Source: an uncultured Oscillospiraceae bacterium
Lineage (GTDB): Bacteria > Bacillota > Clostridia > Oscillospirales > Oscillospiraceae
DNA: 37,810 bases
Direction of reading: 5' to 3'
Assembly (NCBI GenBank): GCA_905234855.1
Contig: CAJOIU010000014.1
Span: 1 to 37,810 of the forward strand
Positions 1-37,810 of the stretch are shown piece by piece (position 1 is the first letter of the stretch; every line of letters starts with the position of its first letter). Under the pieces are notes generated by a model that saw only the letters and a program-made list of their open reading frames with translations, searched no databases and had not been told where the DNA came from. A program made the translations under genes and the position numbers.

Positions 1-123
1 ATGGACGGCATGACCCCCGGCTCTATGGCTGCGGTTTTTGCCGGGCACGGCGCGGGTTACGCTCCCTGCACCGCGCAGGCGGTGATGGAGCTTTTGGCGC
101 TTTACAAGCAGCAGGGGGGATGA
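1..123 (+). CDS. C-terminal end of an unidentified protein (partial)
   Basis: An open frame enters from the left edge and stops at the TGA at 121-123. The visible 40 residues include a Gly/Ala-rich stretch (FAGHGAGYAP) and a final helix-like segment ending in LALYKQQGG. I do not recognise the family. The ATG at position 1 is probably internal, because no ribosome site can be seen and the window simply begins here. A strong terminator follows 17 bases later, so this is the last gene of its operon. Confidence 0.5.
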   Translation: MDGMTPGSMAAVFAGHGAGYAPCTAQAVMELLALYKQQGG

Positions 124-140
124 CCTCTCGCGACCCTTTT

Positions 141-170
141 GCCCCGGCGGGTCAACCGCCGGGGCTTTCC
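141..170 (+). terminator. Rho-independent terminator
   Basis: A perfect 10-bp stem (GCCCCGGCGG / CCGCCGGGGC) with a 5-base loop is followed by TTTCC. It closes the gene ending at 123. Confidence 0.75.
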
Positions 171-237
171 GCTTTCTTGTGCCGCGGGCGGGCTGAAACA
201 GATCAGGAAAGTCAATAATACGATCAGGTGGTGCCGG

Positions 238-399
238 ATGAAGACGAGGACGTCAAATGATCAGCGCAAGCAGGCGCTGAGCGAATCGATCTGGCTGCAC
301 TACTTTAATCATACACTGTTTGAGCGTGGTCTTATTACGGAAGCGGAGAGAAACCGCATGACGATCCAGATTGATCGACGCAGAGACAAGGTCAGGTAG
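238..399 (+). CDS. Small SHOCT-like protein, mobile-element remnant
   Basis: This 53-residue protein has a C-terminal helical pattern (FERGLITEAERNRMT) typical of the short SHOCT-like ORFs found next to serine recombinases in clostridial conjugative elements. That family role is known only by association; no enzymatic function is established. The start is the ATG at 238; the longer frame from 139 runs through a terminator and is unlikely. No recombinase follows. The next recognisable coding sequence is a truncated transporter whose homologous part begins about 30 bases downstream, which suggests the ORF is left over from an element that has gone. Confidence 0.45.
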   Translation: MKTRTSNDQRKQALSESIWLHYFNHTLFERGLITEAERNRMTIQIDRRRDKVR

Positions 400-427
400 T
401 GCAGCCCAAAAACGGAAAAGAAAAGGG

Positions 428-1360
428 ATGCGTATGATGCTCGCCATGGTGTTCACCGGGGTCCTCAGCTCCGGCGACGCCTTCTCAAACTTCGGTAGCA
501 CGCCGGTGCTGCTGACCTTCGGCATGATCGTCATCATCGACGCCATCATCGACAGCGGAGCCATCGTCCAGTTCGAGCATGTCCTGCAGCACATGACCCG
601 GCGAGGCGAAAAGCTGTTCCTTGTGCTGGTGTTCCTCAGTGCGGGGATCATCTCCATGTTCACGAACAATTCCGCTCTTGTCGCCATGTTCATGCCCTTC
701 ATCGCATCCACCGCCCGGTCCACCGGCGGGAAGATCAAAAAGAAGCATCTGTACCTCCCCCTCGCCATGGGCGGGCTCATCGGCGGTACCGGCTCCCTCG
801 CGGGCAGCACCGCGCCGCTTCTGGCAAACGAGGTTTTGGAGATCACCGGACAGAAGCAGTTTTCCTTCTTCACCACCGCGCCGGTCTCTCTTTCCATCCT
901 CGCCGTCGTGGCGCTGTGCTACTGGTTCTTCCTCTATGACCTGACGGTAAAGTGGTTCGACTTCGAGGAGGCGCGGGACGACGGCAAGCCCATCGCGGAG
1001 ATCCCCCTCAACAAGCGAAACGCCGTCATCTCTCTGACGGTGTTCATTGCCTCGGTCGTGTTGTTCATCATACAGCCCTTCGGCTGGGATCTGGGGCTTA
1101 TCGCCATTTCCGGCGCGGTCATCGTCATCACCATGGGCTGCGTGGACGTGAAGACCGAGCTGAGCAATATGATGTGGCCTGCCCTCGTAACCCTTGGCGC
1201 AGCTCTCGCCATGGCAACGCCTGTGGCGACCACCACCATCACCATGGTGCAGGTGGCCGGGTATCGCTTCAAAGACTATCTCCGGGCCGGCGGGCTGGTG
1301 GGGATCATCGGTCTCTTGACAGCATGGGTCGCCATCGTGCTGATTTACGGGCTTCTTTGA
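428..1360 (+). pseudogene. Truncated and internally deleted DASS/SLC13-type anion transporter
   Basis: Family members (Na+ or H+ coupled dicarboxylate/citrate/sulfate carriers in the inner membrane) are about 450-500 residues; this frame gives about 310. What remains: the FTGVLSSGDAFSNFGS segment near the start, the first hairpin with its N-N-[ST] motif (TNNSALVAMFMP), the GGLIGGTGSLAGST loop, a central cytoplasmic segment and the last transmembrane helices. The first roughly 40 residues are missing. In the second half the sequence passes directly from WPALVTLGAAL to AMATPVATTTITMV, so the block with the second substrate-binding hairpin (normally SNTA-like) is gone, about 90 residues. Both losses keep the frame. 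A likely start is ATG at 428 or 434, after AAAAGGG; the ORF can be extended to 371 without homology. Loss of half the substrate site argues that it is not a working carrier. Confidence 0.7.
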
Positions 1361-1397
1361 CCCTCTCTGCCCAGCGTTTTGGTTTTATAAGGATCCA

Positions 1398-1446
1398 AGA
1401 GACACTTTCCCGAATACACTTCGGAAAAGTGTCTCTTTGTTTTTTG
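1398..1446 (+). terminator. Rho-independent terminator after the transporter remnant
   Basis: AGAGACACTTTCC (1398-1410) pairs with GGAAAAGTGTCTCT (1423-1436), with one bulged A, followed by TTGTTTTTTG. Confidence 0.8.
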
Positions 1447-1540
1447 AAAACAGAGTGGAGCAGAAGGTATGCGCCAGAGGACAACGATATCGAATAAAAA
1501 CCACGCACACAAAGCAGGTGTTGCGGGTTTGTTGAAAATT

Positions 1541-1583
1541 AATAAAGAAACCCGGAACCCCTTGATAACACAGGGATTCCGGG
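1541..1583 (-). terminator. Rho-independent terminator of the tRNA operon
   Basis: Read on the minus strand, CCCGGAATCCC (1583-1573) pairs with GGGGTTCCGGG (1561-1551) with a single mismatch, followed by TTTCTTTATT. It begins directly after the encoded CCA of tRNA-Thr. Confidence 0.8.
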
Positions 1584-1659
1584 TGGAGCTGCTGGGCGGA
1601 TTCGGACCGCCGACCTCGTCATTACCAATGACGCGCTCTACCGACTGAGCTACAGCAGC
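1584..1659 (-). tRNA. tRNA-Thr (anticodon GGT)
   Basis: Read on the minus strand, all elements are regular: 7-bp acceptor stem GCTGCTG/CAGCAGC, D stem GCTC/GAGC, anticodon stem CGTCA/TGACG with loop TTGGTAA (anticodon GGT, reading ACC and ACT), T stem GGCGG/CCGCC with loop TCCGAAT, discriminator T and an encoded CCA. It is 76 bases long. It abuts the upstream tRNA-Asp with no spacer. Confidence 0.95.
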
Positions 1660-1729
1660 TGGCGACCGAGAAGGGACTTCGACCTCCGGCGTGACAGGCC
1701 GGCGTTCTAACCGACTGAACTACTCGGCC
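1660..1729 (-). tRNA. tRNA-Asp (anticodon GTC) with deleted T arm, probable pseudo-tRNA
   Basis: On the minus strand the acceptor stem GGCCGAG/CTCGGTC, D arm (GTTC/GAAC), anticodon stem CCGGC/GCCGG with loop CTGTCAC, and an encoded GCCA end are all intact and match bacterial tRNA-Asp. Between the anticodon stem and the 3' acceptor strand there are only 15 bases (AGGTCGAAGTCCCTT) where 22 are expected. The 5' strand of the T stem and part of the T loop are missing, so no normal T arm can form. Total length is 70. The gene lies directly behind a consensus promoter and directly before tRNA-Thr. It may be nonfunctional itself but still serve as the leader of tRNA-Thr, or the gap may be an assembly error. 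Confidence 0.8.
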
Positions 1730-1741
1730 ACGAGCTTTTTG

Positions 1742-1770
1742 ATTATAACGGCTTCTCCTCGGGATGTCAA
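1742..1770 (-). promoter_or_regulatory. Consensus sigma-A promoter for the tRNA pair
   Basis: On the minus strand TTGACA (1770-1765), a 17-base spacer and TATAAT (1747-1742) match the consensus exactly. The -10 box ends 12 bases before the tRNA-Asp 5' end. Confidence 0.9.
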
Positions 1771-1859
1771 GCATTATTTCACGCGGAGCGACATTTTCTT
1801 TGCTCCGGGGTTGCGGGAGGAGCGTTTCCAGAAAGTTGTAATTTTTCGTAATTTTTTTG

Positions 1860-1888
1860 TTGCATTTTTCATTGGCTTCGTATATAAT
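1860..1888 (+). promoter_or_regulatory. Sigma-A promoter for the surface protein gene
   Basis: TTGCAT (1860-1865), 17-base spacer, TATAAT (1883-1888), about 30 bases before the ATG at 1920. Confidence 0.7.
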
Positions 1889-1919
1889 GAGCAAGAATCT
1901 TTTGTAAGGTCGTGATATT

Positions 1920-3455
1920 ATGCATTCAGCTCGTGGTTCCAACTGGAAGCTTTGGGTTTTGATCGTTGCTTTGGTATTGGTGATCGCCGTTTTGGGCGTG
2001 CTCTGCTTCAAAACATTTTTGAACGGCCGCACCGGCGCCAAGCCTGCGCAGACGGTGGGCACGCTGTCGACGCAGGTCGCCGCGCAGGACGCAGGCGGCA
2101 AGGACGTATCCGATAAGATCAGCGTCACACAGGGGACGATGCGCCCGGACGGGGTGGATGCCGACGCCCGCCTGACGCTGTTGGATATCGAGTGGACAGG
2201 CAAGCGCGCGGCGGACATGCCCCTCATCATCACCGTTTCGGATAAGAGCTTCCCCGATGAGGACGGGCTTTCCGTGTATCATTATACGAACGGCGCATGG
2301 GAGCTCATCGGCACCTATCTCATCGTGAACAACGCCGTCTCCTTCCAAGTGGACAGCCTTTCTCCCTTCGCGTTCCAAGTCATCAGCTCCACGCCGGAGC
2401 CGACGCCTACGCCGGAGCCCACCGCTACGCCGGAGCCGACGGTCACGCCGGAGCCCACCGCCACGCCGTATGTCATCGATTACGGCAAGTTTGACAAGGT
2501 GCAGGCCGACGTTTTCGTGCAGGTCGATTCTCTGTCTGAGGACGGCGCGTATGTGATCGCTTTCGTGGACGACCCCCATCCCGGCGCTACGGGCATCACC
2601 TTCTTCGATACGGCGGACGCCGATGAGCCGATCATGGCCACGGTGCTGCTCAATTATGACGGCGAGACCCTCAAGACCGTCAAGGTCGAGGTGAAGAAGG
2701 ACGCCGACGGCAAGTATTCCATCGAGGAGCCGGTGGTGGAGGGTATGCTCTTTACCGCCGCGCCCGCCGAGAAATATTACGGCACGATGCGCTTTGCCCT
2801 TGCCAGCCAGAAGAAATTCCTCAATCTGGACGAGAAAAATGAAAACGTCGTGCTGGACGACAACGATGTGCGCACCCGCTGGCTGTATGAATCCGTGAAG
2901 CCCGCGGACGGCACGGAGATCCACACGCTGGACTACCGCATCGATTCCGATACCTTCTATATCACTGCGATGGAGATGGCGGCCGCCGTTTCCGGCGAGG
3001 GTACGGAGGCCGGACAGGCCATCCGCTTCACCTCCGCGAAGGACAGCAAGGACGCCATGGCGCTCGTGATCTTCCAGGCGAAGGCCGCGAAGGAAGCCGA
3101 GACGCCGGTGAACACCGGCACCCTGATCCTGACCTCCACGCCCGCGGCGGCGGCGGGGCTGGACGCCACGCCCGACCCGACGGCCACGCCGAATAATTCC
3201 GGCGGCGGTGGCGGCGCTACCGATCCTGTCGTGACGGAAAGCCCGACAGACCCGCAGCCCATCGAATCGACGACGCCCGAGGAGACGCAGACCCCGGCGG
3301 AGACGACGACGCCCGAGGAGACCCTCGGCCCCGATCCCATCGAATCGACCACGCCCTCGCAGAACGAAGATACGCCCACCGACGCGCAATCCACGCCCGA
3401 GTCCACGCCCGTTCCGGCGGAAGAGGAAGATACCTCTACGGATCTTGGCACCTAA
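1920..3455 (+). CDS. Membrane-anchored Pro/Thr-rich surface protein, function unknown
   Basis: This 511-residue protein starts with a short basic segment and one hydrophobic helix (residues about 10-34) with no obvious cleavage site, so it is probably a signal-anchored extracellular protein. A first folded region (about 60-155) is followed by a TPEP/TPTP linker (about 158-185: repeats of T-P-E-P-T), then a second beta-rich region (about 190-400), and a long C-terminal Thr/Pro/Glu tail with repeated STTPEET-like units and a Gly5 run. No LPXTG motif, catalytic motif or known domain was recognised. Ribosome site AAGG lies about 11 bases before the ATG. It has its own promoter and terminator, so it is monocistronic. 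A role in the envelope is inferred from architecture only. Confidence 0.75.
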   Translation: MHSARGSNWKLWVLIVALVLVIAVLGVLCFKTFLNGRTGAKPAQTVGTLSTQVAAQDAGGKDVSDKISVTQGTMRPDGVDADARLTLLDIEWTGKRAADMPLIITVSDKSFPDEDGLSVYHYTNGAWELIGTYLIVNNAVSFQVDSLSPFAFQVISSTPEPTPTPEPTATPEPTVTPEPTATPYVIDYGKFDKVQADVFVQVDSLSEDGAYVIAFVDDPHPGATGITFFDTADADEPIMATVLLNYDGETLKTVKVEVKKDADGKYSIEEPVVEGMLFTAAPAEKYYGTMRFALASQKKFLNLDEKNENVVLDDNDVRTRWLYESVKPADGTEIHTLDYRIDSDTFYITAMEMAAAVSGEGTEAGQAIRFTSAKDSKDAMALVIFQAKAAKEAETPVNTGTLILTSTPAAAAGLDATPDPTATPNNSGGGGGATDPVVTESPTDPQPIESTTPEETQTPAETTTPEETLGPDPIESTTPSQNEDTPTDAQSTPESTPVPAEEEDTSTDLGT

Positions 3456-3462
3456 GAATACC

Positions 3463-3505
3463 ATCAGCGGTTTTGCTTTTCGGCAAAACCGCTGATTTAT
3501 TATTT
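3463..3505 (+). terminator. Rho-independent terminator
   Basis: A perfect 14-bp stem, ATCAGCGGTTTTGC (3463-3476) with GCAAAACCGCTGAT (3483-3496), is followed by TTATTATTT. Confidence 0.85.
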
Positions 3506-3521
3506 AACAGCGAAATAGCGC

Positions 3522-3550
3522 TTTTCTATATTGAATTACCGTGTTATAAT
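3522..3550 (+). promoter_or_regulatory. Probable promoter of carA
   Basis: A TATAAT box (3545-3550) has only a weak -35 (TTTTCT, 3522-3527) at 17 bases. The short leader shows no PyrR-type attenuator. Confidence 0.5.
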
Positions 3551-3594
3551 AAAGCAATTTAAGCATTTTTACTGTACCGCCAAGGAGAACAGGC

Positions 3595-4659
3595 ATGGAA
3601 AAAGCATACTTGGTTCTGAGCGACGGAACCGTTTTTGAAGGGAAAGCCTTCGGCGCGGACACCGATGCGGTGGGGGAGCTGGTGTTCACCACGGGTATGT
3701 GCGGCTATCTCGAAACGCTGACCGATGAGAGCTATGCCGGGCAGATCGTGACCCAGACCTATCCCCTCATCGGCAATTACGGCGTGATCCCCGCGGATTT
3801 CGAGGGGGAGTGCCATGTGCGGGGCTATGTGGTGCGGGAATGGTGCGACGCGCCGTCCAATTTCCGCTGTGAAGGCGATCTGGATGCGTTTCTGAAGGAG
3901 CGGGGGGTTCCCGGGATATACGGCGTCGACACCCGGCAGCTCACGCGCATCCTGCGGGAAAAGGGCGTGATGAACGCGATCCTCTGCCGGAGCGTCCCGG
4001 CCGATCTGACCGTCGTGCGGGAATATGCCGTTTCCGGCGTGGTGGCCGAATGCAGCACGAAAACGCCCGCCGTCTATCCGGCGGAGGGGGATACAAAATT
4101 CCGCGTGGCGCTCATGGACTACGGCGCGAAGCGGAACATCCTCCGCGAGCTGCAACGGCGCGGCTGCGAGGTGACGGCGCTGCCCCATGATACCCCGGCG
4201 GAGGCGGTGCTGGCGCTCGCGCCGGACGGGCTGATGCTCTCGAACGGCCCCGGCGATCCGCAGGAGAACGTGTACTGCATCGAGCAGCTCAAAAAGCTTG
4301 TGGGAAAGCTCCCCGTCTTCGGCATCTGCCTCGGCCATCAGCTTCTGGCGCTCGCCATGGGCGGCACGACCACGAAGCTCAAATACGGCCACCGGGGCGT
4401 GAACCAGCCCGTGCGCGAGCTCGGCGGCACGCGCACCTATATCACGAGCCAGAACCACGGCTATGCCGTCGTGAGCGAGAGCCTTGCCGGCATCGGGCGC
4501 GTGATCTTTGAAAACGCCAATGACGGCACCTGCGAGGGCGTCGAGTACCCCGGGAAGCGGTGCTTCTCTGTCCAGTTCCACCCGGAGGCCTGCTCCGGCC
4601 CGCTGGACACGCGGTTTTTGTTCGACCGATTCATTGCCATGATGGGAGGCGAGGACTGA
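3595..4659 (+). CDS. carA: Carbamoyl-phosphate synthase small (glutaminase) subunit
   Basis: CarA hydrolyses glutamine and passes ammonia to CarB for carbamoyl phosphate, feeding arginine and pyrimidine synthesis in the cytoplasm. The 354 residues match family length. The N-terminal CPSase small-chain domain (about 1-150) contains LSDGTVFEGKAFGA and TGMCGYLETLTDESYAGQIV. The class I glutamine amidotransferase domain has the nucleophile Cys245 in FGICLGHQ and the His329/Glu331 pair in QFHPEAC. AAGGAG precedes the ATG by about 8 bases. The stop TGA overlaps the ATG of carB by one base (TGATG), so translation is probably coupled and the subunits are made in equal amounts. Confidence 0.97.
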   Translation: MEKAYLVLSDGTVFEGKAFGADTDAVGELVFTTGMCGYLETLTDESYAGQIVTQTYPLIGNYGVIPADFEGECHVRGYVVREWCDAPSNFRCEGDLDAFLKERGVPGIYGVDTRQLTRILREKGVMNAILCRSVPADLTVVREYAVSGVVAECSTKTPAVYPAEGDTKFRVALMDYGAKRNILRELQRRGCEVTALPHDTPAEAVLALAPDGLMLSNGPGDPQENVYCIEQLKKLVGKLPVFGICLGHQLLALAMGGTTTKLKYGHRGVNQPVRELGGTRTYITSQNHGYAVVSESLAGIGRVIFENANDGTCEGVEYPGKRCFSVQFHPEACSGPLDTRFLFDRFIAMMGGED

Positions 4660-7600
4660 TGCCGAGAGATACATCCATAAAAAAGGTGCTGGTGATCGGC
4701 TCCGGCCCCATCGTCATCGGGCAGGCGGCGGAGTTCGACTATGCCGGGGCGCAGGCCTGCCGGGTGCTGCGCGAGGAGGGGGTCAACGTCGTCCTCGTGA
4801 ACTCCAATCCCGCCACCATTATGACGGACAAGCATCTGGCCGACGAAATATATCTTGAGCCGCTCACCGCCGATACCGTCCGCCGCATCATCGAGAAGGA
4901 AAAGCCGGACAGCCTGCTGGCGGGCTTGGGCGGGCAGACGGGGCTCACCATCGCCATGCAGCTATCGAAGGACGGCTGGCTCGAGCAGCACGGCGTGCGG
5001 CTGCTGGGAACGCCCGCGGAGGCCATCGACCGGGCGGAGGATCGGGAGCTGTTCCGGGATGCCATGCGCGCCATCGGCCAGCCTGTGGTTCCCTCGGAGA
5101 TCGCCGTCGATCTTCCCGCGGCCATGGCCGCGGCGGAGAAGATCGGCTATCCCGTCATCGTGCGTCCGGCCTTCACCCTCGGCGGCAGCGGCGGCGGGAT
5201 CGCGGAAAATCCCGCGGAAATGCGCGTCATTGCCCAAGCGGGGCTCGATCTGTCGCCCATCACCCAGATCTTAGTGGAAAAATGCATCTCCGGCTGGAAG
5301 GAGATCGAGTTCGAGACCATGCGGGACGCGGCGGGGAACGTCATCGCCGTCTGCTCCATGGAAAACTTCGACCCCGTCGGCGTGCATACGGGCGATTCCA
5401 TCGTCGTCGCGCCGTGCCAGACGCTCTCGGACAAGGAGTTTCAGATGCTGCGCTCCGCGAGCCTCGATATCATCTCCTCCATCGGCATCGTGGGCGGCTG
5501 CAACTGCCAGTTCGCGCTCGATCCGAACAGCTTCGATTACGCCGTGATCGAGGTGAACCCCCGCGTCAGCCGCTCTTCGGCGCTGGCCTCGAAGGCTACG
5601 GGCTATCCCATCGCGAAGCTCACGACGAAGATCGCGCTGGGCTATACCCTTGACGAGATCAAAAACGACATCACCGGCAAGACCTGCGCCTGCTTCGAGC
5701 CGACGCTCGACTATATCGTGGTCAAATTCCCCAAGTGGCCGTTCGACAAGTTCCACGGCTCCAGCCGGAAGCTCGGCACGCAGATGAAGGCCACCGGCGA
5801 GGTGATGGCCATTGCCCCGTCCTTTGAGATGGCGCTCCTGAAGGCCGTGCGCGGCGCGGAGATCGGCCTCGATACGCTGAACGCTGTCCCCCTGTATGAC
5901 GCGCCCGTGCGCGAGCGCCTGCGCGATCAGGACGATCGCCGCCTTTTCACCGTGTTCGAGGCGCTCAAAAGCGGCGTCACGGTGGACGAGATCTTTGAGA
6001 TCACGAAGATCGACCGCTGGTTCCTGCACAAGCTCGCAAGGCTTGCTGCGTTTGAGGAGCGGCTTGCCGAAGATATGGACGACGAGGCGTATTTTGAGGC
6101 CAAACGCCTCGGCTATACCGACGCCGCCCTGCGCCGCATCACCGGGCGCGAGGCGCTGCCCGGCATCGAGTTTTCCTATAAGATGGTGGATACCTGCGGC
6201 GCGGAGTTCGATGCGGAGACCCCGTATTTCTATTCGACCTGCGACCGCTTCTGCGAGAGCCGCGCCTTCCCGCGCTCGGGAAAGCCGGTGGTCATGGTGC
6301 TGGGCTCCGGCCCGATCCGCATCGGGCAAGGTATCGAGTTCGACTACAGCTCCGTGCATTGCGTATGGACGCTGCGGGAGCTGGGCTATGACGTTGTCAT
6401 CGTGAACAACAACCCCGAGACGGTCTCCACCGATTACGACACCGCGAACCGCCTCTATTTCGAGCCGCTCACGCCGGAGGACGTGGAGAACATCCTGCGG
6501 GTGGAAAAGCCCGTGGGCGTGGTGGTGGCCTTCGGAGGGCAGACCGCCATCAAGCTCACCCAGTTCCTCGACGGACTTGGCATTCCCATCCTCGGCACCA
6601 GCGCCGAGAGCATCGACATCGCGGAGGATCGCAGCCGCTTCGACGCGCTGCTGGAGTCCTTCGGCATCTGCCGTCCGAAGGGCGTGGGTGTGCAGACTCT
6701 TCAGGAGGCGGTACAAGCCGCGGAAGGGCTGGGCTATCCCGTGCTGCTGCGGCCGAGCTATGTCATCGGCGGGCAGAACATGACCATCGCCCGGAGCGAG
6801 GGCGACGTTGTGCGCTATATGACGGCGATCCTCTCCGGCGGGATCGACAACCCTGTGCTGGTGGATAAGTATATGCCCGGCGTGGAGCTGGAGGTGGACG
6901 TCATCTCCGACGGCACGGACGTGCTGATCCCCGGCATCATGGAGCATATCGAGCGGGCGGGCGTCCATTCCGGCGATTCCATTGCCGTCTATCCGCCCTA
7001 TAATCTCACCGACCGCTTTCTGCAGAAAATTTGCGACTGCTCGGAAAAGCTGGCGCTGGCGCTCGGCACACAGGGGCTCGTCAATATCCAGTACCTCATC
7101 TATGACAACGAGCTGTACGTTATCGAGGTGAATCCCCGCGCCTCGCGCACCGTGCCGTATATCAGCAAGGTGACGAACGTCCCGATGGTGGATATTGCCT
7201 CCCGGGTCATGCTGGGCGAGAAGCTCGCGGATATCGGCTTCGGCACGGGGCTTTGGAAAACGCCGCCGTATTACGCGGTCAAGGTGCCGGTGTTCTCGTT
7301 TGAAAAGCTCAGCGACGCCAATACCATCCTCGGCCCGGAAATGAAATCCACCGGCGAGGTGCTGGGCATCGGCAAGACCATGGCCGAGGCGCTGTATAAG
7401 GGCCTCACCGCCGCGGGGCTGCGCATGCCCTCCATGGAGGCCGGGGAGAGGACAGGCGTGCTGCTGAGCGTGGAGGAGCATGATTACCAAGAGGCCATCG
7501 GCATCGCCAAGCGCTTCCATGACCTGCATATCGATCTGTACGCCACCCCCGGCACCGCGGAAGCGATCCGGCAGCTCGGCATCGACGTGCGCACCGTCTC

Positions 7601-8690
7601 CACGGCGACGAAAAACGCGGAGCTGGACGGACTGCTGGAAGGCGGCAGGATCAACTATATCATCTATTCCGGCGCGGTGAGCGACGCGACGATGGGGGAT
7701 TTCCGGGTGCTCCACCGCCGGGCGATGCAGCTCGGCATCCCCGTGCTGACGACCCTCGATACCGCCGCGGCGCTGGCGGATATCATCGCCACGCGCTTTA
7801 CGCCCTATAACACCGAGCTTGTGGACATCAACCGCATGCGCACGGAGCGGCAGAAGCTCCGCTTCGCCAAGATGGAAAGCTCCGGCAACGACTATATCTT
7901 CATCGAGAACTTCGACGGTGCGGTCGCAAGCCCGGAGTCCCTCTGCGTCACCCTTTGCGCCCCCCATTACGGCATCGGCGCGAACGGCATCGTGCTGATC
8001 GAGCGCTCTGAGATCGCCGACGCGAAAATGCGCTCCTTCAACCGGGACGGCAGCGAGGGACGCCTCGCCGGGAACAATCTGCGCTGCGTCGGCAAGTATC
8101 TCTATGACAAGGGCATCGTGAAAAAAGACCGCCTCACGGTGGAGACGGCCAGCGGCGTCAAGGAGCTTGAGCTGTTTATCCGGGACGGTCGCGTCAGTTC
8201 CGCCTCTGTCGTCATGGGACGCGCCGATCTCGATCCCGCGAGCCTGCCCACCACACTGCCCGGCGAGCGGATCATAGACTATCCCATCTCATTGGCTGGG
8301 GCGGATTGGAGGGCCACCTGCCTGTCCATCGGAAACCCGCATTGCGTGGTGTTCCGCGACCGCATCGACGATCTCGACCTGCGGGTCATCGGCCCGGCCT
8401 TCGAGCATTCGGAGCTGTTCCCCGACCGTATCAACACCGAGTTTGTCCGCGCCGTGAACAAGACCACTCTGCGGATGCGCGTATGGGAGCGGGGCAACGG
8501 CGAAACGCTGGCCTGCGGCACCGGCGCATGCGCGGCGGCCATTGCCGCCGTGGAAAACGGCCTGTGCGAGAAGGGTGCGGATATCACCGTCAAGCAGCCC
8601 GGCGGCGACCTCATCGTGAATTATACCGATGAGGCGGTCACCCTCACGGGCAACACCGTCCTTGTATTTGAGGGCGAGCTGGAAGTATGA
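4659..8690 (+). CDS. carB-dapF: Carbamoyl-phosphate synthase large subunit fused to diaminopimelate epimerase
   Basis: This is one uninterrupted frame of 1343 residues. Residues 1 to about 1059 are a full CarB: two ATP-grasp halves (first starting [22 protein letters not shown], split here as two motifs; second at [20 protein letters not shown]) and a C-terminal MGS-like allosteric domain (about 930-1050, with [10 protein letters not shown] and [10 protein letters not shown]). From about residue 1060 a complete DapF follows (about 284 residues, normal length 275-285): [15 protein letters not shown], active-site Cys1143 in GNNLRCVGK, the GNPHCVVF motif and the second active-site Cys1286 in ACGTGACAA. 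Both cysteines needed for LL- to meso-DAP epimerisation are present. The chain would thus make carbamoyl phosphate and the DAP used in lysine and peptidoglycan synthesis. The start is the ATG at 4659 that overlaps the carA stop; an ATG at 7836 opens the DapF part in frame, so separate DapF translation is possible. Confidence 0.93.
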   Translation: [1343 protein letters not shown]

Positions 8691-8707
8691 TACCGGCATA
8701 AAACAAG

Positions 8708-8738
8708 ACCGCCGCGGGAGCGCTCCCGCGGCGGTTTG
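8708..8738. terminator. Bidirectional terminator between convergent operons
   Basis: A 28-base perfect palindrome (ACCGCCGCGGGAGC and its complement, 8708-8735) is followed by TTT on the plus strand and by CTTGTTTTA on the minus strand, so it can serve both carB-dapF and the nitroreductase operon. Confidence 0.7.
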
Positions 8739-8754
8739 GCGTATTCGGTTCGGA

Positions 8755-9273
8755 TCACTCCGCCCGGATGATCCAGCCTTCCTTGCGGGGCTTGGGCTCG
8801 GGCGTTTCGGCGGCGTGGCCGAGGATGCAGTTGCCGACGCCGACATAGCCCTCCGGCACGCCCCATTTTTTCATGAGCGCCTTGCCCTCTTCGGTTTCGA
8901 ACACCGGCTCGGCGCGGTCGATCCAGCACGAGCCGAGGCCGAGGGCGTGGGCGGCGTTCATGAGGTTTCCCATCACGAGGCTGCCGTCCTTCTGCGCCAT
9001 GGGCCATGTGCCGTCGGCAAAAACGACGCAGACGACCGGCGCGCCGTAGAAGGGATCGGCGTCCATGCCCATGACGCCCGCGTTCAGGCGGGAAATGGCG
9101 TCTCGGTCGGCCTTGTTCGTGACAGCGACGATGCAGGCGCGCTGCTCGCCCCGGGCGGTGGGGGCATAGGTGCCGGCCTCCAGAACGGCGTCCAGTGCCT
9201 CGCGGGAAACGGGCTCGTCCGTATATTTGCGGACGGCGCGGCGGGTGAGAAGATCGGTCAATGTGCTTTTCAT
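8755..9273 (-). CDS. Nitroreductase-family FMN oxidoreductase
   Basis: This 172-residue protein has the compact nitroreductase fold signature: N-terminal LLTRRAVRKYTDEPVSREALDAVLEAGTYAPTA-type start (seen as RRAVRKY and AGTYAPTARGEQ, the FMN phosphate and ring contacts), a middle GSLVMGNLMNAAHALGLGSCWID helix region, and a C-terminal VGVGNCILGHAAETPEPKPRK that is typical of the family end. Such enzymes reduce nitro groups, quinones or flavins with NAD(P)H; the substrate cannot be inferred. AAGGAGG lies 8 bases before the ATG. It is the last gene of a three-gene minus-strand operon, 27 bases behind the DUF2461 gene. Confidence 0.9.
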   Translation of the reverse strand: MKSTLTDLLTRRAVRKYTDEPVSREALDAVLEAGTYAPTARGEQRACIVAVTNKADRDAISRLNAGVMGMDADPFYGAPVVCVVFADGTWPMAQKDGSLVMGNLMNAAHALGLGSCWIDRAEPVFETEEGKALMKKWGVPEGYVGVGNCILGHAAETPEPKPRKEGWIIRAE

Positions 9274-9300
9274 AGCGGAGTTCCTCCTTGTATCGGTGTT

Positions 9301-9972
9301 TCAAAAATCCAGCAGATAGCGGTAAAGCGGAACGAGGGCGGAAAAATCCTCCGCCAGCGTATCCGCCAGCTCTTGTCCGGGGGGATCGGGATCGAACCAG
9401 ACGGTTTTGCCCAGAACGATCCGGCGGGCGTTGTACCAGTCGTACAGGAGCTTGCCCGGATCGCCCTTTGGGCGCTTATATACGCCGCCGAGGAGGTCGA
9501 AGCCGTCAAGCTTGTTCACCTTCCGCACGATGCGGCTGAGCTTTTCGGGATGCGCGTCGATGCTCTGCCGCCAGTGCTCCAGAGCATCCGCGCCGATGTT
9601 CCAATAACCCAGTCCCCAGTCGCAGCAGCGCGCCTCCACGCCGAAGTAAAATTGCGGCTCTTCGGCGTATACACGGCCTGTGCGGCCGAGGGAGAACCAC
9701 ATATGATCGTTCAATGGGCCGCGGCCGTTCAGCGTTCGCGCGTCCCGGTAGATGCGGGAGATATGGGGCATGAGGGCAAGATCGGGAAACCGCTCCGCGA
9801 GCGTGTCGGCGAGCTGAAAGGCAAGGGATTTCACCGGGCCGTGCAGGCAGCGCTCGTAATCGTCCCGATGCGCCTCGAACCACGGCTTTTCGTTGTTAAG
9901 GGCGATGCCCCACAGAAAATCCGGCAGCTCCTTGGGAAAGCCCCCGAAGGGGGGCAGCTTTTCTTTTGCCAT
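9301..9972 (-). CDS. DUF2461 (TIGR02453-type) protein
   Basis: This 223-residue protein has the family pattern: an N-terminal FGGFPKELPDFLWGIALNNEKPWFEAHR-type opening (FLWGIALNNEKPWFEAHRDDYE), a central ISRIYRDARTLNGRGPLNDHMW-like block, GVEARCCDWGLGYW and a C-terminal VWFDPDP. The biochemical function of DUF2461 is unknown. GGAGG precedes the ATG. It sits 13 bases downstream of the CoA-transferase gene and 27 bases upstream of the nitroreductase gene, so the three are probably co-transcribed; no functional link is evident. Confidence 0.88.
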   Translation of the reverse strand: MAKEKLPPFGGFPKELPDFLWGIALNNEKPWFEAHRDDYERCLHGPVKSLAFQLADTLAERFPDLALMPHISRIYRDARTLNGRGPLNDHMWFSLGRTGRVYAEEPQFYFGVEARCCDWGLGYWNIGADALEHWRQSIDAHPEKLSRIVRKVNKLDGFDLLGGVYKRPKGDPGKLLYDWYNARRIVLGKTVWFDPDPPGQELADTLAEDFSALVPLYRYLLDF

Positions 9973-9985
9973 AGTCGCCTCCGGC

Positions 9986-11308
9986 TTACCAGATCTGGAG
10001 CCGCTCCGCCTCCCGGCGAAGCTCGGAGCGGAAATCGGGATGGGATACGGCGATCAGCTCCTGCACCCGCTGACGGACGGACTTGCCCCGCAAATGGGCG
10101 ACGCCGTATTCGGTGACGACGATATCCACGATGTTGCGGGGGATGGAGACCACATTGCCGGCGGTGAGCTGCGGCACGATGCGGGAGATCGTCCCGCTCT
10201 TCGCGGTGGATTGCAGGGCGATGATGCCGCGCCCGTTTTTCGCGTGGAACGCGCCGTAGGCGAAATCCCATGCGCCGCCCGTGCCGGAATACTGCTTTCC
10301 GGCGATGGTTTCCGAGCAGATCTGTCCGGTGAGGTCGATCTCGAGCGCGGTGTTCACGGAGACCATGTTTTCGTTCCGGGCGATATTGAAGGGGTCGTTC
10401 ACATAGCTCACCGGCAGAAGCTCGATCATGGGGTTGTCGTTGATATATTCATAGAGCTCCTTCGAGCCCCATGCGAAGGCGGCGACGGAGCGGTTGCGGT
10501 GGAACAGCTTGCGGCTGTTGTTCACCGCGCCGCAGGCCATGAGCTTGCCCATGGCGGAGCCGAGCATCTCGGTGTAGATGCCGAGATCGTGCCGATCCAC
10601 CAGCCGCTCCGCCACGGCGTCCGGCATGCCGCCGATGCCGAGCTGGATGCAGTCCCCGTCGTGGATGAGATCGGCGGCATAGTCCGCGATGGCCTCCTGC
10701 ACCGGCGTTTTCGGATAAATGGGCGAATTGGAGACCGAGCGCTCGCCGTCCACGAAGAAGTTGACCTTTTCGGCGGAGATGCGGTTTGTGCCGCTCGTAT
10801 AGGGCAGGTTGGGGTTGATCTCCAAGATCACCGTTTCGCAGATATCGAACATCTCCAGCTCGAACTGCTGGCTGGAGGACATGCAGACATAACCGAAGCG
10901 ATCCATGGGCGTGACGGCGCCGACGAACACATTCGGGCGCTTGGTTTCGATCATAGCGGCGGAGCAGCTGTGCAGATTGTTCGGCACGAAGCTCACCCGC
11001 CCCGCGGCGTGGAGCTTCCGCAGGCCGGGTCCGTAGAAGATCGAGAGGATGGAGATCACATCCTCCATGCCGTCAAGGGTGAGAAAAGGATAATCCTCCG
11101 GCGGGTTCGCCAGCCAGATCGTCACATCATGCACGCCCCGGTCGCGGATCTCATGCAGATGCCGCAGAAACTCTACCGGCTCGTTGCCGTAGGCGGCGAC
11201 GGCGATCACGTCCCCGGTCTTGATCTGGGCGATCGCCTCGCTCATCGATATGAATTTGGAGTCATAGATCCTGTTTTTGATTTCTTCTTTGTTGAAAACA
11301 TCCATCAT
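9986..11308 (-). CDS. Acetyl-CoA hydrolase/CoA-transferase family (4-hydroxybutyrate or butyryl-CoA:acetate type)
   Basis: The 440 residues match the AbfT/But group, which moves CoA between acetate and an acyl group through a glutamyl-CoA intermediate. The likely catalytic residue is Glu247 in DLGIYTEMLGS. Other family marks are LGIGGMPDAVAERL (about 223-236), GQICSETIAGKQYSGTGGAWDF and TEYGVAHLRGKSVRQRVQELI near the C-terminus. The exact acyl substrate cannot be read from the sequence: butyrate and 4-hydroxybutyrate enzymes share these motifs, and the GTGG-AWDF form here differs from the common GTGGQVDF. It is the first gene of a three-gene minus-strand operon. The start is one of two adjacent ATGs, preceded by GGTGATG. 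Confidence 0.88.
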   Translation of the reverse strand: MMDVFNKEEIKNRIYDSKFISMSEAIAQIKTGDVIAVAAYGNEPVEFLRHLHEIRDRGVHDVTIWLANPPEDYPFLTLDGMEDVISILSIFYGPGLRKLHAAGRVSFVPNNLHSCSAAMIETKRPNVFVGAVTPMDRFGYVCMSSSQQFELEMFDICETVILEINPNLPYTSGTNRISAEKVNFFVDGERSVSNSPIYPKTPVQEAIADYAADLIHDGDCIQLGIGGMPDAVAERLVDRHDLGIYTEMLGSAMGKLMACGAVNNSRKLFHRNRSVAAFAWGSKELYEYINDNPMIELLPVSYVNDPFNIARNENMVSVNTALEIDLTGQICSETIAGKQYSGTGGAWDFAYGAFHAKNGRGIIALQSTAKSGTISRIVPQLTAGNVVSIPRNIVDIVVTEYGVAHLRGKSVRQRVQELIAVSHPDFRSELRREAERLQIW

Positions 11309-11324
11309 TACATCACCGTTTCTT

Positions 11325-11354
11325 AGTATACCATAAATTTCCGCTGCTGCACAA
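11325..11354 (-). promoter_or_regulatory. Promoter of the CoA-transferase operon
   Basis: On the minus strand TTGTGC (11354-11349), an 18-base spacer and TATACT (11330-11325) lie 16 bases before the ATG. This is close spacing, so the leader would be very short. Confidence 0.5.
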
Positions 11355-11372
11355 CGCTTTCCCGCGCCGTTC

Positions 11373-11402
11373 TTGACAAATATTCGCGGGCTACCTTATA
11401 AT
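11373..11402 (+). promoter_or_regulatory. Promoter of metY-metA
   Basis: TTGACA (11373-11378), 18-base spacer, TATAAT (11397-11402), about 37 bases before the metY ATG. The leader is too short for a SAM riboswitch, and none is seen. Confidence 0.75.
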
Positions 11403-11439
11403 AATTTTTGTTATTAACTGATTAAAGGGGCAGTATCCG

Positions 11440-12723
11440 ATGAATCACTATCGTCCAGAGACCGTATGCGTGCAGGGCGGCTATACGCCCGGTAACGGCG
11501 AGCCGCGCCAGATCCCCATCATCCAGTCCACCACCTTCAAGTATGCCACCAGCGAGGATATGGGCAAGCTCTTCGATCTGGAGGCCAGCGGCTATTTCTA
11601 TACCCGCCTGCAGAACCCGACGAACGACTTCGTGGCGGCGAAGATCGCAGAGCTCGAGGGCGGCACCGCCGCCATGCTCACCTCCTCCGGGCAGGCGGCG
11701 AATTTCTTCGCGATGTTCAATATCGCCTCCTGCGGCGACCATATCGTGTCGTCCTCCAGCATCTACGGCGGCACCTTCAACCTCATCTCCGTCACCATGG
11801 CGAAGATGGGCATCGAGGTGACCTTCGTTGCGCCGGATTGCTCCGACGAGGAGCTGGCGGCCGCCTTCCGGCCGAATACCAAGTGCGTTTTCGGCGAGAC
11901 CATCGCCAATCCCGCGCTGACCGTCCTCGATATCGAGCGCTTTGCCAAGGCCGCCCACGACCACGGCGTTCCCCTCATCGTGGACAATACCTTCGCCACG
12001 CCGGTGGGCTGCCGTCCCTTCGAGTGGGGTGCGGACATCGTCACCCATTCCACCACGAAATATATGGACGGCCACGGTGTCGCCGTCGGCGGAGCGATCG
12101 TGGATTCCGGCAAGTTCGACTGGATGGCGCACGCCGAGAAATTCCCCGGCCTCTGCACGCCGGACGAGAGCTATCACGGCATCACCTATGCCGAGAAATT
12201 CGGCAGGGAGGGCGCGTTCATCACCAAATGCACCGCCCAGCTCATGCGGGATTTCGGCTCGATCCAGTCCCCGCAGAATGCCTTTTATCTGAATCTCGGG
12301 CTGGAGAGCCTGCATGTCCGCATGGCGCGCCATTGCGAGAACGGGCAGGCTGTGGCGGAATTTCTCGCCGCGCATCCGAAGATCGAACGGGTCAGCTACT
12401 GCGGCCTGCCCGGGGATAAATACCACGCGCTCGCGCAGAAGTATCTGCCGAACGGCTCCTGCGGCGTCGTATCCTTCGAGATCCGGGGCGGCCGGGAGGC
12501 GGCGGGTGTATTTATGAAGCATCTGCGCCTTGCCGCCATCGAGACGCATGTGGCCGACGCGCGCACCTGCTGCCTCAATCCCGCCAGCTCCACTCACCGC
12601 CAGATGACCGACGAGCAGCTTGCCGCCGCGGGCGTTCCGGCCGGGCTTGTTCGCATGTCCTGCGGGCTGGAGAGCAAGGAGGATCTCATCGAGGATATCC
12701 GGCAGGCATTGGAGGCCGTGTAA
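11440..12723 (+). CDS. metY: O-acetylhomoserine sulfhydrylase (PLP enzyme)
   Basis: This enzyme of the Cys/Met metabolism PLP family (427 residues, usual length) makes homocysteine from O-acetylhomoserine and sulfide. Visible marks: IPIIQSTTFKYATSEDM, the YTRLQNPTNDFVAAKIAELEGG motif, the SSGQAANFFA phosphate-loop region, DNTFATP and the PLP lysine Lys207 in HSTTKYMDGHG. The insertion between the PLP lysine and the C-terminal domain (EKFPGLCTPDESYHG) is characteristic of MetY rather than of MetB/MetC. AAAGGGG lies about 10 bases before the ATG. metA starts at the base following the stop, so the two are co-translated. The MetA partner is of the acetyl type, which fits this substrate. Confidence 0.94.
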   Translation: MNHYRPETVCVQGGYTPGNGEPRQIPIIQSTTFKYATSEDMGKLFDLEASGYFYTRLQNPTNDFVAAKIAELEGGTAAMLTSSGQAANFFAMFNIASCGDHIVSSSSIYGGTFNLISVTMAKMGIEVTFVAPDCSDEELAAAFRPNTKCVFGETIANPALTVLDIERFAKAAHDHGVPLIVDNTFATPVGCRPFEWGADIVTHSTTKYMDGHGVAVGGAIVDSGKFDWMAHAEKFPGLCTPDESYHGITYAEKFGREGAFITKCTAQLMRDFGSIQSPQNAFYLNLGLESLHVRMARHCENGQAVAEFLAAHPKIERVSYCGLPGDKYHALAQKYLPNGSCGVVSFEIRGGREAAGVFMKHLRLAAIETHVADARTCCLNPASSTHRQMTDEQLAAAGVPAGLVRMSCGLESKEDLIEDIRQALEAV

Positions 12724-13665
12724 ATGCCCATCAAAATCCCAAACCAGCTCCCCGCGACGGCGACGCTCACGCAGGAAAACATCTTCGTCATGACGGAGAC
12801 CCGCGCCCTCTCGCAGGAGATCCGTCCGCTGCATATCCTGCTTTTGAACCTTATGCCCACGAAGATCGAGACGGAGACCCAGCTTGCCCGTGTGCTCGGC
12901 AATACGCCTCTGCAGATCGAACTGGAGCTGATGGCCACCGGCGGTCATGTGCCGAAAAACACGCCGCAGGAGCATATGCTGTCGTTTTATCAGAGCTTCG
13001 ACGATGTGCGAGACCGCACCTTCGACGGGCTCATCATCACCGGCGCGCCGGTGGAGCTGATGGAATACGAGCAGGTCGATTACTGGCCCGAGCTTTGCGA
13101 GATCATGGAGTGGTCGAAAACGCACGTCCATTCCACGCTGCATATCTGCTGGGGCGCTCAGGCGGCGCTGTATTATCACTACGGCATCCCCAAGCGAAAG
13201 CTGGAGCAGAAGCTGTTCGGCGTGTTCCGGCATACGGTGGAGGATCCGAATTATATCCTCTTCCGGGGTTTCGACGATAAGTTCTGGGTGCCGCACTCCC
13301 GCCATACCACGGTTTACCGCGAGGATATCGAGGCCGTACCGGAGCTGAAGATCCTTGCCGCCTCCCCGGAGGCGGGGGTCTATGCCGTCAAGACCGACGG
13401 CGGACGGCAGGTCTACCTGATGGGTCACGCGGAATATGATCGCGATACGCTAAAAAAGGAGTATCTGCGGGATGTGGCCGCGGGCGCGGACATCCGGATG
13501 CCGAAAAACTATTTTCCCGATGACGACCCGGCCAAGGAACCCATCGTGACGTGGCGCTCATGCGCCCATCTGCTCTACGGCAACTGGCTCAACTACTGCG
13601 TGTACCAGACCGTGCCGTATGACATCCGCGATATCGAAAAAGGCCTCCGCACGGAGGAAATATAG
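12724..13665 (+). CDS. metA: Homoserine O-acetyltransferase (MetA family)
   Basis: The 313 residues match MetA (HTS/HTA) length. Catalytic residues are present at the canonical positions: Cys142 in [15 protein letters not shown], His235 and Glu237 in MGHAEYD. Residue 111 is Glu (ITGAPVE), which in biochemically studied family members selects acetyl-CoA, whereas Gly111 selects succinyl-CoA. The gene is therefore best read as an acetyltransferase even though the family name is homoserine succinyltransferase. It makes O-acetylhomoserine, which MetY, encoded immediately upstream with no spacer, converts to homocysteine. No terminator is obvious after the stop. Confidence 0.93.
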
Positions 13666-13695
13666 CAGATACATCGGGTTATCTTCAAAAAACCG

Positions 13696-13725
13696 CTTAC
13701 ATTTTCTCCCACTCTATGGTATACT
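13696..13725 (+). promoter_or_regulatory. Probable promoter of the CarD-like gene
   Basis: CTTACA (13696-13701), 18-base spacer, TATACT (13720-13725). Confidence 0.45.
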
Positions 13726-13797
13726 GTGTATAGTTGCGGGTAGTATTGCCTTCCGAAAGCGGAAGGATAATCCGTGGAGAAAGGAGTGTGTATCGCT

Positions 13798-14322
13798 GTG
13801 TATCAGACGGGAGAGCTGATCCTGTACGGAAGCACCGGCGTATGCCGCGTGACGGAAATCGTCGCCAAAAAATTCAGCCGGACCGAGCCGGAAAAGCTTT
13901 ATTACGTTCTGACGCCGCTGTACTCCTCCGGGACGATCACGACCCCCGTGGATAACGGCAAGGTGTTCACCCGCCCGGTCATTTCCCGGGATGAGGCCAT
14001 TGCCCTGATCGACACGATCCCCACCATCCACGCGGAGGCCTACCATAACCAAAACCTCCAGCAGCTTGAAAACCACTACAAGGCCGAGCTCGAAAGCCAC
14101 GACTGCTCCGATCTGCTGCGGCTGACCATGTCCACCTATCAGAAAAAGGTGGAGCGCGAAAAAGCAAAGCTCAAATTCGGCGCGGTGGATCGCCGCTATA
14201 TGGAGCGGGCGGAAAACCTGCTTTTCGGCGAGCTGGCCGTGGCGCTTGATATCGCCCGCGACAGCGTGCAGACCTTCATCGAGGACAGGCTTCAAATGCA
14301 GCTTCCGAAGGGTGCGGAATAA
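13798..14322 (+). CDS. CarD-like transcription regulator
   Basis: The N-terminal half (YQTGELILYGSTGVCRVTEI, then a tyrosine-rich LYYVLTPLYSS segment) matches the CarD/CdnL/TRCF RNA-polymerase-interaction domain; the C-terminal half is helical with MSTYQKKVEREKAKLKFGAVDRRYMERAENLLFGELA-like features (ERAENLL, GELAVAL) typical of clostridial CarD proteins. Such proteins bind the beta subunit and tune initiation at promoters. I chose the GTG at 13798, because it is preceded at good distance by AAGGAG (13781-13786) and gives the family-typical start; a GTG at 13774 would add 8 residues and bury the ribosome site. It gives 174 residues. It has its own promoter and terminator and lies just before the secreted-protein cluster. 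Confidence 0.85.
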   Translation: MYQTGELILYGSTGVCRVTEIVAKKFSRTEPEKLYYVLTPLYSSGTITTPVDNGKVFTRPVISRDEAIALIDTIPTIHAEAYHNQNLQQLENHYKAELESHDCSDLLRLTMSTYQKKVEREKAKLKFGAVDRRYMERAENLLFGELAVALDIARDSVQTFIEDRLQMQLPKGAE

Positions 14323-14340
14323 TAAAAAATCGAAGCATGG

Positions 14341-14368
14341 CGCCGTCCGGCAAGGACGGCGTTTTTTC
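14341..14368 (+). terminator. Rho-independent terminator
   Basis: CGCCGTCC (14341-14348) pairs with GGACGGCG (14354-14361), followed by six T. Confidence 0.85.
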
Positions 14369-14372
14369 CTTC

Positions 14373-14401
14373 TTGACGAAAGCGGGCAGGAATAGTATAC
14401 T
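14373..14401 (+). promoter_or_regulatory. Sigma-A promoter of the three-module secreted protein
   Basis: TTGACG (14373-14378), 17-base spacer, TATACT (14396-14401). It begins 5 bases after the T tract of the preceding terminator. The 50-base leader ends in AGGAGGG. Confidence 0.8.
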
Positions 14402-14456
14402 GAAAGAGGTTAATTCCTTAACATTTGTGGGACAAAAACAACAGGAGGGAAAAATT

Positions 14457-15335
14457 ATGAAAAAGCTATCCAAGATCCTTGCGCTGCTCGTTGCGCTGTG
14501 CATGATCCTCGCCATCGGCGCTTTCGCGTCCGGCGAGCCGTCCGACGCCTCGGGCGAGCCTGCGGCTGCCGGCGGCAAGTCCGTGGAGGAGGCCTATGTG
14601 GAGTATATCCACGAGTGGCTGCTCAATGAGCTGACGGTGAACAGCACCATGACCATCGAGCAGGTGGAGGACGAGTTCATGCCCGCCGTGGAGGAAGGCC
14701 GGTATGACGAGTTCCCCGCCGATATGCTGTATAACGGCATGCTGAACTCCGGCGTCGCCATGACGTTTGAGGAATTTGCGGCGCAGTATGTTCCCGAGGG
14801 CGACGCTTCCGGCGAAGCCTCCGACGCCTCCGGCGAGGCCATGTCCGTGGAGGATGCCTATGTGGAATATATCCACGAGTTCCTGCTCAATGAACTGACG
14901 GTGAACACCGGCGGCATGACCATCGAGATCATCGAGGACGAGTTCATGCCCGCGGTGGAGGAAGGCCGTTATAATGACTTCCCCGCTGACATGCTCTACA
15001 GCGGCATGCTGGATTCCGGCGTGGCCATGACCTTTGAGGAATTTGCCGCCCAGTATGTCCCCGCCGCGGCGGCTCCCGCTGCGGGCGGCTACACCGCCGA
15101 TGAGGCGGGCTATAAGGCCTATCTGAAGGATTGGGTCGCGGCGAACCCCGCCGTGCAGGCGAACATCGACGAGTTCAACGCGGGCATCGACGCGGGCGCT
15201 TACAATGAGTTCCCGATGGAGATGTGCTTCACCGATCAGTGGTTCGGCTTTGCCGCCTTGACCCTTGACCAGTTCCTCGCCGCGGGCGGCGTTGCGGAGA
15301 TCCCTGCCTTCGATCCGAACCTCGCCCCCGACTGA
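14457..15335 (+). CDS. Secreted protein made of three tandem helical modules
   Basis: This 292-residue protein has a signal peptide (MKKLSKILALLVALCMILA, probable cut after AFA) and a mature start SGEPSDASGEP. It then holds three copies of one module: residues about 42-113, 130-202 and 211-292. The first two are nearly identical (AYVEYIHEWLLNELTVN, DEFMPAVEEGRY, FPADMLYNGML, MTFEEFAAQYVP). The third is divergent and ends in VAEIPAFDPNLAPD. The third copy closely resembles the C-terminus of the beta-helix protein at 31236 (YKAYLKDWV against WKAYLKEYV; EIPAFDPNL in both). No known domain was recognised. No membrane anchor or LPXTG is present. The module's role is unknown; a binding or anchoring part shared within the family is plausible. 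Confidence 0.85.
   Translation: MKKLSKILALLVALCMILAIGAFASGEPSDASGEPAAAGGKSVEEAYVEYIHEWLLNELTVNSTMTIEQVEDEFMPAVEEGRYDEFPADMLYNGMLNSGVAMTFEEFAAQYVPEGDASGEASDASGEAMSVEDAYVEYIHEFLLNELTVNTGGMTIEIIEDEFMPAVEEGRYNDFPADMLYSGMLDSGVAMTFEEFAAQYVPAAAAPAAGGYTADEAGYKAYLKDWVAANPAVQANIDEFNAGIDAGAYNEFPMEMCFTDQWFGFAALTLDQFLAAGGVAEIPAFDPNLAPD
14580..15335 (+). repeat. Three-copy intragenic module repeat
   Basis: Copy 1 is 14580-14795, copy 2 is 14844-15062 and copy 3 is about 15087-15335. Copies 1 and 2 are similar at DNA level as well as protein level, indicating a recent duplication, with a SGEASDASGEAM spacer between them. Confidence 0.8.
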
Positions 15336-15354
15336 TAATACCGCATAAGCACAG

Positions 15355-15390
15355 CAGCGCGGCCGGCTTTTATGGCCGCGCTGTTTTTTT
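15355..15390 (+). terminator. Rho-independent terminator
   Basis: CAGCGCGGCC (15355-15364) pairs with GGCCGCGCTG (15374-15383), followed by seven T. Confidence 0.85.
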
Positions 15391-15539
15391 CGGTGCATGG
15401 ACGCCGCCCCGCAAGGGCGTCAGCCGCAAAACGTCCCGATCCTTCAGCAGCGGTAATGGATGCTGATCGAGAAATATTTTGCGTCCGGCACCCTTACGGG
15501 ACTTCTGATTCTTTTTCCGTCTCTTTTTGCGTATTGTGC

Positions 15540-15568
15540 TTTACAAACAGCGCTGTTTATAATATTAT
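15540..15568 (+). promoter_or_regulatory. Promoter region of the first beta-helix gene
   Basis: The stretch is AT-rich with two possible readings: TTTACA (15540-15545)-17-TATTAT (15563-15568), or TTGTGC (15534-15539)-18-TATAAT (15558-15563). The rest of 15391-15633 shows a small GACGCC/GGCGTC hairpin near 15400 and no gene. Confidence 0.5.
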
Positions 15569-15633
15569 TAATGAGATGTAATCTTGTGAAACAAATCGCA
15601 CGACATCAAGATCAGAAAGGAAAGGTACAGCAC

Positions 15634-18249
15634 ATGAAGAAAACCGCAAGAATCCTTGCCCTTGCGCTGGCGCTCTGCTTCGTTCTGTCGCTGGGAGCTA
15701 TGGCCTCCGGCGAGCCGAGCGGACAGCCCAGCGGCGCGGCGGGCGGCTTCGCTCAGGTGGACGCCACCCATTGGGCGGGCAGCGCCGTCACCGTCGAGCG
15801 CGTGGAATACGCGCCCGAATTTGCCGATCAGGGCTATGTCGATTCCACCCTGTTCACCAGCGTATCGAAGATCGTCACCGACGCGGGCGAGATCGATGTG
15901 GACAGCACCGTCTATACCCCGATCCTCACCGTGGACGGTGTGCAGGTCGACCTCTATAACGCCGAGAACGTGAGCTTCACCGGCGATGTGGAGATTACCC
16001 TCGTCGAAAAGGGCGACTCGAACAACAATAAGGGCGCTCCCTTCGGTGCGGACAAGGCGCAGTCGAGCTTCGGCCCGTTCTACTACACCGCTGCGGCGTA
16101 TATCGCCGACGGGAAGTATGACACGGCCAAGTCCGTCGAGGCCGCCCAGATCAGCGGCTCGGTGACGGATACCGCGGCCGACGCCCTGCAGGTCGTGTCC
16201 GGCGGCGATTACTTCTCCGGCGTCTATATCAACAACTCCGATTATGCCATCAACGACGCGCAGATGAGCTTCACAGGCGCCTGCGGCGACGATTTCAACG
16301 GCTGGGGCGCGGGCATCGTGGTGCTGGGCGATTCGAATGTTGAGATCAACCGCAGCGTGATTTCCACGCAGGGCGTGCTGCGCTCGGGTCTGTTCACCTC
16401 CGGCAATGCCGTTGCCACGGTGAAGGATTCCGTCATCGTCTCCCGCAACGACGAGGACGCCATCCCCTATGACACCGAGGACAACTATGCCACTCCGATG
16501 ATGCAGCAATGCCCCTTCGGCCTTGGCATCCAAGGCAACATCCGCGCCAGCCTCGCCTGCGGCGCGGGCATGAACGTCTTTGAAAACTCCCTCGTCGCCT
16601 CCAACGGCTGGGCCGTCCTCTCCACCGACTCCGGACGCTCCGGCGCGGACGCGCTGATCGCGAATGCAATGGTCGCCGTCGTCGGCACGGTGGTGGACGC
16701 TGCCGATCCCTCCGCGGACTTCACCTATGAGGTGAACGGCGAGGATTACGGCGTGGCTGTCGGCCGCTACGGCGAGACCTCCGGCTATATCGCCTATGCC
16801 GACTCCGGCGTGAACGATTACGCCTATGGCTCCGCATGGTATTCCCCCGATTATCTGGGAATCATCACCACCGGCACCGTCACCATGGCGGAGGGCTCCT
16901 ACGGCTGGTCCGGCCGCATCGGCTTCATGAGCCATTCCGGCGGCGGCTCCTCGGGTCATGGCGGGCTGAATGTCTCCGACTCCAGCTTCGATATCCAAGA
17001 CGCCTTTGCCGTCACCCAGCTCTCCGGCACCTACAGCACCACCACGAACCTCGACAACGTGGATATCTCGCTGGCCGGAAACGGCGCGGATATCCTTTAT
17101 ATCCAGCTCAACTCCGACGATAACGCCGGCGGCCCGGGCAATACCTCGAACACCATCACCGATCTGACGTACGACGAGTACCTCACCACCGCCGCCGCCT
17201 CCGGCGAGCCCACCGAGAACTTCAGCGAGCTGAACGTGTCGAACTCCGTCGTGCAGGGCAACATCTACAATGCCGCCTCCGACGACGGCGTGGGTCTTGT
17301 CGTGACGCTCGACAACGCCGAGATCGACGGCGAGATCTCCTCCGCATGGACACGCCATGTGGATGCCGCGGGCAATGACCTTGCCTCCACTACCATCGAC
17401 TGCGACTACTACACCGGCACCCGCGACGGCGCGAACGGCGTGTATGACTACACCATGTATCTGCGCGTGAAGGCCGAGGCCGCGCCCACCGTCAATAACC
17501 CCGTGACCCTCGTCATGCGAAACGGCGCGAAGTGGATGGTCACCGACACGAACTATCTCGCCTCCCTCACCATCGACGAGACCTCCAGCATCATGGGCAT
17601 GAACCTTGTCATGACCGTGAACGGCGTGGAGACCGCCATCGAGCCGGGCACCTATACCGGCGAGATCGTCCTCACCGCCGGAGCCGCGCCCGCCCGTCCC
17701 GAGGGCGACGCGGAGATCAAGGCCCCCGTCATCGGCGAGGCCGCCCAGATCGCCGCCGCCTCCGCCGAGGCAGCCCCCGCCTTCGAGGCAACGAACACCT
17801 ACGAGCCTTTTGACGTCGCCGTGGACGACGGCATGGTGCTTCCCTTCTCCAGTGTGGAGCTGGCCGTGACGGATACCACCGCCGCCATCTATATCCCCGA
17901 TACCGCCAAGCTCATCGAGTGCGAGATCGTGAACGGCGAATGGGTCATGGAGGGCTCCGATTTCGTGGACGACGCCATCATCGCCGCTGCGAAAGCGCTT
18001 TATGAGGGCGACGGCGCCGCCGATCCCGCTGCCTCCGGCGAGGCCGCCGGGGAGAGTAAGTGGGACGCTTGGATCGACTACCTGAAGGCGTTCGTGGAGG
18101 ACGGCAGCATCGACGATATCAAGGACATGGTCCTTGCCGAGCTTGACGCCGCGCAGGAGGCTGACTATCCCGGTATGCTCGACGGCACCGTCTTCGGCGT
18201 GTTCGCGTTTACCTACGACGCGACCCCCTATGAGGATTTCGAGGGCTGA
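15634..18249 (+). CDS. Secreted beta-helix protein with C-terminal helical module
   Basis: I chose the ATG at 15634 because it follows AAAGGAAAGG and opens a clean signal peptide (KKTARILALALALCFVL, cut after AMA); the frame is open back to 15460. The mature 850-residue protein begins SGEPSGQPSG. Its body is a series of short beta strands with Asn/Gly/Ser turns (for example GVYINNSDYAIN, NVEINRSVIST, AVATVKDSVIVS), the pattern of a right-handed parallel beta-helix. The end of the helix carries VTLVMRNGAKWMVTDTNYLASL, a motif echoed in the proteins at 31236 and 36098. The last 64 residues (about 808-871, WDAWIDYLKAFVEDG...) are a divergent form of the helical module seen at 14457. No catalytic residues of polysaccharide lyases were recognised. 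Adhesin-like or carbohydrate-binding role is inferred from fold only. Confidence 0.8.
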   Translation: MKKTARILALALALCFVLSLGAMASGEPSGQPSGAAGGFAQVDATHWAGSAVTVERVEYAPEFADQGYVDSTLFTSVSKIVTDAGEIDVDSTVYTPILTVDGVQVDLYNAENVSFTGDVEITLVEKGDSNNNKGAPFGADKAQSSFGPFYYTAAAYIADGKYDTAKSVEAAQISGSVTDTAADALQVVSGGDYFSGVYINNSDYAINDAQMSFTGACGDDFNGWGAGIVVLGDSNVEINRSVISTQGVLRSGLFTSGNAVATVKDSVIVSRNDEDAIPYDTEDNYATPMMQQCPFGLGIQGNIRASLACGAGMNVFENSLVASNGWAVLSTDSGRSGADALIANAMVAVVGTVVDAADPSADFTYEVNGEDYGVAVGRYGETSGYIAYADSGVNDYAYGSAWYSPDYLGIITTGTVTMAEGSYGWSGRIGFMSHSGGGSSGHGGLNVSDSSFDIQDAFAVTQLSGTYSTTTNLDNVDISLAGNGADILYIQLNSDDNAGGPGNTSNTITDLTYDEYLTTAAASGEPTENFSELNVSNSVVQGNIYNAASDDGVGLVVTLDNAEIDGEISSAWTRHVDAAGNDLASTTIDCDYYTGTRDGANGVYDYTMYLRVKAEAAPTVNNPVTLVMRNGAKWMVTDTNYLASLTIDETSSIMGMNLVMTVNGVETAIEPGTYTGEIVLTAGAAPARPEGDAEIKAPVIGEAAQIAAASAEAAPAFEATNTYEPFDVAVDDGMVLPFSSVELAVTDTTAAIYIPDTAKLIECEIVNGEWVMEGSDFVDDAIIAAAKALYEGDGAADPAASGEAAGESKWDAWIDYLKAFVEDGSIDDIKDMVLAELDAAQEADYPGMLDGTVFGVFAFTYDATPYEDFEG

Positions 18250-18384
18250 TGCTTTTTCTTGAAAGAAAAAGTATCCAAAAAGAACTTTATATTCGCTCGA
18301 AAAGCCAGCGTTTCCAAAGCGCTGCGCCCGGATTTACGATCCGGCTTTCATCGAGGCGAGGTTTACGCAGCGAAATAACAGTAT

Positions 18385-18416
18385 GGCGTCCGGCCAAAGC
18401 CGGACGCCATTTTTTA
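18385..18416. terminator. Strong terminator, usable on both strands
   Basis: GGCGTCCGGC (18385-18394) pairs with GCCGGACGCC (18399-18408), followed by ATTTTTTATTT. It lies between the beta-helix gene (+) and immA (-). The 170-base gap also holds a CTTTTTCTT/AAGAAAAAG-type hairpin at about 18255 and a smaller CCGGAT/ATCCGG hairpin near 18330. Confidence 0.8.
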
Positions 18417-18421
18417 TTTCT

Positions 18422-18742
18422 TCAGCCCGTGAGCCAGCGGACAAGCTCCTCGGGGGAGGTGAACAGGGGGATGGTATGGACGCGGTCGCCGCGGGCGGGG
18501 AGCAGACCGTCTTCCGGGAGCAGACCGTCTGCCTCGGCCTCCTTTTCGCGGATGGGCTTGTCGGAATAGAAATGCCCGAGGCGGATATGCTCCAGCTCAT
18601 GCCGGAGCGCCGCCTCCTGCGTGCTTTCCGGGTACAGCGTGTTGAGATAGATGTCAAAGCTGCCGTCGTCGTTCGGGAACGTGGCGGCCTTTACGCTGCG
18701 GTTCGGAAAATCGAGGCGGCGGATATAGTATTCAGCCTCCAT
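18422..18742 (-). CDS. ImmA/IrrE-type metallopeptidase
   Basis: This 106-residue protein carries the zinc motif HExxH in LRHELEHIRLGHF, with a downstream KEAEAD segment as probable third ligand. ImmA-type proteases cleave the XRE repressor encoded beside them and so derepress the element on damage or signalling. It is short for the family (often about 150 residues), with little after the active-site helix, so it may be a minimal form. Its start overlaps the repressor gene by 11 bases, indicating co-expression from the repressor promoter. Confidence 0.85.
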   Translation of the reverse strand: MEAEYYIRRLDFPNRSVKAATFPNDDGSFDIYLNTLYPESTQEAALRHELEHIRLGHFYSDKPIREKEAEADGLLPEDGLLPARGDRVHTIPLFTSPEELVRWLTG

Positions 18743-19106
18743 GGCTGCGCAGGGCGGTGAAGAAATCCATGACCGCCTTCACGTCCTCGGGCTTTGCGCC
18801 GTCCACGCTCTTGAGAAGCGCGCGCACCTCCGGCCGTGTTTCCAGCATCTCCAGATAGCGGTCGAGCTCATCGTCCGGCTCGTCCGGCTCCATGCGGTCG
18901 CTCTCGCCGGTGAGCCAGCGCAGGTTCACGTTGAGATACCGCGCCATCTCCCGCAGCACAGGCAGCTTCGGCTTCTGGATGAAGCCGGATTCATACCGCT
19001 GGATGGTGGACTTGTTCAGCCCCACGCTGGCGGCAACGTCGTCCAAGGTTTTTCCCCGCAGCTTGCGGGCGCTTTTGAGCCGCGCGGACATCAGCGCAAG
19101 ATCCAT
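18732..19106 (-). CDS. XRE-family (Cro/CI-type) repressor
   Basis: The 124-residue protein opens with a classical helix-turn-helix (about residues 5-65: LKSARKLRGKTLDDVAASVGLNKSTIQRYESG, key turn ASVGLNKSTIQRYE), followed by an acidic linker (EPDEPDDELD) and a helical C-terminal segment. It is expected to hold the prophage late operon silent and to regulate itself through the TTGC-N5-GCAA sites just upstream. AGGGAGG precedes the ATG. Coupled to immA downstream, as in ICEBs1-type immunity modules. Confidence 0.9.
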   Translation of the reverse strand: MDLALMSARLKSARKLRGKTLDDVAASVGLNKSTIQRYESGFIQKPKLPVLREMARYLNVNLRWLTGESDRMEPDEPDDELDRYLEMLETRPEVRALLKSVDGAKPEDVKAVMDFFTALRSHGG

Positions 19107-19130
19107 AAAAATACCTCCCTGCCGGTCGTG

Positions 19131-19159
19131 CGGCGCGTCCTCGGGGCGCGCCGTTTTTT
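19131..19159 (+). terminator. Hairpin with T tract, antisense in the repressor leader
   Basis: CGGCGCG (19131-19137) pairs with CGCGCCG (19147-19153), followed by TTTTTT on the plus strand. On the plus strand it could block antisense transcription coming out of immA/repressor; on the minus strand it forms a structured leader of about 80 bases before the repressor ATG. Confidence 0.5.
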
Positions 19160-19193
19160 GTCGCTATACGTCTCCCTTTTACCCTCTGCCGTG

Positions 19194-19278
19194 ATTGTAT
19201 CATAAAAAATTGCGAAAAGCAAGAAAAACTATTGCAAATTTTATTTCACTGTGCTAGTAATGATATTGCAAAAAGCAA
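19194..19278. promoter_or_regulatory. Divergent prophage promoters with repressor operators
   Basis: Minus-strand promoter: TTGCTT (19222-19217), 17 bases, TACAAT (19199-19194). Plus-strand promoter: TTGCAA (19232-19237), 17 bases, TAGTAA (19255-19260). Two near-identical inverted repeats TTGC-N5-GCAA lie at 19210-19222 (over the minus -35) and 19266-19278 (just past the plus -10); a half site TTGCAA overlaps the plus -35. The arrangement is that of a lysogeny switch where the XRE protein binds to both sides. Confidence 0.7.
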
Positions 19279-19292
19279 CGAGGAGAATAGTC

Positions 19293-19472
19293 ATGCGAGA
19301 TAAATGCAACAAATGTATCTATTCCTGCCCGGTGGACGTGGGGGAGGAAAACGAGATGATGCGCGCCTGCGTATACATTTTGGTGAAATACGAACGGCGC
19401 CCGTGTCCGGCGGGCGCGGGCTGCACGGTCTATGAGCCGCGCCGCAGGGGGGAGCGCAGCAAATGGCTGTGA
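19293..19472 (+). CDS. Small cysteine-rich phage protein
   Basis: The 59 residues contain CNKCIYSC near the start and further cysteines at CVYILVKYERRPCPAGAGC, suggesting a small zinc-binding fold. AGGAG lies 8 bases before the ATG at 19293. It is the first gene after the plus-strand promoter and overlaps terL by 10 bases. Function unknown; no small terminase is otherwise visible, but nothing here resembles one. Confidence 0.7.
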   Translation: MRDKCNKCIYSCPVDVGEENEMMRACVYILVKYERRPCPAGAGCTVYEPRRRGERSKWL

Positions 19473-21145
19473 GCGCCCGCCGGTTCATCGAGAAGAATTT
19501 GTATATCCGCACGAAGGACGCAAAGATCATCCCGCTGAAGCTCAATCCCGCGCAGGTGCGGCTGTATAACGCGCTGGAGGCGCAGCGCAAGGCGAAAAAG
19601 CCCATGCGCGTCATCATCCTCAAGGCGCGGCAGCTCGGCTTTTCCACGCTGGCGGAGGCGCTCATCTTCCAGCGTACGGCGACGAAGCCGAACGTGAACT
19701 CCCTCATTGTGGCACATCGGGAGGATTCGACGGCGAATCTATTCAAAATGTCGAAGCTTTTTTTCGAGCAGATGCCGGACGAGCTGCGCCCCATGCATAA
19801 AAATTCCAACGCCCGGGAGCTGGTGTTTGAAAACCCGGAGCGCGATCCGGAGAAAAAGGCGCGCGATCCCGGCCTCATGAGCCGCATCCGCTGCAACACA
19901 GCGGGGGGCGGAGGCGTCGGCCGCAGCGACACGATCCATAACGTCCACGCCTCGGAATTTGCCTTCTGGGGCGGCGACAAGACGGCGACATGGATCGGCA
20001 TCCTGCAGGCCGTGCCGTCCACGCCGGATACGATGGTCATCGTGGAAAGCACCGCGAACGGCTTCGACGAGTTCCATCGCCTGTGGGAGGCGGCGGTGCG
20101 GGGGGAATCGGATTTCGAGCCGCTGTTTTTCCCGTGGTTCGAAAACCCCGCCTACCGCCGCAGGGTCCCGCCGAAAACGGAATGGACGGCGGAGGAGCGG
20201 CAGCTCGCGGAGCAATACGGCCTCGACGACGAGCAGCTTATGTGGCGGCGCTGGTGCATCCGCAACAACTGCGCCGGGGACGAGCGCATTTTCCGGCAGG
20301 AGTATCCCTCCTGCCCGGACGAGGCCTTCCTCACCACCGGCCAGAGCGTGTTCGACAACGACAAGGCCGCCCAGCGGCGGCGGGAGGCGATCTGTCCCGT
20401 CATGCGCGGCTGCTTCGAATACGACGCGGACGACGACCCGACCCGCATCCGCCATATCCGATGGACGGAGCGGCCGGACGGCATCATCCGCATCTATGAG
20501 CCGCCCCAGCCGCGGCGGCATTACGTCCTCGGCGGCGATACCGCCGGCACCGGCTCCGACTGGTTCACCGGGCAGGTGATCGACAACCTCACCGGGCGGC
20601 AGGCCGCCGTTCTGAAGCACCAGTACGACGAGGATCAGTACGCGCGGCAGATGTACTGTCTCGGCCGGTATTACAACGACGCCCTCATCGGCGTCGAGAC
20701 GAACTATTCCACCTATCCTGTCAAAATGCTCTCCCTCATGGGGTATCCCCGCCTGTATGTGAGAGAGCTTCCCGATACCTTCAGCGGCGGCGTCCGCGAG
20801 GCCTTCGGCTTCGAGACGACCAGCCGGACAAGGCCGGTCATCATCGCCCAGCTCGTGGCGTCCTTCCGGGAGCACCCGGAGATCGTTTCCGACGCGGACA
20901 CGCTGGGCGAAATGATGACCTTTCAATACAACCGGGAGCGTCGGCCCGAGGCCATTCCGGGGGAGCATGACGACCTCGTGATGGCGCTGGCCATCGCCCA
21001 CGGCATACGCACCCAGCAGGAGGTCCTTGACGAGCCGGAGCCGTCCGCAAGGCGGTTCTGGACAAAGGACATGCTGGAGGACTATGCCCGGGCGGATGAG
21101 GAGGGACGGCGCGTCCTGACAGGCCTGTGGGGAAGGCCAAAATGA
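19463..21145 (+). CDS. terL: Phage terminase large subunit
   Basis: This 560-residue packaging motor has an N-terminal ATPase and a C-terminal RNase H-like nuclease. The Walker A-like loop is LKARQLGFST (about 53-62), Walker B is MVIVES (191-196) followed by the T-A-N-G coupling motif. Nuclease residues: Asp359 in GGDTAGTG, Glu412 in VETNYS, and Asp503/Asp504 in EHDDLVMALA. All look intact, so the protein could be active. GGGGGGAG precedes the ATG, which overlaps the upstream Cys-rich gene (ATGGCTGTGA). Confidence 0.95.
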   Translation: MAVSARRFIEKNLYIRTKDAKIIPLKLNPAQVRLYNALEAQRKAKKPMRVIILKARQLGFSTLAEALIFQRTATKPNVNSLIVAHREDSTANLFKMSKLFFEQMPDELRPMHKNSNARELVFENPERDPEKKARDPGLMSRIRCNTAGGGGVGRSDTIHNVHASEFAFWGGDKTATWIGILQAVPSTPDTMVIVESTANGFDEFHRLWEAAVRGESDFEPLFFPWFENPAYRRRVPPKTEWTAEERQLAEQYGLDDEQLMWRRWCIRNNCAGDERIFRQEYPSCPDEAFLTTGQSVFDNDKAAQRRREAICPVMRGCFEYDADDDPTRIRHIRWTERPDGIIRIYEPPQPRRHYVLGGDTAGTGSDWFTGQVIDNLTGRQAAVLKHQYDEDQYARQMYCLGRYYNDALIGVETNYSTYPVKMLSLMGYPRLYVRELPDTFSGGVREAFGFETTSRTRPVIIAQLVASFREHPEIVSDADTLGEMMTFQYNRERRPEAIPGEHDDLVMALAIAHGIRTQQEVLDEPEPSARRFWTKDMLEDYARADEEGRRVLTGLWGRPK

Positions 21146-21159
21146 AGGGAGGTGAGGAT

Positions 21160-21294
21160 ATGGAAAAGAGCCGCGGCTATGAGCAGGGCATCCGCAATAC
21201 CGGCGCGCAGGAGGTTTGCGCGCTGCGGAAGAACGCGCCCGTCAAGAAGGGTCATGCCGCCCGGGGAAAAGACCTGCGGAGCGGCAAGCGCTGA
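21160..21294 (+). CDS. Small basic phage protein (44 aa)
   Basis: The ATG at 21160 follows GGGAGGTGAGG and opens a 44-residue frame rich in Lys/Arg (ending KGHAARGKDLRSGKR), with one Cys. It sits between terL and the scaffold-like gene with normal spacing, so it is probably real. Function unknown; nucleic-acid binding is only suggested by charge. Confidence 0.6.
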   Translation: MEKSRGYEQGIRNTGAQEVCALRKNAPVKKGHAARGKDLRSGKR

Positions 21295-21327
21295 TACGGC
21301 TTCGCGCAGAAAACGAGAGGAGACATT

Positions 21328-21975
21328 ATGGAAGAGAACAAAGCCGCTATGAGCGGCACAGGCGAAAAAGCGCCGGAGGTCGCCGCCCCGGTCAACGAGG
21401 AGAAGCATTCGGAGACGGCGGCTCCGCAGAATGACCGCCGAAGCGACAGCGCCCGCGCCGAAGACGGGCGATACGCCGCCGCCCGCCGCAGGGCGGAGGC
21501 GGAACGGGATCAGGCCATCGAGCAGATGGATCGGCTCGTGAAGGCGGAACGCGGCCGTCTGGCCGGAGAACAGGAGCGGACGCGGCAGGAGCGGATGCGC
21601 ATCGTGGCGGACGATCAGGTGCGCGAGATCTCCCGTCTGGACGGGGAGATCCAAAGCATCGACGATCTTTTGGCGATGCCGGAATACGAGGAGTTTTACG
21701 AGCTGGTGAAGCGCGGCGTCAGTATGGTGCAGGCCTACAAGCTCACGCGCTATGACCGGCTGATGCAGCGTGCCTCGGAGGCCGCCGCGCGGCAGACCGT
21801 CCGCAGCCTCGGCTCGCGTCAGCATCTGGCCGCGCTGGCCGGTCAGCCGGGCATGGGCGAATATGTGTCCGTTCCGGCGGAGGTCGCCGCCGAATACCGT
21901 CTCGCGAAGCCGGGCATCACCGATGCCGAGATCCGGCGGAAATACCGCAAATACAAGAAATATCAAAGACAGTAA
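21328..21975 (+). CDS. Scaffold-like coiled-coil protein
   Basis: This 215-residue protein is highly charged. Residues about 45-110 form a long Arg/Glu/Gln-rich coiled coil (ARRRAEAERDQAIEQMD, ERTRQERMR), and the C-terminus is basic (RRKYRKYKKYQRQ). Its place right before the decoration and capsid genes and its composition fit a head scaffolding protein, with the basic tail contacting capsid protein. This is inferred from position and composition, not from a recognised family. GAGAGGAG precedes the ATG. Confidence 0.65.
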   Translation: MEENKAAMSGTGEKAPEVAAPVNEEKHSETAAPQNDRRSDSARAEDGRYAAARRRAEAERDQAIEQMDRLVKAERGRLAGEQERTRQERMRIVADDQVREISRLDGEIQSIDDLLAMPEYEEFYELVKRGVSMVQAYKLTRYDRLMQRASEAAARQTVRSLGSRQHLAALAGQPGMGEYVSVPAEVAAEYRLAKPGITDAEIRRKYRKYKKYQRQ

Positions 21976-21993
21976 CAAAGGAGTGTTTCAACT

Positions 21994-22380
21994 ATGGCAT
22001 TTACCCCCTATTCCTATGAGAGCGGCCAGCCCTCGCCCTTCGCGTATCTGAAGGCCTCCGCGGGCACCTATTCCATCGGCCTGTGCGCCGCGCTCTCGGA
22101 CGGCACCGCGGCGAAATCCGTGAATCCGGATTACGTCATTATGAGCGACGCCGGCACCGTGGCGGCCGGAACGGTGCTTCCGGCGATCCATATCACGGAC
22201 GATGTGATCTTCGAGGCGCCGCTGGCCGAGGCCTCGTCCGCCCTGAAGCCCGGCAGCCTCGTGGACGTGGCGGCGGACGGGCTTTCTATCGCCAATACCG
22301 CAACGAACAAAAATGTTCAGATCATCGACATGAACGGCACCGCCGCCGGTGATCTTTGCCGCTGCCGCTTTGTCGGCTGA
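21994..22380 (+). CDS. Head decoration/stabilising-like protein
   Basis: The 128 residues are Ala/Gly/Ser/Thr-rich with a beta pattern (GTVLPAIHITDDVIFEAPLAE, GSLVDVAADGLSIANTA). Small proteins of this type immediately before the major capsid gene are commonly capsid decoration or stabilising proteins. AAAGGAG precedes the ATG; the major capsid ATG follows 20 bases after the stop. Confidence 0.55.
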   Translation: MAFTPYSYESGQPSPFAYLKASAGTYSIGLCAALSDGTAAKSVNPDYVIMSDAGTVAAGTVLPAIHITDDVIFEAPLAEASSALKPGSLVDVAADGLSIANTATNKNVQIIDMNGTAAGDLCRCRFVG

Positions 22381-22400
22381 GAAAAGGAGGAGTACACACT

Positions 22401-23402
22401 ATGGCTAATATCGTGATCGCGGAGGGCTCCGGCCGTCTTGATACCCTGTACGGCAAGTATCAGGCCCCCATCGCAAGCTGCATCGAGGACGTGACCGAGG
22501 CTTGGAAGGCCAAGGAGATCGGCCCCAAGATCTTCCGTCAGGTAAAGAGCGACAACTGGGCCGAGGCCTTCACCAGCGTGACCGCCGCCTCCGACTGGCA
22601 GGTCGTGGGCGAAAACGGCGCCCACCCGACGAACGGCTTTGAGGAGGGCTATCCGAAGACCATCGTCAATCAGGTCTGGAAGAGCCAGATCGCCATCTCC
22701 CGCGAGATGAGCGACGACAACAAGATCAGCGAGATGACCAAGCGCGCCACCAAGCTGACAGATTCCTTCTACCGCACGAGAGAGCGCTTTTTCGCGAACC
22801 TGCTGGGCACTGCCAGCACCGGCGTGACCGGCGTCACCCTGAACGGCTTTTCCTTCGACTGCGCCAGCGCGGACGGTCAGTGCCTGTTTTCCACCGCGCA
22901 TCCCGCCAAGGTCTCCGGCAGCGCCCAGACGAACAAGTATGCCGACGCCTTCTCCGAGACCGCTCTCGGCGCGGCCATGACCGCCATGCAGAACTTCAAG
23001 GGCGATAACGGCGAGACCCTCGGCCTCGAGCCGGACACCATCATCATCCCGAACATCGCCTCTCTCAAGAAGAGCGTGTTCTCCGTCCTCGGCTCCTACG
23101 AGATGCCCGGCACGGCGAACAACGATTTCAACTATCTCTTCGGCTCCATGCGCGTACTGGTATGGCCGTATCTGAACGACTATATCGGCAGCACCAACGT
23201 AGCGCCGTGGTTCCTCATGGACAGCTCCTACAACGAGCAGTGCGACGGCGCCGTATGGCTCGACCGCGTGGACTGCGAGATCACGAGCCGCCTCGGCGCG
23301 AACGACGAGAACATCTGGGACGGCTACGCCCGCCTTTCCGCCGGCTTCGTTGACTGGCGGTTCATTCTGGGCGGCGGCCTGAGCGGCGGCAGCGACCTGT
23401 AA
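22401..23402 (+). CDS. Major capsid protein
   Basis: The 333-residue protein has the pattern of an HK97-type or Mu gpT-like capsid subunit: TEAWKAKEIGPKIFRQV, VVNQVW-like segment (TIVNQVWKSQIAISREMSDD), the YRTRERFFANLLGTA helix, a CLFSTAHPAK loop and LEPDTIIIPNIASLKKSVFSVL in the core domain. I chose the ATG at 22401 because AAAAGGAGG lies 8 bases upstream; the frame is open further back without a ribosome site. There is no long N-terminal delta domain, in line with a separate scaffold gene upstream. Confidence 0.85.
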   Translation: MANIVIAEGSGRLDTLYGKYQAPIASCIEDVTEAWKAKEIGPKIFRQVKSDNWAEAFTSVTAASDWQVVGENGAHPTNGFEEGYPKTIVNQVWKSQIAISREMSDDNKISEMTKRATKLTDSFYRTRERFFANLLGTASTGVTGVTLNGFSFDCASADGQCLFSTAHPAKVSGSAQTNKYADAFSETALGAAMTAMQNFKGDNGETLGLEPDTIIIPNIASLKKSVFSVLGSYEMPGTANNDFNYLFGSMRVLVWPYLNDYIGSTNVAPWFLMDSSYNEQCDGAVWLDRVDCEITSRLGANDENIWDGYARLSAGFVDWRFILGGGLSGGSDL

Positions 23403-23427
23403 GACGGCGCGGCTGCCCCTGTGATAA

Positions 23428-23533
23428 GCGCGGAAAAGGAGTCGCCGCGCGAAATATTGCCTGCGGGGACAAGCTTTTGTTTGTGACCCAAGCCGTCCCC
23501 GCAGGACGTTTCGCCGGGGTATCTTTTCCGCGC
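23428..23533. other. Nested inverted repeat between capsid and portal genes
   Basis: Outer stem GCGCGGAAAAG (23428-23438) pairs perfectly with CTTTTCCGCGC (23523-23533); inner stem CCTGCGGGGAC (23460-23470) pairs perfectly with GTCCCCGCAGG (23495-23505); a 5-bp stem CGAAA/TTTCG (23450-23454, 23509-23513) lies between. This fills most of the only long gap (about 177 bases) in the late operon. There is no T tract, so it is not a simple terminator. It could be a structured RNA, an mRNA processing or stability element, or a small palindromic insertion. Confidence 0.7.
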
Positions 23534-23579
23534 GGGACGGGCTGCCGCCGAAGAGTGCTTCCGAGGAAAGGAGAAATGC

Positions 23580-25424
23580 ATGAACGAAAAACAGAAAAAG
23601 CTCGCCCTGTGGCAGGAGAAGCTCGCCCGGTATGACGCCGCCTTCGCGGAGGAGACGGCGATGATGGACGAGCGGGAGGCCATCTACCGCGGCCGCAGCG
23701 CCATTGACGAGCTGGTGGACGGCGACGTGATCCGCAGGACGCCTCATGTCCGCAACATCGCGGCGGAGCTGATCGAGGCGCAGGTGGACGCGAACATCCC
23801 CCAGCCGAAGGTCACGCCCCTGCGCAGGGAGGACGAGCATCTCGCGGTGCTCATCGAGGATATGCTCCGCAATAAGCTCGACCGTCTGCCGATGGAGGTT
23901 TTGAACGACCAGATGGAGCGCACCGTACCCATCCAAGGCGGCGGCCTGTTCGTGCTGGAATGGGACAGCGCCGCCCGCACCCATGACGCGGTGGGGCAGA
24001 GCGTGGTATCCGTGCTGCATCCGAAGCAGCTGTCGCCGCAGCCGGGCGTGACGGGCGATCTCGATCAGATGGACGATTTCATCCTGAAGCTGCCCCAGAC
24101 GAAGGCTTTCATCCGGCGGCGCTACGGCGTGGACGTATCGGACGGCTCGGAAGAGGAGCCGACCGTGCGCGGCGGCGACGTATCGCCCTCCGACGAGCTG
24201 GTGACCCAGTACGTCGGGTATTACCGCAACGAAAACGGCGGCGTCGGTCTGTTCTCATGGGTGAACGATACCGTGCTGGAGGATCTGGAGGACTGCCAGA
24301 GCCGGATGCTGTGCCGCTGCTCATCCTGCGGCGCGGTGGAGCCGGGCTATGTGCCGCCGAAGGACGGTGAAAACGACAGCGAGGACGATGAGGAGGACGA
24401 GGGCTATGCCCGGCGCTGTCCCGTATGCGGCGGGCCGATGCGCCTGTGCGCGGAGGAGACCCAAGAGCTGTGGCTCCCGGTGACGCGCTCGGACGGCTCC
24501 GTGATCCCCGGTGCCGATCCCGTCACCGGCGAGCCGAACCGTGTTCCCTATTATAAGCCGGATATGTATCCCGTGTTCCTGCAGAAATCCGTTTCCGTAT
24601 ACGGGCGGCTGCTGGGGGAATCGGATGTGGATAAGGTGCGGGATCAGCAGAACACCATCAACCGGCTCGAAAAGAGCATCATCGATCAGCTTCTGGCGGC
24701 GGGGACATATATCACCCTGCCTCCCGATCCCTCCATCCGTGTGGATACCGGCGTGGCGAAGGTAATCCGGCTCAAAAACGTGACCGACAAAAACTATATC
24801 GGCGTCTATGACATGAAGTGCAATGTAGAGCAGCCGCTGGCGTATCTCGAATACGTCTATCAGGAGGCGCGCGATCTCGTGGGCATCACGGACTCCTATC
24901 AGGGACGGCGCGACACCACCGCGACGAGCGGCGTGGCAAAGGAATTTGCCGCCAATCAGACGGCAGGTCGGCTCCAGTCGAAGCGCGTGATGAAAAACGC
25001 CTGCTGGGCCAAGCTCTTCGAAGCCATGTTCAAATTCGAGCTGGCCTATGCCGACGAGAAACGCCCCGTGGTGGGACTCGACGAGGCGGGCAATCCCCGG
25101 GACGAGGAATGGAACAAATGGGATTTCCTCTGCGTGGATGAGGACGGCGCATACTACTGGAACGACCGATTCCTCTTCTCCTGCGACAGCTCCGCCGCGC
25201 TGGCCGCCGATCGGACGGCCATGTGGAACCAGACCCAGAGCTATTACGCCGCGGGCGCCTTCGGCGACCCGAATGAAATGGATACCCGCATCCTCTTCTG
25301 GACGAAGATGGAGCAGCTCCATTATCCGGGGGCGGCGCAGACGCGGCAGAACCTCATCGAGGAGCAGCGCCGGCAGATCGCCCGATCGGCCGCGACGCCG
25401 CCATGGGAGGTGAAATCGCTTTGA
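23580..25424 (+). CDS. Portal protein with embedded zinc ribbon
   Basis: The 614 residues have the look of a podovirus portal: acidic/helical start (YDAAFAEETAMMDEREAIYRGR), RNIAAELIEAQVDANIPQPKV-type segment, a central domain with PKQLSPQPGV and the long helix region GESDVDKVRDQQNTINRLEKSIIDQLLAAG, then DSYQGRRDTTATSGVAKEFAANQTAGRLQSKR. Inserted in the middle is a zinc ribbon: Cys247 and Cys250 in CRCSSCGA, then an acidic stretch (DSEDDEEDE), then Cys280 and Cys283 in CPVCGG. The stop overlaps the TTG start of the next gene. GAGGAAAGGAG precedes the ATG. Confidence 0.8.
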   Translation: MNEKQKKLALWQEKLARYDAAFAEETAMMDEREAIYRGRSAIDELVDGDVIRRTPHVRNIAAELIEAQVDANIPQPKVTPLRREDEHLAVLIEDMLRNKLDRLPMEVLNDQMERTVPIQGGGLFVLEWDSAARTHDAVGQSVVSVLHPKQLSPQPGVTGDLDQMDDFILKLPQTKAFIRRRYGVDVSDGSEEEPTVRGGDVSPSDELVTQYVGYYRNENGGVGLFSWVNDTVLEDLEDCQSRMLCRCSSCGAVEPGYVPPKDGENDSEDDEEDEGYARRCPVCGGPMRLCAEETQELWLPVTRSDGSVIPGADPVTGEPNRVPYYKPDMYPVFLQKSVSVYGRLLGESDVDKVRDQQNTINRLEKSIIDQLLAAGTYITLPPDPSIRVDTGVAKVIRLKNVTDKNYIGVYDMKCNVEQPLAYLEYVYQEARDLVGITDSYQGRRDTTATSGVAKEFAANQTAGRLQSKRVMKNACWAKLFEAMFKFELAYADEKRPVVGLDEAGNPRDEEWNKWDFLCVDEDGAYYWNDRFLFSCDSSAALAADRTAMWNQTQSYYAAGAFGDPNEMDTRILFWTKMEQLHYPGAAQTRQNLIEEQRRQIARSAATPPWEVKSL

Positions 25425-26119
25425 CGCTCGGACAGATACTCGGACGGATCGACACCCTGCGCCCGAACGCGTGGACGCCGGAGCAGAAGACCGCATGGGT
25501 CAGCGATCTCGAAGCGATCCTGTGGACGCAGATTTTTTTGCAAAACCCCACGGCGCGGGAGCCCTATTCCCCGGCGCAGGACGATGAGCGGACGCTCCTG
25601 CTGCTGCCGGACGGCTGGCAGCGGGTTTATATCGCCTATCTCTGCGCGATGATCGACCTTGCCAACGGTGAATATGACCAGTTCCAGAACAGCATGAGCC
25701 AGTTTAACGGCGTCATGGCGGAACTGGGCGCGTGGTACGCCGATACCTATGACCCCGCGGGAAACCCCGCGCAATGGACGCCTCTCGGCCTTCTGTCCTG
25801 TGACGCGCTGACCGGCGGCGCGGCGACCCTGTCGATCCCATGGAAGGGCGCGGCGCTGCTCGCGCTGGAATGGCGAGTGACCGATGCCTTCGATGGCGAC
25901 GGGCGCGTGCGGTTCACGCTGGCGGAGACCGGCACGCCGCTGGGAGAGATCGATATCATAAGCGGACAGCTCGGCGCAAAGCATGTCGGCGGACTGACGA
26001 CGCCCCCGCAGGGCTGTGTGACGATCCAAGCGGAATACACCGGCGACGCCCTGAGCGAAGGCCAAGGGGCGGTGCTGCTGCTGTGTCAGCAGCCGTCTTT
26101 GCGGCATAGGCTGAAATAA
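25421..26119 (+). CDS. Head-tail adaptor-like protein
   Basis: The N-terminal half is helical (LGQILGRIDTLRPNAWT, WVSDLEAILWTQIF, RVYIAYLCAMIDLANGEYDQFQN), typical of adaptor/connector proteins that bind the portal ring; the C-terminal half is beta-rich (LSIPWKGAALLALEWRV, VTIQAEYTGDA). I chose the TTG at 25421, since GGGAGGTG lies 8 bases upstream and the start overlaps the portal stop (TTGA); the ATG at 25403 would add six residues that are made of the ribosome site itself. 232 residues. Function is inferred from position and helix pattern. Confidence 0.65.
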   Translation: MTLGQILGRIDTLRPNAWTPEQKTAWVSDLEAILWTQIFLQNPTAREPYSPAQDDERTLLLLPDGWQRVYIAYLCAMIDLANGEYDQFQNSMSQFNGVMAELGAWYADTYDPAGNPAQWTPLGLLSCDALTGGAATLSIPWKGAALLALEWRVTDAFDGDGRVRFTLAETGTPLGEIDIISGQLGAKHVGGLTTPPQGCVTIQAEYTGDALSEGQGAVLLLCQQPSLRHRLK

Positions 26120-26133
26120 AAAGGAGGCGGCGC

Positions 26134-27285
26134 ATGGCGGCGATACAGGATATTTTGGACGCCTTTGCCTATTACATCGGCAGCGGCGGGTATTACGAAA
26201 AGAAAAACGGCGACGCGCGGTATCTCACCCGGGCGGTGGAGAACTTCGCGGCGAACAAGGGCGACGCCAACTGGACGTATATGGGAAAGCTCTGCGGCGT
26301 GAATCCCGGCCAATGGTGCGCCATGATGGTCTCCACCGCGGTATACGAGGGCTGCGGCTCCGATAAGGCCGCGGCGAAGGCCGCCATGTGGGGCGTATGG
26401 CCTTATACGGCGTGCAACCAGCTATGGGAGGCGGCGCCGGAGGGCATGAGGCATTGGAGCCGGTATCAGCGGCAGACCAAGGGACGCGCCGGCAGCGAAT
26501 ATGCCCCGCAGCCGGGGGACGTGATCGTCTTTTCCGACAACGGCACGATCAGATCCCACACGGGCATGGTTTACGCCTCGGACGGAAGCTATGTCTACAC
26601 CTACGAGGGCAACAGCGGAAATATGGCGCGCAAGCGCTCCTACAGCCTCGGCTCGGGCTATATCTACGGCTATGTGACGCTGAACCTCGACGGGAGCGGC
26701 GTGCCGAGCGGTATCGCCCAGTTCCAGCGGCGGCTGGGGGTGGCGGCGGACGGCGTATACGGCCCCGTGACCAAGGCGGCGGCGATCCGGGCGCATCAGA
26801 CGTATCTGAACGAAGCGTTCGGGGCGGAGCTCATCGTGGACGGCGTTTGGGGGCCGGCGACGTATTACGCCACCCGAAGCGTGCAGAAGGGCGACGAGGA
26901 CGAGGACGTGACGGTATGGCAGGGACTGCTGTACTGCGCGGGACAGGATCCGAAGGGACTCGACGGCAGCTTCGGCAAGAATACCGAGGCGGCGACGGAG
27001 GCCTTCCAGACGGCGGCGGCGCTGAATCCCACCGGCATCGCGGATCGGTATACATGGGCGAGGATGTTCGGTCAGAGCCGCCCGAAGCATACGACGCTGA
27101 AAAACGGCTCGCGCGGCGCGGAGGTGAAATACCTGCAGACCCTTCTCACGGATCACGGCTATCCGCTGGCGACGGACGGCGCGTTCGGCTCGCTGACCGA
27201 AGCGGCGGTCCGGCGCTTCCAGCGGGCGAACGGACTGGAGGAGGACGGCGTCGTGGGGCCGCTGACGTGGGCGGCGCTCGAATGA
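26134..27285 (+). CDS. Phage endolysin: CHAP amidase/peptidase with peptidoglycan-binding repeats
   Basis: The 383-residue enzyme has an N-terminal CHAP domain (about 1-180): Cys62 in GQWCAMMV, His142 in RSHTGMVYA, and acidic/Asn residues in YTYEGNSG near 158-160. Three PG_binding_1-like repeats follow: about 190-250 (IAQFQRRLGVAADGVYGP), 255-310 (LDGSFGKNTEAATEAFQ) and 322-383 (VKYLQTLLTDHG, LATDGAFGSLTEAAVRRFQ). It would cut peptide bonds in peptidoglycan at lysis, or locally if carried in the virion. AAAAGGAGG precedes the ATG. The holin gene follows directly. Confidence 0.9.
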   Translation: MAAIQDILDAFAYYIGSGGYYEKKNGDARYLTRAVENFAANKGDANWTYMGKLCGVNPGQWCAMMVSTAVYEGCGSDKAAAKAAMWGVWPYTACNQLWEAAPEGMRHWSRYQRQTKGRAGSEYAPQPGDVIVFSDNGTIRSHTGMVYASDGSYVYTYEGNSGNMARKRSYSLGSGYIYGYVTLNLDGSGVPSGIAQFQRRLGVAADGVYGPVTKAAAIRAHQTYLNEAFGAELIVDGVWGPATYYATRSVQKGDEDEDVTVWQGLLYCAGQDPKGLDGSFGKNTEAATEAFQTAAALNPTGIADRYTWARMFGQSRPKHTTLKNGSRGAEVKYLQTLLTDHGYPLATDGAFGSLTEAAVRRFQRANGLEEDGVVGPLTWAALE

Positions 27286-27312
27286 ACCAAAGAAAGACAA
27301 GGAGGACGAAGG

Positions 27313-27513
27313 ATGAAAGAGTGGTTTGCAAAGCATGAATGGGCGCGACGGGCGCTGCGCACCTTTCTGCAGGCGGCGGTGGGCGTTCTGGCCGCCGCCG
27401 CGGCAGACGCGGCGGGAGCGGTGGAGAGCATCGATGCGGCGGCGGTGATCGTGCTGGCCGTCTCCACCGGGCTGGCCGCCGTCATGAATATGGATTTCGG
27501 CGGGGAGGCATGA
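27313..27513 (+). CDS. Putative holin
   Basis: The 66 residues hold a charged N-terminus (MKEWFAKHEWARR), a first hydrophobic helix (TFLQAAVGVLAAAAADAAG), a turn, and a second hydrophobic helix (AAAVIVLAVSTGLAAVMN). That topology directly after an endolysin gene is typical of small clostridial holins, which open the membrane for the lysin. AAGGAGG precedes the ATG. Confidence 0.75.
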   Translation: MKEWFAKHEWARRALRTFLQAAVGVLAAAAADAAGAVESIDAAAVIVLAVSTGLAAVMNMDFGGEA

Positions 27514-27516
27514 GCG

Positions 27517-27711
27517 ATGACCGAGGTGACGAGAGCCGAGTTTGAGCAGCTCCGGCGCGCGGTGAGCGGCAATGCCCGCCAAATCGCCCGGCTCGATACG
27601 CAGTTTGCCGTCATCAACACCAAGCTCACCGCCATCCTGTGGCTTTTGGGCGCGGTGGGCACGGCGGTGATCGCGGCGGTGGTGAAGATGGTCTTCGGGG
27701 GGATCGCATGA
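27517..27711 (+). CDS. XhlA-like holin partner
   Basis: The 64-residue protein has an amphipathic coiled-coil half (RAEFEQLRRAVSGNARQIARLD) followed by a single C-terminal membrane helix (AILWLLGAVGTAVIAAVVKMVF), the layout of XhlA/haemolysin-like proteins that act with holin and endolysin. The start is 3 bases after the holin stop; the stop overlaps the next ATG (ATGA). Confidence 0.75.
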   Translation: MTEVTRAEFEQLRRAVSGNARQIARLDTQFAVINTKLTAILWLLGAVGTAVIAAVVKMVFGGIA

Positions 27712-29528
27712 AGCTTCGGAATGTGCCGAATCCCACCGGCTACGGGCGGGATTATCAATGCGTCTTCGGCGGCCTGAACGAGAACCTCTCCGCGCAGGAC
27801 GGCGAGATCTGCGCCATGGAAAACATGACGAGCGACCATTACCCGCTGCTGTCGCCCCGGGCGAAGCGCCGCCTCGTGCGGACGCTGACCGCGCCCCACG
27901 GCATGGCCGCCCGGGACAGGCTCTGCTGGGCGGACGGGACAGTTTTTTATTACGACGGCGCGGTGAAGGGCTCGGTTTCGGCGGGAGAAAAGCGGTTCTG
28001 CTTCATCAATAAGTGGATCGTGATCTGGCCGGACAAGCTGTGCTACAACACCGCGACCGACGAGCTTTCCCCGATGGAGGCGTCCGTCGCCTCCGATACG
28101 GGGAGCCATCCGGCGGCGTTTTCCTCCGCACCCTCGCCGGGCGGAGTCTCCTCGGAGCGCAACTGCCTTACCGTCACGGGCGTGACGATGGAGGGCGTGT
28201 TCCGGCCGGGCGACGCGGTTGAGATCGCCGGCTGCGCCGCCCATCCCGAAAACAACCAGACGCTGGTGGTACGGGAGGTGGCGGGTTCGTCGCTGTATTT
28301 TTACGACAACAGCTTTACCCTCGACGACCGGGTCATGTATACGGTCGGCAAGGAGGGGCTGGCGGCGGGCTATTATAACTTCGAATACAACGGTATGTAC
28401 TATTATTTCGAGCTGACCGCGGCGCTGAGCATCGGCGATACGGTGGCCTACGCCGGACACGGCGTCAAGGTGACGCAGGGCGGGGCGGAGACGACCGTCC
28501 CCGTGGAGGGCTACGGCGCTTTCGGCGACGCATGGCTTGATATGCAGGATGTGGGCTTGGACTATACCGAGACGGCGGCCGTCACGGTGAGCCGCAGCGT
28601 GCCGGATCTCGATTTTCTGTGCGAGTGCGACAACCGGCTGTGGGGCGTGAAGGATTCGACCGTCTGGTGCTCTTATCTCGGCGAGCCCCGGGTTTGGCAC
28701 AACTTCGACGGCACCGCGGCAAGCTGCTGGAGCGTGGAGGTGGGCAGCGGCGGCGCCTTTACCGGGGCGTATGCCTACGGGGGCTATCCGCTGCTGTTCA
28801 AGGAGGATCATATCTACCGCGTTTACGGCACGAAGCCCTCGAACTTCCAGCTCATGGACACCGAAACGCTCGGCTGCGAGGCCGGAAGCGAGAAGAGCTT
28901 CGCCGTCGTGGGGCAGACGCTGTACTATAAATCCCGGGCGGGCTTCGCGGCTTACGCGGGCGGCGTGCCGACCCTCATCGACAGCGCCCTCGGCGTGGCG
29001 CGGCGTACCGGCGCCGTGGCCGGAACAGACGGGCGGAAATACTATGTTTCCGTCTCTGACGGCGGGAGCCGCAGCCTCTATGTCTACGATACGATCCTGT
29101 CCGTATGGCACCGGGAGGATGCCCTGAACGCAACGGATTTCGCATGGTGCGGCGGCGAGCTGTATATGCTGTGCGCTGACGGTAAGGTATGGCAGACCGG
29201 GCGTATCCGCGCCGCCGCCGGAACGCCGGAGGATACGGTGAAAAGCGCCGTGGAGTTTGCCGGACATACCGGGGGTACGCTGGCGCGCAAAACCCTGTCG
29301 CGGATCTATTTCCGGGTGCAGACGGAGGGCGTGCTGGCGCTGACCGTGAGCTATGACGGCGGCCCGTGGAGGGAGGTAGGCTGTGTGTTCGGCGAGGAAA
29401 AGGGCTTGCAGACGCTCCAGCTCGTCCCGCGCCGCTGCGACAGCTTCCGCGTCCGCTTGGAGGGCGAGGGGGACTGGAAGCTATGGGCCGTGAGCCGGGA
29501 ATACAACGCCGGCAGTATGCGGGGGTGA
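27708..29528 (+). CDS. Beta-rich tail hub/nozzle-like virion protein
   Basis: This 606-residue protein is almost wholly beta in pattern with evenly spaced aromatic blades (DRLCWADGTVFYYDG, FCFINKWIVIWPDKLCYN, LDFLCECDNRLWGVKDSTVWCSYLG, YGGYPLLFKEDHIYRVYGT, ADGKVWQTGR). This is reminiscent of beta-propeller-like nozzle/hub proteins (gp10-type) of short-tailed phages. The ATG at 27708 overlaps the XhlA stop, so the longer upstream frame is not used. The family assignment is tentative; a receptor-binding or tail-stabilising role is inferred. Confidence 0.6.
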   Translation: MKLRNVPNPTGYGRDYQCVFGGLNENLSAQDGEICAMENMTSDHYPLLSPRAKRRLVRTLTAPHGMAARDRLCWADGTVFYYDGAVKGSVSAGEKRFCFINKWIVIWPDKLCYNTATDELSPMEASVASDTGSHPAAFSSAPSPGGVSSERNCLTVTGVTMEGVFRPGDAVEIAGCAAHPENNQTLVVREVAGSSLYFYDNSFTLDDRVMYTVGKEGLAAGYYNFEYNGMYYYFELTAALSIGDTVAYAGHGVKVTQGGAETTVPVEGYGAFGDAWLDMQDVGLDYTETAAVTVSRSVPDLDFLCECDNRLWGVKDSTVWCSYLGEPRVWHNFDGTAASCWSVEVGSGGAFTGAYAYGGYPLLFKEDHIYRVYGTKPSNFQLMDTETLGCEAGSEKSFAVVGQTLYYKSRAGFAAYAGGVPTLIDSALGVARRTGAVAGTDGRKYYVSVSDGGSRSLYVYDTILSVWHREDALNATDFAWCGGELYMLCADGKVWQTGRIRAAAGTPEDTVKSAVEFAGHTGGTLARKTLSRIYFRVQTEGVLALTVSYDGGPWREVGCVFGEEKGLQTLQLVPRRCDSFRVRLEGEGDWKLWAVSREYNAGSMRG

Positions 29529-29532
29529 CGGG

Positions 29533-29700
29533 ATGGCAGACCGGCTGTTTGGCACGGAAAGCTCCTTCCCGGGCTTCACCGGCGAGGAGACGCAGGAGGA
29601 GAAGATCGAGCGCATCCTCGATTACCTGTACCAGATCAACGAACAGTATCGATATATATTATGTCAACTAAACTACGGTGTGGAGGAGGACGCGGAGTGA
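29533..29700 (+). CDS. Small conserved-type phage protein (55 aa)
   Basis: The ATG at 29533 starts 5 bases after the previous stop, and TGA lies at 29698-29700. The helical core KIERILDYLYQINEQYRYIL resembles small proteins found near tail genes of many gut Clostridia phages. Codons 37-47 (CAG TAT CGA TAT ATA TTA TGT CAA CTA AAC) are AT-rich and rare in this window, and coincide with the dif-like stretch. Function unknown. Confidence 0.65.
   Translation: MADRLFGTESSFPGFTGEETQEEKIERILDYLYQINEQYRYILCQLNYGVEEDAE
29642..29669 (+). other. dif-like (Xer site) sequence, right half well matched
   Basis: TATATA (29653-29658) followed by TTATGTCAACT (29659-29669) differs at one base from the central region plus XerD arm of the Bacillus subtilis dif site (TTATGTAAACT). 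The left (XerC) arm AACAGTATCGA (29642-29652) matches poorly. The stretch is embedded in a coding sequence. Functional status is unproven. Confidence 0.4.
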
Positions 29701-29728
29701 CGCGCCTCCTCCCGGAAAGGGAAATACG

Positions 29729-31060
29729 GTGGCAAAACGAACGTATACCTACGAGGATTTTCTGCAAAGCGCGCGGAAGGCGGGGCTGCTTGCCCAGTTT
29801 TCCGAGGGCGATCTTCGCCTCGCGCAGCAGAATCCCGACGCGGGCATGAGCCTGCTTACCTACAAGCGCGACTATCGTAACGCCTCCACAGACGAGGCGC
29901 GCGCCTTGGCAAACGCCGGAGCCGAGCGCATCCGCTCCGTTTACGGAGGCTATACCGCCGGGGCGGACGGCTCGGGCTTTTATCTGAACGAATCGGAAGG
30001 CGACAAGGATCGGTATGTCAACCAATTCGCCGACGAGCAGCGGGCGCTGATCGACCGACTCTCGACGCCGTTTTCCTATGATTCGGACGGCGACGCGGCG
30101 TGGCAGAGCTATCGCAAGGCGTATATCCGCGAGGGACGGCGCGCCTATGAGGACAGCCTCGGCACAGCGGCGGCAAACACGGGCGGTGTGGCCTCCACCG
30201 CTGCGGTCACGGCGGCGCAGCAGGCGCTGAACTACTATAACGCGCAGGCGGCGGACAAAAAGGCCGCCCTGCAGCAGCAGGCCTATCAGAACTGGCTGGC
30301 CGAGCGGGCGCAGACGGTTTCGGAGCTGGAAGCCTACGACCGGCTGGATCAGACCGCCGCGGCGCAGTATCAATGGGCGCAGGACGCGGCGGCGGCACAG
30401 GCGCGCTGGGAAAGCGAGGCGGCGACCTCGCAGATGCGCTGGGAAAGCGAGGCTGCGGCCGCACAGGCGCGCTGGGAGAGCGAAGCGGCGGAGACGCGCT
30501 ACCGCTGGGAGCAGGAGATGGCAGCCGCGGCCACCAAGGCCGACCGGGAGGCGGCGACCGCCGCGGCGGCGGCGGAGGCGGCGGCCGAGCAGCAGCGCTT
30601 CGATAATGCCATGGCGGTATGGAAGACCTACGGCTATGTTACGCCCGGGATCGCGGAGATCCTTTCGCTCCCCGCGGGGACGGCCTATTCCGAGCAGGCG
30701 TACAACGCATGGCGTCAGCGCTTCGAGGAGGCGACGAACGGCGTATATACCGGCATGACGATGGGCGATACGGTGAATGCCGTCATCGGCGAGGAGGCGG
30801 GAAGCTACAACCCCGCCGCGGGGGACAGCCCCTCCCGCCATGGACGTGTCTCGCAGGGCAGCTCCGGCTCCGATGTGCTGACGATGCAGACGTATCTCAT
30901 CGCGTTGGGCTACCATTGCGGGGACGCCGGGGCGGACGGCATCTTCGGCTCCGCCACCCGCGCCGCCGTGCGGGCGTTCCAGTCTGACCACGGGCTGGCG
31001 GTGGACGGCGTATGCGGCCCAAAAACTTGGTACGCGCTGATCGCCGCGCTGAACGGATAA
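29729..31060 (+). CDS. Coiled-coil phage protein with C-terminal peptidoglycan-binding domain
   Basis: Start GTG at 29729, after GAAAGGG; 443 residues. The N-terminal part includes YEDFLQSARKAGLLAQFSE and IRSVYGGYTAGADGSGFY. The middle is an Ala/Gln-rich coiled coil with a 12-residue repeat of the type QARWESEAA (four copies, about 225-275). The C-terminus (about 380-443) is a PG_binding_1 domain (VLTMQTYLIALGYHCG, ADGIFGSATRAAVRAFQ, VDGVCGPKTWYAL). No lytic motif is seen. It may be an ejection or tail-tip protein that contacts the cell wall. It is the last gene of the late operon. Confidence 0.7.
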   Translation: MAKRTYTYEDFLQSARKAGLLAQFSEGDLRLAQQNPDAGMSLLTYKRDYRNASTDEARALANAGAERIRSVYGGYTAGADGSGFYLNESEGDKDRYVNQFADEQRALIDRLSTPFSYDSDGDAAWQSYRKAYIREGRRAYEDSLGTAAANTGGVASTAAVTAAQQALNYYNAQAADKKAALQQQAYQNWLAERAQTVSELEAYDRLDQTAAAQYQWAQDAAAAQARWESEAATSQMRWESEAAAAQARWESEAAETRYRWEQEMAAAATKADREAATAAAAAEAAAEQQRFDNAMAVWKTYGYVTPGIAEILSLPAGTAYSEQAYNAWRQRFEEATNGVYTGMTMGDTVNAVIGEEAGSYNPAAGDSPSRHGRVSQGSSGSDVLTMQTYLIALGYHCGDAGADGIFGSATRAAVRAFQSDHGLAVDGVCGPKTWYALIAALNG

Positions 31061-31067
31061 AACGAGG

Positions 31068-31102
31068 ATCGCCGGAGACATTTTCCGGCGATTCTTATTT
31101 TT
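31068..31102 (+). terminator. Terminator of the prophage late operon
   Basis: ATCGCCGG (31068-31075) pairs with CCGGCGAT (31085-31092), followed by TCTTATTTTTG. Confidence 0.75.
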
Positions 31103-31147
31103 GTCGGAAGGGATGTCCGTTTACAGCGTTAAATTGACGTAAATCCC

Positions 31148-31176
31148 TTGACTTGCCATAAAAATGCCTATATAAT
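31148..31176 (+). promoter_or_regulatory. Sigma-A promoter of the second beta-helix gene
   Basis: TTGACT (31148-31153), 17-base spacer, TATAAT (31171-31176). Confidence 0.85.
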
Positions 31177-31189
31177 CTGTAGGTAAACA

Positions 31190-31220
31190 GCGGTCGGCGC
31201 GACGCTGACCGCAATTTTTT
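31190..31220 (+). terminator. Leader terminator/attenuator before the beta-helix gene
   Basis: A 10-bp stem, GCGGTCGGCG (31190-31199) with CGCTGACCGC (31203-31212, one G-T pair), is followed by AATTTTTT. It lies between the promoter and the ribosome site GGAGG (31223-31227), so transcripts started at the upstream promoter must pass a full intrinsic terminator. Confidence 0.75.
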
Positions 31221-31235
31221 ATGGAGGTTCCACGC

Positions 31236-33503
31236 ATGAAAAAAGCATCCCGTATCCTTGCGGTGCTGATGGCTATGGCTATGCTCCTGAGCCTGAGCGC
31301 ATTCGCAAGCGGCGATCCCTCCGGCGCTCCCGCACAGGAAGAGTATGTTGCCATTGAAAGCATCGGCGACATGACCGTCTCTTCCTATGCCACGCTGGAC
31401 GCGGTCGCCACCCGCAGTCAGGACAAGGGCTTCATCTATCTCGGCTACGACGTCGTTGACGGCGCGCTGACCGATGAGTCCAACTGGACCGGCGATATTT
31501 CCGATATCCAGCTCAACAACGCCGTTACCGGCGCCGGCTTCACCGCCGTCCGCGCCTCCGGCGAGATGTCCGACGTCACCGTGAACGGCGGCACCCTCGT
31601 TCTCACGAACGGCGCCGACGATTCGCAGGGCGAGCATGCCTCCGACTTCACCGGCATGGGCGCCGCCTTCGTCTCGTATGACGACGCGAAGCTCACCGTG
31701 AAGGATGTGGACGTGACCACCGACGGCTTCGTCCGCGCGGGCGTCATCGTCGATCAGGGCGCTGTCGCTTGGATCGAGGACAGCTCCTTCGTCACCTACG
31801 GCGCGAACCCCCTCACCGAGGCTTACGAGGGCTATGTGAACTCCGCCACCACCAGCAAGATGCTCTCTCCCCCTTGGGTTCTGGGCATTCAGGGCGGCAT
31901 CCGCACCGTCAACGTGCTTGACACGAAGGCCACCTTCGTTCTCGTGAACTCCAGCATGGCCTCCGGCGGCTGGGGCGTCATCTCCACCGACGGCTGCACC
32001 ACCCCCACCCTCATCATCATCGACTCCGATCTCCGCATCCTCTCCGCGGCGGAGGGCGGCATGGATTCCGGCGCGGCGCTCTACGGCGCGGATTACGCCA
32101 ACTACGGCTCCGGCTACGGCGCTTACCTCATCGGCACCTGCGACGAGCAGTATTACGGCTCCAAGGTCTCCGGCGCTACCTTCGGCGCCATCGCCCGCGA
32201 GGGTTATGCCACCTATCAGTCCTCCAACGGCGATATCGAGGTCGTCTCCGCCAAGGGCGAGAGCCTCGGCACCGTCAAGGGTCAGGGCAATGTCTCCGAG
32301 ATCGACACCGTCATCGGCGTCATGACCCACTCTTCCGAGTCTGTCGGCCTCACCTACACCGACGGCACGATCATCAACACCCTCGCCGAGACCGTTCTCT
32401 ACCGCTCCTCCGGCCACGCCGATTTCGTCTTCGATAACGCGGTCGTGAACCCCGGCAACGGCATCATTGGCCAGATGATCGACGACGACGACTCCACCGT
32501 CGGCATGGGCGACTTCTCCACCATGGGCTTCAATACTGCCCTCATCGAGGCCGCGGGCATGCCCAGCCAGAACGGCAATGAGACCGGCGCCACCGCCAAC
32601 TGCGAGGAAGCCAACTTCGTATTCGCCAATGGCGATTACGCAGGTGACCTCTACAACGGCACCGGCTACTACGGCCAGGCCGGCGACGTGATGAACGTCA
32701 CCGTCGGCGAGAACGCGACCCTCACCGGCGCCATCGCCCTGACCGAGACCTTCCACGGCGTTCCCTATTCCGCCGAGGCCAAGGCGTTTGCTGACGCGGC
32801 CGAGGGCGTCGAGTATGTCTTCATCGACAAGGACTTCAACGTGACCGCGAACGAGGCCGACGCTGCCTACATCCAGTTCACGCAGTTCACCATCGACCAG
32901 TACTACATGCTCTGCCGTCTGCTGAACCATGTTTATTCGAACGGCTATTCCGCCGTCAATGTCACCGTTGAGAAGGACGGCGTCTGGACCGTCGCCGGCG
33001 AGAGCCTCATCAGCTACCTCAAGGTCGAGGGTACTGTTTACGGTGCGCTCACCGAGAACGCTGACGGCACGCTGAGCCTCGCTCCCGCCGCCACCGCCAT
33101 TCCCGCCGGCGAGTACGGCACGGCCGTTGAGGCCAATGTCGCCGCTGCCATGGGCATGGGCAACGCCGGCGGCTCCGGCGAGCCCTCCGGCATTACCACC
33201 AACAACACCGCCTCCGACGAGCCCTCCGAGGAGCCTGCCGCCGCGCCCGCCGCGGGCGGCGATGTCTCCAAGGACGCTTGGAAGGCCTATCTGAAGGAAT
33301 ATGTCTCCGCGGTCCCCGCCGCGCAGGAGCATCTGGATGAGTTCTTCGCGGCCATCGACGCCGAGGCCTTTGACGTCATGCCCGGCGATATGCTCTTCCA
33401 AGATACGTTCTGGGGCTATTCCGCCATGTCGTTTGACGATTTTGTAGCCGCGGGCGGCGCGTATGAGATCCCCGCCTTCGATCCGAACCTCGTCGCCGAC
33501 TGA
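31236..33503 (+). CDS. Secreted beta-helix protein with C-terminal helical module
   Basis: The ATG at 31236 opens a signal peptide (KKASRILAVLMAMAMLL, cut after AFA) and a mature start SGDPSGAP; GGAGG lies 9 bases upstream. The 755-residue protein has a beta-helix pattern (MSDVTVNGGTLVLTNG, AKLTVKDVDVTTDG, AWIEDSSFVTYG, NVTVGENATLTGAI) and the VTVEKDGVWTVAGESLISYL end motif shared with the proteins at 15634 and 36098. After an Ala/Gly/Pro linker with SGEPSG, residues 678-755 are the helical module, strikingly like the third module of the protein at 14457 (ending EIPAFDPNL in both). No anchor motif, no lyase catalytic motif. Expression may be gated by the leader attenuator. Confidence 0.8.
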   Translation: MKKASRILAVLMAMAMLLSLSAFASGDPSGAPAQEEYVAIESIGDMTVSSYATLDAVATRSQDKGFIYLGYDVVDGALTDESNWTGDISDIQLNNAVTGAGFTAVRASGEMSDVTVNGGTLVLTNGADDSQGEHASDFTGMGAAFVSYDDAKLTVKDVDVTTDGFVRAGVIVDQGAVAWIEDSSFVTYGANPLTEAYEGYVNSATTSKMLSPPWVLGIQGGIRTVNVLDTKATFVLVNSSMASGGWGVISTDGCTTPTLIIIDSDLRILSAAEGGMDSGAALYGADYANYGSGYGAYLIGTCDEQYYGSKVSGATFGAIAREGYATYQSSNGDIEVVSAKGESLGTVKGQGNVSEIDTVIGVMTHSSESVGLTYTDGTIINTLAETVLYRSSGHADFVFDNAVVNPGNGIIGQMIDDDDSTVGMGDFSTMGFNTALIEAAGMPSQNGNETGATANCEEANFVFANGDYAGDLYNGTGYYGQAGDVMNVTVGENATLTGAIALTETFHGVPYSAEAKAFADAAEGVEYVFIDKDFNVTANEADAAYIQFTQFTIDQYYMLCRLLNHVYSNGYSAVNVTVEKDGVWTVAGESLISYLKVEGTVYGALTENADGTLSLAPAATAIPAGEYGTAVEANVAAAMGMGNAGGSGEPSGITTNNTASDEPSEEPAAAPAAGGDVSKDAWKAYLKEYVSAVPAAQEHLDEFFAAIDAEAFDVMPGDMLFQDTFWGYSAMSFDDFVAAGGAYEIPAFDPNLVAD

Positions 33504-33532
33504 TTCCCCGCAGACAAAAACACATAACACGC

Positions 33533-33572
33533 GCGCCTGCCGACCCGTTACGGGAAGGCAGGCGCTTTTTCT
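33533..33572. terminator. Terminator between convergent genes
   Basis: GCGCCTGCC (33533-33541) pairs with GGCAGGCGC (33557-33565), followed by TTTTTC. It sits against the stop of dpaB on the other strand. Confidence 0.75.
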
Positions 33573-34138
33573 TATACCAGAAGCGGCTGGAGCTGTTCAC
33601 CGCGTGCGGCGGCCTCCACGGCGGGGACGATCCGCCGGTAATCGAGGCTGAGGGAACAGGGCTTCTGCGCGGGGTCATCCTGCCCGAAGGGGACGAAATA
33701 GATGTTTTTGCGCGCAAGCAGGCGGGCGATGTTTTCCGCCGAGCCGGAAAGCCCGTCGTTCGTGGAAACGCCGATGACCAGCGGCTTTCCGTTGCGCAGA
33801 TGCCCCTTCGCGGCCATGGTGACGGCAGTGTCCGTCACGCCCCGGGAAAGCTTGGCAAGGGTGTTGCCCGTGCAGGGGACGACGGCCAGTACGTCCAGCC
33901 GCCCCTGCGGGCCGAGGGGCTCCGCCTCCGCGATCGTCGTCACGGCGGTGTGGCCGCTCGTTTCCTCCAGCAGCGCCCGCCACCCGGCGGCGGGGCCGAA
34001 TCGGCTGTCCCGCAGGGCGTTTTCGCTGAAAATCGGCAGTATGTCAAACACGCGGCACAGCTCCGGGAGCGCTTCCGCGAGCTTTCCGAAGGAGCAATAG
34101 GAACCGGTCAGTGCCAGACCAAGACGCAGTTTATTCAT
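33572..34138 (-). CDS. dpaB: Dipicolinate synthase subunit B
   Basis: This 188-residue flavoprotein-fold subunit, with DpaA, converts the dihydrodipicolinate-pathway intermediate to dipicolinic acid in the mother cell during sporulation. Family marks: LALTGSYCSFGKL near the start, VVPCTGNTLAKLSRGVTDTAV in the middle, and the NDGLSGSAENIARLLARKNIYFVPFGQDDP-type end (seen as GVSTNDGLSGSAENI and YFVPFGQDDP). Full length. Its ATG overlaps the 3' end of dpaA by 8 bases, so the subunits are translated together. Confidence 0.93.
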   Translation of the reverse strand: MNKLRLGLALTGSYCSFGKLAEALPELCRVFDILPIFSENALRDSRFGPAAGWRALLEETSGHTAVTTIAEAEPLGPQGRLDVLAVVPCTGNTLAKLSRGVTDTAVTMAAKGHLRNGKPLVIGVSTNDGLSGSAENIARLLARKNIYFVPFGQDDPAQKPCSLSLDYRRIVPAVEAAARGEQLQPLLV

Positions 34139-34742
34139 TTATGTCAACCTCCAATGCACGGTATACGGCGTCTGCCATGATGTCTGCCGCGGCCTGCGGC
34201 GCATAGTGGCTGGGCAGGCCGGGCGCCCGCAAAACCGGCGCATGATCCTGCCAACCGCCTGGCGCGCTGGCAAGCTCCATGCACAGCGCCCCGCCGTAAT
34301 CGCCGGAAAGCAGCGGCGCGGGAACGGTGTTCACCACGGCGTCATAGGGTGCGGGAATGTAAATTATGTCAACTGCAAGATATCCCCTTGCCCGTGCCTC
34401 CGCCCGGGCGGCGGGACGGCGGGCGGCCACGGTGACACGCGCGCCCAGCGCGGCGAGCTTATCGGCCAGCAGGCGCCCGATGCGCCCATAGCCGACCACC
34501 AGCACGCGCATGCCCATGACCGGGCGGGGAGCGCGCCGCATCAGAAGCTCCGCTGCGCCCTCGGCGGTCAGCGCGGCGTTTTCGACGGCATAGACCTCGT
34601 CGCGCCAATAGGGGATGCCCCGGCGCTCCGCCGGCGGCGCGATGACGTGCCCGCTGTCCGGCGTGAGCCGGTGGCCGTCGGCCTCCAAGCGCTTTTTCAA
34701 ATACGGATAGCGGGGATCGACCCCTTCCAGCGTGAAATTCAT
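34131..34742 (-). CDS. dpaA: Dipicolinate synthase subunit A, short form
   Basis: The 203-residue protein has the NAD-binding Rossmann motif VLVVGYGRIGRLLADKLAALGA, the VVNTVPAPLL segment and the family end APGLPSHYAPQAAADIMADAV. Bacillus-type DpaA is about 290-300 residues; here the N-terminal domain before the Rossmann fold is reduced to about 75 residues. GAGGTGATC precedes the ATG, and nothing upstream in frame resembles the missing part, since only 73 bases separate it from the divergent DUF1015 gene. It is the first gene of dpaAB and marks the host as a spore former. No clear sporulation-sigma promoter was identified. Confidence 0.88.
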   Translation of the reverse strand: MNFTLEGVDPRYPYLKKRLEADGHRLTPDSGHVIAPPAERRGIPYWRDEVYAVENAALTAEGAAELLMRRAPRPVMGMRVLVVGYGRIGRLLADKLAALGARVTVAARRPAARAEARARGYLAVDIIYIPAPYDAVVNTVPAPLLSGDYGGALCMELASAPGGWQDHAPVLRAPGLPSHYAPQAAADIMADAVYRALEVDINE

Positions 34743-34755
34743 AGCAGATCACCTC

Positions 34756-34784
34756 TTGCCATGCTATGCGGAATAGGGTAAAAT
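34756..34784 (+). promoter_or_regulatory. Probable promoter of the DUF1015 gene
   Basis: TTGCCA (34756-34761), 17-base spacer, TAAAAT (34779-34784), in the 73-base divergent gap. A TTGACA just after it is too close to the ribosome site to be a -35 for this gene. Confidence 0.45.
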
Positions 34785-34815
34785 TGACAGTACTACCGAC
34801 AAAAGGAGCTTATGC

Positions 34816-35934
34816 ATGAGAGATATATTCACACCGGCCGATATCCTGCTGCCGAAGCGGGGCACAGATATGACGAAATGGGCCGCGGTGGCGTGCGACC
34901 AGTTTTCCGCCCAGCCGGAGTATTGGGAGGCGTTCGACGCCTATGTGGGCGAAGCGCCCTCCGCCCTGCGGCTGATGCTGCCGGAGGCGTATCTGAACGC
35001 TCCGGATGTGGAGGCGCGGAAAAGCGCCATGACCGAGGCCATGAAGGACTATCTGGTGGGGGGCGTTTTCGAAAAGATCCCGGATTCTTATATATTTGTG
35101 GAGCGAACCCTTCCAAACGGGAAGATAAGACGCGGTTTGGTGGGGAAGCTTGACCTTGAAGCCTATGACTGGACGCCCGGCTCCCAGTCCCCGGTGCGCT
35201 CGACGGAGGCCACCGTTCCCGAGCGACTGCCCACCCGGGTGGAGCTGCGCCGCGCGGCGATGCTGGAGATGCCGCATATCGTGCTGTTCATCGACGACGA
35301 GGCCGATACCGTGCTGGGCGGTGCGGAGCCGGGAGAGACGCTGTATGATTTCGATCTGTATCAGGGCGGCGGGCATGTCCGCGGACGGCGCATCACGGGC
35401 GTGGCGGCGGAGAAGACTCTCGCGGCCTTGAACGCTCTGCCCGGACCGATGGTTTTTGCCATGGGCGACGGGAACCACAGCCTCGCCGCGGCCAAGAATC
35501 GCTGGGAGGAGTTGAAGGCCGCCGGCGCGCCCATGGATCATCCGGCGCGGTATGCGCTGGCGGAGGCGGAGAACCTGCAGGACGCGGCGGTGGAGTTTTA
35601 TCCCATCCATCGGGTGCTGTTCGACACGGACGAGGGCGGCTTCGTGCGGGCGCTGTCCGGCGAGGATACGGGCAAGCTGGTGTCGGAAGCGGACGCCCTC
35701 TGCCGGGAGTATATCCAAGAGCACGGCGGCCGCGTGGACTATATCCACGGGGAGGACGAGGCTCGCTCCATGGGGGCAAAGCCCGGCTGCGCGGCGCTGC
35801 TGCTGCCGCCGCTGCCGAAGGCGGAGCTGTTCCCGCACATATTAAAATACGGTAATTATCCGAAAAAGAGCTTTTCCGTCGGACACAGCCTCGATAAGCG
35901 CTGGTATCTGGAGTGCCGCAGGATCACGGAGTGA
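34816..35934 (+). CDS. DUF1015 family protein
   Basis: This 372-residue protein follows the family pattern: an opening IFTPADILLPKRGTDMTKWAAVACDQFSAQPEYW, a VERTLPNGKIRRGLVGKLDLEAYD segment and the hallmark MGDGNHSLAAAKNRWEE motif with the flanking HPARYALAEAENLQDAAVEFYPIHRV region (motifs quoted in pieces: CDQFSAQPEYW, GDGNHSLAAAK, FYPIHRVLF). The biochemical role of most members is not established. AAAGGAG precedes the ATG. It is divergent from dpaA and has its own terminator. Confidence 0.85.
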   Translation: MRDIFTPADILLPKRGTDMTKWAAVACDQFSAQPEYWEAFDAYVGEAPSALRLMLPEAYLNAPDVEARKSAMTEAMKDYLVGGVFEKIPDSYIFVERTLPNGKIRRGLVGKLDLEAYDWTPGSQSPVRSTEATVPERLPTRVELRRAAMLEMPHIVLFIDDEADTVLGGAEPGETLYDFDLYQGGGHVRGRRITGVAAEKTLAALNALPGPMVFAMGDGNHSLAAAKNRWEELKAAGAPMDHPARYALAEAENLQDAAVEFYPIHRVLFDTDEGGFVRALSGEDTGKLVSEADALCREYIQEHGGRVDYIHGEDEARSMGAKPGCAALLLPPLPKAELFPHILKYGNYPKKSFSVGHSLDKRWYLECRRITE

Positions 35935-35954
35935 CAACCGAATTAACCGTCACA

Positions 35955-35987
35955 GCAGAGGCCGTTCGAAGGCCTCTGCCGTTTTTT
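35955..35987 (+). terminator. Rho-independent terminator
   Basis: GCAGAGGCC (35955-35963) pairs with GGCCTCTGC (35971-35979), followed by CGTTTTTTG. Confidence 0.85.
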
Positions 35988-36020
35988 GAAAAATTTTTTG
36001 TCACCCCCCCTTTTTTGTCG

Positions 36021-36090
36021 CCGTCCTTCCGTATATATGCTCAGCAGGAAAAACAACACCAAAACTACTGACATACAGGAAAGGACGGTA
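36021..36090 (+). promoter_or_regulatory. Possible leader pairing that hides the ribosome site
   Basis: CCGTCCTTCC (36021-36030) is complementary, with one bulge, to GGAAAGGACGG (36078-36088), which contains the ribosome site of the gene at 36098. Both elements are followed by GTATATA. A -10-like TATATG lies at about 36033, so the first element could also be part of the promoter, in which case no hairpin would form in the mRNA. Confidence 0.35.
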
Positions 36091-36097
36091 TATATCC

Positions 36098-37774
36098 ATG
36101 AAACAGAAGCTTTCGACCCAGATCATCGGCGCGGCATTGGCCGTGATCTTTGCCGCAGGTCTCGGCACCGTGGCGCTGGCCTCCAGCGAACCCTCCGCCG
36201 AGCAGCAGCCCCCGCAGATCAGCGAGGAGATGGCGCAGAACGATCAGACGCCCCCGGAACTCCCGGACGGTCAGCAGCCCCCCGAAGCCCCCGACGGCGA
36301 GCAGCCGCCTGAAATGCCGGACGGTCAGCAGCCCGCCAGCGAGCCGGGCGCGAGCAATGAGCCGGGCGCGAGCAACGAGCCGGGCGCGAGCAATGAGCCG
36401 GGCACGAGCAATGAGCCGGGCGCGCAGCAGAACGACCCTGACGGTCGGCAGGAGCGGGGCGGCATCCGCGGGGTGCTGGAGGATCTGATCCAGCGGCTGA
36501 TGAGCCTTCTCGGCATCGGACAGAAGGATGCGGGGCAGCCCGCGTCCCAGCCGGAGCAGAACGCCGCGCCCGCGCAGAGCGGACAGAGCGCTCCCTCCGG
36601 GGAGATGGGCGGCGAAGCCCAAAGCGCTCCCTCCGGGGAAATGAGCGCCTCGGGTGAGATGGGCGGCTCCGGCGAGATGGGAGGCGCGTCCGGCGAGGCG
36701 GTCGCCTATGCCGCGGCCAACACCGTGACGGAGAGCGCCTCGGGCGCGTCCTATACCTCCCGGAACGGAGATGAGAACGCCGTCCTTGTCAGCGGCTCCG
36801 ACGTGACCCTCACCGGCATCACCGTATCGAAGACCGGCGATACCTCCGGCGAGAGCGCCGATTTCTACGGCGTGAACGCGGGCGTTCTGGCCGCGAACGG
36901 CGCGACGCTCACCATCGAGGAAGCGGAGATCATCACCGACGGCGCCCACGCGAACGGCGTCTTCAGCTACGGCAGCGGCACGGTGCTGAACATCTCCGAT
37001 TCCACCGTCACCACCAGCGCCAATAATTCCGGCGGCATCATGACCACCGGCGGCGCGACCCTGAACGCCTCGAACCTCACCGTCAGCACCTCCGGAAGCT
37101 CCTCCGCGGCGATCCGCTCCGACCGGGGCGGCGGCACCGTGACCGTGAGCGAGGGCAGCTATGCCTCCAGCGGCGTCGGCTCCCCGGCGATCTATTCCAC
37201 CGCGGATATCAGCGTATCGGACGCCGTGCTGACTTCTGCCGCCTCCGAGGCGGTGGTCATCGAGGGCGGCAACTGCGTGACGCTCGTGAACGACACCGTT
37301 TCCGGCAACAACAGCAAGCTGAACGGTCAGTCCACCGTGAAGACCAACGTCCTCATTTACCAGTCCATGTCCGGCGACGCGGCGGAGGGCAATTCGACCT
37401 TCACCATGACCGGCGGCAGCATGACGGCGGGGACGGGCGCGATGTTCCATGTGACGAACGTCACCACCGAGATCAATCTCTCCGGCGTGGACTTCACCTA
37501 TGCTTCCGACAGCGACGTGTTCCTCGACGCCTCCGCCGACGCGTGGGGCACGGCGGGCAGAAACGGCGGCAACGTCACCCTGAACCTCGACGATCAGGAT
37601 ATCGTCGGCGTTATCACCGCGGACAGCGTCTCAAGCGTCTCGGTGTACATGACAAACGGCTCCACATGGACGCTCACCGGCGATTCCTATGTCACCGGCC
37701 TCAGCGGCGACACCTCCGGCATCGATCTGAACGGTTATACCCTCTATGTGAACGGCACGGCTTGGAACGGCTGA
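36098..37774 (+). CDS. Secreted low-complexity plus beta-helix protein
   Basis: This 558-residue protein has a signal peptide (KQKLSTQIIGAALAVIFAAG, cut after ALA) and mature start SSEPSAEQQPP. Residues about 30-125 are Pro/Gln/Glu-rich with PDGQQPPE repeats and four to five EPGASN units. A short amphipathic segment (GGIRGVLEDLIQRLMSLLGIG) follows, then SGEM/GGSGEM repeats, then a beta-helix (about 215-540) with regular turns (NAVLVSGSDVTLTGITVSKTG, ATLTIEEAEIITDG, TVLNISDSTVTTSANNSGG). It ends with VSVYMTNGSTWTLTGDSYVTGL, the cap-like motif shared with the other beta-helix proteins, but lacks the helical module. It is the fourth member of the local secreted family. The window ends 36 bases after the stop. 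Confidence 0.8.
   Translation: MKQKLSTQIIGAALAVIFAAGLGTVALASSEPSAEQQPPQISEEMAQNDQTPPELPDGQQPPEAPDGEQPPEMPDGQQPASEPGASNEPGASNEPGASNEPGTSNEPGAQQNDPDGRQERGGIRGVLEDLIQRLMSLLGIGQKDAGQPASQPEQNAAPAQSGQSAPSGEMGGEAQSAPSGEMSASGEMGGSGEMGGASGEAVAYAAANTVTESASGASYTSRNGDENAVLVSGSDVTLTGITVSKTGDTSGESADFYGVNAGVLAANGATLTIEEAEIITDGAHANGVFSYGSGTVLNISDSTVTTSANNSGGIMTTGGATLNASNLTVSTSGSSSAAIRSDRGGGTVTVSEGSYASSGVGSPAIYSTADISVSDAVLTSAASEAVVIEGGNCVTLVNDTVSGNNSKLNGQSTVKTNVLIYQSMSGDAAEGNSTFTMTGGSMTAGTGAMFHVTNVTTEINLSGVDFTYASDSDVFLDASADAWGTAGRNGGNVTLNLDDQDIVGVITADSVSSVSVYMTNGSTWTLTGDSYVTGLSGDTSGIDLNGYTLYVNGTAWNG
36341..36424 (+). repeat. 18-bp tandem repeat coding EPGASN
   Basis: Four full copies plus a partial of GAGCCGGGCGCGAGCAAT (36341-36358, 36359-36376, 36377-36394, 36395-36412, partial from 36413) differ at only one base each. 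Near-identity suggests copy-number change by slippage. Confidence 0.85.
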
Positions 37775-37810
37775 GCCGCGACAACCGAATATCACCGGCG
37801 GCCGGGGCAT

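Follow-up and report, generated by a model that had tools for sequence, protein, structure and literature searches.

What does a short helical module do when it ends large secreted proteins and, in a nearby gene, is repeated three times as a protein of its own? The question is raised by the window, the whole 37,810-nucleotide stretch of DNA analyzed here, for which an earlier note had proposed a family of secreted beta-helix proteins with a mobile C-terminal module and a stand-alone triple-module partner. The four secreted-type open reading frames (ORFs) of that proposal are present on the forward strand, at 14457-15335, 15634-18249, 31236-33503, and 36098-37774, and we refer to each protein by its first position. 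The module is helical, spans about 75 residues, and appears to be a part, so far undescribed, by which proteins dock in a system for surface display.

The module and its copies in the window

The 14457 protein, defined by its translation, a search of its own genome, and an AlphaFold2 model, is a stand-alone secreted-type protein of 292 amino acids. It consists of a signal peptide, an SGEPS linker, three helical modules, and an EIPAFDPNL terminus. Modules 1 (14574-14798) and 2 (14838-15065) belong to class A and matched profile A1 with E values of 3.1e-31 and 8.0e-30, while module 3 (15090-15332) belongs to class B, carries the EIPAFDPNLAPD terminus, and matched over 15090-15299 (E = 1.5e-23), all three being included in A1. 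The 31236 protein ends in a class B module with the EIPAFDPNLVAD terminus (33258-33500; E = 3.5e-23 over 33258-33467, also included in A1), and the 14457 and 31236 proteins align at 55% identity (E = 8.7e-23).

Copies were also scored in a leave-out test, in which the profile was made solely from modules less than 60% identical to the target and each target was shuffled 200 times. Modules 1 to 3 of the 14457 protein reached 79.1, 79.6, and 56.1 bits, far above their best shuffles (8.9, 13.9, and 9.1 bits), in agreement with the earlier description of this protein as three copies of the module. That two beta-helix proteins end in the module is firm for the 31236 protein (53.3 bits; best shuffle, 10.7 bits) and weaker for the 15634 protein, whose divergent C-terminal copy (18046-18246) scored 19.0 bits against a shuffle maximum of 10.1 (E = 1.3e-17 when that copy is itself part of the profile). 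Still weaker sequences, namely module 1 of the C12 protein and the ends of the C13, C19, and C11 proteins, scored 11 to 14 bits, above all of their own shuffles, and we tentatively count them as module copies; profile A1 takes them in, so module counts based on A1 are upper-side counts. The near-identical terminus noticed in the 14457 and 31236 proteins extends further: EIP[AE]FDP[NS]L ends 12 distinct proteins and is never internal at the loci examined. Modules of a sister group (L158, L215, L216, and L218 to L221) end differently.

In the AlphaFold2 model of the triple-module chain, three all-helical modules are arranged like beads on low-confidence linkers, and this monomer model (pTM = 0.39) gave no sign of packing between modules. 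On the forward strand, the gene is preceded by a predicted sigma-70-like promoter (14373-14401; consensus scan, TTGACG-17-TATACT) and followed by a predicted terminator-like stem-loop (15353-15385; consensus scan). A CarD-domain gene (PF02559) lies upstream of it at 13774-14322, also on the forward strand, and another lies upstream of the two-module relative in L150 (E = 2.2e-8 and 5.3e-8). The downstream neighbor differs between these two loci in the gene order compared, and nothing operon-like was seen in either neighborhood.

Nothing naming the module was returned by Pfam, NCBIfam, or PHROGs for the four window proteins, by NCBIfam for 18 helices, by Pfam for ten other secreted proteins, or by a PDB sequence search. 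Foldseek was equally silent when queried with the whole three-module chain, a query that may mask a single-module match. Open-licence PMC papers yielded no literature on the module or unrelated papers only. Within the libraries searched, the module is not an already characterized domain.

The beta-helix proteins

The 31236 protein (translation; AlphaFold2 pLDDT = 76.8, pTM = 0.74) is modeled as a beta-helix (residues 44 to 605; 31434-33119), a low-confidence linker (residues 612 to 651, pLDDT < 50; 33138-33257), and one module. The model and Foldseek together back a right-handed beta-helix fold for this protein, the only one modeled of about 21 beta-helix-type proteins in its genome. Its best structural match in the PDB was the adhesin pertactin (1dab; E = 1.7e-4, 11% identity, TM-scores of 0.23 and 0.30). 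Lyases and glycosidases were among the structural neighbors in the matches listed, and four polar residues, numbered as in the model (R200, D229, H342, and D396), are each conserved in 27 of the 28 helices compared. Both observations would suit helices that are polysaccharide-active enzymes, with the module as a cellulosome-like docking part for them. We consider this improbable: query-normalized TM-scores were at most 0.28 among the best 50 of 252 matches, the top match is an adhesin, and a Pfam scan of 28 helices (E of 0.01), which would miss an enzyme that has no Pfam family, found 0 families.

The picture of three similar beta-helices in the window needs qualification. The 15634 protein is of beta-helix type by its match to profile A2 (E = 6.5e-180, as one of the 18 rows of that profile). 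By sequence comparison, the 36098 protein, which has neither the module nor a Pfam match, represents a separate, widespread beta-helix-type subfamily. Its relatives include 14 of the 14 other-genus homologues examined, at 37 to 54% identity, and it was only weakly matched by a profile made from 14 other helices (41.2 bits, bias of 14.7). Because that match is weak and the C13:25743, C11, and C18 proteins did not match the same profile, "one family" is a valid description for about 17 of the 21 helix-type proteins. The set is real and genome-wide rather than limited to the window. The proposed common end motif is real as well: in an alignment of 18 paralogues, 17 retain its W and 16 its V. The SGEPS-like start is seen on all four window proteins (SGEPS in 14457 and 15634, SGDPS in 31236, and SSEPS in 36098, with signal peptides judged by eye) but is not special to them. 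It is common to the paralogues (of 18 aligned, all keep the first S, 15 keep E, and 14 each keep G and the last S) and to some unrelated secreted proteins of the genome, and so looks like a lineage linker.

Lysine and arginine make up 3.4% of residues in 18 helices versus 10.8% in 127 other genes; 39 membrane-like genes have 8.2% and 22 other secreted-like genes have 6.0%. The idea that the helices are protected from trypsin by loss of these residues was dropped, since the 14 other-genus homologues of the 36098 protein average 2.7%, and the low content is thus not a clade feature.

Exchange, constraint, and distribution of the module

We compared module and helix in 47 helix-plus-module proteins, giving 1081 pairs. 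When the helices were less than 25% identical (179 pairs), the modules averaged 52% identity, and the module exceeded the helix in 97% of cases. The extreme pair, found within one MAG, has 25% protein identity in the helix and 97% in the module, whose synonymous sites have diverged. Among the 53 pairs with helix identity of at least 60%, the module was more conserved than the helix in just 28%. A difference in module architecture (none, A, B, or tandem, and presence or absence of an N-terminal copy) was seen in 63 of 126 helix pairs of at least 45% identity. These include the 31236 protein and its syntenic orthologue, which share 80 to 96% identity per 50-residue block from residues 51 to 600, along most of the helix, and 31% in the last block; the 31236 protein has a class B module and the orthologue a class A module. 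The mobility claimed for the module is strongly supported by these differences, and the module is not essential to the helices, since none was found in 21 of 63 helix ORFs (a few of them cut or frame-broken). Because divergent helices share conserved modules while related helices differ in theirs, the comparisons support an interchangeable but constrained adaptor.

Swapping among related helices would also fit a neutral C-terminal cassette, spread by recent duplication or gene conversion and having no specific role beyond linker or stability. One in-genome pair (L162/L161; pS = 0.17), 1 of 41, could be such a recent copy. The neutral reading is nonetheless very improbable. The in-genome module pairs of at least 80% amino acid identity (41 of 139) have a median pS of 0.43 against a median pN of 0.057, marking them as old copies under selection rather than recent ones and indicating strong purifying selection. 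Recent gene conversion as the source of near-identical modules was disfavored because synonymous sites have diverged.

The mostly C-terminal position of the module, with recurrent ends (MTFEEFAAQY or EIPAFDPNL...) on divergent cargo, is what a secretion or sorting signal would show if it sent passengers to the envelope and were perhaps processed, like C-terminal sorting domains. We give this little credence. The module is N-terminal in helix proteins for 9 of 98 copies, further copies occur in multi-module secreted proteins (strings) and in lipoprotein-like proteins, and module-bearing helices have close relatives that are module free. In a tree built from these 98 copies, string modules of both classes, A and B, nest among the C-terminal modules of helices.

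The genome of origin encodes about 12 module proteins, strings and lipoprotein-like carriers among them, and its helix ORFs sum to about 2.4% of the assembly length. Module proteins with lipobox-like starts, recognized by eye and a simple pattern, are found on three of its contigs; the earlier note had missed these proteins, which bear on anchoring. Of the 35 genomes searched within the genus, 10 carry the module (12 to 22 matches each), as do three MAGs named Parasporobacterium (Lachnospiraceae), there too on beta-helices. In the samples drawn from the order (394 genomes) and from the phylum (398 genomes), the module matched its own genome only. The best cross-family pairs, which involve the Parasporobacterium MAGs, share 85% identity in the module and 29 to 30% in the helix, and exchange between Oscillospiraceae and Lachnospiraceae is likely. 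A phage or plasmid source was rejected, as no relatives were found in the viral contigs, phages, or plasmids searched. As an architecture, the stand-alone partner holds up, with strings in 8 of the 10 genus members that carry the module, but none was found in the other two (64% and 94% complete) or in the three Parasporobacterium MAGs.

A candidate docking system and its comparison with known systems

We consider it an even call whether the module is an adaptor, an interchangeable domain for docking outside the cell, in a lineage-specific surface-display system. In such a system, the passengers would be diverse secreted beta-helices, each bearing a near-constant helical adaptor of about 75 residues, usually at the C terminus after a floppy acidic linker. 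At the membrane, this domain family would be displayed by lipoprotein-like proteins, and secreted strings made up of two or three adaptors, such as the 14457 protein, would supply additional sites for binding, able to cross-link or to compete. Such a layout would allow passengers to be held at, swapped on, or released from the surface with their own sequence unchanged. Signal peptides and lipobox-like starts, identified by eye or simple pattern, suggest that these proteins lie at the cell surface; we infer that the adaptor's binding partner is a protein belonging to this system, with the triple-module protein presumably as a connector. The low-confidence linkers in both AlphaFold2 models argue for docking, as do the constraint and swapping of the modules, the strings, the lipoprotein-like carriers, the nesting in the module tree, and the carriers in Parasporobacterium MAGs. 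Against it, strings and helices bear the same classes, A and B, which are not complementary in the manner of cohesin and dockerin. Also against it are the acidity of class A, the lack of module packing in the monomer model, the five module-bearing genomes that gave no string, the 21 helix ORFs in which no module was found, and the minority of close helix pairs in which the module is the better-conserved part.

That sharing of classes between strings and carriers, along with the tandem copies, would also be consistent with a module that binds a fixed nonprotein ligand, either a cell wall polymer (as a wall anchor, much as is proposed for the C-terminal domain of methanogen adhesin-like proteins) or a host or plant glycan (as a carbohydrate-binding module). 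Tandem copies would then raise avidity, and conservation would mirror an invariant ligand. A single strongly conserved domain across many divergent passengers agrees with this possibility, as do the helix ends of the genome, which by eye have no LPXTG motif or membrane tail. Even so, we judge it somewhat unlikely: lipoprotein-like carriers would be anchored already and so would have no need of a wall anchor, an anionic wall polymer is less likely without a metal ion because class A modules are nearly free of basic residues, and the module matched no carbohydrate-binding family in Pfam scans.

Modules might instead bind one another. Three-module strings could then network the beta-helix passengers, di-module lipoproteins could hold that network to the cell, and gut bacteria of the Oscillospiraceae and Lachnospiraceae could exchange both passengers and adaptors, so that helices are plugged onto other adaptor classes of a self-assembling surface coat. 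This is an unlikely picture, and simple self-association is not favored by the strongly acidic composition of class A modules (D+E, 21%; K+R, 1.4%).

Were the docking reading correct, a small adaptor absent from the searched domain libraries would let bacteria change a surface "arm" on a constant dock, and uncultured gut bacteria would offer a clear example of variable passengers evolving around a constant adaptor. It would assign testable roles to genes left unnamed by the libraries, which account for about 2.4% of the assembly, and the compact domain would be usable as a candidate docking tag.

Several known systems share parts of this arrangement. The helix resembles pertactin-type autotransporter passengers in its best structural match, 1dab, but no autotransporter barrel was seen, and unlike C-terminal sorting domains the module is not always C-terminal. 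The Cthe_2159 family (PF14262) likewise comprises secreted Clostridia proteins, carbohydrate-binding by family name, and a true member adjoins a beta-helix gene on contig C17; that neighbor was the sole match among the 4, 10, 28, and 6 proteins scanned, with the window proteins giving none.

In the sections of the papers cited here, the adhesin-like proteins of gut methanogens are likewise numerous, large, and secreted. One gut genome, that of Methanobrevibacter ruminantium, encodes 105 adhesin-like proteins, and 44 M. ruminantium proteins carry the C-terminal M1-C domain, which has weak Big_1 homology and is proposed to attach to the wall (PMC2812497). Right-handed beta-helix domains are present in 28 and 34 proteins of M. 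smithii and M. stadtmanae (PMC11532034), and the genome studied here shares such a large set in its about 21 helix-type proteins, one of them modeled. Unlike M1-C, whose hosts are archaea, the module is all-helical, and 28 helix proteins had no Big_1 match; swapping, strings, and lipoprotein copies are not mentioned for M1-C adhesins in those sections (PMC2812497, PMC11532034).

Our system differs from the cellulosome in that the proteins scanned had no dockerin match in Pfam and no catalytic domain was found on the cargo (28 helices; Pfam, E of 0.01). In the proteins scanned, P0001 and P0005 among them, there was no cohesin match. Like the cellulosome of Ruminococcus flavefaciens, in the part of its description cited here, it has a small conserved module that comes in sequence classes on divergent secreted proteins, together with multi-module scaffold proteins, scaffoldin in R. 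flavefaciens and strings here (PMC2930009). Unlike those of the cellulosome, the strings described here bear the module classes of the cargo itself.

Modules and their carriers

The four secreted-type genes described in the earlier note (14457-15335, 15634-18249, 31236-33503, and 36098-37774, all on the plus strand) were located at those positions on contig C14, the whole of which is the window (37.8 kb; host assembly, 1.79 Mb, 82.6% complete). As claimed there, 14457 encodes a triple-module protein: its 292 residues comprise a signal peptide, judged by eye, then a short linker (SGEPS) and a helical domain of about 75 residues repeated three times. The long, secreted 15634 and 31236 proteins each have a terminal module, and the 36098 protein has none. 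For each target, we made a profile solely from modules sharing <60% identity with it and ran 200 shuffles per copy as a control; this gave 79.1, 79.6, and 56.1 bits for the three 14457 copies and 53.3 bits for the 31236 copy (shuffles, ≤13.9). The 15634 copy scored 19.0 bits versus 10.1 for shuffles. Among the 14 host-genome copies included in the module profile, seven were strong (53 to 82 bits), three middling (19 to 21), and four weak (11 to 14), the last still exceeding their shuffles.

For the mature 14457 protein, AlphaFold2 (32 homologous rows) predicted about four helices per module. The pLDDT was mostly >90 in the first module, mostly 76 to 93 in the third, and about 60 to 80 in the second, which had few alignment rows behind it. 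With two linkers below 50 and a pTM of 0.39, the model depicts the modules as beads on a string. The 31236 protein was modeled as a beta-helix (residues 44 to 605), a low-confidence linker (612 to 651), and a helical module from residue 656. Foldseek found no structural match for the 14457 module chain (best E, 5.5). The 31236 helix matched pertactin (E = 1.7e-4); no other hit fell below 0.001. Weaker similarity, with low TM-scores, extended to polysaccharide lyases and hydrolases.

The host genome encodes about 21 beta-helix-type proteins across 14 contigs (one, on C7, interrupted by an N run), 18 of which were aligned. With a profile of 14 of these, the 36098 protein gave only a weak match (41.2 bits, high bias) and those at C13:25743, C11, and C18 none, so the main family comprises about 17 proteins. 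Modules occur in about 12 proteins: two secreted strings (14457 and C12:40986, the latter with an extra beta-type domain), three proteins of lipoprotein-like type (two modules on C26, a single one on each of C21 and C3), six helices bearing the module C-terminally (tentative for C11, C13, and C19), and one helix bearing it N-terminally (C31). The SGEPS-like start, previously proposed as a shared feature, is real and common among the 18 aligned helices, but it also begins some unrelated secreted proteins and thus does not mark the group. The secreted beta-helices are strongly acidic and poor in Lys/Arg (3.4% versus 10.8% in other genes), and Lys/Arg is also low (mean, 2.7%) in 14 other-genus homologues of the 36098 protein. 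This last protein matched no Pfam family; its beta-helix-type family has members in 18 other genomes of the 394 sampled from the order (≤3 candidates scored per genome), and several of the 14 homologues have lipobox-like starts, judged by eye.

Promoter-like and terminator-like sites (consensus matches only) lie on either side of the 14457 gene. A CarD-domain gene (13774-14322) is directly upstream, and a second lies upstream of a two-module relative at locus L150. This relative (L150/L171) is the closest to the 14457 protein and has an identical terminus. A second string query, P0005 (380 residues; a beta-type domain plus three modules), had near full-length relatives in G095, G152, G153, and G154; those in G155, G156, and G157 were at 65 to 71% and spanned residues 3 to about 295. 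The stand-alone partner envisaged in the earlier note was borne out as an architecture in 8 of the 10 module-bearing genomes of the genus, where P0005 matched strings (including the host C12 protein), but G150, G151, and three Parasporobacterium metagenome-assembled genomes (MAGs) yielded helix-borne or partial matches only.

Other parts are shared as well. The beta-type domain (YTVTVINGMDG-like start) is a second mobile part, which opens module strings and also occurs in a module-less lipoprotein-like protein (carriers, L052:4987-6231, L071:3115-3957, and L184:5338-6477); no Pfam assignment above cut-off was found. A third part (EI.VDGVT-like, ending G.I..G.W-like) apparently occurs, by eye, at one helix end, at one helix start, and in short lipoprotein-like proteins (L058:5948-8005, end; L225:172-2655, start; L071:2449-2946 and L071:3115-3957). 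A true Cthe_2159-family protein (PF14262, E = 5e-68; L057:6487-7671, contig C17) adjoins a beta-helix gene. Oxaloacetate-decarboxylase-like genes, named by eye, adjoin beta-helix genes in Oscillospiraceae (L149:3-4978) and Parasporobacterium (L217/L225), possibly by chance.

Constant modules on variable helices

We compared helix and module in 47 proteins (ORFs of >500 residues, C-terminal module of >30 bits; 1,081 pairs). Helices averaged 33% pairwise identity, and modules 54%. Where helices were <25% identical (179 pairs), modules averaged 52% and exceeded the helix in 97% of pairs; in the extreme pair (L179/L181, one MAG), the values were 25% for the helix and 97% for the module. Counter to this, where helices were ≥60% identical (53 pairs), the module exceeded the helix in just 28%; close helix relatives are themselves conserved. 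Of 139 in-genome pairs of modules (>60 bits; seven MAGs), the 41 at ≥80% amino acid identity had a median pS of 0.43 and a median pN of 0.057, indicating that module near-identity is mostly old and maintained by selection.

Modules also differ between related helices. Among 63 beta-helix ORFs (>450 aa, >120 bits, without X), module architecture differed in 63 of the 126 pairs with helices ≥45% identical. These pairs cannot be counted as separate events, and a contig end (as in L196) or a frame break (as in L213) accounts for some of the differences. Host genes on C2, C6, C13 (25743), and C24 reach a stop codon without a module that relatives at 69 to 84% possess. The clearest swap is between the 31236 gene and locus L163, which has a 31236-type gene, one further helix gene, and then downstream neighbors matching those of the window (dipicolinate synthase subunit B-like and DUF1015-like genes, matched by eye in L163). 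In 50-residue blocks, identity was 80 to 96% over residues 51 to 600 and then 74, 44, and 31%, a drop that coincides with a change from module class B to class A. L196, with a helix 73% identical to that of 31236, has class A and then, by eye, an apparent B start at the contig end. Helices from Oscillospiraceae (L189) and Parasporobacterium (L217) that are 63% identical bear modules A and B, respectively.

In a midpoint-rooted tree of 98 modules, read without branch supports, classes tracked position: A predominated at helix C-termini and also occurred in strings, with B at the ends of strings and some helices, L in lipoprotein-like proteins and some helix N-termini, N in other helix N-termini, and M first in strings with a beta-type domain.

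A compact phage-like cassette (18422-31060) lies between the 15634 and 31236 beta-helix genes. After a minus-strand repressor-like gene come matches to terminase, major head protein, portal, endolysin, and internal virion protein. Among the 10 proteins searched against PHROGs, none was recognizable as an integrase or tail protein. The 3.9 kb preceding the syntenic 31236 orthologue in L163 lack the cassette and contain an IS200-like transposase.

Distribution of the module

Within the genus, 10 of 35 genomes had 12 to 22 matches each to the module profile, and the remaining 25 had none at E 0.001. The same profile matched the host genome alone among 394 genomes of the order and 398 of the phylum (even samples covering part of the groups). 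Across 150 family genomes, a string query (P0001) gave strong matches only in the host and one congeneric genome; weak matches in six others (E, 3e-4 to 9e-4) each started at query residues 1 to 4 and were therefore read as signal-peptide matches. No relatives were found in the viral contigs, phages, or plasmids searched.

A pattern-plus-tblastn scan of genome contigs returned 65 loci, spread over nine Oscillospiraceae MAGs (three named Red_deer) and three named Parasporobacterium (sheep, goat, roe deer jejunum), which NCBI taxonomy places in Lachnospiraceae. The eight Parasporobacterium loci (G+C, about 50 to 54%) hold helix-plus-module genes, some truncated at contig ends, among other genes; the three MAGs have 7, 7, and 4 module matches. 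In a sample of 299 Lachnospiraceae genomes, only the search-centre genome matched. Assignment of these contigs to Lachnospiraceae rests on record names and differing G+C.

A possible docking part and its parallels

Being nearly constant, optional, movable, placed at either end, repeated in strings, and present on lipoprotein-like proteins, the module behaves like a docking part. We consider it an even call that it serves docking on the cell surface, where it would engage a partner and the strings may act as connectors. The main rival, binding of a fixed non-protein ligand, seems possible but somewhat unlikely. Classes A and B occur in strings and cargo helices alike, a pattern that points less to cohesin-dockerin complementarity than to self-association or a shared receptor; the very acidic class A speaks against simple self-association.

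The earlier note knew of no described system of this form, and our search of open-licence PMC literature likewise returned no description of the module family. Surface display through a shared adaptor is a known kind of arrangement; this adaptor and its swapping appear undescribed within the literature searched. On the features tested, the proteins belong to neither the methanogen adhesin-like nor the cellulosome systems. The nearest working model is the cellulosome (PMC2930009). Adhesin-like proteins of gut methanogens offer the nearest parallel: one genome encodes 44 with a common C-terminal domain proposed for wall attachment (PMC2812497), and beta-helix domains are common in those of two other methanogen species (PMC11532034).
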